Source: Anaerolineales bacterium (GTDB lineage: Bacteria > Chloroflexota > Anaerolineae > Anaerolineales > Villigracilaceae). Taken from it: a DNA stretch of 64,000 nt. The number at the start of each line of letters is the position of its first letter. The first letter of the stretch is position 1. Position numbers and translations under genes: made by a program. Shown here one piece after another: positions 1 through 64,000 of this stretch. The stretch lies in assembly GCA_020851785.1 (NCBI GenBank), contig JADZCC010000037.1:1-64000 (forward strand), given 5' to 3'. The notes below the pieces were generated by a model that was not told the origin of the DNA, searched no databases, and saw only the letters and a program-made list of their open reading frames with translations.

Positions 1-1439
1 CCGGCTTTTTTGGCAAGGTCCAGCATAAAGGCGTGGAGTTGAGTCGCTTGGGCAGAGTCAAGCTCGGGTCGGGTGTAAGAAGCGAGCAATTCCTCCACCA
101 GGTTTCGGGCGCGCGAAAAAGTATCCAACGACCCGGCGCTTTTCCAATCGCGCATGGAATTGCGATCAATAATGGCGCTGGGCAAATGTTGCTCTTTGCG
201 GAATAACTGCATGGTGATTTTTTGTTTGAGGAAATCGCCGCCCTTGAAGTTAATTTTGTCGTCATAAAAACCGGTGGCTAAAGTTTCGGTGTGAAGTTTG
301 ACGCCCGCCAACATGCGTTGCGCCATGGCGATGCCTTCCGCGTCAATGATCAGTTTTTCGGCGGAGTGACAGGAGAGGAAGTCCAACATGCCCGAACCAG
401 AGATCATGTTGATGCCGCTCAACGCGCCAATCATGGCCGTCACGCCGCTTTCCAGACCGGCTTGCGCGTCCACCAGTTTGGAATCGGTTGCGCCGAGATA
501 GGTGTGCGTGGGCATGTTCAGGGATTTGGCAACCTGGGCGTAGGAGCAATCGAGCATGGCGGTTTCCACTGCGCCCATGGGCGTGGCGCCTTTTTTCATA
601 TCGAAGATGCAAGCCGCGCCGCCCCACACGATGGGCGAGCCGGCTTTGGCCAATTGATGAATGGTGATGCCCGCCAGGCATTCGGCGGTGTGTTGCGTAA
701 TAGTTCCCAACATAGTCACTGGAGCGGCGGCTCCAGACAATGGCACTGAGACGATTTCCGCCGGAATGCCCGCGCGCGCCAGGGCAATTAAATTTCCAGA
801 GGCAAAGTTGCTCCAAATTAATGGCGGAGCCGGACACACGTCAAAGATGGCGCGCGGCTTGTTTTTGGATTGTTCGTGTCCGCCTGCCAGAATGGCGAGC
901 ATGTCAATCATCTCAGTGACGGTTTTATTGGTGAACGCGCCAGTGACGATGGGTTTTTTTGAATACAATAATGCGAGATATAAGCGATAAGAATCTTGTA
1001 TCGTTTGCGGTACGTCATGACAAACCACCGCCGTGGATTGTGCGGCGTATTGAGGAAGTTGCTCGGCGACTTTGAGCAGTTTAATCAGATGGGGCGTTTC
1101 GGTGGTTTCATGCTCCAGCGTTTCGGGGTTGAGCATGGCGATGCCAGACGAGCCCGGGTCAAAGTGAACCGCGTCGCCGCCATACTGGACCGTGGGATTG
1201 CCGTCGTAATCGTATAAATAAAACTCGCGCGGGGCGCTTTCCAACGCCTTGCGGACAATTTGTTCTGGAATTTTGACGACGTTGGTTTCTTTATCAACTT
1301 GCGCGCCAGCCCTGCCGAGCAAGTCCCGCGCTTCGTCATTGTTGACCTTTACACCGGGTTTTAATAGGAGTTGATGGGCTTCGTCTAAAATTCGTTCAAT
1401 TAATTCGTCATTGAGGAGTAAAAGTTTTGGTTGCATCAT
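1..1439 (-). CDS. Trimethylamine methyltransferase (MttB) family protein, non-pyrrolysine type, 3' end cut by window
   Basis: MttB-superfamily enzymes move a methyl group from a quaternary or tertiary methylamine to a corrinoid protein. I read 479 codons without a stop; family length is about 480-500, so only the last few residues are missing. The start is one of two tandem ATG codons, with GAGG a few bases upstream. There is no in-frame TAG, so this is not a pyrrolysine-containing trimethylamine enzyme but resembles the non-Pyl branch (the glycine betaine enzyme MtgB is the best-known example). It is followed upstream in the same strand by its cognate corrinoid protein and a GntR regulator, which supports a methylamine or betaine demethylation role. 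The substrate cannot be read from the sequence. Confidence 0.85.
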   Translation of the reverse strand, partial: MMQPKLLLLNDELIERILDEAHQLLLKPGVKVNNDEARDLLGRAGAQVDKETNVVKIPEQIVRKALESAPREFYLYDYDGNPTVQYGGDAVHFDPGSSGIAMLNPETLEHETTETPHLIKLLKVAEQLPQYAAQSTAVVCHDVPQTIQDSYRLYLALLYSKKPIVTGAFTNKTVTEMIDMLAILAGGHEQSKNKPRAIFDVCPAPPLIWSNFASGNLIALARAGIPAEIVSVPLSGAAAPVTMLGTITQHTAECLAGITIHQLAKAGSPIVWGGAACIFDMKKGATPMGAVETAMLDCSYAQVAKSLNMPTHTYLGATDSKLVDAQAGLESGVTAMIGALSGINMISGSGMLDFLSCHSAEKLIIDAEGIAMAQRMLAGVKLHTETLATGFYDDKINFKGGDFLKQKITMQLFRKEQHLPSAIIDRNSMRDWKSAGSLDTFSRARNLVEELLASYTRPELDSAQATQLHAFMLDLAKKA

Positions 1440-1463
1440 CTGCCTCTTTCGCCTTGTCTCGAA

Positions 1464-1526
1464 CCAGTTAACCGGCAAACCAGTCAACTACTCAACTAGC
1501 AACTAGCCAACTAGAAAACTATTGAT
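1464..1526. repeat. Degenerate 8-bp tandem repeat
   Basis: About eight units of consensus CTAGNCAA (CCAGTTAA, CCGGCAAA, CCAGTCAA, CTACTCAA, CTAGCAA, CTAGCCAA, CTAGAAAA, then a decayed unit) fill the spacer between the corrinoid-protein gene and the mttB-like gene. One unit is 7 bp. The last unit runs into the stop codon of the corrinoid-protein gene. Function unknown. Confidence 0.7.
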
Positions 1527-2184
1527 CCGCTTTCCCGACCAATTCCTTCGCCAGTTTAACTGCGCCAATCGCGTCTTCTGAATAGCCGTCGGCTTTGATC
1601 TTCGTGGCCCAATCGCGCGTAATCGGCGCGCCGCCCACCATTACCTTGATTCGCGGCCGCAGGCCCTCCTTGTCCAATTCCTCGATCACTTCGCGTTGAC
1701 GAACCATCGTCGTGGTTAGCAAGGCGCTCATGCCGATAATTTGCGCGTCAATTTCAATGGCTTTGCCGATGATTTTCTCGGCAGGTTGGTCCACGCCGAG
1801 GTCCACCACTTCAAAGCCGGAAGCGCTTAACATAGTGCCCACTAAAGTTTTGCCAATTTCGTGAATGTCGCCTTCCACCGTCGCCAGCACAACTTTGCCC
1901 ATCATTTCGCGGGCTTCGCCAAGTTTTAAGAGTTCCGGTTCCAGCACGGCCACGGCGGCTTTCATGGCTTCCCCCGCCATCACCAATTCGGGTAAAAAGG
2001 CTTCGCCTGCGCCAAATTGATCGCCAATGTAGTTGACGCCAACCACAAAGCCTTTGGTGATTGTGTCCAGTGGGTGCAGGCCCAATTCGATGGATTTTTG
2101 AGCAAGTTCAACAGAGATTTCAGATTCTCCGTCAATAATGCTTTGCGCCATCTGTTTGTAGAGTACCTCTAAGTCTTCGCTCAT
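1519..2184 (-). CDS. Methyltransferase cognate corrinoid protein (MttC/MtgC-like)
   Basis: A 221-residue cobalamin-binding protein that accepts the methyl group from the MttB-type enzyme encoded next to it and passes it to a second methyltransferase, usually toward tetrahydrofolate. Residues about 1-88 form the helical cap and about 95-215 the Rossmann B12-binding domain. The base-off cobalamin signature D-x-H-x-x-G is present as D106, H108, G111, with H108 the lower cobalt ligand. Length is normal for the family. A clear AGGAGAA lies about 9 nt before the ATG. No corrinoid reductive activase (RamA-like) is in the window, so that partner must be elsewhere. Confidence 0.9.
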   Translation of the reverse strand: MSEDLEVLYKQMAQSIIDGESEISVELAQKSIELGLHPLDTITKGFVVGVNYIGDQFGAGEAFLPELVMAGEAMKAAVAVLEPELLKLGEAREMMGKVVLATVEGDIHEIGKTLVGTMLSASGFEVVDLGVDQPAEKIIGKAIEIDAQIIGMSALLTTTMVRQREVIEELDKEGLRPRIKVMVGGAPITRDWATKIKADGYSEDAIGAVKLAKELVGKADQ

Positions 2185-2204
2185 AAATCAGTTCTCCTGA
2201 AAAA

Positions 2205-2948
2205 CTATTTACTTTTCTTCAACAAATGTGAAACTTGTTTTTCCTGCTCTCTTAATATGGAGGCAGGCACATTCAGATATTTTTCCAGCCAGCGGCCGGA
2301 TTCCATGACGTGTTTCAGCGCGGCTTTGACGGTTTTTTCAGCGTTTCTTTTTTCCAGCGCTTCCAAAATGGCGGTATGTTCGTCGTGGGTTTGTGCGGCG
2401 CTGGCGTCCAGCAATTCTGGTTTTCGATATAAGGCTTCGTATAAAATCCAGTCGGGGAATGCGTTTGAGACGATGGTATAAAGCTGGGTTAATAGGGCGT
2501 TGCCGGAGGCTTCCGCGATCTGCGCGTGGAACTCGCGGCTGAGTTGCCGTTGCCGGGGCATTTCGCTTAACTCCACCTGCCGATCCATTTCAGACACGAG
2601 ACCCTTCAAAGCGGCGATCTGCTTCGGCGAGATGTTGACAGCGGCCTCGCGCGCGATGAGCGCTTCGAGCACAAGGCGCAAGCCGTAGGCTTCGGCCACT
2701 TCTTTGGGATTTAATTCGCGCACGCGCACGCCGCGATACGCCACACGCTCCGCGATGCCCTTGGCGACCAGCAGGTCGAACGCCTCGCGGACGGGAGTCA
2801 TGCTCACGCCCATTTGGCTGGCAATGTCTTCCTGCCTCAGCCAGTCGCCCGGGCTGTATTTTCCGGCGATGATCTGGCGATGAAGCGCGTCGAAAATTTC
2901 TTCTTTGAGCGGTTTGTGGGTGAGTTCTTTTTCAATGGAAACAGGCAT
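2205..2948 (-). CDS. GntR family transcriptional regulator, FCD (FadR-like) subfamily
   Basis: A 247-residue regulator with an N-terminal GntR winged helix (about residues 15-80, including the recognition-helix context MGVSMTPVREA) and a C-terminal all-helical FCD ligand domain (about 88-220, with the metal-site region SREFHAQIAEASGN). It lies directly upstream of the corrinoid protein and mttB-like genes on the same strand, with a 20-nt gap, so it probably controls them and itself. A perfect inverted repeat covers its start codon, which suggests autoregulation. The effector is unknown; a methylated amine or its product is a guess from context. Confidence 0.88.
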   Translation of the reverse strand: MPVSIEKELTHKPLKEEIFDALHRQIIAGKYSPGDWLRQEDIASQMGVSMTPVREAFDLLVAKGIAERVAYRGVRVRELNPKEVAEAYGLRLVLEALIAREAAVNISPKQIAALKGLVSEMDRQVELSEMPRQRQLSREFHAQIAEASGNALLTQLYTIVSNAFPDWILYEALYRKPELLDASAAQTHDEHTAILEALEKRNAEKTVKAALKHVMESGRWLEKYLNVPASILREQEKQVSHLLKKSK

Positions 2949-2977
2949 GATTATACATTATATATAATCATGCCTGT
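2941..2977. promoter_or_regulatory. Perfect 15-bp inverted repeat, candidate GntR operator
   Basis: Arms at 2941-2955 and 2963-2977 are exact reverse complements (ACAGGCATGATTATA and its complement) around a 7-nt centre. The whole site is AT-rich and spans the ATG of the GntR gene. Perfect symmetry fits a dimeric regulator, most simply the adjacent GntR protein. In mRNA it would also hide the start codon in a hairpin. Confidence 0.65.
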
Positions 2978-3005
2978 TTTTGGAAGCGCTGTTCGGCGCC
3001 GAACT

Positions 3006-3206
3006 TTACAAGGCCCAGGCCAGCATTAGCCCAAAAATAGCGACGATTAAGCCAACGTGCAGGAATAAATTGCTGGCCGCCAAAAATGAGCCGGGCAGGA
3101 TGAACTGGATGAGCAGATTGACGATAATCAGCGCTAAACCGATGATCGGGAGCAATCCCTTGCGACGAGCCAGATACTCGGACATGCGATCCAGAAATTT
3201 GGACAT
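3006..3206 (-). CDS. Small two-helix membrane protein, translationally coupled to hflX
   Basis: A 66-residue protein with a charged N-terminus (about residues 1-17) and two hydrophobic stretches, about 18-38 and 42-64, so probably a hairpin in the membrane. Its ATG overlaps the TAA of the preceding hflX gene as TAATG, a classic re-initiation arrangement, so it is probably made in step with HflX. I do not recognise a family. The strong hydrophobic pattern and coupled start argue that it is real despite its size. Confidence 0.65.
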   Translation of the reverse strand: MSKFLDRMSEYLARRKGLLPIIGLALIIVNLLIQFILPGSFLAASNLFLHVGLIVAIFGLMLAWAL

Positions 3207-4582
3207 TAGATTTCCTCCGAAAGCAGGTTTTCAGCGGCATCTTGCGCTTCCGAACTGTTTTCTTTTTTATTGAGCCAGGGCGCAAACTGCGCCACCAACC
3301 TTCCGGGAATGCGCCCTTGCAGGCTGACGCCGCCGCGCCGATGCTCAACCAAATCCACCTGCCCCAATTCATGAAACAGCGAAATCAACGCGCCTTGTTG
3401 ATAGGGCAAATGAACTTGAATGGGGGCGTACGATTCGTAAAGTTCCTCGCGGATTAGGTGAAGCAGATCCGGGATGCCCAGCCCCTGAATGGCGGAAATC
3501 CCCACCGACTTGGGGAAATTTTTCAGCGTTTCGCGCGCCACTTCGGGACGTTGAAGTTGGTCCACCTTATTGAGCGCCGTCACCACTGGAATATGATCCG
3601 CTTCAATTTCCTGCAAGGTATCTTGCACGGCCTGATATTGATTGAGCGCGTTCGGATGCGAAATATCCACCACGTGCAGGAGTAAATCTGCTTGCGAAAT
3701 TTCCTCCAGCGTGGCATGGAAGGCGGCCACCAAAGTAGTGGGCAATTTCTGAATGAAGCCGACGGTATCGGTAATTAAGGCGAGGTCGTTGCCTGGCAGT
3801 TCTACGCGGCGCGTGGTGGGGTCGAGCGTGGCGAATAATTGGTCGGCGACATAGACTTCGGATTTGGAGAGGCGGTTAAGCAAAGTGGATTTTCCAGCGT
3901 TGGTGTAGCCAACCAGCGCCACGGTTGGAATCCGCGAGCGTTTGCGTTGCGCGCGATAGCGCATTCGGTGCGCTTCCACTTTTTCCAATTCTTTTTTGAT
4001 GTGCGCGATGCGCTTGCGAATGGCGCGTTTGTCCACTTCCAATTGCGTTTCGCCGGGGCCGCGTAACCCTACGCCGCCGCTAGAGCCGGAACGCCCGCCA
4101 CCGCCGCCTGCCTGCCGTTCGAGGTGCGTCCAGGCGCGGGTGAGGCGCGGCAGGTTATATTCGTATTGGGCCAACTCCACCTGGAGGATACCTTCGCTGG
4201 AACGGGCATGTTGCGCGAAGATATCAAGAATGAGCGCGGTGCGGTCTAAAACGCGGATGTTGGGGGCGAGAGCTTTTTCAAGTTCGCGCTGATGGCGCGG
4301 CGAAAGTTCATCGTCAAAGATGACGACTTCGCTTAACGTTTCTTCGGCCAAGGCTTTGAGTTCTTCCACTTTTCCGGGACCGATGAAGGTTTCTGTGTGG
4401 GGGCGGCTAAGTTTCTGCGTCAGTTCGCCGACCACTTCCACTCCGGCGGTATCGGCGAGGAGGGCCAGTTCGGCGAGAGAATCTTCGAGGCTGAGGTTTT
4501 GGGTTTGGCCGTGAAGTTCCACGCCAACGAGAAAGGCGCGTTCGCGCGGCCGGGCGGTGGATTGAGGGATTTTTTTCGACAC
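3206..4582 (-). CDS. hflX: GTPase HflX
   Basis: Ribosome-associated GTPase that rescues or splits stalled and stressed ribosomes. The 458-residue protein has the HflX N-terminal domain (about 15-155), the Gly-rich linker (about 159-180) and a G domain with P-loop GYTNAGKS at 225-232, G3 DTVGF at 272-276 and G4 NKVD at 338-341. The ORF opens with GTG (MSKKIPQS) downstream of a candidate promoter. The 3' end overlaps a 66-residue membrane protein. A C-terminal tail after about residue 385 is typical in length. Confidence 0.95.
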   Translation of the reverse strand: MSKKIPQSTARPRERAFLVGVELHGQTQNLSLEDSLAELALLADTAGVEVVGELTQKLSRPHTETFIGPGKVEELKALAEETLSEVVIFDDELSPRHQRELEKALAPNIRVLDRTALILDIFAQHARSSEGILQVELAQYEYNLPRLTRAWTHLERQAGGGGGRSGSSGGVGLRGPGETQLEVDKRAIRKRIAHIKKELEKVEAHRMRYRAQRKRSRIPTVALVGYTNAGKSTLLNRLSKSEVYVADQLFATLDPTTRRVELPGNDLALITDTVGFIQKLPTTLVAAFHATLEEISQADLLLHVVDISHPNALNQYQAVQDTLQEIEADHIPVVTALNKVDQLQRPEVARETLKNFPKSVGISAIQGLGIPDLLHLIREELYESYAPIQVHLPYQQGALISLFHELGQVDLVEHRRGGVSLQGRIPGRLVAQFAPWLNKKENSSEAQDAAENLLSEEI

Positions 4583-4598
4583 TACTTTGCTCTGCTTT

Positions 4599-4627
4599 CT
4601 TTTATGCTATTCAAAATACAAGTGTAA
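4599..4627 (-). promoter_or_regulatory. Candidate sigma70-type promoter for hflX
   Basis: On the minus strand, TTACAC (4622-4627) is separated by 17 nt from TAAAAG (4599-4604), placing a start about 10 nt before the GTG of hflX. Match is moderate and position is right. Confidence 0.4.
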
Positions 4628-4652
4628 GGCTATCTGGCTTTTTTGCCAACTC

Positions 4653-5612
4653 TTACGGCTTTTGGTTGACGATCCACAGCCAGAGCGTTTCGCCAACTGC
4701 GCCCAAACTTTTGGCGGAGACTTTGTCCGGCGTATCCTGCGCGGTGTGCCAGTCGGGATAGTCGAAGTCAATAATATCCACCGCTGGAATGCCTTTATTT
4801 AGAAACGGCGTGTGATCGTCAAGCATACTAAATTTTTCGGTTGGAATAAAAACATCCCCATGCCCCAAGCTGGCGGCGGATTCCCAAATCTCCTGCCGAA
4901 TTTGCGAATCGGAATTTTTTTCAAAGTGGATGTTTAGATTGGCATCGCCGATCATATCCACAATGACTGCGGCGCGGGGTGGAGTTTTCAATTCGTCCAC
5001 GAAGACCTGCGAGCCGAGGATCCAATCCCAGCCTTCAAGGCGTCCCTGATCTTCTGCGTCGAAGAAGACCAGCCAAACGGGAACGGTATCTTTGGGAAGC
5101 GAGCGCGCCAATTCCAATAAAACTGCCACGCCGGAAGCGCCGTCGTTGGCGCCGGGGCCAGGCTTGGTTTTATTAAGCGAGTCTGCGTCGTTATCCGCCA
5201 GCAGGCGCGTATCGTAGTGCGCGCCCAAAATAATTTGCGGCGCTTCGTCGGTGCGTTTGGCAATGAGATTGAAAATCGGATGACCCAAACGGCTGGCCTC
5301 CTGGATTTCCACGCTCCAGCCAGCGGATTCTAATTCCGCGCGTAGCCACTCCCGAACCTGAGCATGGGCCGCGGACCCAGGCGTTCGCGCCCCGAAAGCG
5401 ACTTGCGTTTGCACGTCTGCGTAGGCTTGGGAACTGTCAAAGGAAACAGGAGCAGGCTTTTCGGTCGGGTGGGCGGCGCGGGCGGTTGCTGTTGCGCGAG
5501 CGGCCTGTTCAAATTCCGCTTGTTGCGAAAATGCAAGCGCGTAATATCCAATCGTCAACAAAGCCAGAAGCGCAATGACCGATAAATAAATAATAATTTT
5601 TGGCTTATTCAT
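4653..5612 (-). CDS. Membrane-anchored M28 family zinc peptidase or glutaminyl-cyclase-like protein
   Basis: A 319-residue protein with one N-terminal membrane anchor (about residues 6-28), a short linker and an M28 zinc domain. Visible metal and catalytic elements: HYDTR (H132, D134), D157 in GANDGASG, the E187-D188 pair in FDAEDQG, D219, and H289 in DWHTAQDT. M28 contains aminopeptidases and glutaminyl-peptide cyclotransferases; the [17 protein letters not shown] block and WHT motif recall the cyclotransferase branch, but I cannot separate the two. The active domain is expected outside the membrane. Its start overlaps the end of trmFO by 8 nt, so the two are probably co-transcribed without an obvious shared function. 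Confidence 0.82.
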
Positions 5613-6945
5613 TTTCCGTTAAGTAGGCGTCCAAAGTTTTGGCCGCGCGTTCTGCGTAGGCCAGGCCTTTTTCCCGCTTGCCAATTTTTTTATCAAGATA
5701 GAGGTTGGGCAAAATGCCGAAGTTCGCTTTCATGGGTTGGAAATCTTTCAGGCTGGCGTGTGTGATGTAATGACAGAGCGCGCCGAGCATGGTTTCTGGC
5801 GGCAGGGTGTGAGGCGTTTGCTTTTTGAGCAGGCGCGCCAGGTTGCGCCCGGCCAACAAGCCGGTGGCGATGTTGCCCATGTAGCCTTCCACGCCGGTAA
5901 TTTGACCGGCGAAAAAAAGATCGTCGCGCGTGATGTGTTGAAGCGTGGGGCGCAATAATTTGGGCGAAGCGATGAAGGTGTTGCGGTGCATTTGACCGTA
6001 GCGCTCAAACTCCGCGTTTTCCAGCCCGGGAATCATGCGCAGGACTCTTTTTTGTTCGGGAAATTTTAAATTGGTTTGAAAGCCAACGAGGTTGTACAAA
6101 CTGCCGACGAGATTATCCTGACGTAATTGGACGACGGCGTATGGCCAGCGCCCGGTGCGCGGGTCGGTGAGTCCGATGGGGCGCATGGGCCCAAAGGCGA
6201 GCGAATCCACGCCGCGACCGGCGATGATTTCAACCGGTAAACAACCTTCAAAGAAATGACCGGCTTTGACTCCGCTGTTGATGGATTCTTCAAAGGCGCG
6301 CAGTTCGATTCGTTCCGCAGTTTGGAGCGCTTCCACAAATTGATAATATTCCGCTTTGTTGAGCGGGCAGTTGATGTAATCGCCTTCGTCTAAAGCGCCT
6401 TTATCATGGCGCGAGGCGCGAAAGGCAACCTGCATGTTGATTGAATCGGCGTGGACGATTGGCGCGATGGCGTCAAAAAAGAAAAGGTGATTTTCGCCGC
6501 TCAGGTTTGCAATCGAATTTGAAAGCGCGTCGGAAGTTAACGGCCCGCTGGCTACGATCGCCGGCGTGCTGGGAATTTCTTTAACTTCCTCCCGAACGAT
6601 CTGAATCTTTGGATGCGCCTCTAGTTTTTCGGTAACCCGTTTTGCAAATTTTTCGCGGTCTACGGCCAGGGCCGCTCCGGCGGGCAGGGCGGTTTCTTCG
6701 GCGCAGGTTAAGAGGAGCGAGTTTAATTTTCGCAATTCATTTTTCAATACGCCCGAAGCGCGGTCTGGCAGGTTGGAGCCAAGCGAGTTGGAACAAACCA
6801 GTTCGGCTAAGTCTCCAGAAAGGTGCGCGCCGGTGGGTTGCGTGGGACGCATTTCATATAAGCGGACGTTAAATCCGTTTTGGGCGATCTGCCAGGCCGC
6901 TTCGCTTCCGGCCAGCCCGCCGCCAATTACGCTGATGTCTGTCAT
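5605..6945 (-). CDS. trmFO: Methylenetetrahydrofolate--tRNA-(uracil-5-)-methyltransferase TrmFO
   Basis: FAD- and folate-dependent enzyme that makes 5-methyluridine at position 54 of tRNA. The 446-residue length is usual. The FAD-binding GGGLAGSE lies at residues 8-15, and family blocks [12 protein letters not shown] near residue 31 and [14 protein letters not shown] in the C-terminal half are intact. ATG start near the divergent kinase gene. Shared with many Gram-positive and Chloroflexota genomes, where it replaces TrmA. Confidence 0.95.
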
Positions 6946-7006
6946 AAGTCTGCTATTGTACCTTACGGGAGTCGCTGATATATTTTCTACGCGCGCCAGT
7001 CTGCTG

Positions 7007-7012
7007 TATAAT
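7007..7012 (+). promoter_or_regulatory. Candidate -10 box (TATAAT) for the 4-GAF kinase gene
   Basis: A perfect TATAAT lies 13 nt before the ATG at 7026, which would give a leader of only about 6-8 nt. No convincing -35 box is visible at 16-18 nt spacing. No strong ribosome-binding site precedes the ATG, consistent with a near-leaderless mRNA. Confidence 0.35.
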
Positions 7013-7025
7013 TTGCTGAGATCAC

Positions 7026-9620
7026 ATGCAGAACGACACCGGCCTTGAAACCCAACTCAAAGATGCGATCCAACTCTCCCATGCGGTTTGGGCCGTACTT
7101 GTCGAGCGCGTCAGTGGGGCATGGGTTTTGCGCGCAGTTTCCAAACTTAATAAAGCCAGTCAAAACAAACTGATGGAGCATTTATCCAAAGTAGCTGTGG
7201 ATGCCTGGCTGTGCGGTTCATTGAGCGGCGGCAACGCCCGTTCTGCAAATTTACCTAAAGAACTCAACCTCGGCGTTGGACGTTTTTACGCCTTTCCGCT
7301 GGCCGGAACTTCGCGAACGCTTTTGGTCGGCGCAGACCAGTTATCCGCGGATGGGCAGAGATTGTGGAAATTGACCGCTTCTTTGCTGGCCGGGCGGAAT
7401 GGCTTTGAAGCCCAGCCGTTCGTGCCGGACCTGCAATCGGGTACGGCTTTCAATTTGCCGTTAGCCATCGAGAAAATTTTAGGCGCGTTCGTCCAAACGA
7501 TTCAATGTCAGGGCGCGTGGATCGCAATCCGTAAGGGCGATTCGCTGGATATTCTGGCGGAATGGAACGACGCAACGGCCAGGGGTAAGTCTCTGCAAAT
7601 TGACGCGAATCCAATCCTCCGGCGGGTTAATCGTGGTTTGGCGCACGTCGTCGTTTCCCCGGGCCAGCCCAATTGGGACAACCTTCCGCATGGGGCGTTC
7701 AAACCCGGCACGAACTTTTGGGCGTGCGTTCCGTTTGTAATTGGACAAAGGCTCATCGGCGTTGTGACCGTATGGCGCCAAGCTGAAATGAACGCAGGCG
7801 AACTTGGGCAGTTGAACGAATTGGCCGCACGCATGGCCCCTTCGATTGAAGTGGTGGTGACCTTCTCTGAAATGACCGCCCACCTGCGGCGGCTGGGCCT
7901 GCTCAACGATTTTGTGCTGACGGTTTCTTCCGCTCAAAATTTGGATCAAATTGCCAAGCGCATGTTTGGACTGCTTTCGCGCTCTTTTAATACGGAGTTG
8001 ATTGCGCTCTTCCTGCGCTCCAGCGATGGGCGCGTGGCCCGCGACTATCGCCTGATTGAAGGTAAACTGCACGTGGCGAGCGTTGCCTTGGAGGGACATG
8101 CCATTCAGCCGTTTCTGCGGGAAGGGCGTTTGCGGCGCGTGGGCGATTCCACGAGCGACGCGCTGACGTTGTTTCATAAAGATGCGCGCTCCAGTTTGAT
8201 TGTCCCGTTGCGCTATCGCGGCGCGGTGATTGGCATGTTGGTGGTGGAGAGCCTGCTGACGGAAGCCTTTAGTCAATATGACGAACATTTGATGGTCGTC
8301 ATCACCAGCCATTTGGCCGGGCTGATCGAATACACGCGCCTGCGCGAAGAAGCGGAAGGCCGCGCGCGCGGCCTCAGCCTGATTCACGAAGTGGTGCAAC
8401 AAGTGATCGGCTCCACCAACAAGCGCGAGGTCGCGCAAATCACGGCCGATTTACTGGCTCAATATTTCAAGTACGACCTGGCGATGATCCTGTTATTGGA
8501 TGACGAGCAGAAATTTTCAATTCAGGGAATTGGCGGTTCGCAAGCCGAGCAGGTGAAGCGTGGGCTGGCCGGAGGCGGATTGATTCAGCCGGAGGGCATT
8601 ACCGGCTACGTCTCTCAATCCGGACAGAGTATGCTGGTGAATGATACCGCTCAGGAAAAACTATACAAGCCAATTAAAAGCTGGGCGGCCGGTTCTGAAA
8701 TTTGCGTGGCGCTCAAAGAGGGCGAAAGCATCCTCGGAATTATTGACGTGGAAAACCGCGAACCAAACGCCTTCACGCATAACGATTTAATCGCCATGGA
8801 ATCGCTGGCCGGCATTCTGGCTTCGGTGATCTCCTCATCCAATCAATACCAAAAACTGCAAGACCTTGTGCGCCAGCTACGCGCCACCGAAGTGGAGCTA
8901 AATGCCCGCATGGAAGCCCAGCGCTCGGCGGAGAATCGCCTCATTCAGGCCGCCAAACTGGCCGCCGTGGGCGAAATGGCGGCGGGCGTAGCCCACGAAT
9001 TGAACAACCCGCTCACCACCGTGACAGGTTTTTCGGAACTGGTCTTGGAGGATTTCCCAAGCGGTTCCGAGCATCGTGAAGAATTGGAAATGGTTCTGAA
9101 GGAAGCGCGCCGCGCCAGCGACGTGGTGCGACGCTTGTTGGATTTTTCCCGGCAGGGCGAACAGGTGCGCGCGCGCGCCAATTTGAACGACGTGGTCAAA
9201 GACATTGTCGCGCTGACGCGACATCTCATTCACACCAACGACGTGCATTTGCGCGTGCTGATTGACGACACCCTCCCCTGGGTCTTCATGGATCATAACC
9301 AGATGAAGCAGGTTCTGCTGAACTTGATTCACAATGCGCTCCAGGCCATGCCGAGCGGCGGCGAACTGACCCTCAAAACAGCGGCGCTTCAACGCGGCGA
9401 ACGGGATTGGGCGCTGATGTCGGTCAAAGACAGCGGCATCGGCATTTCGCCCGCCGACCAAGACCGCATCTTTGAGCCGTTCTTCACCAAAGGCGAGCAT
9501 GGCGGCACGGGGTTGGGGCTGTCTGTCACTTACGGCATTGTCACCGATCACGGCGGAACCATTGAAGTTACCAGCGAAAGGAACAACGGCTCCACCTTTA
9601 CGGTGTACCTGCCGATCTAA
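7026..9620 (+). CDS. Multi-GAF sensor histidine kinase
   Basis: An 864-residue cytoplasmic protein with no membrane segment. It has about four GAF or GAF-like domains (about 10-130, 145-290, 300-440, 455-600), a coiled coil, then HisKA and HATPase. The phosphoacceptor His is in [15 protein letters not shown]; the N box is [16 protein letters not shown]; the G boxes are DSGIGIS and [12 protein letters not shown]. The H-box belongs to the NtrB-like ELNNPL type. It is followed by a REC-histidine kinase and a REC-winged-helix regulator on the same strand, so it probably starts a phosphorelay to DNA. Ligands of the GAF domains are unknown. Confidence 0.9.
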
Positions 9621-9624
9621 AATT

Positions 9625-11181
9625 ATGGAAACTCCCTTTGTCTATGTGGTGGACGACGAACCCGGCATTGCCTTGTTGTGCAATCGCCTGCTTACGCGCG
9701 CCGGCTATCGCGTGCAAACCGAAACCAGTTCGCGCAAGGCTTTGGAATTTTTCAACGACAATCCCATTGACCTTTTACTCGTGGATATTCGCATGCCGGA
9801 AGTGGATGGCTTTGAAGTCATTCAAAACATCAAGCGCCTGCAACCAGATGCCGCCGTGCTGATCATGACCGGACATGGCACAGTCGAAACCGCCATTCGC
9901 GCCTTGCGTCAGGGGGTGGATGGGCTTCTGCTCAAACCGTTTGGGCAGGGAAGCGAACTGGTGGAAGCGGTGAAACAAGCTTTCGTGGACAGCCAACGCA
10001 AACGAGACGCCGCGCGCATTCAAACTTTGCGTCCGCTGTTTTCCGTCACTGAAACTTTGCTGGCTGAAAAACAGCGCGAGCCTCTGCTTAAATTAATCCT
10101 TGGCGTCATCCAAAAACACATGCGCGTCGAACACGTCGCCGGTTATCAGAAAAACCTCAACGCTAAAAAATATGAACGCGTGATCTCCAGTGGAAAATTT
10201 CCAAAGACGTTGACAGGCTTAAGCGCCAGCGTGGAGGCGGCCTCCGCGCCTTTGCTGATTCTGCCCAACGCCCAGCAAGATGCGAACTTATCCGCGCTTC
10301 TCACCGACCTCGAACTGGGCTCGGCGATTCTCGTGCCGATTCAACGCCCAAACATCCGCATGATTCTCTGGGTGGGGCGCAACCCATCCGAGCCCGCCTT
10401 CCGCGAGTCGGACGTGGAAATGTTCCAAATTTTAGCCGGGCAGGCTGTGGTGGCGTTGGAAAATTCCCGTTTATACGCCGAGCAGGCCGAGGCGCAGAAA
10501 GCTCTGCTCCAATCCGAAAAGATGGCCGCGGCTGGTCGCTTAAGCGCTTCCATCGCGCATGAGGTCAATAATCCGTTACAGGCCGTGCAAAACTGTTTGC
10601 ATTTGGCCGCCCGCGAAGACCTGCCCGCAGAGAAGCGCAAGGAATATTTTGACCTGGCGCGTAAAGAGTTGGAGCGGCTGATGGTTACCACGCGCCGCAT
10701 GTTGGACTTTTACCGCCCGAACGCCAACGCCCAGGAAAAAGTGGACGTTCAGGAACTCCTTCAATACGCGCTGACGCTGATGAATAAACAATTTTCGGAA
10801 TCAGAAGTCAGGGTGGAGTTGGATATTCCCGAGGAACTTCCCCCAATTATGGCGGTGGCCAGCCAAATTCAACAAGTGTTTATCAACCTGGCGCTCAACG
10901 CAGTGGACGCGCTTGGCGCGAAGGGCGGACTGCTGAAGATTACCGCCCGCCCGTATGCCTCTGGCGTGGAGTTGTTTTTTGAAGACGACGGGCCGGGAAT
11001 ACCCAAAGCCCAACAGGCGAACATCTTTGAACCGTTTTTTAGCACCAAAGACGGCGGCACAGGGTTGGGGCTGACAGTGAGTTACAATATAGTCACTGCA
11101 CACGGAGGCGCGCTGGAGTATCTGGCCGAACGCGATTCTGGCGCCTGCTTCCATATTATCCTACCTAGAGGTGAACAATGA
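9625..11181 (+). CDS. Response regulator-GAF-histidine kinase (REC-GAF-HisKA-HATPase)
   Basis: I place the start at the ATG at 9625 (METPFVYVVDDEPG), 4 nt after the stop of the kinase upstream; an upstream in-frame extension would overlap that gene and carries no domain. The 518-residue product has an N-terminal receiver (about 1-120, phosphoacceptor Asp in LLVDIRMPE, conserved Lys in LLKPFG), a GAF-like domain (about 135-285), HisKA with His in SIAHEVNNPLQAV, and HATPase with DDGPGIP and GGTGLGLTVSYN. A receiver before a kinase fits an intermediate in a phosphorelay between the first kinase and the regulator downstream. Soluble. Confidence 0.9.
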   Translation: METPFVYVVDDEPGIALLCNRLLTRAGYRVQTETSSRKALEFFNDNPIDLLLVDIRMPEVDGFEVIQNIKRLQPDAAVLIMTGHGTVETAIRALRQGVDGLLLKPFGQGSELVEAVKQAFVDSQRKRDAARIQTLRPLFSVTETLLAEKQREPLLKLILGVIQKHMRVEHVAGYQKNLNAKKYERVISSGKFPKTLTGLSASVEAASAPLLILPNAQQDANLSALLTDLELGSAILVPIQRPNIRMILWVGRNPSEPAFRESDVEMFQILAGQAVVALENSRLYAEQAEAQKALLQSEKMAAAGRLSASIAHEVNNPLQAVQNCLHLAAREDLPAEKRKEYFDLARKELERLMVTTRRMLDFYRPNANAQEKVDVQELLQYALTLMNKQFSESEVRVELDIPEELPPIMAVASQIQQVFINLALNAVDALGAKGGLLKITARPYASGVELFFEDDGPGIPKAQQANIFEPFFSTKDGGTGLGLTVSYNIVTAHGGALEYLAERDSGACFHIILPRGEQ

Positions 11182-11912
11182 TGAAGTCCAATATTCTGGT
11201 AGTTGACGATGAACCTGTGGCCCGGCAATCTCTGACGGATATCCTCAAACTGGAGGGCTATCTGGTAAATTCGGCGCCCAATGGGCAGGCGGCGGTGGAA
11301 CACATTCGCACGCACCCGATTGATTTGATGATCGTGGATTTGAAAATGCCCGGGATGGATGGCTTGGAAGTAGTGCAGGTGGTTAATCAAGTTTCGCCGG
11401 AGACGGAAGTGATTTTGCTCACGGCGTTTGGCTCTACGGAAAGCGCGGTGCAGGCCTTGCGCTTGCGCATCCACGATTATTTGTTAAAACCCGCCTCGCC
11501 CGCGCAGGTGATTGCCAGTGTGAAGAAAGGCCTGACGCGCAAAACCGCCCGGGCCAAATCCGTTGCGCCTTCGGCAGATGTGGATGAAACGATCGAAGTC
11601 TTCACCTTGAAAGACGGCACTTCGGTGGATTTATCCCGCAGGCAGATTAAACATAAAACGAAAATTGAACACCTGACCCCGGCAGAAGGCCGCCTGCTGA
11701 GAATTTTGATGGAGAACGAAGGCAAGGTTTACTCGCATCGTGAATTGGTGTTGCTGGTGCAGGGTTATGATACCTCCCAGCGCGAAGCGCCGGAAATTTT
11801 GCGCCCGCTGGTCAGCCGTTTACGCCACAAGTTGGAACAGTTCCCGGTCCTTTCTGAAAGGGTGGTGAGCGTGAGAGGCACTGGTTATTTATACGAACCG
11901 GATAAGAAATAA
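11178..11912 (+). CDS. Response regulator, REC plus winged-helix (OmpR/PhoB type)
   Basis: A 244-residue DNA-binding regulator. REC domain about 3-118: acidic pair in LVVDDEP, phosphoacceptor Asp in MIVDLKMPG, Lys in LLKPAS. A linker leads to a Trans_reg_C winged helix (about 145-240) ending in the typical RGTGYLYEP wing. Its ATG overlaps the TGA of the preceding kinase (ATGA), and AGAGGTG lies just upstream, so translation is coupled. It is the only DNA-binding output among the signalling genes of the window, so its targets are of interest; it may act on the neighbouring receptor operon as well as on its own. Confidence 0.92.
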   Translation: MMKSNILVVDDEPVARQSLTDILKLEGYLVNSAPNGQAAVEHIRTHPIDLMIVDLKMPGMDGLEVVQVVNQVSPETEVILLTAFGSTESAVQALRLRIHDYLLKPASPAQVIASVKKGLTRKTARAKSVAPSADVDETIEVFTLKDGTSVDLSRRQIKHKTKIEHLTPAEGRLLRILMENEGKVYSHRELVLLVQGYDTSQREAPEILRPLVSRLRHKLEQFPVLSERVVSVRGTGYLYEPDKK

Positions 11913-11916
11913 GCAT

Positions 11917-11948
11917 AAAAAAACCGCTGAATACACAGCGGTTTTTTT
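11917..11948. terminator. Bidirectional intrinsic terminator
   Basis: A 13-bp stem (seven A then CCGCTG, paired with CAGCGG then seven T) around a 6-nt loop, with the A and T runs serving as U-tracts on either strand. It separates convergent genes and touches the stop codon of the EamA gene. Confidence 0.9.
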
Positions 11949-12930
11949 ATTCATACGGGCCAAAGAGGTCTTTGGGCAGGTCGGGCGCGCGAATCCAGGA
12001 GAGCCAGCCGGTTTTGCGGCTTTGCGTGGGCGGCGGCGCCTGCTCATACATGACCAGCATGAGGCTTGCGCCAAGCCCCAGCGCTCCCAGCCATTGAAGG
12101 AAAGTCAGGTTTTCGCCGAGCAGGATTCCGCTGAAGACGATGGCGATTAATAACTCTGCCAGCCCCAATAATGCGGTTTGCATCCCGCCAATTTTTTTAA
12201 CGCCCAAAAATAGCGCAATCCGCGAGAAGATGGTTACCGAAGTTAGCCCGATGATCGGCCAAATGGAAGCGTGTTGCGAAAGGGGCGGCCAACTTCGGTC
12301 AAATAGCAAATAAGCGGGAACGACCACCAAACTCATGGCCAGCAAGGTATACACGGTAACTGTGGGCGCAGGAACCTCATATAGCACCCTTTGGTTGATC
12401 GGCAGGTGCATCGCGTATAAAACCGAAGCGATTAACATGAAGAGTACGCCAACGGGATCTATCGTCTGCCCGGAAGAATTGGTCAATAGAATTGTGGCCA
12501 GTACAGCCAACCCGATTCTAAAGAAGGTTAATTTGCTGGGGGCCTGATGATCCAAAATCAGCCAGACTGCCACGAAGAACGGATAAAGCGAATACAGTAA
12601 TTGACCGAGGCTGGCGTCCAGCCTCGAAAGCGCCATATAGTAAAACAGCGAACCCAGCCCGTTGATGGCTCCGGCAAAGAAACATCCAATCAATCCAACT
12701 GGGAAAATATACAAATATTGTCGAAAGAAAATGGCGATGACCAAAAGCAAAATGAGGGCGGCCAACCCCGTCCGCAGGGCTACAACGGTAAATGGGGAAA
12801 ACCCGTAGTTAATGGCCAACTTTCCGAATACTGGCGCGAAGCCGAGAAAAAATGCGGAACTGAATGCGGCAAAAATACCTGCAGTTTGTTTTTTTTGCAA
12901 AGACGCCAGCCTTATGTGAAGCATGCCCAA
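11947..12930 (-). CDS. EamA/DMT superfamily transporter
   Basis: A 327-residue integral membrane protein with ten predicted helices in two EamA repeats (about 17-155 and 165-300). The drug/metabolite transporter superfamily includes RhtA, an exporter of threonine and homoserine; the gene directly upstream encodes a threonine synthase, which makes an amino-acid export role plausible but unproven. It is the last gene of the long minus-strand run, 10 nt after the threonine synthase gene. The ATG at 12930 or the one two codons later could be used. Confidence 0.85.
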   Translation of the reverse strand: MGMLHIRLASLQKKQTAGIFAAFSSAFFLGFAPVFGKLAINYGFSPFTVVALRTGLAALILLLVIAIFFRQYLYIFPVGLIGCFFAGAINGLGSLFYYMALSRLDASLGQLLYSLYPFFVAVWLILDHQAPSKLTFFRIGLAVLATILLTNSSGQTIDPVGVLFMLIASVLYAMHLPINQRVLYEVPAPTVTVYTLLAMSLVVVPAYLLFDRSWPPLSQHASIWPIIGLTSVTIFSRIALFLGVKKIGGMQTALLGLAELLIAIVFSGILLGENLTFLQWLGALGLGASLMLVMYEQAPPPTQSRKTGWLSWIRAPDLPKDLFGPYE

Positions 12931-12940
12931 AGTTTGCGGT

Positions 12941-14593
12941 TTATTTAATCAGCGATCTCACTTCTTCAAGAAACTCGTCGTTCAGGAAATCGCCTTTTTG
13001 CAGGAGCGCCTGAATTTGCCCGCCCAGACGATTCTTTTCGTCTGGAGTCAGTTCTTTGGCGGTGGCTACGATCACGGGAATTGAGGCGGTTTCGCTCTTC
13101 GACCGGAGCGCTTCGAGGACTGAGAACCCGTCCAGTTCTGGCATCATCAAGTCGAGGATGATCAAATCCGGCAGTTCGCGCTGAATCATCTCCAGGCCTT
13201 CGCGTCCGTTGGTGGCTTCAATGATGGTGAAATTCCCCTGGGATTGTAAAATGCGGCGGATGAGGCGGCGCGCTTCGGTCGTGTCTTCTACAATCGCAAT
13301 TTTCGGGAAGCGCTCCGGCGCCACCTGGGTTAACGCTGAAAGCAAGCCCTCCTGCGGCGTCTCGTCTTTGGATGGGAATTTAACGTCATGCGACCAGTTA
13401 TCGCCCAGCACGAAAGATTCAGCGGGCAGGGTATGGCCCGTGCAATTGACCACGACCGTATCGGAGGGTTTAATTACGCCTGCGCGAATGAGTTTGAACA
13501 AACCGGCAAAGGCGGCCGCGGCGGCGGGCTCCGCTGAAATGCCTTCCATTTTGGCCAGCACGTGCATGGCGCGAAACGCGTCTTCGTCACTGACGCTTTC
13601 AAAGGCGCCGTGGGTTTCGTTGACTTTAGCCCGTAAAAATTCATACGCCCGGCCGGGGTCGCCGGTGGCCAGCGTTTCAATGCGCGTCTTTGGGGAAGTC
13701 ACCGGCTCCGCTTTTTCGAGTCCCTTTTTCCAGCTATCCACCATCGGGGCGCACCCTTCGGCTTGGATGGGCGCAAAAGCCGGAAGGTCGTTGATCCAGC
13801 CCATTTGTTTCATTTCTCGAAAGCCTTTGTAGACGCCAATCGGGCCCATCCCGCCGCTGACTGCTTGCACATACCAATCCGGGGTTTGCCACTTTGAGTT
13901 TTCTGTTGGGCCAAGCGCGGCCGTGAGTTGCTCCGCGATTTCAAAGGCAATGGTTTTCATCGCTTCAATCGAGGTGATGGTGCGCGCGCCCATATCCTGA
14001 TACAGGCCGCGCTGGCGCGCAAATTCCGAAGCGACTTGTTTGCATTGATCGTACGAGCCGGTGATCTTAATCACCTGACTCCCGTATAGGGCAATTTCGC
14101 GCATCTTCACGCCCGGCACCAGGCTGGTGACAAACGCCCAGAGTTTCATCCCCGCCCGCGAAGCGTAAGCGGAATAGGAGATAGCCACGTTTCCGGTGGA
14201 GGCGGCGACCATTTCTGTGATTCCCGCTTCCTTCAATGCGGCGATGGTGATGGAAGCCTGCCGGTCTTTGAACGATGAAGTCGGGCCCTGCCGTTCGTCC
14301 TTGATGAAAATGTTGGGGCAACCGAGCATCATCCCCAGGTTGGCGGCGCGCACTAAAGGCGAACCGCCCTCGCCCAACGAGAGGCTGACGTTTGGCTTGC
14401 GCACGGGCAAAAGTTCGCGGTAGCGCCACAGGTCAAAAGGGCGCGAAGTTAACTGCTCCCTGAGAGTCTGGCCAATTAATTCATAGTCGTATTCAGCTTC
14501 GCGCCATTGGCTTCCGCACTTTGGGCAGGTGGTAGAGGTGGGATAGTACGGCGTGTTATGGCCGCAATCCAGACATTTGATGATGAAGGACAC
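12941..14593 (-). CDS. Threonine synthase with C-terminal receiver domain
   Basis: A 550-residue fusion. Residues 1-415 are a PLP fold-type II threonine synthase (O-phosphohomoserine to threonine): zinc ribbon C7, C10, C23, C26; PLP lysine K109 in TSSFKDRQAS; ASTGNVAIS near 131. Residues about 430-550 are a receiver: acidic pair E436-D437, phosphoacceptor D481 in ILDLMMPELDG, T511 and K533. The join is in one frame with no sign of frameshift. The receiver ends in an LQKG element instead of the usual KP and closely resembles the second receiver of the hybrid kinase encoded next to it. Start is GTG with AGGAG upstream. Phosphorylation may tune enzyme activity or location; that is inference. Confidence 0.88.
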   Translation of the reverse strand: MSFIIKCLDCGHNTPYYPTSTTCPKCGSQWREAEYDYELIGQTLREQLTSRPFDLWRYRELLPVRKPNVSLSLGEGGSPLVRAANLGMMLGCPNIFIKDERQGPTSSFKDRQASITIAALKEAGITEMVAASTGNVAISYSAYASRAGMKLWAFVTSLVPGVKMREIALYGSQVIKITGSYDQCKQVASEFARQRGLYQDMGARTITSIEAMKTIAFEIAEQLTAALGPTENSKWQTPDWYVQAVSGGMGPIGVYKGFREMKQMGWINDLPAFAPIQAEGCAPMVDSWKKGLEKAEPVTSPKTRIETLATGDPGRAYEFLRAKVNETHGAFESVSDEDAFRAMHVLAKMEGISAEPAAAAAFAGLFKLIRAGVIKPSDTVVVNCTGHTLPAESFVLGDNWSHDVKFPSKDETPQEGLLSALTQVAPERFPKIAIVEDTTEARRLIRRILQSQGNFTIIEATNGREGLEMIQRELPDLIILDLMMPELDGFSVLEALRSKSETASIPVIVATAKELTPDEKNRLGGQIQALLQKGDFLNDEFLEEVRSLIK

Positions 14594-14612
14594 GTTAAAA
14601 GGCGCTCCTGCC

Positions 14613-17600
14613 TTATTTATTAACCCGATCTAATGCGCGTTGAATGGTCGTCAGCAATTCCTTCTCGTTGAACGAACCCTTGGAAAGCAGGCGCTGGCCC
14701 AGTTGATTGAGTTGATCCTTTTGTTCGGCGCTCAAATCCACGCCGCTGATGACGATTACCGGAATGTCGCGCAGGTTTACGCTGGCGCGCATGTTCTCCA
14801 GAATTTGAAAACCGTTTAAGTCTGGCATGAACAGATCCATAATCACGGCGTGCGGCGGACTGCCGGAGGAAATCATCGTCCAACCGGCGAGGCCGCCTTC
14901 CGCGAGCGTGGCCTTGTAGCGGCCGTCGTCGTTTAGAATCTTTGAAATGAGACGTAAATCGTTGGGGTCGTCGTCAATTACCAGCACGTCGCGGATTGAA
15001 CCGTCCGCGTTGAGGCGATCCAGCGAGTTGACGAGGTCGTCCTCTAAAATCGGTTTGACGAGATAATCTGAAGCGCCCAAACTGAAGCCTTTTTCAAGGT
15101 CTTCGATGATGCTACAAATGATCACCTGGGTGTTTCTGGTTTCAGAATCCGCTTTGATTTTGTCCAAAACCTGCCAGCCGTCTATGCCGGGCATCATAAT
15201 GTCCAGCGTCACGGCAAAAGGTTTCAGCTGTTTGATTCTTTCCACCGCCTGATTTGGATCGGTGAGGGGAATGACCTGATAGCCTTGCGGCTGGAGATAG
15301 CGCTCGTACAAGCCAATCACTTGCGGGTCGTCGTCAATGGAGAGGATGATGCGATTTCCGGCGGAGGTGGAAGCATTGGCCTCGTTTTGTTTTTTGTAGA
15401 GCGGCAGAGTGAAGGAGAAAGTGGAGCCGCGTCCGAGCTCGCTGTCCACCCAAATCCGTCCGCCGTGCATGTTGACCAGGTTTTGGCAGATGGATAAGCC
15501 CAGCCCGGTCCCGCCGGTTTTACGGGTTGGCGAATCGTCCACTTGCGAAAAGGCCTGGAAGAGTTTCGCCTGATCTTCCTTGGAAATGCCCGTTCCAGAA
15601 TCCGTGACGTTGACTTGAACTTCCATGCGTCCGTTGGGGCCGGGGCGCAGGCCAACGTTGACGGTAATGTCGCCTTCGTCGGTGAATTTCGCGGCGTTGG
15701 AAAGCAGGTTGATCATCACCTGACGGATGCGGATTGCGTCGGCGCGGACGGTCGGCAGGTCTGGCTCGATAATCCGTTTAAGTTGAATGGGCTTGTCTTT
15801 GATCAAGCCGCTCATGGTGGAAATTACGCTGTTGGTGATGTCCGTCATGTTCACTTCGTCGAAGGCTAGTTCCATCTTGCCGGCTTCGATCTTGGCCAGG
15901 TCGAGGATGTCGTTGATCAGGGTCAGCAAGTGCTGGCCGGAATTGTAAATGGCGGATAAATCCTGCTGTTGCAATTCCGTCACCGGGCCGTCAATGCCTT
16001 TGAGGATCACGCGCGAAAAGCCAATGATTGAGTTGAGCGGCGTGCGTAGTTCATGGCTCATGTTGGCGAGGAACTGACTTTTGACGCGGTCAATTTCGCG
16101 CATTTCCTTGACCGCTTCCTGTGAAAGTTGGAAGGAACGGGCGTTGTCAATGGCGATGGCGATTTGGTCGGCGAGCGTTTGCAGGACGGAGATTTCATCT
16201 TCCGTAAAGGCGTTCACCTGTTTGGATTGAATGTCCAGCGCGCCGATGGTGCGGCTCCCGATTCGGAGGGGAATTGCGGCTTCTGAGCGCGTCTCGGGCA
16301 GGAGCGGGTTGAATTTGTAAATTGGATCGTGTTGCAGGTCGTTGGCCACTACCGGCTCTCCATCTGCGCAAACCCGGCCCACGATCGATTCGTTGTTGAT
16401 AATTACCGAATGGTTGTTTTGCTTCATTTCTTCGCCGGCCAACCCGGTGGCTTCTCGAAGCAGGGCGTTGAAGCGCGTCTCTTCGACGATGAAGATGGCG
16501 ACGTGATACATTTGGAAGCGTTCGCTAATTAAGCGGACGGTGCGCGTGAAGATGGAATTCAAGTCCAGCGTGGAAGTGACCAGTTTGCCGATTTCGGCGG
16601 AAACGGCGAGGTATTCGTTTCGGCGACGAATGGCTTCTTCCGCCTTTTTGCGTTCGGTAATATCGCGCGCCACCCAGAAGATGTTGTTTTCGTCGAGTTT
16701 GGTCAGATTGGCCAGAAACCAATGCGGCTCATCGCCAACCGGCAGTTCGTACTCAATTTGGGTGGGTTTGTCGGTTTCGATGGTTTCCCGAATTGCGGCC
16801 ACCGATAGGTCCGCCGTTTCTTTTTCCATGACGTCGTGCATATATTGGCCGAGCAGTTCGTCTGGTGGGCGAACTAAAAGGCTGGGGTTGGTTGGCGCAA
16901 TGCGCACGTACTTGCCGTTTTTGTCCATTACCAAAACCACGTCGTCCATGGAGGAGAAGAGGGCGCGTAAATCGGCTTCGGATTTTGAAAGCGCTTCCTG
17001 ATTTCTGGCGCGTTCCAAGGCGCTGGCCGCAATTTGGCCAAATAAACGAAGTGTGGCAGTTTCTTCGTCGCGCCAGTTTTTTGGCTTGCGAATTGAATCT
17101 AACCCAATGAAGCCAGCCGCTTCGTTGCGTAGGACGATGGGCACAGCCAGGACGGATTGAATCCCGGCTTGTTGGTATTCCGTTCGGTCTGCGCGGGCTT
17201 CTTCTGGAAGCCCGCCAACGGTTGGCGCAACAAATGCTTCCAGTTTGCTTAAAAAGCTAATGGTGTAAGGCAGGCTATTTTTTAAAACGCGGCGATTATC
17301 CTGAGCAGAGGGCGCAAGCGCGGCGTCGCGCCAGACGTGCGTTTTATCCATTGTCAGGCCATCGTTGTTGAACATGAATACGTAGGCCTGCTCGACGTTG
17401 ACGAATTGACAGATCTTCTTCAGACTTTGATTAATTTCATCGTGAACTTTTGCCGGATCATTAATATTAAGAAAGGAAGCGGCGATGTCGTTGATCAGGT
17501 TTTCGGCTTCGGCGCGCGCCCGCGTACTCTCCAGCGCCTCCTGCGTTTCTTGAAAGAGATGCGCGTTTTCCAGCGCCAACGCCAGTTGGTCGGTCACCTG

Positions 17601-18089
17601 CCGAACCAAAAGTTGTTCGTCTGGAGACCATTCGCGGTCAGCCAGCGTATCTTCCACGCGCAGGGTGGCCCAATCCTGCGTTCCGGCTTGAAAGCTGACC
17701 GAAAATGCAGAGGTGTTGCTTAGGCTGGCCTCCTGGACGACGGTGGCGGGTTCGGGCAATGGCCCGAGGGCGGAGGTGTAGCGCTTGGCCGCTGGTTTGT
17801 CCAGTTTGGTGGGCGGCGTGGTTTTTGGCGAAATGTCGCTCGGTTGCGCTGGCTTGGGAGCGGGGCTTGAAGGGACGACCGTTGGCGCGAAGGCAGGCGG
17901 AACAACTTGCGGCGTGGATTCTGCCTGACGGGCGGATTGATTCGGCTCGGGCGCGGCAGGCGGCGGCGTGATGGAACTCGCCTCTTTCTGGACTTTGGGC
18001 TTGCGCTTAACGCCCTTGTCCGTATCCTCCGGCTTGAGATTGTCAAAAAGATTGTTAAGCTGTTTGTCTAGCTTCTGTTTCTTTGGCAT
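14613..18089 (-). CDS. Hybrid histidine kinase (half-GAF, GAF, PAS, GAF, HisKA, HATPase, REC, REC)
   Basis: A 1158-residue soluble kinase. Residues 1-100: basic peptide KLDKQLNNLFDNL, then a Pro-rich linker. About 103-180: an incomplete GAF with YTSALGPLPEP and a C-terminal LALALENAHLFQ helix, like the second GAF of the receptors upstream. Then GAF (about 190-360), PAS (370-480), GAF (490-650), HisKA with H679 in NMSHELRTPLNSIIG, HATPase (790-895, [18 protein letters not shown]), REC1 (D963, KP motif) and REC2 (D1085, K1137 in LSKG). It is the only kinase in the operon and the likely partner for the twelve kinase-less receptors. It overlaps parA by 35 nt. Confidence 0.92.
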   Translation of the reverse strand: MPKKQKLDKQLNNLFDNLKPEDTDKGVKRKPKVQKEASSITPPPAAPEPNQSARQAESTPQVVPPAFAPTVVPSSPAPKPAQPSDISPKTTPPTKLDKPAAKRYTSALGPLPEPATVVQEASLSNTSAFSVSFQAGTQDWATLRVEDTLADREWSPDEQLLVRQVTDQLALALENAHLFQETQEALESTRARAEAENLINDIAASFLNINDPAKVHDEINQSLKKICQFVNVEQAYVFMFNNDGLTMDKTHVWRDAALAPSAQDNRRVLKNSLPYTISFLSKLEAFVAPTVGGLPEEARADRTEYQQAGIQSVLAVPIVLRNEAAGFIGLDSIRKPKNWRDEETATLRLFGQIAASALERARNQEALSKSEADLRALFSSMDDVVLVMDKNGKYVRIAPTNPSLLVRPPDELLGQYMHDVMEKETADLSVAAIRETIETDKPTQIEYELPVGDEPHWFLANLTKLDENNIFWVARDITERKKAEEAIRRRNEYLAVSAEIGKLVTSTLDLNSIFTRTVRLISERFQMYHVAIFIVEETRFNALLREATGLAGEEMKQNNHSVIINNESIVGRVCADGEPVVANDLQHDPIYKFNPLLPETRSEAAIPLRIGSRTIGALDIQSKQVNAFTEDEISVLQTLADQIAIAIDNARSFQLSQEAVKEMREIDRVKSQFLANMSHELRTPLNSIIGFSRVILKGIDGPVTELQQQDLSAIYNSGQHLLTLINDILDLAKIEAGKMELAFDEVNMTDITNSVISTMSGLIKDKPIQLKRIIEPDLPTVRADAIRIRQVMINLLSNAAKFTDEGDITVNVGLRPGPNGRMEVQVNVTDSGTGISKEDQAKLFQAFSQVDDSPTRKTGGTGLGLSICQNLVNMHGGRIWVDSELGRGSTFSFTLPLYKKQNEANASTSAGNRIILSIDDDPQVIGLYERYLQPQGYQVIPLTDPNQAVERIKQLKPFAVTLDIMMPGIDGWQVLDKIKADSETRNTQVIICSIIEDLEKGFSLGASDYLVKPILEDDLVNSLDRLNADGSIRDVLVIDDDPNDLRLISKILNDDGRYKATLAEGGLAGWTMISSGSPPHAVIMDLFMPDLNGFQILENMRASVNLRDIPVIVISGVDLSAEQKDQLNQLGQRLLSKGSFNEKELLTTIQRALDRVNK

Positions 18090-18843
18090 ATTCCATCAAC
18101 TCCTGGGCCAATACGCGGTATTGCGTGGAACCGCGCGCTCCAGATTTATACTTGGTAATCGGCATTCCGACAATTGGACTTTCTTTTAATTTGGTGTCCA
18201 CCTCGATGACCGTGTTGAGAACGCCTTCGCCAAAGGTCGAGCGGAGTTGATCGTGGATGTTGCGATGTGTGCGATTGCGGCGATCCAACATGGTGACGAG
18301 AATGCGATAAGAAAGATCGGGGTTATTTTCTTCGCGAATTTTGCGAATGAGATTCATCATGTTGCGTAGGGCGTAGGCTGAAAAATATTCCGGTTGAGTG
18401 GGGATGAGCAATAAGGTGGAGGCGCTTAATGCGTTGCGGGTAATGGCTCCCAATGCCGGGGGGCAATCCAGCAGGATGTAATCGTAGGGCAGGGGCGCGG
18501 AATTGGCGATGGCGCTTTTGAGGATGGCGGTGTAATTGGTGCGAACCGGTAAAAATTGCTCGGCGCTTTCAATGCGCGAATTGGAGGGAATCAAATCCAG
18601 ATTTTCCACGTCTGTTTTGCGGCGGGCGGAAAGCAGGGAAACGCCTTCGAGGATGACGTTGGCGGAGGTGATTTCCGCTTCGCCGGGTTCCAGCCCCAGC
18701 GCCAGGGTTAAATTGGCTTGCGCGTCCAGATCAATTAATAAAACTTTTTTGCTCATTTCGGCCAGCGCCGCTCCCAGCGAGAGCGTGGAGGTGGTTTTGG
18801 CGACGCCGCCTTTTTCGTTGGAGATGGAGATGATGGTGGTCAT
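18055..18843 (-). CDS. ParA/Soj family ATPase
   Basis: A 262-residue ParA-type ATPase with deviant Walker A KGGVAKTT at 11-18 (signature lysines K11 and K16), DLDAQANLT near 39-47 and Walker B LLDCPPALG. ParA proteins form nucleoid-bound dimers that segregate DNA or space out protein cargo such as chemoreceptor arrays and carboxysomes. No parB gene or parS-like site is seen here; instead the overlapping downstream gene encodes a hybrid kinase with a ParB-like N-terminal peptide. That points to cargo positioning rather than chromosome segregation, as an inference. It follows the last receptor gene by 17 nt. Confidence 0.88.
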   Translation of the reverse strand: MTTIISISNEKGGVAKTTSTLSLGAALAEMSKKVLLIDLDAQANLTLALGLEPGEAEITSANVILEGVSLLSARRKTDVENLDLIPSNSRIESAEQFLPVRTNYTAILKSAIANSAPLPYDYILLDCPPALGAITRNALSASTLLLIPTQPEYFSAYALRNMMNLIRKIREENNPDLSYRILVTMLDRRNRTHRNIHDQLRSTFGEGVLNTVIEVDTKLKESPIVGMPITKYKSGARGSTQYRVLAQELMEYAKETEARQTA

Positions 18844-18860
18844 GGTTTGCCTCGCTTCTG

Positions 18861-21677
18861 TTAATGGTCCTGAGAGGAGTTGTTATTTTTTTCTTGAAGG
18901 ATTTCCACTTTGGTTGCGCCGAGCGCCTGCTTCAATTCGTCCATTGCGGTTTTGATCATTTCCTGCGGGTTGTTGGACCCGCGAATTTTAGTGGTGATGT
19001 CTGCCACGAGACGCTCGCGGGTGGCGCGGGTGGAGGTTTCTTCAAACAGCCTGGCGTTATCCAGCGCCAGCCCCAACCGTTCCGCTACGGATGCAATCAT
19101 GGTCAGGTCGTCTTCGGCCCATTCCTGGCCTTCCACAGCCGGTTTGATGTTTAATACGCCAATGGTTTGCTCGCGGACTTTGATGGGGACTTCCAGCGAA
19201 TGGCCGTTTCCATTTCCGTTGTTGCCATTTTCTGTTAACGCCAGGTTGTTTTTGGTCAGCGTTTCTCCGCCTGTAAGGGTTTGACGATAGCCAATCACTC
19301 CGGTTTCCGCTTTCTTTTGCCAGGCTTCGGTGAGGTATTCAGCGAAGATGGATTTGGTCTCTTCCACCGAGGCTTCGGCGGCTTCGAGCAGGGTGGAGTT
19401 ATCAATGGCGATGGCAATTTGATCGGCCAATACGCTAAGGATGGCGGTATCCGCTTCGGTGAAGGCGTTGGGTTTAACGCTTTGCACGTCCAACGCGCCA
19501 ATGATTGTACCGCGTGTGGTTAGCGGAAGCGCCATTTCAGAGTGCGTATCTGGCAAGCTGGGGTTGTTAAAGAAGACGGCGTCTGCGCCGGTATCCAGCG
19601 CGATGCGCGGCAGGCCGGTGGAGGTGACATAGCCAACGATGCCGGTCTGACCAACCCCGAGGCTGTGTTTGCGCGCCAGCATTTCCTGCCCGCCTTTGCT
19701 GTTGGCGGCGCGCAAAACCGCCAGCTTTTTATCTTCGCTAAGGAGGAAAATGCCTACGTGATAGAAACCAAACCTTTCGCTCACGGTTTTCGTAACGAGC
19801 GTGAGTAATTTTTCGGGGTTCTTTTCGGTTGAGATTGACCGTGAAATTTCGGCAATGGTTTGCAGGTCTTTGGCGCGCTTGTCGCTTTGCTGGGTGGCTT
19901 GCGACAAGTCCGCGGTGCGACGTTGTACGCGGCTTTCCAGCGTTTCAATCGAACGCTGAATTTCTTCGCCCATCACGTTGATCGAATCTGCTAAAAGGCC
20001 AACTTCGTCTCGGGTATGAACTGCGGCCCTTTTGCCATAGTCTCCAGCGGAGATGCTTTGCGCCACTTCGGTGATTTCGGCGATGGGCTTGGTGAAGGAG
20101 TTGGCCGCCCACAGGGCCGCCAAAGCCGCCAAAGCCATCAAAATGATACTGGTGACGACGACGTTGCGGGTTTGCTCCTGAATCAGGCCGGTGACCGTGC
20201 TGGTTGGGGCAGAGACTACGAAGGCCCAGTCGGTGTTACGAATGAGTACCGCCGTGGAAAGGGCGGAATCATAATCCAGGGCAGGCGAGGGAAGTTCAAA
20301 TGTGGCGGTTTCTTCCAGTCCTTGGAGTTCAGCGGCGGTTTCTGGCTGAGAGATGAATCTGCCGTCCGCCTGAGCCGGGTCAATTAGACCTTGCGCGGCC
20401 AACGCTTGAATAGTTTCGGGAGTTTCGGCTAAATAGGTTTTGTACGCAAAATTCGCCTTGGAGGAGTGTGCGAGCACAAATGCGTGGCTCCGGTCCATGA
20501 TGTAACTAAAGCCAACTTCCGCTTTGAGCGCCCGACTCTTTTTGATGACTTGCACCATCAGGTCTTGAAACAGGCTGGCGTTGTAGGTCTTTATGTAGAC
20601 GCCAATCAGTTCGTTGGATTTTGAAAAAATTGGAGCGGCGATGTAGAAGGAATAGTCGGTCTGCCCGGCTGGTTTGGCCAGCCCGCTGGCGTAGGGCTTG
20701 CGCGTCTCCAGCACGTACTTGTAGAAATCCTGGTTGCTGTAATCCACGCCCAGATTATTTTTGTTGTTATCTAAAACAACCTTGCCGCTTTGGTCGGTGA
20801 TTGAATAGGCGGTAATGTAGGTAGGCGCGTTTTTGGTGAAGGATTTTAGCGTTTCCTGAGCCAGAATTTCTTCTTCAGAATTGGCTCTGGCGAGAGGCGA
20901 AAGGCTGATGTAGTTGACGATATCAGAAGAGCGCGCCTGCGTGGAGAGGGTTACAAATTGGCTGTCTGCAAAGGTCTGGAGGTCTCCGCCAGCGTCCAGC
21001 GCGGCGCGTAAAACCTCCGCTTTGATTTGGTCTTCCAGCAGTTGATGGGTGGCGCGATAGGTTTGTACGCCCAGTAGGACGATAGGCAGGATGGTGAGCG
21101 CAATAAAGCTGACCAGTAATTTTGCGCGTAACGTCAGGCGCGGAAAACGCAGAAGCAAGATCCCTAAAAAGACCAGCCCGATGGCAATTGAAACTGCATT
21201 GGCCACTCCCGGGTTTTTGGCGCTTGGAATGTTCGTAATGAATTGTTCAGCCAGAATAGTTACGACCGCATTCAAAAACGCCAGCGAGATTACGCGGGCG
21301 ATCCAATTTCTGGGGAGTGTGTAAATGGCGATTGCGGCCACAGTGATGATGTTAATGATGCCGGTTGAGACGGCCAGCCCCTTGGCGATGAAAATCCGCG
21401 AGGCGGTTAATAAAATTAGCGAAGCAATTACCAATAAAATGCCTGTGGTACTCATGCCTCTGCGGCACAGGAAAATGCTGATGATGGCGGTTAATGCGCA
21501 AAGCCCAAGCGTTACGTAAGTTGAGACCGTAATATCCGAATTGAGCGAGCGACCGAAGAAGAGTAGGGAAATAAACAGGGTCGAAAACAGGATGGCAACG
21601 CCGAGGCTAAAGCGGTAGGCGTAATTTACCCTTTGATCGAAGCGATTTTTGGCGAAGTTGTTGGCAGGTTCTGACAT
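18861..21677 (-). CDS. Receptor A: polytopic membrane-dCache-HAMP-GAF protein without output domain
   Basis: A 938-residue protein. About 6-8 N-terminal membrane helices (22-205), an extracellular double-Cache-like domain (about 215-495, with LDNNKNNLGVDYSNQDFY and FSYIMDRSHAFVLAHS), a membrane helix (504-525), HAMP (526-580), coiled coil, then GAF1 (about 615-765, FGFYHVGIFLL). A Trp-containing linker leads to an incomplete second GAF ending SLEVPIKVREQTIGVLN...LGLALDNARLFEE, then the shared tail ending LKQALGATKVEIL. No HisKA, GGDEF, EAL or MCP signalling domain. It is the last receptor before parA. Confidence 0.82.
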   Translation of the reverse strand: MSEPANNFAKNRFDQRVNYAYRFSLGVAILFSTLFISLLFFGRSLNSDITVSTYVTLGLCALTAIISIFLCRRGMSTTGILLVIASLILLTASRIFIAKGLAVSTGIINIITVAAIAIYTLPRNWIARVISLAFLNAVVTILAEQFITNIPSAKNPGVANAVSIAIGLVFLGILLLRFPRLTLRAKLLVSFIALTILPIVLLGVQTYRATHQLLEDQIKAEVLRAALDAGGDLQTFADSQFVTLSTQARSSDIVNYISLSPLARANSEEEILAQETLKSFTKNAPTYITAYSITDQSGKVVLDNNKNNLGVDYSNQDFYKYVLETRKPYASGLAKPAGQTDYSFYIAAPIFSKSNELIGVYIKTYNASLFQDLMVQVIKKSRALKAEVGFSYIMDRSHAFVLAHSSKANFAYKTYLAETPETIQALAAQGLIDPAQADGRFISQPETAAELQGLEETATFELPSPALDYDSALSTAVLIRNTDWAFVVSAPTSTVTGLIQEQTRNVVVTSIILMALAALAALWAANSFTKPIAEITEVAQSISAGDYGKRAAVHTRDEVGLLADSINVMGEEIQRSIETLESRVQRRTADLSQATQQSDKRAKDLQTIAEISRSISTEKNPEKLLTLVTKTVSERFGFYHVGIFLLSEDKKLAVLRAANSKGGQEMLARKHSLGVGQTGIVGYVTSTGLPRIALDTGADAVFFNNPSLPDTHSEMALPLTTRGTIIGALDVQSVKPNAFTEADTAILSVLADQIAIAIDNSTLLEAAEASVEETKSIFAEYLTEAWQKKAETGVIGYRQTLTGGETLTKNNLALTENGNNGNGNGHSLEVPIKVREQTIGVLNIKPAVEGQEWAEDDLTMIASVAERLGLALDNARLFEETSTRATRERLVADITTKIRGSNNPQEMIKTAMDELKQALGATKVEILQEKNNNSSQDH

Positions 21678-21678
21678 T

Positions 21679-23349
21679 TTATGAATTCCCGTCGGAGCCT
21701 AATTTAATCACCACTTCCGCGCCATCCAGAACCTGATTGAGTTCCTTCGCGGTGGTTTTTAGGATGCTTTCTGTACGGACTGAGGCGCTGATCTTTGCCG
21801 CAATGTCTGAAATGAATTGCTCGCGTTCTGCGCGGCGGGCGGTTTCTTCAAAGAGGCGCGCATTTTCAGCGGATAAGGCCACACGCTCGGCCACCGCTTT
21901 GATTAAGTCCATCTGGTCGGCGCTGACTTTTTCGTTGGCGGGGACATGTACAACCAAAGAACCGATGTTTTCGCCGCGTAAGGCGATTGGAACGTGAACC
22001 TCTTTTTTGGCTTCGTCTGGCTTTTGGTCGGCTTCTTTTTCGTCTAGCGGGGTCGCGCCGGTGATCGTGTATTTGTACCCGCCGATCTTTTTCTCACGGG
22101 CTAATCTACTCCAGGTGTCTTTTTGATATTGACGTTGGAGCGATTCAGATTCCGCGAGCAGGCGATTGGTTTGGTCGAGGAGGCGGGTGTTTTGAATGGC
22201 CAGGCTGACTTGATCCGCCAGCGCTTCCAGCGCCTCGATATCTTCGTGCGAAAAGGCATTCGACTCATAGCTTTGAATGTCCAGCGCGCCGATGATTTCG
22301 TCGCCGGATTTTAATGGCAGGGCCATTTCGGAGCGGGTGCCGGGGAGGTAGGGATTGTTGAAGTGGACAGAATCAGCCCCAACGTCGAGGGCGATGCGCG
22401 GCGTTCCCGATTTGGTCACATAACCAACGATACCCTGTGCGCCAATCTTGAGTTGATGTCCACGCTGTAACATGGTCTGGCCGCCTGAGCTGTTTGCGGC
22501 GCTGAGTACGGCATATTGATTTAATGCGTCGTTGAGGAAGATGCCAACGTGATAAAAGCCAAACCGTTCGCTGATTACCTGGGTAATCTGCGGCAGGAGT
22601 TCGCTTAGATTGCGCGTGGCATTAATCGCTTTTGAAACCTGCGTCACCCCTTCAAATTGGCGGGAGCGGCGCAAGGCCAGGCGCTCTTGAGCTTCCAAGG
22701 CCTGCGTGCGATCTGTAACGCGGCGTTCCAAACCTTCGGTCAGGTCTTTCAACTCGGCGTTGCTGATCTTTAGTTCGCGTTCGCTATTTCTGAATTGGTC
22801 GGCGGCGAGTTGCAGTCTGTGAATTGCGAAGTAAAAGATGAAAGCGATCAGGAGGTCGCCGACGACCGTGACGATGATGTTTTGAGATTGCTGAAAGGGG
22901 GATTTCGCGGAAATGATTCCAGTCAGGTTGAGGGCCACGATGACGATGTGTTGCAAGGCTAGATAAATGGCAGTTATGAAGACGCCGCGTTTGCCCAGCA
23001 GCAGACCGCCCATTAAAATGCTGATGACGCCTAACAGAACCAGCGGTCTGGGTTCTCCGGCGGCAAGGTAGTTAAGAAAGGTGAAGATCAATAGATTGAT
23101 GGAGATAAGTACGCCGCTGGCCAAGTTGACGCGCCCGGCGTAATTCAGCGCCATGCTCAGTCCAATGAAGGCCGCGATTACCAGGCTTGGGGGCAGTACA
23201 AATTGAGCGGAAGCCGGGTTGATGATAGCGACCAAGATGCCGAGGAGCGGCATCGCTCCGTTAGCCAGAATGACCTGGTGAAGCAACCTGGCGGCTTGCG
23301 TTTTTTCTGCGTCGTCAAACACGGGGGCGGAGAGGAATTTTTTAAGCAT
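21679..23349 (-). CDS. Receptor B: six-helix membrane GAF protein without output domain
   Basis: A 556-residue protein with about six membrane helices (28-175) and almost no extracellular domain, a coiled coil (185-235), GAF1 (about 235-395, FGFYHVGIFLND and RIALDVGADSVHFNNP), a linker with conserved Trp413 and YKYTITGATPL, an incomplete GAF (about 450-500) and the shared tail (about 510-550, KISASVRTESILKTTAKELN). Input is probably through the membrane helices or the GAF domains. It sits 1 nt from receptor A and 2 nt from receptor C. Confidence 0.82.
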   Translation of the reverse strand: MLKKFLSAPVFDDAEKTQAARLLHQVILANGAMPLLGILVAIINPASAQFVLPPSLVIAAFIGLSMALNYAGRVNLASGVLISINLLIFTFLNYLAAGEPRPLVLLGVISILMGGLLLGKRGVFITAIYLALQHIVIVALNLTGIISAKSPFQQSQNIIVTVVGDLLIAFIFYFAIHRLQLAADQFRNSERELKISNAELKDLTEGLERRVTDRTQALEAQERLALRRSRQFEGVTQVSKAINATRNLSELLPQITQVISERFGFYHVGIFLNDALNQYAVLSAANSSGGQTMLQRGHQLKIGAQGIVGYVTKSGTPRIALDVGADSVHFNNPYLPGTRSEMALPLKSGDEIIGALDIQSYESNAFSHEDIEALEALADQVSLAIQNTRLLDQTNRLLAESESLQRQYQKDTWSRLAREKKIGGYKYTITGATPLDEKEADQKPDEAKKEVHVPIALRGENIGSLVVHVPANEKVSADQMDLIKAVAERVALSAENARLFEETARRAEREQFISDIAAKISASVRTESILKTTAKELNQVLDGAEVVIKLGSDGNS

Positions 23350-23351
23350 GA

Positions 23352-26141
23352 TTACTTTCCAGCCTTTCCGTTTTTATGATTGTCAAAGCGAATCAGCACT
23401 TCGGAGCCGGGCATGGCGCGCCCCAGTTCTTCAACTGCAGTTTGCAGGACGTTCTTCAGGTCAATGGAAGCGCCAATTTTTGAGGTGACTTCGCTGATGG
23501 TCTGCTCTTTAATCACCTGCTTTTGCGATTCGTGAATGAGGCGGGCGTTTTCCAGCGCGAGCGAAAGGCGATCTGAAACGGCTTCGGCTAAATTAACTTC
23601 ATCCTTGCTCCAGGCGCGATTCTTCTCCGGAGCCTGGACGCGTAACGTGCCAATCACCTGTCCGCGCAGTTTCACAGGAATGACCATGTAAGAATCTTCG
23701 TTGTGTTTGCCGGGTTGCGTCACTAGGATGTTTCCTCCCCGGAGCGTTTCGCGGATTTCGCTGGTTTCAACCGGTTGGGTGAGACGCATCCCGCCGCTGA
23801 GGCTTTGGCGATATCCAAGCGTGTCTTCTTCCAGGCTATATGCGGCCCATCCGGCCTTTACGTTTTGGCGGTAGAGCGCTTGATATTCGTTTAAGGTGCG
23901 TTGATTTTCTTCAAAGAGACGGGCGTTTTCGATGGCGATTGCAATTTGATCCGCAAGGATGCCCAGCGTTTGCGCGTCGCCTTCGGTGAAGACGCCAGGT
24001 TTGTTGCTTTGCACATCCAATACGCCGAGAATCTTTCCGCGGACGATCAGGGGCAGGGCCATTTCGGAGCGCGTGCCGGGGAGGTCGGGATTGTTGAAGT
24101 AAACCGCATCCAGCCCAACGTCCAGCGCGATGCGCGGGTTTCCCGTTTGCGCCACATAACCGACGATGCCTTCGGCGGCAGTGACTTTGAGCGTGTGCTT
24201 CCGGGCTAACATCCGTTTGCCGCCTTCGCTACTGGCGGCCTGGAGCAGGGCAAATTGACTGGTCTCATCCAGCAGGAAGATGCCGGTGTGGTAATAGTCA
24301 AATTTTTCACTGACCAGGCGGGTAATCAGGGGGAGCAGGCTTTCAAATTTTTGCTCGCTGGAGATGAGCCTGGAAATTTCGCCGATGGCCTGTAGCTCAG
24401 TGGCGCGAATTTCGCTTTGTTGGCGGGCAATCTCCAGGTCGGTGGTGCGTTCAGACACGCGTAGTTCAAGGTTGTTCAGGGTGTGACTAACTTCGTCGGC
24501 CATCTGATTGAAAGCTTTTCCGAGGTCGCCAACTTCGTCTTCGGTGTTAATTTCAGACCGGACGTTGGTATCGCCCGCTGATATTTTTTGGGCAACTTTG
24601 GTTAAGGAAATGAGCGGAGCGGCGATGATTTGCGAAGCTCCAAATGCAATGGCAATCGCCAGAAGCGATACCGCCAGTGAGATGAGGACGGTGTTGCGTG
24701 TTTGCTTTTGTATGGCCAGCGCGTCTTTTGAGACGGGTTCGCTGACGAGCGCGATCCAGGGTTGGGAGCTGAGCGATGCGCCCGTATTGACGGATTCGGC
24801 CTGCAAACTTGTGGAATAGGCGTTGAAGAAGGGAGTTGTTTGCAGGTTGTCAATTCCGGCTTTGAGTTGAGCGCTAGCTTCATTGGACAGTTCCGGCGCA
24901 AGGGCGGAGGTGTAGAGGTCTTTTCTTGAATTTGTATCTGCAAGGCGTAAGTACGAGGATTTCTCAATCAGCGAGATCGAAATGGAAGGGTCTTTTAGCT
25001 CGATGCGATTGGCCAACCATTGCAGGATGGCGGCATGATACTCCACGCGCAGGACGCCCACGGTTGCGCCGCTGGGGGTTTTGATCGGCGAGCTAAAGTA
25101 GATTTTGCCTTTGCCTTTTTCGTCAAAAATAACGTCGGAGACGTAGGGTAGATTAGTATTTAGCGGAATAAGAAAATAAGGTTGTCCACTCTCGTCTTCG
25201 CTTTCGGTTTCGGTGTACGTTTCCAGTACTTTTTTGCCGTTCTTGTCTAAAAGCGCGTAAGAGATGATGAAGATGGGATTCTTTTGTTGAAGCGCGTTTA
25301 AGTTTTGCAATGCCCGCGCTTCTTCCGCGCTGTTTTTGCGGGAATAAGTGGGCAAGACAAGGTAGTCAATTAATGTCACCTGCCGGGCATCGGTTGAAAC
25401 TTGAATTAACTGCGTCTGAAAAAAATCATCGTATTGTCGCGCGGCGAGCGTATTGATATCCGTAAGCTGACTGCGGCTTTCGCGCGCCAGCGTCATTTTG
25501 GCGTTGTAGTTGTTGTAAAGCCCCAGGATTAATAGTGAAAGGAAGGTGGTGAATATAAAAGCGGAGATTAACTTGGCTTGCAAGCTAAGCGCATTGAACC
25601 GGCGCAAGCCGATGATGAAGAAGATAATGGAAAGGACGGCCGCGGTGACGTTGGTGTAGAGGGCGTTCGATTCCAGCCCGAAATCTGGCAGGAACTGATC
25701 GAGGAGCATGGTCGCCACGCCGACAATCAACGAGAGCCAGACGCCCCGTGCAATCGGCTGACGGGGGGGGAGCGTACTGGTGGAGATCCCAATCCCAAGC
25801 AGGGCGGCCAAAATGCCTAAACTCACGCCTTGCCCCTTGCCGACGATTGGCGAAACCAGCGCCAGGAACAGGGTTGTGCCTAATAAAATGTGGCCGCCTA
25901 AAGTGGGTTTATGTTTGAATGCCAGATAGGCCGTGAGCAGGCCGACGAGAATGACCGGAGCGGTAATTAGAAAACCGGCGTAATTTGGATTTTCTGAAGC
26001 CAGCAGGTTGGGGGTGAAAAGAATCGTAATCGTCAAAAATAGAATCGCGATGGTCAACCCAAGCGTTAACGTGCGCTTACGACGGGAAACTTCCGCGTCC
26101 TGAATAACTGGCTGAATGGGTAGGGTAATTCTTTCGCTCAT
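23352..26141 (-). CDS. Receptor C: polytopic membrane-Cache-HAMP-GAF protein without output domain
   Basis: A 929-residue protein. Membrane helices at about 25-185 and 190-210, a Cache-like extracellular domain (about 240-480, with ISYALLDKNGKKVLETYTE and GKIYFSSPIKTPSGATVGVL), a membrane helix (485-505), HAMP (507-560), coiled coil, GAF1 (FDYYHTGIFLLDE, RIALDVGLDAVYFNNP), Trp linker (AGWAAYSLEEDTLGYRQSL), an incomplete GAF (YMVIPVKLRGQVIGTLRV) and the shared tail (KIGASIDLKNVLQTAVEELG). A 37-nt gap separates it from the substrate-binding lipoprotein gene upstream. Confidence 0.82.
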   Translation of the reverse strand: MSERITLPIQPVIQDAEVSRRKRTLTLGLTIAILFLTITILFTPNLLASENPNYAGFLITAPVILVGLLTAYLAFKHKPTLGGHILLGTTLFLALVSPIVGKGQGVSLGILAALLGIGISTSTLPPRQPIARGVWLSLIVGVATMLLDQFLPDFGLESNALYTNVTAAVLSIIFFIIGLRRFNALSLQAKLISAFIFTTFLSLLILGLYNNYNAKMTLARESRSQLTDINTLAARQYDDFFQTQLIQVSTDARQVTLIDYLVLPTYSRKNSAEEARALQNLNALQQKNPIFIISYALLDKNGKKVLETYTETESEDESGQPYFLIPLNTNLPYVSDVIFDEKGKGKIYFSSPIKTPSGATVGVLRVEYHAAILQWLANRIELKDPSISISLIEKSSYLRLADTNSRKDLYTSALAPELSNEASAQLKAGIDNLQTTPFFNAYSTSLQAESVNTGASLSSQPWIALVSEPVSKDALAIQKQTRNTVLISLAVSLLAIAIAFGASQIIAAPLISLTKVAQKISAGDTNVRSEINTEDEVGDLGKAFNQMADEVSHTLNNLELRVSERTTDLEIARQQSEIRATELQAIGEISRLISSEQKFESLLPLITRLVSEKFDYYHTGIFLLDETSQFALLQAASSEGGKRMLARKHTLKVTAAEGIVGYVAQTGNPRIALDVGLDAVYFNNPDLPGTRSEMALPLIVRGKILGVLDVQSNKPGVFTEGDAQTLGILADQIAIAIENARLFEENQRTLNEYQALYRQNVKAGWAAYSLEEDTLGYRQSLSGGMRLTQPVETSEIRETLRGGNILVTQPGKHNEDSYMVIPVKLRGQVIGTLRVQAPEKNRAWSKDEVNLAEAVSDRLSLALENARLIHESQKQVIKEQTISEVTSKIGASIDLKNVLQTAVEELGRAMPGSEVLIRFDNHKNGKAGK

Positions 26142-26178
26142 CTGCTGGTCTCTTTTTGCGCTTCTACTTTAATGGCTT

Positions 26179-27147
26179 TCATGGAAAAAGAAACGACGAA
26201 TTAATAAATTGTTCAAAGCTGGGCGGGTTTCGTAAAACGCCCAAATTGAGCAGGAATTCGGAATTCGCCTGATAGGAATTCTTGAGGCTAATCAGATTGT
26301 CCGGCACGGTATCGGAGAATAATACAATATTTTCCTGTAATGTGTAGATTTGCGCGTCAACTGTAATGTCTTCCGGCGCATACCCGGTTTGGGCGGCGAT
26401 GATTTCGTTGGCTTGCTCGGGGTTGGCTTTCCGAAAGTCCACGGCTTCAAACCAGGCTTTGAGAAATGCGCGTACGTCTTGCGGGCGCTCTTCTGTGATT
26501 TTGGCGTTAAAAACGATGACATCCGGGATGATGGATTGACTGCCGCCGCTTTGATAAAGGGTATGCGCGCCTGCGGCCAGCGCTTGTGCGGCATAGGGAT
26601 CCCAGGTGTAGCCTGCGTCAACCAGCGAGCCAAGATTCTCAGGGACTTCTTCGGCCGGGATGTTGAGCATGGTTACGTCCTGACTGGTTAGGCCCGCCTG
26701 ATTTAAGGCCTGAAGCAGGAGGAACTCTCCAAAGGTGCCAATCTCGGTGGCCACTTTTTTCCCTTTAAGGCTGGCCAGGTCGTGCGTATTTTCATCTCCG
26801 AGCAGGTAATAGAAACCGCCATCATCATTCACGGCGACTATTTTTAGCGGCGTTTTGTCGTTGGTACTAATCGCATCATCCAGCCCAAATAATGCGCCAT
26901 CCAGAATACCTGCGGCCAAGTCTGCGTAGGAATCGGAATAAATGGGGTAGTAAACAGGCTCTACGGTAACGCCATATTTTTCAAACAGCCCTAGTTCCTT
27001 GGCCACCAGTAGGGTGTAGTCGCCCCACCAGAGCGTGTACTCAATCCGCAGTGGAGATTGAGCTTGTGAAGCGGCCTGCGCGGGCGCGCAAGCCGTCAGC
27101 AAGCTAATGACCAGAATGCAGGGGAGGATTTTGTTTTTCATAGCCAT
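26179..27147 (-). CDS. Substrate-binding lipoprotein, NMT1/SsuA-like
   Basis: A 322-residue periplasmic-binding-protein fold protein with a lipoprotein signal peptide (LLTAC, Cys20), anchored outside the membrane. Family features: WWGDYTLLVAKELGLFEKYG near the N-terminus, DLASLKGKKVATEIG, and a C-terminal helical region with VRAFLKAWFEAVDF. Relatives bind thiamine precursors, sulfonates, nitrate or other small molecules for ABC uptake. No permease or ATPase gene lies near it; it is flanked on both sides by receptor genes, 5 nt from receptor E. It may present ligand to a receptor rather than to a transporter. Ligand not predictable. Confidence 0.82.
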   Translation of the reverse strand: MAMKNKILPCILVISLLTACAPAQAASQAQSPLRIEYTLWWGDYTLLVAKELGLFEKYGVTVEPVYYPIYSDSYADLAAGILDGALFGLDDAISTNDKTPLKIVAVNDDGGFYYLLGDENTHDLASLKGKKVATEIGTFGEFLLLQALNQAGLTSQDVTMLNIPAEEVPENLGSLVDAGYTWDPYAAQALAAGAHTLYQSGGSQSIIPDVIVFNAKITEERPQDVRAFLKAWFEAVDFRKANPEQANEIIAAQTGYAPEDITVDAQIYTLQENIVLFSDTVPDNLISLKNSYQANSEFLLNLGVLRNPPSFEQFINSSFLFP

Positions 27148-27152
27148 GGATA

Positions 27153-28856
27153 TTAATTCTGCTCCGCGGATGCCGGATTCAACACAGACGGCTCAATTTG
27201 AACCAGAACGTCCGAACCGCCCAGGGCTTTGCTGAGTTCCTGTGCGGCAGTTTGCAAAATGGCGTCGAATTGCGACGAAGCGCTGATCTTTGACGTGATT
27301 TCCGTGGTGACTCTTTCAATATCTGCGCGTTGTTGGGTGGCGCGCAAAAGCGTGGCAGTTTCAATTGCCAGAGAAAGACGGTCCACTACTGCGGAGGCAA
27401 TTTCCACATCGTCGTCCGACCAGTCCACATCGGTTTTGCGGTTAAGGGTGATGGCTCCAATCACTTGCTCACGCATGCGAACTGGCATGCTTAGTTTCCC
27501 GGCGGATAAGACAACGCCTTTCGCTAAATTTCCGCGCTCCTGGCTCTCAAGCGGCTTGATTTTTCCTTCAGCCCATTGCAACCCATTCCCCAAGGATTGT
27601 GGGCGCATGACCTTCCACGCTTCCAGGACTGATTCGCTGTAAGAACTTTGGGCTTCAGCCAGAGCTTTGCGCGTTTCTTCGATGGCGCGCGTATTTTGAA
27701 TCGCAACCGAGACTTGATTAGCCAGCGTGCCTAACACGGCGATATCTTCGTAGGAGAAGGCTTTTTCAGCTTCGCTTTGCACGTCCAGCGCGCCGATGGT
27801 TTCTCCGCTAATCTGCAGGGGCAGGGCAATTTCCGAGCGGGTGTTGGGGAGGTCGGGGTTGTCAAAGAAAACAGCGTCAGCCCCCACGTCCAGAGCGATG
27901 CGGGGGTTGCCCGTGGCTGTGACGTAGCCAACGATTCCGGACTGACCGACCTGAAGCTTGTGATTCCTGGCCAGCATCCTCCTGCCGCCTGGGCTGTTGG
28001 CGGCGCGGAGGACGGCAAACTCGCGGGTCTCATCCAGCAGAAAGATGCCCGTATGGTAATGCCCGAATTGTTCGCTGATGACCTGCGTGATGCTGGAGAT
28101 GAGCGTTTCCGAATCTTGAATGTTGGAAATGATGGAGGAAACCTGGGCGATGGCTTCGAATTGGCGGGCGCGTTGTTCGCTATGCCGGGTGGCGTCTTCC
28201 AGGGCCAGGGTTCTTTCTTCAACTTTGCGCTCAAGCGTGGTCTGGAGTTCGGCGAGCGCCTGATTTTTAACCAGGTAATTTGTTTCGCTCTCGCGCACTT
28301 TCCGAATGGTTTCATTGAGACGACCAGTGAGCAGTTGGATCAGCGCGGAACACCCCAATATCAAAATGGGTATGATGATTGCGTCATCCAGTCCGGTGGG
28401 AATGTAGCGAATGACGCGACGAATGTCAAAATAGGCAATGACGGCGGTTGAGAGAATGATCAGCGGCGTGATGGTGAAAACCGCCCGGCGTCCGAGCAAA
28501 ACAACGCTGGCCATTAAGATGAGCGGAAGCCCCAGAATGCTTGAACTTTTCAATCCATTAGTGGTGAGGGCCATCGCGTCAATGGCGATAATGAGCGAAA
28601 GCGGCACGACGACTTTGGTTGGATAGACATTGCCGCGGAAGATGTAAAATAGCGAAATCAGTTGCAGGGCGAATGTGACCAATAAGACTTGAAAGGCGAT
28701 GGGGTTTTTTGAATTTTGATCCAGAATGCCGCTGACCAGCGGTAGAACTAAAATGTTGGTCGCCATGACGAACAGGAGGATGTTCCGCGTCAGTAGGATG
28801 AACGTTGGGTCGCGATCGTCTTCGCTACGAATAAAGTTGAGCGCTCGTGCAATCAT
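27153..28856 (-). CDS. Receptor E: six-helix membrane GAF protein without output domain
   Basis: A 567-residue protein with about six membrane helices (22-190), a coiled coil (about 195-245), GAF1 (FGHYHTGIFLLDE, RIALDVGADAVFFDNPDLP), Trp linker (LEAWKVMRPQSLGNGLQWAEG), an incomplete GAF (KLSMPVRMREQVIGAITL) and the shared tail (KISASSQFDAILQTAAQELS). It has no extracellular domain of its own and lies next to the substrate-binding lipoprotein gene. A roughly 44-bp stretch in its GAF1 is nearly identical to receptor J. Confidence 0.82.
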   Translation of the reverse strand: MIARALNFIRSEDDRDPTFILLTRNILLFVMATNILVLPLVSGILDQNSKNPIAFQVLLVTFALQLISLFYIFRGNVYPTKVVVPLSLIIAIDAMALTTNGLKSSSILGLPLILMASVVLLGRRAVFTITPLIILSTAVIAYFDIRRVIRYIPTGLDDAIIIPILILGCSALIQLLTGRLNETIRKVRESETNYLVKNQALAELQTTLERKVEERTLALEDATRHSEQRARQFEAIAQVSSIISNIQDSETLISSITQVISEQFGHYHTGIFLLDETREFAVLRAANSPGGRRMLARNHKLQVGQSGIVGYVTATGNPRIALDVGADAVFFDNPDLPNTRSEIALPLQISGETIGALDVQSEAEKAFSYEDIAVLGTLANQVSVAIQNTRAIEETRKALAEAQSSYSESVLEAWKVMRPQSLGNGLQWAEGKIKPLESQERGNLAKGVVLSAGKLSMPVRMREQVIGAITLNRKTDVDWSDDDVEIASAVVDRLSLAIETATLLRATQQRADIERVTTEITSKISASSQFDAILQTAAQELSKALGGSDVLVQIEPSVLNPASAEQN

Positions 28857-28865
28857 GGGTCTCTC

Positions 28866-31817
28866 CTAGCCGCCTTGCTCGGGATCTTCCTGCGCGAATT
28901 GGATGGAAACGTCCGCGCTGGAAAGGCTTGCGCCAAGTTCCTTAATGGCGGTTTCAAGGATGTTTTCAATATTAACCAGCCCGCTGATTTTAGACGTAAT
29001 TTCGCCGATGGTTTTTTCTTTGGAGGCGCGCCTTTGCGCTTCTTGCAGGAGGCGCGCGTTTTCCAGGGCGAGCGAGGTACGGTCTGCCGCGGCTTGTAAA
29101 AGGGCAAGTTCGTCTTCGTTCCAGGCGCGGGTTGGGTCAATGGAGGATAATTTTATACTACCGATCTTATTTCCGCGGACAGTTAACGGAATTGTAAGAT
29201 CGCGCGCGTTGGCGGATTTGCCGTTGTGCGGCGCTGTTTTTGCATCTACGCCATTGAAGACAATCGCGTCAAGTTGTTTTTGACCCGTAAACTGCCGCCA
29301 ACTTTGGCGACTCAACTCCATGGAGGCGCTTTCTGCCCTGCGGAGCGCTTCAATCGTTTCCTGACGCGCCCTGGAGTTTTGAATGGCGATGCTGACTTGC
29401 CTGGCGAGGGTGGTCATAATATTTACATCTTCTTCGCTGAAGGCATTTTTGATCTGACTTTGCACATCCAGCACGCCGATGATTTCGCTTCCGGCCATGA
29501 GCGGCAGGGCAATTTCGGAGCGCGTTAGGGAGAGTTCCGGGTTTGTGGAATACATGGAATCAACTTCCGTATTCAAGGCGATGCGCGCCTTGCCGGATTT
29601 GGCGGCGTACCCGACCATGCTGGTTTCGTTGGCTAAAACGCGGTGATTCCGACGCAGTAGACGCTTTCCGCCTTCGCTGTTGGCGGCAGTCAGAATGACG
29701 TATTCTTTTCGCAGGTCTAATAAATAGATGGCGACGTGATAAAAGTTGAATTGCTGGCTGATGACTTCCGCAACCTTGGCGAGCAGGTCTTCTCCCGCTT
29801 CGGTGGCGCCGATGATCTGGGCAATGCGCGCAACCGATTCGAATTGAAGCGCGCGCTTTTCGTTGTTTTGATTGGCGACTTCCAGTTCGTTGGTGCGTTC
29901 TGAAATGCGCTTTTCGAGGCCGGAGAGCGTACTACTTAACCTTTCGGCCATATCGTTGAAGGCCAACGCCAGCCTGCCGGTTTCGTCTTCTGAAGCGACC
30001 ATGGCTCTGGCTGAAAGGTCGCCTGTGGAAATTTTATCCACCGTGCGAGTCAGCCGAACGAGCGGGCGGGTAATTAATTGTCCAATCCAGATGCTGATGA
30101 GGATTGAAACAATAAAGAGCGCGACGAGGATTAATCCTCCGTTGCGGTTAATGCCTTCCATGGCGCTTTGAGTTTCTTGATTGGCGGCGGTGATTTCGCC
30201 GATGAATTCAGACTCGGGCGCGACGATCACCAGGCGATAGTTTGGCGTACTTAATGGCGCGAACCCAATGTAGAGCGGGATTTTATTTTTCTGAATGACG
30301 GTTAAGCCAGTTTCGCCATTGGTGATTTTTACAGCCGTCTCTTGTAAGGTTGAGTCGCCTTTGGATAAAATGCTCTGGTGCGGCGTTTCATTTTCTTTTA
30401 AGACTTCCGGCTGAAGGTCGTAGAGTTCATAACCTTGCGGCGGCATAAAGAGAATGCGTCCGCCTGCATCTACAAGAAAGGCGAATCCGGTTTTGCCCGG
30501 GTGAATGCCGGCCACCTGATTTGAAATTTGATCGAGTTTGATGTCGGCGGAGATTACGCCAAGAAATTTTTCGCCTTGATAAACCGGCGCGGAGATGGTG
30601 ACAATCAGCCCTTGGTTGGCGGGGTCCACATACACATCCGTCCAGCGCAGTTCTCGTTCGGGATCGTTTTGCGGGTTGGCGATTGTGTAAAAGGCTTCGC
30701 CGCGTGGGTCGAAAAGCGGGCCGGGCCCATTTTGGGCGAGGTTAATGTTCGGGTAATAGGTTGAAGCGCCTGCGTCGCTGATGTAGTAGAGCGCGACCAC
30801 TTCTGCGTGAGTGGAGAGAAAGGCCTGCGCGCTAAAATCCAGGTAGGCGCTTGTATTTAAATCCGCAATCATGGCTTCGTTATAGGACACAATGGAAGGT
30901 ACAAAAACGGAGGAAGGGTCGGCGGGGGAGTTGCCATATTGGCCGCCGGAAAGTTGAAATACTTTTGTAGCTGCGTCCCAATAGGTTCCTGAGCTTAATT
31001 GAGCTTTGTTGTTTTCCAAATTGGCGCGAAATTGGGCGAGAACGCCCAGTTCGGATTGAATCTCGGCGAAAAAGGAGTTTGCAGTTTCGGCTTCGCTTTG
31101 AATCGTCGCTTTCAAATTGTCATTGACCCTTGCGCGCCCTTCTTCTTCGTAGCGCTGGGTCAGGATGCCGACCATTTGACCGACTTGGCCAGCGCCGAGC
31201 GCGGTTTGCGCGACGATGATGATTAATCCCGTCGCTAAAATCCCGATGGTGATTTTGGCCTGAAGCGAATAGCGGTTAAATTGCCGCAAGAGCGCAATGA
31301 TGAAGAAAAGGATTAATCCTGCCGCCACGTAGGTGGAGAGCGCCTGAATTTGCGGAGAAGGGACGATACGGTTGGTTTGTAGATAACTATCCAGCAGGAA
31401 AATGACCAGCCCGAGGAAAATTCCGGAGAGGATGCCCGGTATCGCGTATTGCGAAGACATGCCAAGATTGGCAATCGCCACGAACGCGACGAGCGTAATC
31501 AGCGCGGCGACCACGCCCACGCCTTGAATGAGCAGGGTGACGACGATCATGGAGACGGCGATGTTTCCTCCGACGATCAGCATGGCCTGGATGTGTTTGC
31601 CGCGGCGCGTAAGCGGAGCGGCTAAAAGCGTGATGATGGTCGAGACAAGGATAAACGCGCTAATTCCGACTATTTTCTGGTCGTTGGCGCTAATTCCGAG
31701 ATAGAGCGTGGCTCCAAAACTTGCGAGTCCGACGATGACAAACGCGACGATGAATTGAAGAGCGCTCCGCGCTTGTGTGGGTTGCTCGGTAGCCGCTGTG
31801 GGTGGGATGTTATTCAT
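28866..31817 (-). CDS. Receptor F: polytopic membrane-dCache-HAMP-GAF protein without output domain
   Basis: I start at the ATG at 31817 (MNNIPPTAATEQPT), which overlaps the receptor G stop by 8 nt; a longer in-frame start would overlap by over 100 nt and adds only an Arg-rich, domain-free stretch. The 983-residue product has about six membrane helices (20-185), dCache (about 240-540, YWDAATKVFQLSGGQYGNS), a membrane helix (560-580), HAMP (583-637), GAF1 (FNFYHVAIYLLD, RIALNTEVDSMYSTNPELS), Trp linker (SRQSWRQFTGQKQL), an incomplete GAF and the shared tail. In GAF1 the usual DVGAD is NTEVD. Its Cache domain closely matches receptor G. Confidence 0.82.
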   Translation of the reverse strand: MNNIPPTAATEQPTQARSALQFIVAFVIVGLASFGATLYLGISANDQKIVGISAFILVSTIITLLAAPLTRRGKHIQAMLIVGGNIAVSMIVVTLLIQGVGVVAALITLVAFVAIANLGMSSQYAIPGILSGIFLGLVIFLLDSYLQTNRIVPSPQIQALSTYVAAGLILFFIIALLRQFNRYSLQAKITIGILATGLIIIVAQTALGAGQVGQMVGILTQRYEEEGRARVNDNLKATIQSEAETANSFFAEIQSELGVLAQFRANLENNKAQLSSGTYWDAATKVFQLSGGQYGNSPADPSSVFVPSIVSYNEAMIADLNTSAYLDFSAQAFLSTHAEVVALYYISDAGASTYYPNINLAQNGPGPLFDPRGEAFYTIANPQNDPERELRWTDVYVDPANQGLIVTISAPVYQGEKFLGVISADIKLDQISNQVAGIHPGKTGFAFLVDAGGRILFMPPQGYELYDLQPEVLKENETPHQSILSKGDSTLQETAVKITNGETGLTVIQKNKIPLYIGFAPLSTPNYRLVIVAPESEFIGEITAANQETQSAMEGINRNGGLILVALFIVSILISIWIGQLITRPLVRLTRTVDKISTGDLSARAMVASEDETGRLALAFNDMAERLSSTLSGLEKRISERTNELEVANQNNEKRALQFESVARIAQIIGATEAGEDLLAKVAEVISQQFNFYHVAIYLLDLRKEYVILTAANSEGGKRLLRRNHRVLANETSMVGYAAKSGKARIALNTEVDSMYSTNPELSLTRSEIALPLMAGSEIIGVLDVQSQIKNAFSEEDVNIMTTLARQVSIAIQNSRARQETIEALRRAESASMELSRQSWRQFTGQKQLDAIVFNGVDAKTAPHNGKSANARDLTIPLTVRGNKIGSIKLSSIDPTRAWNEDELALLQAAADRTSLALENARLLQEAQRRASKEKTIGEITSKISGLVNIENILETAIKELGASLSSADVSIQFAQEDPEQGG

Positions 31818-34749
31818 CTGCGCCTCCGAGTTCGACGGTAATTTGCGCGCCGCCAATTTGCGCGCCCAGTTCGCGCGCGGCCGTCTTGAGAATGGACTCA
31901 ATCTCCGTCCCTGAGCCAATTTTTGTGGACATTTCTTGAATGATCTGTTCGCGCGCGGCGCGGCGTTGGGATTCTTCGAGGAGGCGCGCGTTTTCCATGG
32001 ATAGCGCGGCGCGTTCCAGAATGGCGGAAATCACGTCGAGTTCATCCTGCGTCAATTGGCGTTTCTCTTTGTTTTCAACTCGTAGCAGGCCGATCTTTTC
32101 TCCGCGTAGTTTAATGGGGATGTGGATATGCCCGTTGGATTGTGCGGGATGACGGTCTTCTTGAAGTTCAAGCGGTTCGGTGAGCAGGCTGGTTTGCAGG
32201 CCCTTTCGTTTAATCCCGACCAGATTGAGCGAACGGGTGAAGCGCTCCCAACCGGCTTTAAGGTTCTGGCGATAGATCAAATCGCCTTCCATCAGGGTGC
32301 GTTGCGTTTCTTCGTATAAGGTTGCGTTTGTAATTGCCACGGCGACTTGATCGGCGAGCGTGGAGAGGATTTCAATATCTTCCTGCGAGAAGGCGTTTGG
32401 CTCCGTGCTTTGGACGTCCAGAACGCCGATGATTTCTCCGCTCTTAAGGAGCGGCAGGGCGATTTCTGAATGGGTGTTCGGGAGGTCGGGGTTGTTGAAG
32501 TAAACCGAATCAGACCCGGTGTCCAGCGCGACGCGCGCCTTTCCCGTTCCAGCAGTGTAGCCCACAATTCCGGTTTGTCCAATCAAAAGTTTATGGCCGC
32601 GGCTGAGCATGGTTTGCCCGCCTGTGCTGTTGGCGGCGCGTAAAACGGCGTATTCTTTGTTGAGGTCCAGCAGGAAGACGCCGACATGGTAAAAGTTGAA
32701 TTGTTCGCTGATCACTTGCGCGATGTCCGGGAGCAGATCTTCGAGGTTTTGAGCCTGATTGATGATGCGCGAAACCTCGGAAATGCTGGCAAACTGCCTG
32801 GCGCGCCTTTCGATTTTTTCATTGGCGATTTTTATTTCTGAGGTGCGTTGGTTGATGCGGGCTTCAAGGTCGGTGAGGCTTTCGCGCAGGCGATAGGTCA
32901 TGGTGTTGAAAGCCCGTCCGAGCGTGCCAATTTCATCTTCCGTGGTGACGATGGCTTGGGTGGTGAGATAGCCTTCGATGATGCGATTTGCGGCCAGCGT
33001 TAACCGCAGGATGGGCAGGGCGATGATTTGCGAGATGAGGATGCTGATGATGACGGCAAAGAACAGGAGCGCGATAAAAATCACCGCGCCAAGCCGGAGG
33101 GCGTTTTGAGTTTGCGCTTGCACGTCCTGGTTGGTTTCTTGAATGGCTTGTTGCATTTCAGAAACCGGCACAACCACAGCTAAAATGTAATGGCTGGTTG
33201 GGATTTGAGTGTAAGAGATGTAGGTATCCACGCCGTTAAGTTGGATGGTGGCCAACCCTGCCCCGCCAGCGACCATGCGGTTGGTGACGGACTGGATGCC
33301 TTTTCCGCCAATGCCAATCACAATCTGCTTGTCGTAATCTTCCGGCGGCAGGTTTTCAGGGTTAAGTTCGTACATGGCGTATCCAGCGGGCGGCATGGAG
33401 ATGATATGTCCGTCGTCGTCCAGCACCATGGCGTAGCCGCTTCGGCCGATCTTGATTTTCGCAACCTGATCGGCGACTTTGATAAGTTGAATGTCCGCCG
33501 CGATAATCCCTTGAAATTGATCTTGAGCATAAATCGGCGCGGTAACCGTTACGACCAGCCCACCGCCCGCCGCGTCTACATACGGAATAGCCCATTGCGC
33601 TTTGCGGTCTGGGTTGAAATCCGGCGTGGTGATTTGATAGTATGGGCGGTTCGCGGCGTTGAAGCCTGGCGGTACGACGTTGGCCAAATCTACATTTGGA
33701 TAATAGCGGGTTATGCCTTCGGGGGTAACCTCATAGACGGAAAGAACCTCCGGCCTGGATTTTAGAATTTTTGGGGCGACAAAATCTAAATAGGCGGAGA
33801 CGTTCATTTTCTGGAACGTCGCTTCGGTTAACTGAAGGTCGGCTGGCGCGTACAGGGAAGCTGGTTCGGTTTTGGAATTGCCGTACTGGCCGCCGCTCAG
33901 TTGGAATACGTGCGTCGTTGCGTCCCAATAGGCCCCGCTCCCCAACACTTCTTTTTGCGCCTCAAGCGAAGCGCGATAGGCGGCCACGTTTGTTACTTCC
34001 GCTTCGAGGCTTTGGAAGAAGGCATCTATGGCAACCGCCTGACTGGAGACGACGTTGGTCAGTTGTTCTTCGGCCTGCGCTTTGACGGTGTTTGAAAGTT
34101 TTTCAGAGAGATAGCCGGTGAGGCCTTCGGCGCGGTTAATGGCAAAACCGGCCATGCTGGCCAGGGCAATGCCGCCGGTTGCCAAAATTCCCAGGGTGAT
34201 TTTGGTGCGAATGTCCAGCGTGGAAAATTCGCGGGCCAGGTAAATGATGAAGACGATAAACAGCCCGACGCTAACAATCCAATGTGCGCTTAAGACGCCG
34301 GCTGAAACAGCGGCGCGGCTTCCTTGGGCAAACAGATCAATTAACAGCGCGGCCGAAGCGATAATTAACCCGCCGATGAAAATTCGTCCGGTGACGTTGC
34401 GCGGTAAAGCGCCAAGACTGATAATGCCAATGGCGCCGAGGGCGGTCACCGCCATCGGGACGCTAATCCCCGCTTCAAAAAACGGCGAGAGGATTGTCTG
34501 TAGCGCGACGGCAAGGATTAAAACCACGCTTCCAATCACGGCGCGCTTGTTTCGCGCCAGCCAGATTGTCAGCAGGCTCCCGGCAAAGACGGGGAGCGTG
34601 TAGAGCGCCTGAGTAGAGGGGCCGGTGAGTAGAGCGTAAATAGTTAGTCCGCCAAAGACCAAAGCGAAAACGCCGCCAATGAACGCTATGTTTTGCGTCT
34701 GGCTTTGCTTTCCGGCGGGGGGCGGCGATTTTAAATTACTCAGAGTCAC
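31810..34749 (-). CDS. Receptor G: polytopic membrane-dCache-HAMP-GAF protein without output domain
   Basis: A 979-residue protein with six or so N-terminal membrane helices, a dCache domain (about 235-540) containing YWDATTHVFQLSGGQYGNS and GIIAADIQLIKVADQVAKI, a further membrane helix, HAMP (IEGYLTTQAIVTTEDEIGTL), GAF1 (FNFYHVGVFLLD, RVALDTGSDSVYFNNPDLP), Trp linker (KAGWERFTRSLNLVGIKRKG), an incomplete GAF (IHIPIKLRGEKIGLLRV) and the shared tail (KIGSGTEIESILKTAARELG). Adjacent to its close paralogue F; the pair looks like a tandem duplication. Confidence 0.82.
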   Translation of the reverse strand: MTLSNLKSPPPAGKQSQTQNIAFIGGVFALVFGGLTIYALLTGPSTQALYTLPVFAGSLLTIWLARNKRAVIGSVVLILAVALQTILSPFFEAGISVPMAVTALGAIGIISLGALPRNVTGRIFIGGLIIASAALLIDLFAQGSRAAVSAGVLSAHWIVSVGLFIVFIIYLAREFSTLDIRTKITLGILATGGIALASMAGFAINRAEGLTGYLSEKLSNTVKAQAEEQLTNVVSSQAVAIDAFFQSLEAEVTNVAAYRASLEAQKEVLGSGAYWDATTHVFQLSGGQYGNSKTEPASLYAPADLQLTEATFQKMNVSAYLDFVAPKILKSRPEVLSVYEVTPEGITRYYPNVDLANVVPPGFNAANRPYYQITTPDFNPDRKAQWAIPYVDAAGGGLVVTVTAPIYAQDQFQGIIAADIQLIKVADQVAKIKIGRSGYAMVLDDDGHIISMPPAGYAMYELNPENLPPEDYDKQIVIGIGGKGIQSVTNRMVAGGAGLATIQLNGVDTYISYTQIPTSHYILAVVVPVSEMQQAIQETNQDVQAQTQNALRLGAVIFIALLFFAVIISILISQIIALPILRLTLAANRIIEGYLTTQAIVTTEDEIGTLGRAFNTMTYRLRESLTDLEARINQRTSEIKIANEKIERRARQFASISEVSRIINQAQNLEDLLPDIAQVISEQFNFYHVGVFLLDLNKEYAVLRAANSTGGQTMLSRGHKLLIGQTGIVGYTAGTGKARVALDTGSDSVYFNNPDLPNTHSEIALPLLKSGEIIGVLDVQSTEPNAFSQEDIEILSTLADQVAVAITNATLYEETQRTLMEGDLIYRQNLKAGWERFTRSLNLVGIKRKGLQTSLLTEPLELQEDRHPAQSNGHIHIPIKLRGEKIGLLRVENKEKRQLTQDELDVISAILERAALSMENARLLEESQRRAAREQIIQEMSTKIGSGTEIESILKTAARELGAQIGGAQITVELGGADE

Positions 34750-34751
34750 TT

Positions 34752-37049
34752 TTACTCCGTCTGCTCATAAGTTGATGGTGTGTCCGGCGCGATCTGGAGC
34801 GCCAGTTCAGAATCGCCCAGCACTTTTTCAAGCTCTTCAACGGCAATGCCGAGGATGTTTTCTACGCTCAAAGCCGCGCTAATGCGAGATGTGGATTCGG
34901 AGATGGTTTTCTCCTTGAGGGCGCGACGCTGACTTTCTTCCAGCAGGCGGGCATTTTCCAGCGTGATGGCCGTGCGGTTGGCGGTGGCTTCGGCGATTGA
35001 GATTTCTTCGCTCGTCCAGCGCGCGCCGGCTCTTTCCATACCCAACACGCCAATCACCTGACCGGAGACAATTAACGGCGCAACCAGCGTTGTGCCAGCC
35101 CATTCGTTTTTCGCTTCAAGGATAATGGCGTTTCCATCGGCCAGTTGATTTAGCAATTCAGTTGGCAGGTTTTCCGGCATGGGCTGTATTTTCATTCCAT
35201 CGTATTCGTAAGCCAGTTTCTCCTGTTGGCTTTTGGCGCTCCAGTTGAAGCGCGTCTGTGCGCGGTTGGAAGTGTTTAGTTCTGCAAGCGTCGTTTCCAC
35301 CTGCTCGACCAATTGCGCGTTGTTAATTGCCGAAGATAGCTGGTCGGCAAGGATTTGGAAGATTTGGATTTCCCGTTTGGTAAAAGCGTTTTCTTCCTTT
35401 GAATGAATGTTGAGAACTCCGATGGTGAGACTCTTTCCGCGAAGCGGCAAGCCGATTTCCGATTTGCTTTCTGGAAGATGGGGATTTTTTGTCGCCAGAC
35501 TCCGTTCAAAAGCTGAGGCGATTTGAGACTGCCCAGTTTGAAGCGTAACGCCCACCACGCCTTGCGCCCCAATCTGCACTTTGTAATTTTGCGCTAGCAT
35601 TTCCTCGGTGGACTGTCCGCTGGCGGCGCGGAGCGCGGCAGATTCGTTTCTTTCGTCCAGCAGAAAGATGGCAACGTGGTAAAAGCCGAAACGTTCTCGA
35701 ATTACCGAGACGGCGACGTTGAGCATCGCGTCCACGTCGCGGATGATTGAAATATCGCGAGCCGCTTCAGAGATGGATTCCAATTCCTTGGTTCGGCGCT
35801 CCAACTGCTCCATGCGCGATTGCGATACGATTCTGCTGTTTTCAACTTCTTCAGCCAGCGAGTTGAAAGCCAGCGCAATTTGTCCGGCTTCGTCGCCGCT
35901 GACGTGCGCGCTACGGACGCTGGATTCTCCGGCGATGATCCTTTTGGACAGGTTGAGTAATTCTGTGAACGGGCCGTTAATGCCGTTGACAATTCTCAAA
36001 CCAAAGACGAACGCGCCCAGCACAATCGCCGCCCCCAGAAGAATGGTGAGATAGAATTTGAAGAATGCGGCTTGAATTCGTCCCTGCAGGCTTTTTTGTA
36101 ACCCTGCAGAGGCAACGGCGTAGAACGCCTGACTGGACTTTTGAGTGTCGGAATACGCCGCCTTGAGCGTAACGGGGTTGAGTTCGTAATTTTGCGGGTT
36201 GGCCAAATAAGAGTTGTTGATATTGATCAAGGATTGAGCGGCGGCCAGATATTCTTGCAAAGGTTCAGAGGTTGCGCCTTCAAACTCGCCATTGGCGTTG
36301 TTCTCAAACGCAGTTTGTAAATTCCGATTCAGGTTCGTAAGGTTACTTTGAAGTTGACCAACCAGCGCGCCAAGTTCAATTTGTTCCTGAGTGGAGAGTT
36401 TAGTTCGAGACGCTTGATCGGAGAACTTCCAGATTTGGAAGGCGAGTTCGTTGTTTTCTGGCATCGCTATCAGGAGCGCGTTCATCAGGTAATGCGTGTC
36501 CAGTTCTGGATCCAGGATTAAGCGGGATTGGTTGCCAATTTCGGCGGTCAGGCTGGCAAGGCTGTTGTGAAGCGTGATGAACCCAGCCTCCACGTCTTTG
36601 GCTTCGCGGGTCTGAATGGCGTTTTGAAGGCCGGCCCATTTGATTTGAATTTCTTGAACGGCGGAATCGATTTTTGTTGGGTCTGCATATTCCTGCCCGA
36701 TGGTTTGGAGGGCGGGCAAGTCGGCTGAAACCGCCGTAATCGCCTGACTCACCGTGTCGTCAGAACCTAGTCCGTTTTCCCGTTCCAGATTGGCGACGCG
36801 TAAAGTTTGCAGGTCCAGCGAGATCTGCCAGATGGTTCGCAGGTGCAGGACGCCTTTCGCTTCATTTAGCTCGTAGTCTTCAATCCGCGCTTTTTGATCC
36901 AGCATGAAAGGCGCAAAGGCGAACAGCGCCAATACAAAAATCAGGATGACGGCAGTCAGTTTGTGTGAATACGTCAGGTTTTTCCAAATGGACCGCCAGA
37001 CTACGCCCTGCTTGGGCGCGCCTGCTTGAGTCGGAATTTCGTTGCTCAT
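34752..37049 (-). CDS. Receptor H: helical-bundle sensor-HAMP-GAF protein without output domain
   Basis: A 765-residue protein built like a chemoreceptor on its input side: membrane helix (32-49), a long all-helical extracellular region (about 50-330), second membrane helix (331-352), HAMP (353-406, SGDEAGQIALAFNSLAEEV). GAF1 follows (about 425-580, FGFYHVAIFLLDE); here the DVGADAVFF element is replaced by IASAFERSLATKNPHLP. Then the Trp linker (RFNWSAKSQQEKLAYEYDG), an incomplete GAF and the shared tail (RISAALSVENILGIAVEELE). The only receptor in the set with a helical bundle rather than Cache or plain membrane input. Confidence 0.82.
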   Translation of the reverse strand: MSNEIPTQAGAPKQGVVWRSIWKNLTYSHKLTAVILIFVLALFAFAPFMLDQKARIEDYELNEAKGVLHLRTIWQISLDLQTLRVANLERENGLGSDDTVSQAITAVSADLPALQTIGQEYADPTKIDSAVQEIQIKWAGLQNAIQTREAKDVEAGFITLHNSLASLTAEIGNQSRLILDPELDTHYLMNALLIAMPENNELAFQIWKFSDQASRTKLSTQEQIELGALVGQLQSNLTNLNRNLQTAFENNANGEFEGATSEPLQEYLAAAQSLININNSYLANPQNYELNPVTLKAAYSDTQKSSQAFYAVASAGLQKSLQGRIQAAFFKFYLTILLGAAIVLGAFVFGLRIVNGINGPFTELLNLSKRIIAGESSVRSAHVSGDEAGQIALAFNSLAEEVENSRIVSQSRMEQLERRTKELESISEAARDISIIRDVDAMLNVAVSVIRERFGFYHVAIFLLDERNESAALRAASGQSTEEMLAQNYKVQIGAQGVVGVTLQTGQSQIASAFERSLATKNPHLPESKSEIGLPLRGKSLTIGVLNIHSKEENAFTKREIQIFQILADQLSSAINNAQLVEQVETTLAELNTSNRAQTRFNWSAKSQQEKLAYEYDGMKIQPMPENLPTELLNQLADGNAIILEAKNEWAGTTLVAPLIVSGQVIGVLGMERAGARWTSEEISIAEATANRTAITLENARLLEESQRRALKEKTISESTSRISAALSVENILGIAVEELEKVLGDSELALQIAPDTPSTYEQTE

Positions 37050-38758
37050 GCCGGGCCTCGCTCGTCTGCGCCGTCTCCGTTGGATGCAGGCGGTTTAATT
37101 TGAATGAAAGTGCGCGACGCGCCCAGCGAGCGTCCTAATTCTTGAATGGCGGTCTGTAAAATGTTTTCAAGTTTGTTCGACTCGCCAATGCGGGAAGTGA
37201 TGGCCGAAAGGATTTTCTCGCGCTCCGCATTTTTTTCGGCTTCTTCAAAGAGTCTGGCGTTTTCCAGCGCGAGCCCGGCTCTTTCTGAAACCGCCTGCGC
37301 CAGCGAGACCTCGTCTTCAGACCATTTACGGGCTTCTTCAGAAGCCTCAATTTGAATCACGCCGATGATTGCGTCGCGGAATTTGACTGGCACAGCCAGG
37401 GTGGGCGACGCGTTGTGCGTTGGTTTATCCAGCAGAACCGTCTCGCCAGAGGCGAAGACCTGATGCGTTGCCGCGTTTCCCGTGGAAGCCAGCGTGCCAA
37501 TACTTCCGTCTGGCGAATAAGAATAACCCTGAGCGCGTTCTTCGCGATTCCATTGCGTAACAGAAGCTGACGCCATGTTGGAAGTCTTTGTAGTGGCGGC
37601 GCCCGACGAGGCCTGAATGATTAGGGCGATTTGATTGGCCAGCGTTTCAAAAATGACGATGTCTTCCCGCTCAAATGCGGCGGATTGCAAGCTTTGAATA
37701 TCCAACACGCCCAAGACCCGCGTCCCAACTTTGAGCGGAAGCGCAACCTCGGAGTGGGTTTGCGGAAGATCGGGATTGTTAAAGAAGACGGCGTCTGCGC
37801 CGGTGTCCAACGCCATGCGCAACGTGCCGCTTTGCGCGGCGTACCCGACAACGCCGGTTCCGCCAATCTTCAGTTGATGTTGACGGGCAAGCATGGCCTG
37901 TCCGCCCGGGCTGGCGCGATTTACCGCTTTGAGCGTAACGTATTTATTGTTTTGGTCCACAATAAAAATGCCCACATGGTAATGCCCGGTTTTTCGGGCA
38001 ATCACATCGGCGCTTTCGGTTAATAAATCGTCGAATTTTTGGGTCATGTTAAGGCTGATGGTTTGCGATATTTCCGAAGCGGCCTGCAAGCGCCCGGCGC
38101 GCGATTCAAGCTGTTTGAGCGAAACTTCTAATTCTTTGGTTCTTTCGTCCACCCGGCTTTCAAGCGTGGATTTGGCGTCTTTCAATTGGGCGTTTGCGCG
38201 AAGCAATTCGTTGAAATTTCTTTTATCCAGGCGGGCGCGAAAAAGGTTGATGGCATACAAAACCAAGCCCAGCGCGAGGATCCAGCCCCCGGCTCTGAAG
38301 GGGTTGTCCAACTCATTGCTCGGCACGTTGGAATAGTAGGGAGCGGCGAAAGTGGCGAGCGCCGTCAAGATGATGAGAATTAAGAAATTTCCACTGGTGA
38401 GCAAGGCGCTGGCCAACGCCAGCGAGATATAAACGCTGGAGCCGATGGCGAGCTCAATGCTGGGAACATCTCCAGCCAGGATGCGAATATAGGCAAATGA
38501 AACCAGGAAGTAAACAAGCAGATATGCGCCAACAGAATAAAATTTTGTGCGGCTTAAAATATAGCTCAGGATGGCTATAATCCCGTAGGTAATAAAGAAC
38601 GGGCGTAGTTCTGCTCCCAGGTTAAACCCAATCAGAACAAAGAATAATTGAAGCAGGGAAAGGATCGAAAGTAATTGCGCCCGGCGAACCTCTTCCAGAT
38701 CCGTAACGGATGAGTGTGGCTGACTGATTAATTTCAGGATTTCTAAAAGGACTCTCAT
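37046..38758 (-). CDS. Receptor I: polytopic membrane GAF protein without output domain
   Basis: A 570-residue protein with about six membrane helices (25-175), a coiled coil, GAF1 (TGHYHVGIFIVDQ, RMALDTGADAVFFNNPDLP), a linker with Trp and YSYSPDGSIGTL, an incomplete GAF (LAVPVKFRDAIIGVIQI) and the shared tail (RIGESNKLENILQTAIQELG). Start and stop overlap the neighbouring receptor genes by 4 nt on both sides (ATGA), which indicates coupled translation of receptors J, I and H. Confidence 0.82.
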   Translation of the reverse strand: MRVLLEILKLISQPHSSVTDLEEVRRAQLLSILSLLQLFFVLIGFNLGAELRPFFITYGIIAILSYILSRTKFYSVGAYLLVYFLVSFAYIRILAGDVPSIELAIGSSVYISLALASALLTSGNFLILIILTALATFAAPYYSNVPSNELDNPFRAGGWILALGLVLYAINLFRARLDKRNFNELLRANAQLKDAKSTLESRVDERTKELEVSLKQLESRAGRLQAASEISQTISLNMTQKFDDLLTESADVIARKTGHYHVGIFIVDQNNKYVTLKAVNRASPGGQAMLARQHQLKIGGTGVVGYAAQSGTLRMALDTGADAVFFNNPDLPQTHSEVALPLKVGTRVLGVLDIQSLQSAAFEREDIVIFETLANQIALIIQASSGAATTKTSNMASASVTQWNREERAQGYSYSPDGSIGTLASTGNAATHQVFASGETVLLDKPTHNASPTLAVPVKFRDAIIGVIQIEASEEARKWSEDEVSLAQAVSERAGLALENARLFEEAEKNAEREKILSAITSRIGESNKLENILQTAIQELGRSLGASRTFIQIKPPASNGDGADERGPA

Positions 38759-40590
38759 TCGTCAGACTCCTTTTCCGCGCCGTTCTCCGGACCTTTGGCT
38801 GGCCCATGTCCATTGGGCTGTTCCGCCATCTGAAAGGAGACCCGGGCGTTGCCAAAAGTTTGGCCAAGTTCCTGCACGGTCTCACGGAGGATCGTATCAA
38901 TGTGCGAGACCGAACTGAGGCGGGCGGAGATGTCTGAAACCAAACTTTCGCGCGCGGCGCGTTGTTGCGATTCTTGATAGAGGCGGGCGCTTTCGAGCGC
39001 GCCGCTTAATTGATCTGAAAGCGTCAGCGCCAGATTGGCTTCTTCCTGCGACCACGAGTCCGAAATATCGGACTTGCGTAACCGGATTCCGCCAATGGTC
39101 TGGCCTCTGACTTTGATCGGCACGGTCAGGGTTAACCCATCGGTGGAGATGATGGATTGGCCTGTTTCAAAAACCCTGGCCAGGCTGGGCTCCAGCGTGT
39201 TGGCGTTGGTTTGCGTTGCGCCAGGTAAGGTGGCCAGGTAGCCAACGCGCGGCTGGTTGTGAAGGACTTTGCGCCAGGCGTTACGGCTGATCTCGCCGTA
39301 CACTTCGCGGGAGGTTTGAAGCGCGCGTTCGGTTTCCGCAAACAGGTTGGCGTTTTGAATGGCGATGGCGATCTGGTCGGCCAAAATTTGCAAGGTGGCG
39401 ATGTCTGATTGCGTGAAGGCGTTCGACTCGACGCTTTGCACGTCCAACGCGCCGAGGACTTGTCCGCTGGCCACGAGGGGTAGCGCCATCTCAGAGCGGG
39501 TGTTGGGGAGGTCGGGATTGTCAAAGAAAACCGCGTCCTGCCCAACGTCGAGGGCGATGCGCGCGAGGATGTTTTGAGTCGCGTAGCCGACAATGCTCTT
39601 TTCATCCACCTTAAGTTTGTGATTTCTTTCCAACATGTCCTTGCCGCCTGCGCTGTTGGCGGCGCGTAAGACTGCATATTCTTTTCTTTCATCCAGCAGG
39701 AAGATGCCCACATGATAAAAACCGAATCTGGCGCTGATCAGGTTGGCGGTTTGCTGGAGTAGCTCGGCTAAATTGCGAACCGAAGTAGCCGCTTTGCCAA
39801 CGTCTGCGGCGGCTCGCAGTTGGGTGGCGCGCGTTTCGAGTTCGTGCGTTCGTTCAATGACGCTTTGTTCGAGTTCGGTCAGCATCGTTTGGATGGAACT
39901 GGAGAGTTGGTTAAGGCTTTGGGCGACGGCCCGATGTTCGCCTCTGAAAGTTGAGAGGTTTAGACTTTCGCTAAAATTTTTCTGGCCCAGGCGATTCGCA
40001 AATTCCGCAAGGCGATAAGCCGGAGTAAGTTGGATGAACATCAGGACGCCGCTAATGACAGCGATGACCAACAGGCTGAACAACAGACGCTGGAGGAGTT
40101 GCTTGGTTAAGTTGTTGATGGGACTTTGCGTTTTATCGAGGCGAATGGCTACGACCGCAACCGGATCAATAATTGTTTTACGGTAGGAAGCGAAGAGCGT
40201 GTCGCTCTTTTCGTCAAAGAATTCGGCGCTTTCCCGGGTCAGCAGAAAACTGGTCAGGCTGAAGCCGAGGTCGCTGTTGGAGTAGGAACCTTTTTTGATG
40301 TTGTCCGAATGGGCGACGTATTTTCCGGTGAGATCTAAAAGGAAGAAGGTGGTATTGGGCGTAATATCTGCCACTGAATCGGTGACGCTTTGCGCTTCTT
40401 TGGCGGAGGCGGCTTCCAATCGAATGGAATAAGCCCGCGCCTGAGTGGCGAGGATGCGTAGTTGATCGTCTGCAAAGGCTTCCCGGACGGGGCCTTGCAT
40501 GTAGGAATAGACGACGGCCAGCGGAATAAGCGCAAGCAGGGCCAGCCAAAAGACAAACCGCCACGTGAGGGTGGTTCCCAGTCGGCTCAC
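38755..40590 (-). CDS. Receptor J: short Cache-like sensor with GAF domains, no output domain
   Basis: A 611-residue protein with two membrane helices (12-32 and 168-188) around a small extracellular domain of about 135 residues (TTFFLLDLTGKYVAHSDN suggests a single Cache fold). A HAMP-like region follows (about 190-243), then GAF1 (about 265-425, FGFYHVGIFLLDE, RIALDVGQDAVFFDNPDLP), Trp linker (RNAWRKVLHNQPRVGYLATL), an incomplete GAF (LTVPIKVRGQTIGGIRL) and the shared tail (RLSSVSHIDTILRETVQELG). The ORF overlaps receptor I by 4 nt. Confidence 0.82.
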   Translation of the reverse strand: MSRLGTTLTWRFVFWLALLALIPLAVVYSYMQGPVREAFADDQLRILATQARAYSIRLEAASAKEAQSVTDSVADITPNTTFFLLDLTGKYVAHSDNIKKGSYSNSDLGFSLTSFLLTRESAEFFDEKSDTLFASYRKTIIDPVAVVAIRLDKTQSPINNLTKQLLQRLLFSLLVIAVISGVLMFIQLTPAYRLAEFANRLGQKNFSESLNLSTFRGEHRAVAQSLNQLSSSIQTMLTELEQSVIERTHELETRATQLRAAADVGKAATSVRNLAELLQQTANLISARFGFYHVGIFLLDERKEYAVLRAANSAGGKDMLERNHKLKVDEKSIVGYATQNILARIALDVGQDAVFFDNPDLPNTRSEMALPLVASGQVLGALDVQSVESNAFTQSDIATLQILADQIAIAIQNANLFAETERALQTSREVYGEISRNAWRKVLHNQPRVGYLATLPGATQTNANTLEPSLARVFETGQSIISTDGLTLTVPIKVRGQTIGGIRLRKSDISDSWSQEEANLALTLSDQLSGALESARLYQESQQRAARESLVSDISARLSSVSHIDTILRETVQELGQTFGNARVSFQMAEQPNGHGPAKGPENGAEKESDE

Positions 40591-40627
40591 AGGATGCCTC
40601 GCTTGCAGGATCGCTCAAATAAATCGG

Positions 40628-42322
40628 TCATTTTAACCTTAACGCGCTGGTATGTTTACGCGGCGCTTTGGGTTCGGCTTGCGGCAGTCCAACGCTGATT
40701 TCGGCTTCTTTTAAATCGAACACCCTTCTTAGCTCAGTGGTTGCGGTGCGAATGACCGCCTCCACGTCCAGCGTTTCGCGCACGCGGGATGAAATGTTGG
40801 CGATGAGTTGATCGCGCTGGGCGTTGCGTTGCGCTTCTTCCACCAAACGACTGTTTTCCAGCGCCAGTGAAATTTGTTCCGCAATTTTTTCCACCATGCC
40901 GCGCTCTTTTTCCGACCAGGCGGTGGAGTAGCCTTTTCGGCGGAGATGAATGTTACCGATTTTTTGGCTTTGCAGGAGGAGCGGAATTTGCAGGACGCCG
41001 ATGGGCGATTCTTCTTTTTTGACTTGCCCAAAAATTGGACGAACTCCGGCTGGCGTATATTGGTAGGCGGGGGCGCGGCGGCTGGTGGCTTTCGTCCAGG
41101 CTTGGTGCGTTTGTTCGGAATTGTAGAAGCGCAGTTGTTCGATGAGCGCCTGGGTTTCGCCAATCAGGCGCACATTGTCAATTGAGATGGCGACCAGATC
41201 GGCGACGGTTTCAAAGATTTCAATATCCTCTTCTTCAACCGTTTCCAGTTTGTTGGAGTGTAAATCCAATATGCCAACGAGATCGCCGCGCACAATCAGG
41301 GGGATGGCGATTCTGGTGCGGGTGGACGGGAAATTCGGATCGCTGATAAAGCGGGCTTTATCAAGGTCTGAAAAGGCGTAAGGCTTGTTGTGTTCGATCA
41401 CCAGGTCAATTGGGTTGCGAATCCCAACGCCCACGCGATGCCCGGCGCCGATTAGCTCCATGCCAATTTCAGAGGAAGAGGCTTGCAGGGTGGCCGTCTG
41501 TTTTTGAGCGTTTAGCAAATAAATGCCAACGTGGTAATAGTTAAACTCTTCCGTAATTGCGTCCACTGAAGCGCGCAGGAGGTCTGGCACGTTTTTGATT
41601 TCCACCAATGCGCGAGCGATCTTTGTGGAAGATTGGAGTTGAACCGAGCGGTTTCTGAGCGCGCTGGTGCGCTCGCGGATGATTTCTTCCAGACGCGTTC
41701 TTTCTTCAGTCAGAGATTGGTATGCGCTTTGCGCTCGTTGCGTAACCTTTGTGAATTCCTGTTTGAGCGCGTTCATGGCCAGCGTTACCACCAAGCCGCA
41801 GACGGCGAAGTCTGCAATAAAAATGGCCCAGCGCGTCAGGTCAATTGCAGGGACGCCTGGATCGAGGGGCTTGAAAATGTTCAGCATGTATAAAGCGGCG
41901 ATGACGATCAAGGTGACGAAGCTGAAGGTCAACGCGTAAATCGTCGCTTTGTGATCCAGTAAAAGCGCGCTAAGCGTTACGTAGCACAACAAGAAGATTG
42001 TGGCGTCTCCCCAGGCGCCCAGCAGGAGGATTTCGTTTGCTCCAGCGATAAAGGTGACTGAAAGCAAGGTGATGGCGCGGACGTTGTACGAGGCGCGTAA
42101 GAAGGTTACGCCAAACAGACCGAGCAATAAAAAGAGAAAGAGGATGCGACTACTGACTGGCACAACCCGGAAAACGATGAAAAATAAACCGAGGCCCAGA
42201 AGACAGGCGATGCGTAGAACTGGCAAAATGAAACGACCGCGCCAGGCGTTGTAGTTGTAGCTTTCGGAACTTGATTCAGGCGGATAATCGCCACGCTCTA
42301 GAATGAGGTTGAGTTTATTCAT
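40628..42322 (-). CDS. Receptor K: polytopic membrane GAF protein without output domain
   Basis: A 564-residue protein with about six membrane helices (30-205), a coiled coil, GAF1 (FNYYHVGIYLLN) and an incomplete GAF with the shared tail (RVRETLDVEAVIRTATTELR). In GAF1 the DVGADAVFF element is replaced by FSDLDKARFISDPNFPS, so its pocket probably differs from the others. Trp linker: HQAWTKATSRRAPAYQYTP. Its ATG overlaps the receptor L stop by 8 nt. Confidence 0.8.
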   Translation of the reverse strand: MNKLNLILERGDYPPESSSESYNYNAWRGRFILPVLRIACLLGLGLFFIVFRVVPVSSRILFLFLLLGLFGVTFLRASYNVRAITLLSVTFIAGANEILLLGAWGDATIFLLCYVTLSALLLDHKATIYALTFSFVTLIVIAALYMLNIFKPLDPGVPAIDLTRWAIFIADFAVCGLVVTLAMNALKQEFTKVTQRAQSAYQSLTEERTRLEEIIRERTSALRNRSVQLQSSTKIARALVEIKNVPDLLRASVDAITEEFNYYHVGIYLLNAQKQTATLQASSSEIGMELIGAGHRVGVGIRNPIDLVIEHNKPYAFSDLDKARFISDPNFPSTRTRIAIPLIVRGDLVGILDLHSNKLETVEEEDIEIFETVADLVAISIDNVRLIGETQALIEQLRFYNSEQTHQAWTKATSRRAPAYQYTPAGVRPIFGQVKKEESPIGVLQIPLLLQSQKIGNIHLRRKGYSTAWSEKERGMVEKIAEQISLALENSRLVEEAQRNAQRDQLIANISSRVRETLDVEAVIRTATTELRRVFDLKEAEISVGLPQAEPKAPRKHTSALRLK

Positions 42323-43907
42323 TGGCGACGCTCGTGGTCACTTCAATATCCACTTCGGCGGCTTCCAGCACGCGTCCCAACTCACGGACGGCGGTTTGCA
42401 GGATGCTCTCGGTGTTGTTTGACGCCCAAATTTTGGCGATGATCTCGTTCGTGATTCTTTCCTGCGAGGCAATGATCTGACTTTCTTCCACCAGGCGGGC
42501 ATTCTCCAAAGCTAGAGCGGCTTGCGCGGCGATGGATTCGATCAGACTGCGCTGTTCGGGCGTCCACTCTTCGGCGGTGGACATGGAGATTTGACCGATG
42601 ATTTGGTCGCGCAGGGAAAGCGGCACTAGAACTTCCTTCTCGGAAGTTTCTTCATCATCTCCAATTTCGTATTCGAGCGGTTTTTCTTCGATGAGATTCG
42701 TCCAGGAGGATTGGAGATATTGCCTTTGTGCGGACCTGAGTTCAAACAGACTTTGTTGCGATTCGCGGAAGAGGCGGGAGTTTTCCAACGCGATGGCGAC
42801 CTGATTGGCCATGTTCTGGTAGGTGTCCAAATCGTCCGGCGTGTAGGCGGATTCTTTGGTGGAATGCAGTTCCAGCGCGCCGAAGAGCTTGTCGCCGACG
42901 ATCAGCGGCGCGGCCAATTGAGAGCGCGTGTAGGGGAGGAGGGGATTGCTAATGAAACCAGAATCAGCCCCGGTGTTAAGCGCGAGGCGCGTTTGTCTGG
43001 AGCGGATGGCCACAGCGACGAGGGTTTCTCCTTTAAGGTCAATGCGCTGTTTGTTTTCTTTCAAGACTTTCCCGGCGTCGCCGGTAGCCTCGCGCAATTC
43101 CGCCCACTGACCGGAAGGGTCAATCAGGTACAAGGCGGTGTAGTAGCTTTCCATTTCGTCGCCGATCATAAAGGTGGCGCGTGAAACCAGTTCGTCCGGG
43201 TTGAGGATGGAAGAAACGGTTTGCGCGATGTCGTTCACTTTTTTCAATTGGCGCGTGCGGTTCTTAACGCGATTCTCAAGCGTATTTCTTTCCTTGCGTA
43301 AATCGCCAAGCGTGGATTCGACGCGGGCTTCGGTTTCGTGCGTTTCAGCTTCAAGTTTGCGAAAACAAATGACGATGACCGCCGCAAATAGGAGCACGGC
43401 TCCGGCGGCGCTGAGCCAGTCGGCGAGGGTGGCGTGCAAGGCAAATTGATTAATCGGCACGATCACGCCTGTAAGGGTCAAGACGCCAAAAACGAGGAAG
43501 GTGAGGAGATTGATGGCGGTGACGATGATTCCGGCGGTGGGCGAAAAAAGCATGGACGAAAAGATGATCGTGCCGAGAAAAAAGAAAAGCCCGTCGCCCA
43601 GGATGCCATGCGTGGCCAGCTCGCTTAACCCCAGCGCGTAAATCATCGTAACAAAGCCAGACATCTTCACCCAGTAAGGGAAATTGATAAAGGTGATGAC
43701 GCAGATCACGATGTAAGCCGCGACGAAAACGATTGAAATGAAAAGCGCTTTCGCGCCGATCACCGCCGGGATGAGCGCGAACAACCCGAAGACGAGCGTG
43801 CCAATTAATAATGGATTGACTAAATGTTCGCGCCAGTTTTTATACAATGTCCGCGAGAGTTCTTCCACTTCTTCGGTGGGCGGCTGGCTGGAAGGGATTT
43901 GTTCCAT
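42315..43907 (-). CDS. Receptor L: polytopic membrane GAF protein without output domain
   Basis: I start at the ATG at 43907 (MEQIPSSQPPTEEV), one base after the TAA of receptor M with GAAGG upstream; a longer in-frame start would overlap receptor M by 41 nt and adds only basic residues. The 530-residue product has about six membrane helices (30-190), coiled coil, the most divergent GAF1 of the set (MESYYTALYLIDPSGQWAEL, RLALNTGADSGFISNPLLP), a Trp linker (QSSWTNLIEEKPLEYEIGDD), an incomplete GAF (VLVPLSLRDQIIGQISM) and the shared tail (KIWASNNTESILQTAVRELG). Confidence 0.8.
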   Translation of the reverse strand: MEQIPSSQPPTEEVEELSRTLYKNWREHLVNPLLIGTLVFGLFALIPAVIGAKALFISIVFVAAYIVICVITFINFPYWVKMSGFVTMIYALGLSELATHGILGDGLFFFLGTIIFSSMLFSPTAGIIVTAINLLTFLVFGVLTLTGVIVPINQFALHATLADWLSAAGAVLLFAAVIVICFRKLEAETHETEARVESTLGDLRKERNTLENRVKNRTRQLKKVNDIAQTVSSILNPDELVSRATFMIGDEMESYYTALYLIDPSGQWAELREATGDAGKVLKENKQRIDLKGETLVAVAIRSRQTRLALNTGADSGFISNPLLPYTRSQLAAPLIVGDKLFGALELHSTKESAYTPDDLDTYQNMANQVAIALENSRLFRESQQSLFELRSAQRQYLQSSWTNLIEEKPLEYEIGDDEETSEKEVLVPLSLRDQIIGQISMSTAEEWTPEQRSLIESIAAQAALALENARLVEESQIIASQERITNEIIAKIWASNNTESILQTAVRELGRVLEAAEVDIEVTTSVANE

Positions 43908-43908
43908 A

Positions 43909-46900
43909 TTAGCGGCCTTCCTTCGGCTTGGTTCCGTTCTCCGGTTCAATCTTGATTTTGGTTTGCTTGGAGCCAGTGATGCGCGTCAGTTCGCTGGCGG
44001 TGGTGGTGAGGATGGACTGAATATCGGTGGAACGGCGAATTTTGCTGGTCACTTCATAGACGATGCGCTCACGCTCGATCTGCTGGCGGATTTGCTCTAA
44101 CAGGCGGGCATTGGCGATGATTGCGGCCAAACTTCCGCCAAGCGTTCCGAGCATTTCTTCGTCGTTTTCAGTGTAGGCGTTTACCTTTTCGCTTTCAACA
44201 TTTAACACGCCGAGCAGTTCGTTGCGATAAATCAGCGGGATGGCAAGTTCGGAGCGGGTGTTTGAACTGACTTCAATATAGCGCGAGTCCTCGGCCACGT
44301 CGCGCACGCGGAGCAACCTGCGATTGGCGGCAGACCAGCCGGTGACGCCTTCGCCAAATGGAACGGTGAATTTTGTAATATCTTCCGAGTAGCCTTTGGC
44401 GGCTTTGATTTCCAGATTCTTTTTCTCGCGGTCGGCCAGCAAAATCGTCACACGGTCGCCGCCTAAAGTGACCTGTAAGCCGGTTACGGCGCTTTCCAGC
44501 GCTTCTTCCAGCGTGGTTCCAGAAGCGGCTGTGGTGGTGATGTGATGAAGCAGGCGATGTTGCGAGAGGTGCTCCTGTGTCTCTGCGAATAATTCCGTAT
44601 TGACCACGGCAATGGCGATTTGATCCGCAAGGACTTGCAGGCTTTTCAAGCGATCTTCGGTGAAGGCGTAGGGCTTGACGCTTTGCACGTCCAGCACGCC
44701 CAGAATGCGCTCGCCGACTTTGAGCGGAAACGCCGCTTCGGCGCGGGTGTCTGGAAGCATAGGGTTGGCGTAGTAAGTTACGTCTTTGGAGGTGTCGTTC
44801 ACAACCAGGCGTTCGCCGCGTCCACTGACGAACCCAACAATGGATTTTGAACCGACGCCGATTTTATGTCCGGCGCGTTTGAGTTGCGCGCCGGCATCGC
44901 CGGTAGCTTCGCGAATTACGGCAAATTCATTGGAAGCGTCTTTGAGGAAAACTGCCGCGTGATAGAAGGCAAAGCGTTCATAAATCAGGTTAACCGCCTT
45001 GATCAACAATTCGTCCAGGTTGAGAGAGCCGCTGATATCGCGCGCAATCTCGGCGGCGGTTTCCAACTGTACGGCGCGGGTGTTGCTTTCTTCCAGCAGG
45101 CGGACGTTGTTGACCACCCCGGCCACCTGACTGGCCAAAGTGGTGAAGAAAATCAGGTTTTCGTTGGTGAAGGCATGTTCATGCTCCACGTCTTGAATTA
45201 GCAAGGCGCCGACTGGTTTGTTTTGAACCAGCATTGGAACGCCCATGAGCGATTTGGGCAGGCGGCCTTGCACTTTCGCGCCCAAGGCCGTGACTCTGGC
45301 TTCTGTATCTTCCAGCAACATGAGCGGCTGGCGCGTGCGAAGCAGGACGGAGGTGATTCCCTCGCCACGCGGGAAAGATTCAAACGAGAGCATTTCGCCG
45401 TTTTCGTAGCTAAACGGAACGCTGATGGTATCGTTTCTTTCGTCGTAGAGCGAAACCACGAAACTGAAATCGCCGACGATTTGTTTGATTTTTTCGTGCA
45501 GGATCGCAAAGAAATTGGAGAGGTCGGACGATGTGGAAATCGCCTCGCTGATTAAAGCCAGAGATTCCACTTCTTTGAGATGCTGTTCGGTTAGATTCTC
45601 GGCTTCCGCTTTTTCGAGACTGATGGAAATTAAATCCGCAAAGTTTTCGTAGGGTTGAATAAAAGCGTTGTTCGCTTTGATTTCGTCCGAGCCAATGATT
45701 AGCAAGGCGTGCAACGCTCCCGCTTTCCGAATGGCCAGCAGGGCCACGGTCGCCAGATTGAAGGGGTCAATAAAGGCTCGAATGGTTTCTGGAAGTTCGG
45801 CGAGGTGCGAAGTGACCTGCGTTCCATCCGTTAGGGCGGCTTGAATTTCATCCGGCGCAAGGTTGATGGAATTAGGGACTTTGAGTCGCGCCGATTCGCC
45901 AAGTTGATTTGAAGCGCCAATCAGTTGAATGGCAGTGGGCGTTAAGGCCAGCAGGATCGTAACGTATGGCGATTTTTCCAGCGTTTCTGCGCTGATTTTG
46001 AGGATTTCGTCCTCGGTGGCGGCTCTGGCAATTAAGCGGCTGGAGCGATACAGGCGCGAGAGTTCGTCAAAATTAACTTGCGTGGCTTCGCTTAAGCCGG
46101 TGTTTTGGATGGCAGTCGCCACCTGACTCGCCAGCGTTTTAAGCATGATGATCGTTTCGTCGGTAAAGGCATCCGCCTGAACGCTTTGAATGTCCAGCGC
46201 GCCCAATACGAGACTGCCAATTGAAATTGGCACAACGGCTTCTGAATTGGCTTCGGGAAATAATTCGCTTCTTAGGAATTCCTGAGCGCCCTGAGTTCTG
46301 GAGGCGACTCGCGTCTGGTTGTTTGCGCTCGTCCAGCCAATGATGGAGGCGGCGCCGACTTCAACCTGATACCCATGCTCTTTAAGCGACTCGGTAGCCG
46401 CGCCATATCCCGTTTTGAAAACTACGTTCTTCCCGTTCAAGTCAGCCAGATAAATGCTCGCCTGATAAAAGCCAAATTGCTTGACTAATAGCTCGACAAT
46501 TTGATTGAACACGTCGCCCAGTTTGGCGGAAGAGGTGATGTTTTGAGCCACCTCTGCGGCGGTGCGCATCTGCCGCGAACGCTCGTCGGCGGCATTTTCC
46601 AGCGAGCGGTGCGCGCGAGTTAGCTCGTCGGCCATGTGGTTGTACGAATTCGCCAGTAAACCAACTTCGTCCCGGCTTTGAACGGTGGCGCGGCTATCCC
46701 AGTTACCCTCTGCAAATTGTTTGGTGATGACCGCCAGATTGCGTAAAGGTTTGGTGATGCGATTGATGGCGAAGAAGACGATCAGACTTGTGGCTAGTAA
46801 AATGAGGACGACCAGCCAGGTGATGAATGAAGCGAGGCTGTTTAATCCGCCATAGACGGTATTTGCGTCCACGCTGATGGCGACCCCGGCGTGCAGGCTT

Positions 46901-47793
46901 GGGAACCACTGTAATTGCGTCAGCGTTTCTGTGCCATTTGCCAGGCTGACTTCGTAAGGCGCGGGCGTGACGCTACCCGATTGTTTTAGTTCGGCAAGCG
47001 CTGGAACTAAAATCTCCTGTTGCGATTTTGAGACGGCGTCCACGCGCTTAAAGTCGCTGGAAGCCGGGTCAATTGAAACAAACTCGCCAGCCGGTAGGAT
47101 GAAATAAGCGCTGGCGAGCGGCGACAAGGCATGGATCGGGCGCAAGACCTCTTCCATTTGCGACGCATCGGTGACGCCCACCAGGTAGCCGAGCGAAGAA
47201 CCGCGCGTAGTTTTGTATTCGAGGACGGTTAATAAGGAAAACTGATTTTCAAAGAGCGGCGCCAATGCGTAAGAGATGGTTGAGGGGTTTTCCGGCGAGA
47301 CGTTTTGCAGGAAGGACAAATCGGAGATTTTTTGCCCCTGCCATTCAGGCTGGCTGGCAATCTTTACGTTTCCATCCATGTCCATCAGGATGAATTGATC
47401 GAACTGGAGATTCTTTTGCGCGGCGTTTAACTCTTGGAATTGATTGGCGACGCTTTTGCGAATCTCTTTAAACTCGGAACTCAGCGGGTTGGCATGCAAC
47501 GCGAGTTCCATCAGAATCGCAAAGTCGTTGCTTTTGAAGAGGGTTTGCAGTCCCGCCTCTTTGAGTTTAATCTCTTGATCCACCGCGCCCAGTTGTGTCG
47601 TCAGCAGGCTTTGCGTTTGCTGGATGGCTTGTTCGCGAAGTAAATTGTGCGCGCGATAATAAGCCGCCCCGGCCATAATGGACAACGGGATGACGATAAA
47701 GATTAAGAGCGTCCTAACGAGAGTCCCTGCCAGACTGCCCTTAAATCTTTTTTGTGATGTCTCGAATGTGGGCGTCGCTTGATGATCGCTCAT
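43909..47793 (-). CDS. Receptor M: dCache-HAMP protein with five GAF domains, no output domain
   Basis: A 1294-residue protein, the largest receptor and the first after the two receivers. Membrane helix (28-46), dCache-like extracellular domain (about 50-320, FDQFILMDMDGNVKIAS), membrane helix (324-344), HAMP (345-400), then five GAF domains at roughly 415-570, 600-745, 765-910, 930-1075 and 1095-1245, and the shared C-terminal tail (KIRRSTDIQSILTTTASELT). The GAFs differ from one another more than GAF1s of the other receptors do; the fourth (FAFYHAAVFLKDA) is nearest the common type. Still no kinase domain. It could act as a hub that pairs with several partners. Confidence 0.82.
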   Translation of the reverse strand: MSDHQATPTFETSQKRFKGSLAGTLVRTLLIFIVIPLSIMAGAAYYRAHNLLREQAIQQTQSLLTTQLGAVDQEIKLKEAGLQTLFKSNDFAILMELALHANPLSSEFKEIRKSVANQFQELNAAQKNLQFDQFILMDMDGNVKIASQPEWQGQKISDLSFLQNVSPENPSTISYALAPLFENQFSLLTVLEYKTTRGSSLGYLVGVTDASQMEEVLRPIHALSPLASAYFILPAGEFVSIDPASSDFKRVDAVSKSQQEILVPALAELKQSGSVTPAPYEVSLANGTETLTQLQWFPSLHAGVAISVDANTVYGGLNSLASFITWLVVLILLATSLIVFFAINRITKPLRNLAVITKQFAEGNWDSRATVQSRDEVGLLANSYNHMADELTRAHRSLENAADERSRQMRTAAEVAQNITSSAKLGDVFNQIVELLVKQFGFYQASIYLADLNGKNVVFKTGYGAATESLKEHGYQVEVGAASIIGWTSANNQTRVASRTQGAQEFLRSELFPEANSEAVVPISIGSLVLGALDIQSVQADAFTDETIIMLKTLASQVATAIQNTGLSEATQVNFDELSRLYRSSRLIARAATEDEILKISAETLEKSPYVTILLALTPTAIQLIGASNQLGESARLKVPNSINLAPDEIQAALTDGTQVTSHLAELPETIRAFIDPFNLATVALLAIRKAGALHALLIIGSDEIKANNAFIQPYENFADLISISLEKAEAENLTEQHLKEVESLALISEAISTSSDLSNFFAILHEKIKQIVGDFSFVVSLYDERNDTISVPFSYENGEMLSFESFPRGEGITSVLLRTRQPLMLLEDTEARVTALGAKVQGRLPKSLMGVPMLVQNKPVGALLIQDVEHEHAFTNENLIFFTTLASQVAGVVNNVRLLEESNTRAVQLETAAEIARDISGSLNLDELLIKAVNLIYERFAFYHAAVFLKDASNEFAVIREATGDAGAQLKRAGHKIGVGSKSIVGFVSGRGERLVVNDTSKDVTYYANPMLPDTRAEAAFPLKVGERILGVLDVQSVKPYAFTEDRLKSLQVLADQIAIAVVNTELFAETQEHLSQHRLLHHITTTAASGTTLEEALESAVTGLQVTLGGDRVTILLADREKKNLEIKAAKGYSEDITKFTVPFGEGVTGWSAANRRLLRVRDVAEDSRYIEVSSNTRSELAIPLIYRNELLGVLNVESEKVNAYTENDEEMLGTLGGSLAAIIANARLLEQIRQQIERERIVYEVTSKIRRSTDIQSILTTTASELTRITGSKQTKIKIEPENGTKPKEGR

Positions 47794-47802
47794 GGCTACT
47801 CG

Positions 47803-48276
47803 CTAACTAAATTCCCAAACGGGTTCTCCATTGAGGATGCGGCGAATCTGCTCGGGGAAACGATCGGGGTCGAGCGGTTTGCCGAGGAAACCGTCGAAAC
47901 CGGAAGTGCGCGCCTTCGCCATTTGCTCCATGCTGGCCTCTGCCGTCACCGCCACAATCGGAATGGTCTTGAACCGCTCCGAGGCGCGAATCTTTTTCAG
48001 CGCGCCGTAGCCGTCTTCGTACGGGAGGCGAATGTCCATCAAAATTAAATCAAGCCGCGGGAGCGTGTCGGCATATTCAACCACTTCATAGCCTGAGGTC
48101 TTCCATTCGCAATGAATGCCTAGGTAGCCCAGCATTCGCGCAATTAATACAAAGTTGGAAACGTTGTCTTCCACCACTAAAACCGCCGCATCCTTGGGGA
48201 TGGTCAGCTTGCGAATGGGTTGGGTGTCAGAAACGGACGCCTGCTCAGGGTCCGGCGTGGGGGTTACTTCAGACAT
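47803..48276 (-). CDS. Stand-alone response regulator receiver
   Basis: A 157-residue protein with a short N-terminal extension and one receiver (about 28-150): acidic pair in LVVEDN, phosphoacceptor Asp in LILMDIRLPYEDG, Thr in VAVTAE, Lys in LGKPLD. There is no output domain, as in CheY or Spo0F. It lies between the other receiver and receptor M with an 8-nt overlap on one side and 9 nt on the other, so it is probably a phosphate acceptor or shuttle for the hybrid kinase encoded in the same operon. Confidence 0.9.
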   Translation of the reverse strand: MSEVTPTPDPEQASVSDTQPIRKLTIPKDAAVLVVEDNVSNFVLIARMLGYLGIHCEWKTSGYEVVEYADTLPRLDLILMDIRLPYEDGYGALKKIRASERFKTIPIVAVTAEASMEQMAKARTSGFDGFLGKPLDPDRFPEQIRRILNGEPVWEFS

Positions 48277-48661
48277 TTGAACTCCTTGTTAGAAACCGCT
48301 CAATTTGCTGGGCAAGAATATCTATGTCAATCGGTTTCTGGATGTATCCATCGCAACCGGCTTCCAGCGATTTCTCGCGGTCGCCGCGCATCACGTTGGC
48401 TGTTACGGCCACGATGGGACTTTTATTGAATTTTTGGATGCCCTTGATCTTGGCGGTTAATGTATAGCCGTCCATATCCGGCATGTTGATATCCATCAAA
48501 ATTAAATTGATCGTTTCGCTTTCCAGCTTGCTAATCGCCTGGTCGGCATTGATCGCCTCCACCATGGCATACCCCTCTGAATTCAAGACCCTGCGGATCA
48601 GGTTTCGGTTATCAGGGTTGTCTTCAACGTATAAAATCGTGCCCTTCGTATCTTGTAGCAT
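48269..48661 (-). CDS. Stand-alone response regulator receiver, first gene of the receptor operon
   Basis: I choose the ATG at 48661 (MLQDTKGTILYVEDNPDN) because GGAGG lies about 9 nt upstream; a longer in-frame start adds 19 residues that precede the receiver fold. The product is 130 residues, a single receiver: acidic pair in YVEDN, phosphoacceptor Asp in LILMDINMPDMDG, Thr in VAVTAN, Lys in IQKPID. No output domain. The C-terminus overlaps the next receiver gene by 8 nt. About 75 nt separate the start from the tRNA-Gly terminator and hold no convincing promoter. Confidence 0.9.
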   Translation of the reverse strand: MLQDTKGTILYVEDNPDNRNLIRRVLNSEGYAMVEAINADQAISKLESETINLILMDINMPDMDGYTLTAKIKGIQKFNKSPIVAVTANVMRGDREKSLEAGCDGYIQKPIDIDILAQQIERFLTRSSNV

Positions 48662-48735
48662 GGATGCGCCTCCAAAGCAAATTTTACTTGCTGGGCGTAA
48701 AAATAGACATGACAGCAACCTTACAGATAATAAGC

Positions 48736-48769
48736 AAAAAAGTCGAGGAAAGCGAACGTCCTCAACTTT
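48736..48769 (-). terminator. Intrinsic terminator of tRNA-Gly
   Basis: On the minus strand a 10-bp stem with one G-U pair (AAGTTGAGGA with TCCTCGACTT, 9-nt loop) is followed by a run of T. It lies just downstream of the tRNA and upstream of the receptor operon. Confidence 0.85.
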
Positions 48770-48772
48770 GTG

Positions 48773-48844
48773 AGCGGGTGATGGGACTCGAACCCACGAT
48801 ATCTTGCTTGGGAAGCAAGCGTTCTACCACTGAACTACACCCGC
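48773..48844 (-). tRNA. tRNA-Gly (anticodon CCC)
   Basis: 72 nt cloverleaf: acceptor GCGGGTG paired with CACCCGC, D-loop with AGTGGTAGAA, anticodon stem CTTGC/GCAAG around loop TTCCCAA giving CCC, and T-arm GTGGGTTCGAGTCCCAT. CCA is not encoded. The discriminator base reads U. Confidence 0.95.
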
Positions 48845-48862
48845 TTGATTAGACTGCTTTGA

Positions 48863-48892
48863 ATTATACGATAGGCTGAAAACGAATGTCAA
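48863..48892 (-). promoter_or_regulatory. Strong sigma70-type promoter for tRNA-Gly
   Basis: Perfect TTGACA (48887-48892) and perfect TATAAT (48863-48868) on the minus strand with an 18-nt spacer, ending 18 nt before the tRNA 5' end. Confidence 0.85.
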
Positions 48893-48925
48893 GGAAAGCG
48901 GAGTAAACGCCTCATTTTTGACCAG

Positions 48926-49942
48926 TTACTGCTTGCGTTTCAGGAGCATATTCGCCAACTCCAGCAGGGTTTCTCCGGCTTCGCCGCCTGGGTCGGCTTT
49001 CTCCAAAAAGGTCAGGGCTTTCTCCGTCTCCCGCTGAGCCGTTTCCAGCGCGTAGGTTTTCGCGCCTTCGCGCTCCAACAGCGCCGCCAGTTCGGCCACT
49101 TCATCCGCCTGAATTGATCCTTGCGCCCAGCGTTTCGCAAAGGCCGGGATTTTCTCCAATGCGAACAAAATCGGCAGGGAGTTTTTGCCCTCCACCAAAT
49201 CGCTCGCCGCAGATTTACCGGTAACGGACTCGTCTCCCCAAATGCCCAGCGCGTCATCCTGCACCTGAAAGGCCAATCCCAGGTGATGCCCAAAGAGTCG
49301 ATAGCCCTCCCGCTCTTCAGCGTTGGCCCCGCCAATCAGCGCGCCAAGTTCCGCGCAGGCGGCCAGCAGGGCGGAGGTTTTGCCGCCAATCATCGGCCAA
49401 TATTCGTCAAGCCCCAGATCGGTGCGTCCTTCGTACGACATATCGAGATATTGGCCGCGGGTTAAGTCGAGGCAGGCGGCGCTTAAAATGGAGGCCGCTT
49501 GCGTCACAGTGGAGGCCGGGAGCGTTTTTCCCAGATCTAAAATGGCCTGATTGCCAATGACAAATAACGCATCCCCCACATTGATGGCCATGGGCACCCC
49601 CCATTTTTTCCACGCAGTGGGGCGGCCGCGGCGTTTGTCAGAGTTATCCTGCACGTCATCGTGGACGAGGCTAAAGTTGTGAACCAACTCCACGGCGGCG
49701 GCGGCGGGCAAGCCGATCTGCCAGGCGGCGCCGCGCGCGGCGCTGACGGCGAGCAAAACCAAAAGGGGGCGAATTCGTTTGCCCGCCGCTTCCGGCCCGG
49801 CGCCTTCGCCCGTCCAGCCCATGTGATAGGTGAGCATTGCATGGAATGGATGCAGGCGCGGCTGATTCAATCGCGCAATTTGCGCTTGCAGTTCTTTTTC
49901 AATTTCCGGGAGCGCGATGGCGCTGAATTGTTTGAATGACAT
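48926..49942 (-). CDS. Polyprenyl (geranylgeranyl-type) diphosphate synthase
   Basis: A 338-residue all-helical prenyltransferase that adds IPP units to allylic diphosphates. The first Asp-rich motif is DDVQD within VHDDVQDNSDKRRGRPT; the second is DDALGIWGD in the FQVQDDALGIWGDESVTGK block, where the fifth position is Gly as in several IdsA-type geranylgeranyl synthases. Chain length cannot be fixed from sequence. It is the last gene of an apparent operon that begins with type 2 IPP isomerase, which supplies its substrates. Confidence 0.9.
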   Translation of the reverse strand: MSFKQFSAIALPEIEKELQAQIARLNQPRLHPFHAMLTYHMGWTGEGAGPEAAGKRIRPLLVLLAVSAARGAAWQIGLPAAAAVELVHNFSLVHDDVQDNSDKRRGRPTAWKKWGVPMAINVGDALFVIGNQAILDLGKTLPASTVTQAASILSAACLDLTRGQYLDMSYEGRTDLGLDEYWPMIGGKTSALLAACAELGALIGGANAEEREGYRLFGHHLGLAFQVQDDALGIWGDESVTGKSAASDLVEGKNSLPILFALEKIPAFAKRWAQGSIQADEVAELAALLEREGAKTYALETAQRETEKALTFLEKADPGGEAGETLLELANMLLKRKQ

Positions 49943-49958
49943 CAGATCGGCCTCGTAG

Positions 49959-50576
49959 TTAGGTAAGATGGCGCGCGTGTAGTTCGGCTTGCAATTGCGC
50001 GGCGGATTGAAAGTGTATCACGTCGAAGCCCAGCGCTTCTGCGGCGCGAATGTTCGGCGCAGAGTCGTCAATAAACAGACATTCTGCGGCGGTCTTGCCA
50101 AATTTTTTCAAGGCGTAATGAAAAATCTCCGCCTCAGGTTTGATCATCTTCACTTCGCCAGAGAGGACGTAATCGTCCAGCAAATCAAAGAAGGGATAGA
50201 GCTTGCGGGCGGTGGGAAACGTTTCTGCAGACCAATTGCTTAGCCCGTAAATAAAGTAGCCTTTGGCTTTTAATTGGCGCAGGGCTTCCACGCTTCCGTC
50301 AATTTGCCCGTCTATGGATTTTTCCCAGTTTTCGTAATAGGCATAGATTAATTCTTTATACTGCGGAAATTGACTGGAGAGGACGGCGTTGCCCTCCATG
50401 AACGGGCGGCCTTTATCCTGCTGGGCGTTCCATTCCATAAAGTTGATTTCAGCCAGAAAGCGGTCAATCTCCTTTGGCTGGTCTGGAAAGTAGCGATTGT
50501 AAATGTTATGCGGATTCCACCTCAGAAGCACGCCGCCGAAGTCGAAGATGATGGTGGTGATTTTGCGAGTCGTCAT
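49959..50576 (-). CDS. HAD superfamily hydrolase, subfamily IA
   Basis: I place the start at the ATG at 50576 (MTTRKITTIIFDFGGVLL), 2 nt after the upstream stop; a longer in-frame start would overlap the upstream gene by about 70 nt. The 205-residue product has motif I DFGGVLLRWNP (second Asp replaced by Gly-Gly context as in several HAD-like phosphatases and X-HAD proteins), motif II LSNWS, motif III Lys in KPEAEIFHYAL and motif IV FIDDSAPNI. Because the usual DxDGT is DFGGV, the acid-base Asp is absent, which weakens a simple phosphatase call. Substrate unknown. Confidence 0.82.
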   Translation of the reverse strand: MTTRKITTIIFDFGGVLLRWNPHNIYNRYFPDQPKEIDRFLAEINFMEWNAQQDKGRPFMEGNAVLSSQFPQYKELIYAYYENWEKSIDGQIDGSVEALRQLKAKGYFIYGLSNWSAETFPTARKLYPFFDLLDDYVLSGEVKMIKPEAEIFHYALKKFGKTAAECLFIDDSAPNIRAAEALGFDVIHFQSAAQLQAELHARHLT

Positions 50577-50578
50577 TT

Positions 50579-51496
50579 TTAATTGTGCCGCCAAAGCTCG
50601 TATCCGGCAAAGCCGGTGGAGCCGAGGGCTTGTTCCTTTTTTTTCGTCCACTGGGCGAAGATGCCCACAGATGGGTCGGATGGGTCGTAGAGCAAAACTT
50701 CGTTGATGATGAAGCCTTGCTCGGTGTTGTAGTTGGTAACGGAATACGCCCGCCCGGCCGAATCGACTCTCGTTACGACGAGCATGTGTTCAAAGTTGCC
50801 TTCTTCTCCGGCGTAGATGTAGAGAAAGTCGCCGGGTAGTAAGGGCTGAGCCAGCCAGTTAACGCGATTCAACTTGATTTTATAGCGCGTGTTGGTATAA
50901 GCTCCGTTCGGAAAAGTTTTTTCCAAACGCTGGCGATCTAAACCGTTATCGGGATTGATTAGGAAGAAATCATGCGGGGTGATTTCTGCATTGAGGATGC
51001 CGGCTCTTTGCAAAATGGCGATGGATAACGGCCCGCAGGTGGTGCTGGGGTCGGAGAAGCGGAGTTGGTTGATTGCCACCGACATTTTTTTGCTTTCCGC
51101 ATAAGTGGGGGCGACGAAGGTCAGCGCGGCATTATATAAATTGAGTTGTTGCTCTCTACTGAGCGGCCCGACGATGGCGAGACTGCCATTGGCGGCGGCG
51201 ACTTCCGCTGGGGAAAGGGTGGGGGAGAGGGCCAGGGTGGGAACGCTGACGGGCGTTTCTGTGGGCGTTGGGGCGTTGAAGATCACGGCCGGGGTGGAGG
51301 TGTTTTCTGCGGGTGAAAGCGTGGCTGAATCAATTTTCAGCGGGGCAAATGCCAAGGGCGTGGAAGCCGGCCCGGGCTGGGTGAGGATGCGCTCGCGCAG
51401 GCTGGGAATGAGAAACGCCGAGCCGAGTAGCAGAGTCATGGCCGCGATTCCAATCCCAAGCCCGACGCCTAAATAGCGAATTTCTTTTGAACGCAT
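50579..51496 (-). CDS. Membrane-anchored protein with putative papain-like or CHAP-like hydrolase domain
   Basis: I start at the ATG at 51496 (MRSKEIRYLGVG), which avoids overlap with the upstream gene. The 305-residue product has one membrane anchor (about 8-30), a Thr/Pro/Ser-rich extracellular linker (about 45-105) and a C-terminal domain (about 125-300). That domain has a Cys in TTCGPLSIAI, a His in NFEHMLVVTR and an Asn in VTNYNTEQG in Cys-His-Asn order, consistent with a cysteine hydrolase or amidase fold. Cell-wall or peptide substrate would be a guess. I do not recognise a named family. Confidence 0.6.
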   Translation of the reverse strand: MRSKEIRYLGVGLGIGIAAMTLLLGSAFLIPSLRERILTQPGPASTPLAFAPLKIDSATLSPAENTSTPAVIFNAPTPTETPVSVPTLALSPTLSPAEVAAANGSLAIVGPLSREQQLNLYNAALTFVAPTYAESKKMSVAINQLRFSDPSTTCGPLSIAILQRAGILNAEITPHDFFLINPDNGLDRQRLEKTFPNGAYTNTRYKIKLNRVNWLAQPLLPGDFLYIYAGEEGNFEHMLVVTRVDSAGRAYSVTNYNTEQGFIINEVLLYDPSDPSVGIFAQWTKKKEQALGSTGFAGYELWRHN

Positions 51497-51507
51497 GACT
51501 TCCAATT

Positions 51508-52365
51508 CTATTGCGGCGGGAAGATGTCGAACAGGGTGAAATCCACCCAAAAGAGGCCGATGGTGTTGGGCGCGCGATCTAAAATAGCCTGACCAATTTC
51601 GGCGGGCGGGTCTTGCAGTTTGCTCCACCATTTTTTATCCGCCGGATAGCCGTATTGAAAGCCGACGGGCGCGGGTTCAAATTTTTTGCCCCAGGCGGCG
51701 AATTCATCTACAAGTTGGTCAAAGGATTCAAATTGTTGGCTGTCGTCAATGAAGACGAGTCCGTCGCGGTAGGTGGGCGGCATCCATTCGGCATCCCAAT
51801 GTTTGAGAAAGAGATAATAGTTGGGGTTGATTTTGCGGATGGCGGCGACCCAGCGTTTGGCTTCTTCATCAGTGATGGGCTGACCTTCGGGCCCGTTGGT
51901 GGATTTGTACCATTCCACGTCCAAACCAAAGCCGACCACACTGGGATGATGTTTGTATTTGTTCAAGACGATTTCAATCAGTTCGTCCATGTTGGCGTTG
52001 CCCGGCTCCACCTGTAACCAGACTTCGTAGCCTTTTTCATCGAAGAGCGTAAGCGTTTTTTCGTTTAGGTCTGCGAAGCCACAGCGGATCTTCGGGTCTT
52101 TGGCTTCGCAATCAAAGTTGAGATATACGCCGTCGTCGTTGATGATGCCAACGATCCATAAAGCGGAGGGGGTGGCGTCTTTGAATTTTGCGGCCATTTT
52201 TTCGCCGGTGTTTGCCCAATATTCCGGGCCGGGGTTGTAGGGCGGCCCGTAGGAGGAGTAGCGGAAGCCCGCCTGAAGCGGCGCCAGCGCTTTGGACGGG
52301 GGCGCGCAACTGGCGAGCAGAAAGATGAGGGCGGCGAAAAGCGCGGTTCTTTTTGTGCGATGCAT
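51508..52365 (-). CDS. Lipoprotein with TIM-barrel, glycoside-hydrolase-like fold
   Basis: A 285-residue lipoprotein (signal LLASC, Cys20). The mature part has alternating strands and helices with conserved-looking acidic and aromatic positions: ALWIVGIINDDGVYLNF, VWLQVEPGNANM, VVGFGLDVEWYKS, YYLFLKHWDAEWMPP and TIGLFWVDFTLFD. This pattern resembles barrel glycoside hydrolases, where DVEW could hold an acidic catalytic residue. I do not recognise the family. It stands between the IPP isomerase and the cysteine-hydrolase-like gene with short gaps, so all are probably co-transcribed. Confidence 0.6.
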   Translation of the reverse strand: MHRTKRTALFAALIFLLASCAPPSKALAPLQAGFRYSSYGPPYNPGPEYWANTGEKMAAKFKDATPSALWIVGIINDDGVYLNFDCEAKDPKIRCGFADLNEKTLTLFDEKGYEVWLQVEPGNANMDELIEIVLNKYKHHPSVVGFGLDVEWYKSTNGPEGQPITDEEAKRWVAAIRKINPNYYLFLKHWDAEWMPPTYRDGLVFIDDSQQFESFDQLVDEFAAWGKKFEPAPVGFQYGYPADKKWWSKLQDPPAEIGQAILDRAPNTIGLFWVDFTLFDIFPPQ

Positions 52366-52394
52366 GAGTTGAAACCTCGTTTGAAATGGGTTGT

Positions 52395-53423
52395 TTACGC
52401 TTTGATTAACTTTCCGTGCCGCGCGCTTTCCAGGTCTGCGGACCCGCAGGCGAAGAGGCTGACTTCAATTTGACGTTTGGTGAGTTTGATTAATTCCACA
52501 GTGCGTTCGGTGGAGATGGCGGCGGCTTTGAGGAATTTCCCGGCCATGCCGCCCAGCGTTGCGCCGAGGGCCACGCATTTGGCCACGTCCAGCCCGTCTT
52601 TGATGCCGCCGGACGCGAAGATTTTCATTTCTGGAACGGCGTTTTGGACGTTGAGGATGGAGTCGGCGGTGGGGATGCCCCAGCCGCAGAACGTGGCCGC
52701 GAGTTGACGGGTGAATTCGTCTGGCGCGCGATGCATTTCCACTTGCGACCAACTGGTGCCGCCCGCGCCCGCCACGTCTATGGCTTGCACGCCGCAATTC
52801 GCCAGCAGTTTGGCTGTGCGTTCGGAGATGCCCCAGCCGACTTCTTTGGCGATGACTGGAACTTCAAGTTTTTTGCAGACGGCTTCAATCTTGTTTGCCA
52901 GCCCGGCAAAGTTCACGTCGCCTGCGTCTTGCACGGCTTCCTGAAGCGGATTCAAATGCAGGTACAATGCGTCGGCTTGAATCATTTCAACGGCTTTGCG
53001 GCATTGGTCTATGCCGTAGCCGTAATTAAATTGTACGGCTCCCAGGTTTGCGAAAAGGAGCGCGTTGGGCGCAACCTTACGGACCTGGAACGTGCGGGCC
53101 TGTTCGGGATGTTCGATGGCGGCGCGTTGCGAGCCAACGCCCATGGCAATGCCGCAGGCTTCTGCGGCTTCGGCCAGTCGCAGGTTGATGGCTTCCGCTT
53201 CGGCTGTGCCGCCGGTCATGGAACTGATCAGGATGGGGGCCTGCAGGGGTTTGCCGAACAGGCTCAGGCTGAGGTTGATGCGGTTCAAATCCAATTCTGG
53301 CAGAGCTTCGTGGATGAAATGGTAATGCTCCAGCCCGCTGGTCAGGGCAGAGCGGACATCCTCCTCTAAATTGATTTTGATGTGATCGGCTTTTCGTTGG
53401 TCTATCGGCGCAACTTTTGGCAT
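52395..53423 (-). CDS. fni: Type 2 isopentenyl-diphosphate delta-isomerase
   Basis: FMN- and NADPH-dependent enzyme that interconverts IPP and DMAPP. I start at the ATG at 53423 ([14 protein letters not shown]); an in-frame GTG 13 codons earlier is possible. The 342-residue protein shows the family N-terminus [38 protein letters not shown], the active-site region [22 protein letters not shown] and the phosphate-binding [14 protein letters not shown]. It is the first gene of the isoprenoid operon leading to polyprenyl synthase, and is divergent from acpP. Confidence 0.93.
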
Positions 53424-53455
53424 GAGGGAGTGTTCCTGTTTCTGAAAATGCTGGC

Positions 53456-53483
53456 TTGACACGCTCTTTAGAGCGGTTAAAAT
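53456..53483 (+). promoter_or_regulatory. acpP promoter with inverted repeat in the spacer
   Basis: Perfect TTGACA (53456-53461), 16-nt spacer, then TAAAAT (53478-53483), about 33 nt before the acpP ATG. The spacer contains CGCTCT and AGAGCG as a 6-bp inverted repeat (53462-53475) around two T, a candidate repressor site. Confidence 0.65.
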
Positions 53484-53515
53484 AAGCCAGCTAAAAAATT
53501 TAAATGGAGGCTGTC

Positions 53516-53752
53516 ATGTCTGACACATATACCGAACTGAAAGCAATTGTAAAGGATTTACTCGGCGCGGACGAGGCGAAGATTACGCCCGAAGCCCGTT
53601 TCCGTGAAGACCTGGAGGCTGATTCGCTGGACCTGGTGGAATTGATCATGGCTTTTGAAGATAAGTTTGGCGCGGAAATTTCCGATGAAGCCGCTCAAAA
53701 GATTACCACCGTGGGCGAAGCTGTCGCTTACATTGATGCGAACAAGAAATAA
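53516..53752 (+). CDS. acpP: Acyl carrier protein
   Basis: A 78-residue acidic four-helix protein that carries acyl chains on a phosphopantetheine arm in fatty-acid synthesis. The attachment Ser lies in [10 protein letters not shown]. The start is the ATG at 53516 (MSDTYTEL), since GGAGG sits 6 nt upstream; an ATG at 53504 precedes that ribosome-binding site and is unlikely to be used. It is a single-gene unit with its own promoter and terminator; no fab genes are next to it. Confidence 0.95.
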
Positions 53753-53774
53753 TTGACGAACGCGTTTTAATTTT

Positions 53775-53806
53775 AGAGCCGCCTCAAACAGGCGGCTCTT
53801 TTTTTG
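53775..53806 (+). terminator. acpP intrinsic terminator
   Basis: Ten-base-pair stem AGAGCCGCCT/AGGCGGCTCT with a 5-nt loop, followed by seven or more T. Confidence 0.93.
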
Positions 53807-53817
53807 CCTCATTCCCG

Positions 53818-53850
53818 CCCCCTCTACAGTGGGAGAGGCCGGGGTGAGGG
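53818..53850. repeat. GC-rich palindromic repeat, degenerate copy
   Basis: Contains CCCTCT, a short loop, GGGAGAGG and then CCGGGGTGAGGG, matching the right arm of the longer palindrome at 60886-60933. It lies between the acpP terminator and the sucD stop codon and may help end sucCD transcripts. Confidence 0.6.
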
Positions 53851-53858
53851 AGGTTTGT

Positions 53859-54722
53859 CTATTGAAGCAGGGTTGGAATTTCTTCGGGGTGTTTGGCGAC
53901 TTTGACGCCCGCGGCTTCGAGGGCTTTGACTTTATCCGCCGCTGTGCCTGCGCCGCCTTCGATGATGGCTCCGGCGTGGCCCATGCGTTTTCCGGGAGGG
54001 GCGGTTTGACCGGCGATGAACGAGGCGACCGGCTTGGTCATTTTGGTGCGGATGTATTCCGCGGCGCGTTCTTCTTCGCTTCCGCCAATTTCGCCGATCA
54101 TAATGACTTTCTCGGTTTGATTATCGTTCTCAAACATTTCCAACACGTCGGTGAAGTTCGTCCCGTTGACCGGGTCGCCGCCGATGCCCACACAAGTGGA
54201 GGCGCCCATGCCGAGGTTTTTCATGGCATAGAGGACTTCATACGTCAGCGTGCCGGAGCGGGAGACCACACCCACGTTGCCGGGGATGGCGATGTTGCCG
54301 GGGATGATGCCGACCTTCGCTTCGCCGGGGGTTAAGAGGCCCGGGCAGTTCGGCCCAATCAGCCGGACTTTCTTTTGATCCAGGTAAGTGCGGACGCGCA
54401 TCATATCTTGCACGGCTACGCCTTCGGTGATGCAGATGATCAGCGGAATGCCCGCGTCGGCGGCTTCCAAAATGGCGTCTGGCGCGAAACGGGCCGGGAC
54501 GAAGATGATGCTGGCGTTGGCGTCGGTGGATTCCTTCGCCTGTTTGAGCGTGTCAAACACGGGGAGTTTGCCATCCAAAACCCATTCGCCGCCCTTGCCG
54601 GGAGTCACGCCGCCGACGACGATATCGGAATAGGCGACCATTTGCGTGGTGTGAAATAAACCTTCATTGCCGGTAATGCCTTGCACAAGCAGGCGGGTAT
54701 TCTTATCAACTAAAACGCTCAT
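53859..54722 (-). CDS. sucD: Succinate--CoA ligase subunit alpha
   Basis: CoA-binding and phosphohistidine subunit of succinyl-CoA synthetase (TCA cycle substrate-level phosphorylation). 287 residues, usual length. CoA-binding Rossmann domain at the N-terminus ([13 protein letters not shown]), SRSGTLTYE in the middle, and the phosphorylated His in [12 protein letters not shown] in the C-terminal ligase domain. Three nucleotides downstream of sucC. Confidence 0.96.
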
Positions 54723-54725
54723 TTT

Positions 54726-55865
54726 TTATAGCCCTTTCTTCGCGGCTTCGACAGATTTCTTCGCCGCGTCGGCGAGGGTTTCTGCGGTGATCATTTTTGC
54801 ATTTTCAAGGAGTTTGCGGCCTTCTTCGGCGTTGGTTCCCACCAACCGGACAACCATCGGAACGTTCGGTTTGACCTCGTCCATGGCGACCAACATTCCG
54901 CGGGCCACTTCGTCGCAACGGGTGATGCCGCCGAAGATGTTGAAGAGGATGGCTTTCACGCTTGGATCGGTGAGGATGATGCGCATGGCGGCCGAGACTT
55001 TTTCGGAACTGGCTCCGCCGCCCACGTCCAGGAAGTTGGCGGGTTCGCCGCCGAAGAGTTTAATCACGTCCATGCTGGTCATGGCCAGGCCTGCGCCGTT
55101 GACCATACAACCAATGTTGCCTTCCAACTTGATAAAGGAAAGCCCATATTTGCGCGCTTCAATTTCGGAGGGCGCGTCGGCGTCGGTGTCGCGCATTTCG
55201 TTGATCTCCGGCTGGCGGAAGAGGGCGTTGTCGTCAATCAGCATTTTGCCGTCCAGCGCCACCAGTTTTTTATCTTTGGTAATCACCAGCGGATTAATTT
55301 CCGCGAGGCTGGCGTCGGTCTTTTTGTAAACTTCATATAAATTCAGGGCCAGTTTGGTGAACTCACGCCAATATTCGCGGGGCAGGTCAATCGCCAGGGC
55401 CACGTCGCGCGCGATGTATTCGCGCATTCCGAGGAGCGGGTCAATGTGGACTTTGACGATTTTTTCCGGGGTTTTGGCGGCGACTTCTTCGATGTCCACG
55501 CCGCCCGCGGCGGAGGCGATGATCACCGGGCGTTTGGCGGAGCGGTCGTCGGTAATCGCAAAGTAAATTTCCTGATCAATGGCCGAAGCCTCGTCAATCA
55601 ACACTTTGCGGACGGGCAGTCCTTTGATTTCCATGGCCAAAATTTGCGTGGCCAGTTGTTCGGCTTCCGCCGAGTTGTTGGCCAGCTTTACGCCCCCGGC
55701 TTTGCCTCTTCCGCCCACCAGCACTTGGGCTTTAACCACAACGCGGCCGCCCAGTTCGTCTGCAATTTGTTTTGCTTCCTGAGGTGTGGCCGCCACGCGC
55801 CCTTTTGGAATTTGAATGCCATACTTTGAAAAAATTGTCTTAGATTGGTACTCGTGAAGTTTCAT
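54726..55865 (-). CDS. sucC: Succinate--CoA ligase subunit beta
   Basis: ATP-grasp subunit of succinyl-CoA synthetase. 379 residues, usual length. N-terminal [16 protein letters not shown] and [19 protein letters not shown], metal ligands in [10 protein letters not shown] and [12 protein letters not shown], and C-terminal [16 protein letters not shown]. Ribosome-binding site AAGGGA precedes the ATG. An extended -10 promoter lies 40 nt upstream. Confidence 0.96.
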
Positions 55866-55905
55866 TAGTTTCCCTTGATTAGTAATGAATTAAAAAAGCA
55901 GGGGC

Positions 55906-55914
55906 ATTATACCA
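55906..55914 (-). promoter_or_regulatory. Extended -10 promoter for sucCD
   Basis: On the minus strand TGGTATAAT forms an extended -10 element; no good -35 box is visible, as is common for this class. Predicted leader is about 34 nt. Confidence 0.55.
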
Positions 55915-55915
55915 C

Positions 55916-55956
55916 CGCAAAAAAACAGAGCAGGGAAATGATTCTCTGCTCTGTTT
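55916..55956 (-). terminator. Terminator of the glycosyltransferase-NHL gene
   Basis: Eleven-base-pair stem AAACAGAGCAG/CTGCTCTGTTT (55923-55933 and 55946-55956) with a 12-nt loop; on the minus strand it runs into seven T. It lies just after the stop at 55962 and before the sucCD promoter. Confidence 0.88.
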
Positions 55957-55961
55957 ATAAC

Positions 55962-58900
55962 TTAGGGTAGGGTGAACCGCAGGATTCGATTGAAGAAGCT
56001 ATCCGTCGCCCATACGTGACCTTCCGGGTCGACTGCAATGCCAGAGGCCAGTCCGAAGTTGGCTTCTCCGTCGCCGTATTCGCCCCAGGTGCGAATGAGC
56101 GTTCCGTTCGGGTCAAACTCCATGATGCGATAGCCTTCCGGGTCGGTGATGAAAACGTGCAATTGATCGTTGACCGCGATGAACGGCTTGTTGTCCACCG
56201 ATTGCCCAAACCAGCCGTACACGTCCCATTGCTTATCGGGAGCGAAACTGAGCTGTCCGTCTGTTTCCTGCGGCTTGAAAGTTTGCACGCGCTGATTCCA
56301 GGTGTCCACCACGTAGACGGTTCCGTTTTTGTCCACTGCCACGCCAACTGGTTCGTCAAATTGTCCGGGGTCGTAGCCTGCGCCGCCAAACTCGGTGATC
56401 GGATTGCCGTTGGCGTCAAAGACGACGATGCGCTTGTTGCCGGTGTCGGCAACGTAAACGCGCCCGTCAGAATCCACGGCCAGCCCGCGTGGGCCGTAGA
56501 ATGCGTCTGGCGCTTCGCCCTGACCGAAATAGCCCCAGGCTTTCAAGAACCGGCCCTGCGCTGTGAATTTTTCAATACGATGATTCCAAACGTCGGTGAC
56601 GTACACCGAGCCGTCTGGCCCGACGGCAACGCCCCAGGGTTCGTTGAACGTGCCGTTGCCAACGGGGATGTTGGTTCCGTCGGCAAACGTGCCCCAAGCC
56701 CGCAGGAGTTTTCCGCTTGAGTCCAAATGTACAACGCGGTTGTTGCGCGAATCGGCCACGTAGAAGGAACCGTCGCTGGCGAAGGCCAACGAGCGCGGCG
56801 CGTTCAGCGGGAGCGAATCGGCTTGCAGTCCAGCAATTTCCAGATCCGACGGCAGGGTGATGAACTTGCCCTCGGTGGGGTCCACTTCTGTGACGGTCTG
56901 CTGGTTGTTTGTAATTCCATAGCCCCAAATTTGCGAAGCGACGTCGGCTTTGACGTACATCCGCATTCCGTTGGAAGGTTGCCAGGTGGCGAGGGTTAGA
57001 TCTTCGCGTCCTTTGGACTGGGCGTAGAGCGTGTAATCGCGATTGAGCCAGATTTGAATAATTCCGGCGCGGATGGCGGGGTTGGTAAAGCCTTCGCAGA
57101 AGTTGGAATAATCTTTCGATTTCCTTAATTTCAAGAAGCTCATGATGCCGCTACATTTATAGTCCTCTGGGAAAGGCTGATTGGGGTCGCGGTCGCTGAC
57201 GAGGTTGAAGTAATCCTGCATGGGCCACCACATGCGGATGTAGTCCGTGCGGTAATAGCCCGGCCCGATGGCGGCTTCGATTTTGTCGAAATTTTTCTGA
57301 TCGACGATGATGACGGTGGATTCGAGGAGCGATCGAGTGGGCTGGTCGAAGGTGGTTTGGTTGGTGAAGTCGCGCAGGTACCAAACGAACGGCCAGGAGA
57401 CGCCCGTATCTGGCGCGCTGGCGTCGTAGGCCAGGGCGACGCCCATGCCGCCGGTCGTCCGTTCGGAGATTTCCTTGGCCTGACTGATAATTTCCTTGAT
57501 GCCCGTCGCGCCATGCGCGTAGACAAGAAATTCTGTCGCCTGATCGTAGGTGATATAAGAAGCGCGGAACGCGGCGCGGCCGGTGAGGACGGCGAGGAAG
57601 ACGAAGAGGGTGAGGACGACGACGCGGTTGACCATGCTGATGGTCCAGTTGCGGAGGAGGTATCCGGCGCCGATTAAGCTCAGCCAGGCCACGATGAACG
57701 GCAGGATGAAGGCGTTGGTGGCCTGAAGTTGGACCAACTCCTTGCCCTGAAACGGGGGAGTGGGGCCAAACGCCACAATTAACGCGCTGGACAAGCTGGC
57801 GATGAAGATGGCGAGCGCGCCTAACGTCAGCGCCACCCGCTGGAGTTGGAGCGTTTCCCAGTCCACTTGTTCGATGAGTTGCCCCAACGCCCAGCCGGTG
57901 ATCAGGATCATGGGCAGGGTGATGTGGACGGTGAGCCAGGGCATCCTTTCGCCGGCAAAGGTGAAGGCGATGAAGCTCATTACGCTCCAGTAGGCCAGCA
58001 GGCTGAAGAAGTGGAAGAAATTCTTTTGTTCGTTTGGAACGGCAATGACGGGGGCGTTCTCGTTTTCCAGTCCTTCGGGTTCTTCCTCCAGCGAGGCTTT
58101 GGAGGCGGCAATTAGTTTTGGAATGCCGATCCACAAGGCAAGGAGGAAGCCCAACGCGGGCAGAAATTCATACATGGGGATTTGAATCAGCAGGTAGTAA
58201 TACCAGGGTTGACTCCCACGATTGACATCCTGCTGGACGATCCAATAGCCCAGCGAGCCGATTGTGCCGGTGAAGAACCCCGCGCTGTTGGTGAAGACGG
58301 TGGTATATAAAATGACGTACGGAATCCAGAAGATGGCCGTGACTTTCAAAAACTTTTCGGGATTCCAAAGCAGGCCAATGACAAAGGCGAGGCCGAACAT
58401 CAGGAAGAGGAAGCCGCCGATGATGAGCATGGCTCTCGTATCCAACGCTTGAATTTCTTCAAACGTGGTGGGGATGGTCATCCCGAACCTTTTTTCCACG
58501 AGGTTGATCGGGAATGGTGCGAGGAGCGGCAGGACGATCGTTCCGGCGACCATCAATAAGTCAAACGAGCGTTCGCCGCGCAACCGTTCCCAGGTGTAGC
58601 CGCGCACGCAGAAGAATCCGGCGGCGAGGAAGGCCAGTAGGGTGGTTGTAGCGAGGAGCGTGATCGGGAGCGAAGAATCAGCCGTCGGCGGGGTTTGAAG
58701 CGCAGAGTTGGCTGGGTCGGCCGGAGCGACAGTGGCCGTCGCGGACGTTTTGGCCGCTTCCCGCAGGTGTAATCCATATCCCACGGTGGCGCCGGTCAAT
58801 AAGACGGCGACGGATAGCGAAATCACGAAGGCGCGATAATCCGCCAGATTTTCTCTCCAGGGTTTGCGCGTGATTTTGGCAAAGAAGTACACCGCCAGAT

Positions 58901-59492
58901 AAATGAGCAATTCAGCGACGTAAATGTAAGAGGTTTCTTTGGAAGTGAAGTGCAAGGCCAGCGCGCCCGCCAGCAGGAACAGATATTTTTTACCGCCCAG
59001 TTCGAGATGACGCAAGACGGCGTAGAGCATGAGCAAGCCGGAAAAGGCGACGAATAATTCGTTACGCACATAGCGACTGTAATAGAGCATGTAGGGCGAA
59101 ATGACCATGAGGAGCGCGGCGATTAATGCGCCCCATTGGCCGAGATATTTGCGCCAGTACCAAACCATGCCGACGGCGGCAATGCCAAATAAAGCGGAAG
59201 GAATGCGGGCGGTGAAGTCGGTGGCGCCGAAGAGGTAGTAAGTTAAGGCGAGGATGTGAAATTGAAAGGGCCCGTGCATCATGGGCGAATGCTGATAGCC
59301 CTGACCGCGATAGAGCAACCATGAGAAGTAGGTGTGCAGGCTTTCGTCGTGACTCATCACGCGGTCTTCCAGTTTGAAGAAGCGCGTCGCTATGGCCAGC
59401 GCCATGATCAGGGCGAAGATGGCGACTTCGTTGGTGATGGAGGGAAATGCAGGGTGAATGGGGCGATTAAGCCAGGTTGGTTTTTGTTCCAT
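55962..59492 (-). CDS. Agl23-type membrane glycosyltransferase fused to an NHL beta-propeller
   Basis: A 1176-residue fusion. Residues about 20-690 form a polytopic membrane protein of the GT39/GT83-like superfamily matching the Agl23 (TIGR03663) family: the N-terminal acidic loop MSHDESLHTYFSWLLYRGQG, PMMHGPFQFHILAL, YSRYVRNELF and HFTSKETSYIY. Residues about 860-1176 hold five or six NHL repeats such as NAPRSLAFASDGSFYVADS, GPRGLAVDSDGRVYVADTG and EPVGVAVDKNGTVYVVDTW, expected to fold as an extracytoplasmic propeller. Relatives use polyprenyl-phosphate sugars or act beside flippases in glycan assembly. Single-gene unit with its own promoter and terminator. Confidence 0.88.
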   Translation of the reverse strand: MEQKPTWLNRPIHPAFPSITNEVAIFALIMALAIATRFFKLEDRVMSHDESLHTYFSWLLYRGQGYQHSPMMHGPFQFHILALTYYLFGATDFTARIPSALFGIAAVGMVWYWRKYLGQWGALIAALLMVISPYMLYYSRYVRNELFVAFSGLLMLYAVLRHLELGGKKYLFLLAGALALHFTSKETSYIYVAELLIYLAVYFFAKITRKPWRENLADYRAFVISLSVAVLLTGATVGYGLHLREAAKTSATATVAPADPANSALQTPPTADSSLPITLLATTTLLAFLAAGFFCVRGYTWERLRGERSFDLLMVAGTIVLPLLAPFPINLVEKRFGMTIPTTFEEIQALDTRAMLIIGGFLFLMFGLAFVIGLLWNPEKFLKVTAIFWIPYVILYTTVFTNSAGFFTGTIGSLGYWIVQQDVNRGSQPWYYYLLIQIPMYEFLPALGFLLALWIGIPKLIAASKASLEEEPEGLENENAPVIAVPNEQKNFFHFFSLLAYWSVMSFIAFTFAGERMPWLTVHITLPMILITGWALGQLIEQVDWETLQLQRVALTLGALAIFIASLSSALIVAFGPTPPFQGKELVQLQATNAFILPFIVAWLSLIGAGYLLRNWTISMVNRVVVLTLFVFLAVLTGRAAFRASYITYDQATEFLVYAHGATGIKEIISQAKEISERTTGGMGVALAYDASAPDTGVSWPFVWYLRDFTNQTTFDQPTRSLLESTVIIVDQKNFDKIEAAIGPGYYRTDYIRMWWPMQDYFNLVSDRDPNQPFPEDYKCSGIMSFLKLRKSKDYSNFCEGFTNPAIRAGIIQIWLNRDYTLYAQSKGREDLTLATWQPSNGMRMYVKADVASQIWGYGITNNQQTVTEVDPTEGKFITLPSDLEIAGLQADSLPLNAPRSLAFASDGSFYVADSRNNRVVHLDSSGKLLRAWGTFADGTNIPVGNGTFNEPWGVAVGPDGSVYVTDVWNHRIEKFTAQGRFLKAWGYFGQGEAPDAFYGPRGLAVDSDGRVYVADTGNKRIVVFDANGNPITEFGGAGYDPGQFDEPVGVAVDKNGTVYVVDTWNQRVQTFKPQETDGQLSFAPDKQWDVYGWFGQSVDNKPFIAVNDQLHVFITDPEGYRIMEFDPNGTLIRTWGEYGDGEANFGLASGIAVDPEGHVWATDSFFNRILRFTLP

Positions 59493-59530
59493 GTACTCTC
59501 ACCGTTCAAAATTTAATTTTGCAAAGACTG

Positions 59531-59559
59531 ACTATACTTTACTTAAGAAGTTCTGACAA
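59531..59559 (-). promoter_or_regulatory. Promoter for the glycosyltransferase-NHL gene
   Basis: Minus strand TTGTCA (59554-59559), 17-nt spacer, TATAGT (59531-59536), about 38 nt before the ATG. The rest of the 59493-59735 gap holds no recognised element. Confidence 0.7.
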
Positions 59560-59735
59560 GAAATGATTGACTGGCGCAAAGTGAAGTGACAAGCCTTGAA
59601 TCATAGCGATGGGAGTTTAAGGGCAGGCTAAAGGTCGAAGCGGATTTTTTAGATTTCAATTTCGCGTAGTCAATATATACTATTAGCCTTATTCTTCATA
59701 TAACTAGGGGGATTGGGGGTTTTACGGTTCTAATT

Positions 59736-60806
59736 TTATACCGCCGAGGACGCGCCGGCCAACTGGCCGCAACCCGCTTGAATATCAATCCCGCGCCGCA
59801 TCCGAATCGTACACGGAACCCCGGCCTGCTCCAGCGTTTCTTTGAACAGCTGGGCCCGCTGACGGTCGGTCGCCTGGCCCGAATAGCCCAGCGTGGGGTT
59901 GAGCGGAATCGCATTGACATGACAAAGCAAGCCTTTCAGCTTTTGCGCCAGCGCTCTGGCCGTTTCGGGCGTGTCGTTTACGCCGTTAATCAGGGCCCAC
60001 TCAAAGGTCACGCGGCGATGCGTTTTCTCAACGTAATACCGGCAGGCCGAAAGCACGTCGTCAATTTTATATTTTTTGGTAATCGGCATCATCTCCAGCC
60101 GTTTGTTGTCGTCCACTTCGTGCAGAGAGATGGCCAAATTCACCTGGCGGCGCTCGTCGGCAAAGCGCTTAATCTGTGGGGCCAACCCAACCGTTGAAAT
60201 TGTAAAACGCCTGGCGCCAAAGTTATACCCTTCCGCGTCGTTGAGTCGGTCAATGGCTTCCATGCTGTTTTCGTAATTATGAAACGGTTCGCCCATGCCC
60301 ATCAGCACCACGTTCGTCACCGCTTCATTTTCGGCTTTCAAAACGCGGGCGTAATACAAAACCTGCGCCACGATCTCGCCGCTGGTCAGGTGGCGCTTAA
60401 AACCCATTTGACCGGTGGCGCAAAAGACGCATCCCATGGCGCAACCGGCCTGCGTGGAAATACATAAGGTGTTGCGAACTTTCGCCGCCGAATTTTCGTG
60501 ATCGTCGGCCGGGTCGCCATAGCGCATGAGCACCGTTTCAATCAAGCGCTGATCGGGCAGTTGAAATAAAATCTTCTGGGTATGCCCGTCGGATGAATTT
60601 TGTTGGGCGTTCACTAAAAACGGGGCAAAGCTAAAATGCCCGGCCAGCTTCTCGCGCAAGGGTTTGGGTAGGTTGGTAAACGCTTCGGGCGTGGCATATA
60701 AATGTTGGTACAGGCCCTGCCAAATTTGTCTGGCGCGGTAGGCGGGTTCGCCCCATTCTTTGAGGCGTAAAGTCAGCGTGGGTAAATCCAGATCATAAAT
60801 TAACAT
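59736..60806 (-). CDS. rlmN: Dual-specificity RNA methyltransferase RlmN
   Basis: Radical-SAM enzyme that makes 2-methyladenosine at A2503 of 23S rRNA and A37 of some tRNAs. 356 residues, usual length. The cluster-binding CxxxCxxC is in QAGCAMGCVFCATGQMGF; the SAM-site GMGEPFHNYENS and the C-terminal catalytic Cys region PCTIRMRRGIDIQAGCGQL are intact. ATG start. Confidence 0.96.
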   Translation of the reverse strand: MLIYDLDLPTLTLRLKEWGEPAYRARQIWQGLYQHLYATPEAFTNLPKPLREKLAGHFSFAPFLVNAQQNSSDGHTQKILFQLPDQRLIETVLMRYGDPADDHENSAAKVRNTLCISTQAGCAMGCVFCATGQMGFKRHLTSGEIVAQVLYYARVLKAENEAVTNVVLMGMGEPFHNYENSMEAIDRLNDAEGYNFGARRFTISTVGLAPQIKRFADERRQVNLAISLHEVDDNKRLEMMPITKKYKIDDVLSACRYYVEKTHRRVTFEWALINGVNDTPETARALAQKLKGLLCHVNAIPLNPTLGYSGQATDRQRAQLFKETLEQAGVPCTIRMRRGIDIQAGCGQLAGASSAV

Positions 60807-60885
60807 CCGACCATTTTACTCCACTCAAAAGCGGCTTTACGGATTAGAGAATAGGCATTATTGGAAATTAAAATTCGTAAGTTCT

Positions 60886-60933
60886 CCCTCACCCTAGCCC
60901 TTCTCCCTTTGGGAGAAGGGCCGGGGATGAGGG
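60886..60933. repeat. GC-rich palindromic repeat
   Basis: Inner arms CCCTTCTCCC and GGGAGAAGGG are exact complements around TTT; outer arms CCCTC and GAGGG pair after an internal bulge (ACCCTAG against CCGGGGAT). Resembles dispersed REP-like elements common in intergenic DNA of several phyla. A second, weaker copy is at 53818-53850. Confidence 0.75.
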
Positions 60934-61015
60934 CATGTAAGGCGACCTAAAAAAGATAGATGAAGAGTAGGGCAGTCGTAGTCCAAGCGTTTAACCCTTT
61001 TTAATTTTCGCGGGC

Positions 61016-61021
61016 TATAAT
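61016..61021 (+). promoter_or_regulatory. Candidate -10 box for the NBR1-Ig-like protein gene
   Basis: Perfect TATAAT 25 nt before the ATG at 61046; no convincing -35 box at standard spacing. AGGAGA follows as ribosome-binding site. Confidence 0.45.
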
Positions 61022-61045
61022 CGGCGCTTTGTATAGGAGAACGAT

Positions 61046-61858
61046 ATGAAGATGAACACAAATACGTCACGCACGACCATTTTATGGGGAGCGGTTGGGT
61101 TTCTGGTTTTGGCCGGAATCATCACGCTGATTTTTTCGTTCCGCGGCAACCAAAAAGACGCGGTGGCGGAAGTCAACCTGATTTATACCAACGCGGCCGC
61201 CACGCTGGAAGCGCAACAATTGACCTTGCAAGCCGCGCTCTCCACCGCCACGCCAGACCCCGCTCTGAGTACGCCCACTTTGACAGTAACGCCGCTCACC
61301 AGCCCGACGGCTGGTCTGCCGCCAACTCTAGCATTCGCCACTTCCACGCTTTCTTCCGCGCCCGTGACCAAATGCGATAACGCCGTCTACATGGCAGACG
61401 TGACCATCCCAGACGGCACGACGTTTGGCCCCGGCGCAACCTTCACCAAAACCTGGCGCGTGGTCAACACCGGAACTTGCACCTGGAGCGCGACCTATCA
61501 GCTTGTGTTTGTTTCTGGAGATGTGATGAGCGGTAAAGCCGTGGCGCTGGGCAAGACCGTGGCCCCCGGGCAAACTGCGGAGATTTCCGTGACCCTTACG
61601 GCCGCCGCCACAACCGGAAATTTGAAAGGCACGTGGCGCCTACAAAACGATCAGGCTCAACAATTCGGCGACGCCTTAACGGTAGTGATCAAGGTCGGCG
61701 CCGTCACGGGAACCCCGGCCACAAGCGTAACCAGCGTCACGGCCGCTGTCACCGCCACCATCGAAACGCCCAGCCCCGCCACGCCCACGCCGACGAATAC
61801 ATCTGTTCCAGCGGATACGCCAACCATCACCGAAACGCCGACTACTCCCGGCCCTTAA
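61046..61858 (+). CDS. Secreted or membrane-anchored NBR1-Ig-like domain protein
   Basis: A 270-residue protein with one N-terminal membrane anchor (about 12-32), a Thr/Pro/Ala-rich spacer (about 60-105), an Ig-like domain of the next-to-BRCA1 type (about 110-215, with FTKTWRVVNTGTCTWSATYQ and GTWRLQNDQAQQFGD), and a Thr/Pro-rich C-terminal tail. The domain is a common extracellular module in Chloroflexota surface proteins; its binding partner is unknown. AGGAGA lies upstream of the ATG. Stand-alone gene. Confidence 0.8.
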   Translation: MKMNTNTSRTTILWGAVGFLVLAGIITLIFSFRGNQKDAVAEVNLIYTNAAATLEAQQLTLQAALSTATPDPALSTPTLTVTPLTSPTAGLPPTLAFATSTLSSAPVTKCDNAVYMADVTIPDGTTFGPGATFTKTWRVVNTGTCTWSATYQLVFVSGDVMSGKAVALGKTVAPGQTAEISVTLTAAATTGNLKGTWRLQNDQAQQFGDALTVVIKVGAVTGTPATSVTSVTAAVTATIETPSPATPTPTNTSVPADTPTITETPTTPGP

Positions 61859-61956
61859 AGAACGTTGCTTACTTGCAGTTTCTAAAACTGGACGCGAAAA
61901 CCTTTGTCGGTAAAACGCTATAATTTAATTTCCGATAAAGTCTAATTGTTTTTAAA

Positions 61957-61983
61957 AATTCGCGTAATTCGCGTAATTCGCGG
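61957..61983. repeat. 9-bp tandem repeat, three units
   Basis: Three units of AATTCGCGT (the third ends in G) lie in the 155-nt gap between convergent genes. No other element recognised in that gap. Confidence 0.75.
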
Positions 61984-62013
61984 CAAAAGATTTTGATCTA
62001 CGTAAGTCATGAT

Positions 62014-63081
62014 TTATTTACAAATTCTGGGGCCGTGAATTTCCTCAGGGAATAAGCCAAAGGCCTGATAGACTGGCAAGCCGTCCCATTCATCCTGGGA
62101 CGGCAATTCCAACGCGTAGGCCACGGTTGGAGCGGTATCCATAATGCTCACGGGGTTGGTGATTTCGCCGGGAGTGACGCCCGCGCCGTAGGCCACCCAG
62201 GGAATTTCCAAATCCTGAATCACCGTGCCGACATGGCCGCGATCGTGGCCGCCATGATCGGCCGTGACGATGATTAACGTGCTGTCTTGCAGGTTGTCCT
62301 TCTTCAGCGCTTCGAGCAGTAAGCCGAGGGCTTCGTCGCCGTTGCGCAGGGCTTTGAGATACGAATCTGACATCCAGCCGTATTTATGTCCACGCGCATC
62401 GGGACTGCCAAAATGGACGAACATTAAGTCGGCGCCGTTTTCAGCTTCGTGAATTGCGGCTTTCATAATGGTCGTTTCCACACCATAGACGATTGAAAAA
62501 ACATCAGTGGTTTCCGGCTCGGCCAGTTGGCGCATCTTTTCTTTATTGACGACCATCACGGTTTTCAAACCAGCGGCATGAGCTTCGTCGAAAATATCCA
62601 CGCCTTTGGAATAACCTTTGTAGTACGTCACCACGTCCCAATCCACGCCGTGCTTGCTTTGACATAAACCGGAAATCATCGAAGCGTGAGCCGGCAGAGT
62701 GACCGCGTAGTTAATCGTCCGCGCTTTGAGCGTGTACGCGCCATCGCGCATCATCTGCATCAAGTTGGGCATGGGCGCTTTCTCCACTGCGTCGGCGCGC
62801 ATCCCGTCGAAGGTGATGATGATCACGTGTTTGATTTTTTCGGCGGGCGTGAGGTTAATCAGCGTGGCGGTGGCCGGGGGGATAGTCGCCTGCACGGGCG
62901 GGGCTGGCTCCGTCAAAGTGGGGGAGGGAAGCGCCGTCGCAGGAACTACGGTTTGTGAGGGGAGTAAAATCGTGGGGATTTCCGCAGTAGAAGCAACGCG
63001 ATCGCCCCACAAGTTTGGGGCGGGCGCGCAACTTTGAAGCAGAAGGATCAACCCGAAGATTGGAACGAGCCGACGGCGCAT
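62014..63081 (-). CDS. Alkaline-phosphatase-superfamily phosphodiesterase lipoprotein (NPP-like)
   Basis: A 355-residue lipoprotein (signal LLLQSC, Cys18) with a spacer and a type I phosphodiesterase/nucleotide pyrophosphatase domain. Metal and catalytic elements: VIIITFDGMRADA (first Asp), a nucleophile candidate Thr in AVTLPAHASMISG, FVHFGSPDARGHKYG (Asp, His) and VTADHGGHDRGH (Asp-His pair). Expected to hydrolyse phosphodiester or phosphonate bonds outside the cell. Its start directly follows the stop of the HAD-IIA gene, so both may respond to phosphate-ester supply. Confidence 0.87.
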   Translation of the reverse strand: MRRRLVPIFGLILLLQSCAPAPNLWGDRVASTAEIPTILLPSQTVVPATALPSPTLTEPAPPVQATIPPATATLINLTPAEKIKHVIIITFDGMRADAVEKAPMPNLMQMMRDGAYTLKARTINYAVTLPAHASMISGLCQSKHGVDWDVVTYYKGYSKGVDIFDEAHAAGLKTVMVVNKEKMRQLAEPETTDVFSIVYGVETTIMKAAIHEAENGADLMFVHFGSPDARGHKYGWMSDSYLKALRNGDEALGLLLEALKKDNLQDSTLIIVTADHGGHDRGHVGTVIQDLEIPWVAYGAGVTPGEITNPVSIMDTAPTVAYALELPSQDEWDGLPVYQAFGLFPEEIHGPRICK

Positions 63082-63867
63082 CTACCCGACCAAGCCCGCC
63101 AGATCGTCTGCGATTAAATCTATTTGTGGGCGCCAACGTTCGGCCTGCGCCTTTGTAGAAACGCCGCTCAACACCAGAGCCGTGGGACAGCCCACCGCCT
63201 GACCGGCGGCAATGTCGGTTTCGAGGCGATCGCCAACCACGAGGGTTTCAGCTTTGGAAGCGCCGAGCTTGGCCAGCGAAAGCTCCATGAGGTAGGGCGC
63301 GGGTTTTCCGGCGATGATTGGTTCAACTCCCGTGGCGGTGACGATGACTGAAAACCATGCGCCGGAACCGGGGATTTCTCCGCGTGGGGTGGGGAAGGTT
63401 GTGTCGCCATTGGTGGAATAGAAAGGCGCGCCGCTTCGCACCAACAGGGTGGCTTCGGCCATCTTTTGAAAATTGATCTCGCGGTCAATGCCAATGATCA
63501 CAGCTTCGGCCGCTTGGGCATTTTCCACGCCGAGAATTTCGTAGCCGCGTTCTTCAAGCGCGAGGCGCAAACCCGCTTCGCCGATCATAAAAATCTTTGT
63601 CCCTTTGGGGTGTTTTTGAGCGAGCAGAAAACCAGCGCCCATGGCCGAAGTGACGATTTGATTCGTTTCAACTTCCACGCCGAGTTTGGCCAGCTTTTCC
63701 TGATATTCCGCCTGCGTCTTTGTGCCGTTGTTGGTGGCGAAGACGAATTTTAGGCCGCGTTCACGAATCCGTTTGAAAGTTGCGGGCAAGTCGCCGATGG
63801 GGGCATCGGCCTTCCAGATGACGCCGTCCATGTCGAGGATCAGCGCTTTGATGTGCGGAGGAATCAT
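63082..63867 (-). CDS. HAD-IIA family phosphatase (NagD/p-nitrophenyl phosphatase-like)
   Basis: A 261-residue phosphatase: motif I LILDMDGVIWKADAPI (nucleophile and acid-base Asp), motif II FATNNGTKTQAEY, the IIA-type cap domain (about 80-185), motif III Lys in AGKPAPYLMELS and motif IV VVGDRLETDIAAG. Natural substrate probably a small sugar or glycolytic phosphate. Contiguous with the phosphodiesterase gene downstream and 6 nt from the partial gene upstream. Confidence 0.9.
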   Translation of the reverse strand: MIPPHIKALILDMDGVIWKADAPIGDLPATFKRIRERGLKFVFATNNGTKTQAEYQEKLAKLGVEVETNQIVTSAMGAGFLLAQKHPKGTKIFMIGEAGLRLALEERGYEILGVENAQAAEAVIIGIDREINFQKMAEATLLVRSGAPFYSTNGDTTFPTPRGEIPGSGAWFSVIVTATGVEPIIAGKPAPYLMELSLAKLGASKAETLVVGDRLETDIAAGQAVGCPTALVLSGVSTKAQAERWRPQIDLIADDLAGLVG

Positions 63868-63873
63868 AAAGCC

Positions 63874-64000
63874 TTAGCGCCCGCCAAATTTACCGAGTAG
63901 ATATTTCATCACCGGTTTGTCAATCCATGCGCCGCCTGGGTCGGCCCGTTCTTCAAAGTTTTCGTTGCCAATGAAGGCGTTGAAGGCCGCAAGGTAGGGC
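63874..64000 (-). CDS. Unidentified protein, C-terminal fragment (5' part beyond window)
   Basis: An open frame of 42 codons runs from the window edge to a TAA at 63874-63876, ending AWIDKPVMKYLLGKFGGR. It is in the same direction as the HAD-IIA gene and ends 6 nt before it, which is typical operon spacing. Too little is visible to assign a family. Confidence 0.6.
   Translation of the reverse strand, partial: PYLAAFNAFIGNENFEERADPGGAWIDKPVMKYLLGKFGGR

Follow-up and report, generated by a model that had tools for sequence, protein, structure and literature searches.

How could a dozen membrane receptors that carry no output domain deliver their signals, and to which partner? The question is raised by a run of genes in the window, that is, the whole 64,000-nucleotide stretch of Anaerolineales DNA analysed here, which a preliminary description had read as an operon encoding many receptors served by one kinase. 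Between positions 11947 and 48661, 19 open reading frames follow one another on the minus strand over 37 kb, with gaps of at most 37 nt, as first described. The two largest overlaps, of 110 and 41 nt, are reduced to a few nt when later ATG codons, at 31817 and 43907, are taken as starts. The first gene opens with an ATG preceded by GGAGG at 48661, the very end point originally assigned to the run. At a distance of 202 nt before this ATG lies a promoter with a perfect sigma-70 consensus (TTGACA-18-TATAAT; 48863..48892, minus strand), the only 12/12 site among the matches listed in 11800-49200. Such a 12/12 site precedes the first receiver gene in seven out of 20 clusters, the window included. 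At the other end, a 15-bp palindromic intrinsic terminator (11915..11950, minus strand) is found between the operon and convergent genes, and a stem of at least 11 bp occurs 3′ of the EamA gene in 16 of the 38 clusters checked. Within the run, the promoter and terminator scan gave promoter-like sites at about the rates of shuffled sequences, so that no internal transcription unit is claimed. One promoter and one terminator are counted in favour of a single array unit.

The gene content also agrees, in Pfam and hydropathy analyses, with what had been announced: two receivers, twelve GAF receptors, a lipoprotein, a ParA, a hybrid kinase, a receiver-tagged enzyme and a transporter, all on the minus strand. 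The stand-alone receivers come first (48269..48661, ATG with GGAGG, Pfam Response_reg 98.5 bits; 47803..48276, 72.8 bits). The receptors, delimited by Pfam and hydropathy, differ in their sensor parts. Receptor g17 (43909..47793) has two transmembrane (TM) segments, HAMP and four GAF stretches, while g14 (38755..40590) and g12 (34752..37049) have 2TM and a GAF. MASE11-like multi-TM regions are found in g16 (42315..43907, later start chosen) and g15 (40628..42322), and another multi-TM region in g13 (37046..38758). In g11 (31810..34749) and g10 (28866..31817, later start chosen), multi-TM regions are combined with dCache and HAMP, as they are, with a weak dCache, in g07 (23352..26141) and g05 (18861..21677). 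Finally, g09 (27153..28856) and g06 (21679..23349; AlphaFold2 pLDDT 82.5) carry 6TM. Whatever the sensor, a GAF and a hairpin-helix tail are common to the C-termini of 12/12 receptors. None of the twelve has a match to HisKA, HATPase_c, GGDEF, EAL or MCPsignal (PF00015) in the Pfam scan, which confirms that they lack such output domains. The sensor part is less conserved than the tail in 83 of 84 comparisons; sensors change fast and the core slowly.

Among the receptors lies a periplasmic binding lipoprotein of the NMT1/SsuA type (26179..27147; Pfam NMT1_2 66.7 bits; lipobox-like LLTAC). In other clusters, such positions are taken by FIST proteins or by binding proteins that belong to other families, five families being represented among the 10 scanned out of 16 non-receptor proteins found between receptors; the other six comprise a fragment resembling dCache, an N-interrupted frame, two proteins with 10 and 4 TM segments and two binding-protein lookalikes.

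The candidate partner of the receptors is a soluble hybrid histidine kinase (14613..18089), in which Pfam and profile comparison distinguish a tail-like N-module, GAF, PAS, GAF, HisKA, HATPase_c and two receivers. The HisKA, HATPase_c and receiver domains all exceed Pfam cut-offs, and hydropathy reveals no TM segment. The statement that this is the only histidine kinase holds within the run but not just beyond it, where two more kinases and a regulator are encoded convergently, on the plus strand, at 7026-11912: a GAF histidine kinase (7026..9620), a receiver-histidine kinase (9472..11181) and an OmpR-type response regulator (11178..11912), identified by Pfam and cluster comparison.

Judged from sequence profiles and predicted folds, the N-terminus of the hybrid kinase is homologous to the C-terminal tail shared by the receptors. 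A profile of the first 260 kinase residues prefers the receptor tail over the receptor GAF in 183 of the 196 receptors tested, these being related paralogues rather than independent cases. With control profiles, the tail was preferred in 0/196 (last GAF of the kinase), 72/196 (second junction) and 85/196 (junction of the convergent kinase). The unguided N-module profile comprised 22 genus kinases under 1200 aa, and six kinases with long frames (G009, G018, G021, G032, G035 and G036) were excluded from the guided one. Profile-profile comparison of the kinase N-module with the receptor tail gives a probability of 98.8% (E 7.7e-17). In the predicted folds, both consist of a hairpin, a long helix and a short helix; at the point where the receptor ends, the kinase proceeds to form a complete GAF sheet. 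Structure searches with the two models gave hits to folds of GAF domains, phytochromes and sensor kinases, and provided no new clue to the 6TM sensor. Within the kinase, the N-module is one of the more variable regions, with a median identity of 47% versus 82% for the core. This homology is absent from the preliminary description.

In a relative, G039, the two putative partners are naturally joined, the kinase being preceded in the same protein by a receptor half with its tail. Residues 188-562 of this kinase align at 44% with residues 398-757 (of 762) of a receptor from its own cluster, and its residues 808-1210 align at 55% with the window kinase. Receptor-like N-termini also occur in kinases of G070, of C4 in the window's own genome and of G167. 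In other families, the kinase bears many GAFs of its own.

The arrangement recurs in relatives. In 34 genus clusters, ParA stands between receptors and kinase; where contigs continue, PALP-REC, the receiver-tagged enzyme, comes next after the kinase in 29/29 of them and EamA in 28/28. The gene set is also present, with some changes, in 13 clusters of other families. Complete clusters (n=20) contain 2-13 receptors each, and exactly one hybrid kinase is encoded in all 16 where the kinase is visible. Split frames in G007, G014 and G016 were described as found, without mending. Receptors and PALP-REC are absent together in two genus members, G001 and G019, and their joint loss in G001 and in L115 concerns one and the same locus. 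The expectation that gene set and order would be conserved is therefore borne out: rather than being scattered, receptors are adjoined by kinase, ParA and receivers, both within the genus and in further families of the order. Since order and content recur, the arrangement is not due to chance, and a chance clustering of the 19 genes is rejected by synteny.

PALP-REC (12941..14593) is a threonine-synthase-like enzyme with a C-terminal receiver, according to Pfam and curated-model scores, and none of the other operon proteins is as well conserved (median identity 86% in the genus). Its PLP lysine, K109, is invariant in 13/13 sequences, as are the zinc-ribbon cysteines and the receiver residues in the same 13. 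It resembles threonine synthase in its PALP fold, its zinc-ribbon cysteines and its SFKDR lysine, but differs in the fused receiver and in scores below both curated cut-offs (TIGR00260, 159.1 for a cut-off of 167.1; NF006050, 273.9 for 303). A housekeeping threonine synthase role is unlikely because a receiver-free relative exists on C23. The last gene of the run encodes an EamA/DMT-type transporter (11947..12930; Pfam 92.1 bits).

The ParA-type ATPase (18055..18843; Pfam AAA_31 163 bits), whose gene is overlapped by the kinase gene over 35 nt, is an orphan, with no ParB within the run. Its Walker residues are invariant in 15 orthologues. In the scan of named genomes, 80 of 574 relatives were kept and 25 annotated; among these 25, relatives below about 45% identity lie mostly in ordinary ParA contexts. 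In G005, ParA lies in an overlapping frame, and its position was taken from a separate search rather than from ORF calls. The ParB match of the genome adjoins another ParA, on C2, and a separate ParA-ParB pair is present in 5/5 genomes checked. Because this pair lies elsewhere, identification of the run's ParA as the chromosomal partition protein is rejected; it is distinct from chromosomal ParAB and encoded in the gene cluster of its putative cargo. Solo copies persist after array loss in G001 and L115, and array-like clusters without ParA occur in G041, G070 and G295.

Considering these data, it is likely that the gene set encodes a sensing array that follows the style of chemotaxis but is made from unrelated components. 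The reading that we favour, with a probability of roughly 0.62, is that separate receptors dock via their shared module and jointly control one soluble kinase feeding two receivers and PALP-REC. The variable receptor number facing a single hybrid kinase, the tail-like kinase N-terminus and the fused receptor-kinases all support it. In this view, the receptors would form a physical array and bind the kinase, and phosphate would be transferred. Each sensor, with or without the help of a binding protein, would shift its own GAF and tail; the tail, through its hairpin and long helix, would form a parallel helical bundle with its counterpart in the kinase and alter kinase activity. Phosphate would reach the free receivers and PALP-REC by way of the receivers of the kinase, EamA would export the PALP-REC product or a related amino acid, and ParA, where present, would position or partition the assembly. 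The likely origin would be a fission: sensor halves would have been split off from membrane hybrid kinases encoded next to PALP-REC and multiplied, and the kinase would have become soluble. Counted against this explanation are ParA standing alone in two genomes, ParA-less arrays, weak conservation of the N-module, the multi-GAF kinases of other families, the tail preference of the convergent kinase's junction and the promoter-like sites inside the run, which are about as frequent as in shuffled sequences. Moreover, as GAF modules are homologous everywhere, the match between tail and N-module could reflect ancestry without contact.

The genome contains 42 HisKA matches, three of them within the window, so receptors could pair elsewhere. 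It may thus be imagined that they form a pool of duplicated, kinase-stripped sensors, acting on several kinases, for instance the convergent pair (7026-11181) or kinases with many GAFs encoded elsewhere, or hetero-dimerising, with the hybrid kinase as one partner. The convergent kinase next door, whose junction profile also prefers many receptor tails and whose trio is full in 16 of 28 EamA-bearing genus clusters and partial in six more, speaks for such a pool. However, one hybrid kinase is always within the cluster, its N-module matches tails much more specifically (183/196), fusions join receptors to this very kinase, and G005, G031 and G034 retain their arrays although the trio is not present there as kinases; we consider the pool distinctly unlikely. 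A metabolic control unit, somewhat doubtful in our opinion, would have the hybrid kinase and PALP-REC as its core, PALP-REC being an amino-acid enzyme gated by stimuli and provided with an exporter; the receptors would be many inputs, without any array or ParA positioning. The strong conservation of PALP-REC and its invariant catalytic, zinc-ribbon and receiver residues would fit, as would its company with a kinase where the stretch read shows no free receptors or ParA (G167, G248) and in a second cluster on C4. Yet ParA adjoining the kinase across families and free receivers at the cluster head would be left unexplained. That the parts are unlinked neighbours with separate jobs, gathered by tandem duplication, with ParA serving chromosome biology, is highly improbable: ParA was indeed kept alone after array loss, but the gene order is found again in different families, receptors and PALP-REC are missing jointly, and a separate ParA-ParB pair exists. 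Docking of receptors on one kinase can also be taken further, as a tentative proposal: a second, independently evolved chemosensory array, in which GAF-stub tails would plug into the kinase's stub, its own ParA would partition it, and PALP-REC, as a metabolic enzyme receiving the phosphate directly, would with a dedicated exporter convert sensing immediately into a secreted amino-acid-type signal.

To our knowledge, the MCP/CheW/CheA family is the principal case of many-receptors-one-kinase sensing. If docking on one kinase is true, the same logic would have been obtained from two-component parts and the design would have arisen more than once, with intermediate steps still visible as fused membrane kinases, clusters of 2-3 receptors and arrays of 10-13. 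The locus would be a candidate central sensory organ for uncultured Anaerolineales, many of which are without CheW-domain proteins, and an enzyme, PALP-REC, would be a direct kinase target.

No account of such a system emerged from a literature search; this is weak evidence of novelty, as subscription journals were mostly outside the search. In keeping with the reported lack of an MCP signalling domain, CheA or CheW, the genome (97% complete) has no MCPsignal (PF00015) and no CheW-domain (PF01584) match. The CheW domain occurs in 14 of 61 genomes searched, some also carrying the array, which is thus not simply a replacement of chemotaxis. ParC/PpfA homologues adjoining chemotaxis genes are reported to position chemosensory arrays (PMC10241942). 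The present cluster shares with those arrays kinase-less receptors, one soluble kinase, free receivers and a ParA-family ATPase; unlike them, it has a HisKA hybrid kinase with GAF/PAS, coupling would use a GAF-derived tail, and Pfam scans reveal no CheR/CheB in the 19 genes. In multikinase networks (GacS/RetS/LadS), a single hybrid kinase is likewise the meeting point of several membrane sensors (PMC5992135). These sensors are histidine kinases in their own right, whereas the receptors of the run (12/12) lack HisKA and HATPase_c, are clustered and have a common tail. Finally, ordinary membrane hybrid kinases of Chloroflexota have the same sensor, GAF, HisKA and receiver parts; the array departs from them by its soluble kinase and by a sensor half that is encoded as an independent protein, of which there are 12 versions.

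Nineteen genes, all on the minus strand, run from position 48661 to position 11947 of the window with intergenic gaps of at most 37 nt. Their order, from 5′ to 3′, is two receivers, a block of twelve receptors interrupted by a binding lipoprotein, ParA, the hybrid kinase, a threonine-synthase-like enzyme with a C-terminal receiver (PALP-REC) and an EamA transporter. A sigma-70 promoter of perfect consensus (TTGACA-18-TATAAT, 48892-48863, minus strand) is predicted upstream of the first gene, and a terminator with a 15-bp palindrome (11950-11915, minus strand) downstream of the last one; both are predictions from the sequence. In 7 of 20 clusters, window counted, from more than one family, a 12/12 consensus lies upstream of the first receiver gene; the best site in the remaining 13 matches 7-10 of 12 positions. 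A stem of at least 11 bp is found 3′ of EamA in 16 of the 38 clusters checked.

The preliminary description presented these genes as one signalling array. The gene set it described is borne out: it is conserved and has the claimed organisation, and the order recurs in the genus and in other families. The named relatives are Anaerolineales and Candidatus Villigracilaceae assemblies. The C-terminal GAF and hairpin-helix module common to the receptors (the tail) is found in 60 of 61 genomes (the window genome and 60 relatives) at E 1e-10, a level too loose to shut out generic GAF pairs. Strong tails, with a best E of at most 2e-49, are carried by the window genome and 34 of 36 same-genus relatives; the tail search gave no match in the other two, G001 and G019, even at 1e-19. 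PALP-REC orthologues are present in 34 of the 36 (split in G016) and absent from the same two genomes, and ParA is present in 35 of the 37 genus genomes (absent from G006 and G019). At E 1e-120, PALP-REC was found in 41 of 400 genomes sampled from the phylum.

Within the genus, ParA adjoins a receptor or receptor fragment in 34 clusters (G005 added) and is followed by the hybrid kinase in 27 and by a kinase piece, at a contig end or in a split frame, in 7. Where the contig goes on, PALP-REC (29/29) and EamA (28/28) come next. Three other genera of the family (G122, G385, G435) have a matching order. In 13 clusters from other families, ParA adjoins a tail-scored receptor in 9 and a GAF protein below the tail threshold in 4; after ParA come a hybrid kinase (7), two receptors and then a hybrid kinase (1), a cut multi-GAF frame (4) or the contig end (1), and PALP-REC and EamA are next in 8/8. 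Complete clusters hold 2-13 receptors each (n = 20) and, where the kinase is visible, exactly one hybrid kinase (n = 16). Hybrid kinases or multi-GAF frames of about 2600-2900 residues, with long chains of GAF-like modules, stand in the kinase's place in other families (G049:C14:84271-92487; G041:C269:2527-11346; G043:C48:9115-16998; G042:C32:1-7907, a multi-GAF frame cut by the contig end). Outside the class, an array-like cluster (G070:C528:10001-51727) comprises about a dozen tail-bearing receptors, a membrane kinase, PALP-REC and EamA, with no ParA match found.

Beyond the 3′ end lies a convergent trio (7026-11912, plus strand) of a GAF kinase, a receiver-kinase and an OmpR-type regulator, which may be a transcriptional branch of the same system. 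In 28 genus clusters with EamA it is complete in 16, partial in 6, and beyond the contig in 3; in the other 3 (G005, G031, G034) a longer receiver protein alone takes its place. In G001 and at locus L115, array and trio are gone and ParA alone is left (G001:C10:43575-44378; L115:10001-10771) between the usual flanking genes: one flank has HflX, M28 peptidase and TrmFO, the opposite flank polyprenyl synthase and HAD hydrolase. The pattern favours treating everything but ParA as a unit, and argues against ParA serving the array only. Array-like clusters without ParA occur in G041, G070 and G295. Since a ParA-ParB pair is located elsewhere in 5/5 genomes checked, the operon ParA is an orphan of its family. 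PMC10241942 describes ParA-family ATPases adjoining chemotaxis genes that position those arrays; by analogy, the operon ParA may position its own.

All twelve receptors lack matches to HisKA, HATPase_c, GGDEF, EAL and MCPsignal in a Pfam scan. Hydropathy places transmembrane segments in the receptors and none in the hybrid kinase. The sensors are of the multi-transmembrane, dCache and HAMP type in g05 and g07 (dCache below the Pfam cut-off) and in g10 and g11 (above it), have four to six transmembrane segments in g06, g09, g13, g15 and g16 (MASE11 in the last two), or have two with a large outer part in g12, g14 and g17. The C-terminal layout is common to all twelve: a coiled coil and a GAF are followed by a linker, whose Trp is conserved in 11, then by a small hairpin derived from GAF and by a long helix; this helix continues into the opening helix and strand of another GAF, at which point the protein stops. 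Among 196 receptors the median distance from tail to protein end is one residue, a descriptive value as they were gathered by their C-terminal tail. In the window genome, the 19-gene run accounts for each of the best 11 tail matches, with E of 1e-46 or lower; the twelfth receptor, g17, scores 2e-22, close to the scores of two receptors of a second, smaller cluster on contig C4 (G000:C4:38038-55076; loci L045, L046). That cluster contains a PALP-REC paralogue (48%), a membrane kinase, two dCache-HAMP-GAF receptors, an NMT1 binding protein, a double-receiver protein and another kinase.

The tail is homologous to the N-terminal module of the hybrid kinase, as profile comparison shows. With a guided profile, the tail outscores the receptor GAF in 183/196 (median 46 versus 17 bits), and 21 non-hybrid kinases give 22 bits. 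An unguided profile, built from residues 1-260 of 22 kinases, also prefers the tail in 183/196 receptors; control profiles do so in 0/196 (last kinase GAF), 72/196 (second junction) and 85/196 (convergent-kinase junction). Profile-profile comparison of module and tail gives 98.8% and E 7.7e-17 over 107 columns. AlphaFold2 models of receptor g06 (pLDDT 82.5, pTM 0.44) and kinase residues 95-375 (pLDDT 82.9, pTM 0.67) both contain a strand, a strand, a long helix and a short helix, past which the receptor ends and the kinase continues into a GAF sheet. In the G039 cluster, the kinase has six transmembrane segments; its residues 188-562 align (44%) with a receptor encoded in that cluster, as far as residue 757 of the receptor's 762, and 808-1210 with the window kinase (55%). 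Receptor-like N-termini are also found in kinases of G070, the C4 cluster and G167. Tail and N-terminal module would be candidates for direct contact.

Across the genus, identity to the window has a median of 86% for PALP-REC, 82% for the kinase core, 76% for ParA and 75% for EamA, versus 59% for the whole kinase, 47% for its N-terminal module and 29-56% for the receptors. Sensors are less conserved than tails in 83 of 84 comparisons between assigned orthologues, identity being taken over query length, so that short local matches depress the sensor values. Rapid change in the sensors and slow change in the hub agree with a design of many inputs and one output. On the input side, a Pfam scan of ten of the 16 listed non-receptor proteins inside other clusters identified seven binding proteins of four families (PBP_like_2, Peripla_BP_6, NMT1, Bmp) and three FIST proteins (L053:17855-19096; L057:18780-19919; L202:6900-8039). 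The receptors likely read direct ligands and also binding proteins. On the output side, the PLP lysine and four zinc-ribbon cysteines of PALP-REC, and the acidic, phospho-acceptor and lysine residues of its receiver, are kept in 13/13 aligned sequences, C4 paralogue counted. The enzyme scores below curated threonine-synthase cut-offs, and both domains are present in all 120 matches listed, of 7962. Some EamA-family transporters export amino acids, RhtA being an example. These conserved residues and this kinship suggest that the hybrid kinase would gate an amino-acid-type enzyme, the product of which would perhaps be exported through EamA.

Taken together, receptors without a kinase most likely converge on one hybrid kinase through their common GAF-derived tail, with putative physical coupling, phosphotransfer and positioning. 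As to chemotaxis, a search of the window genome gave no CheW-domain or MCPsignal match. Among the 61 genomes, CheW matches occur in 14 and MCPsignal in 12, in some of them (e.g. G015, G048) alongside the array, which argues that the array is no simple replacement for a chemotaxis system.
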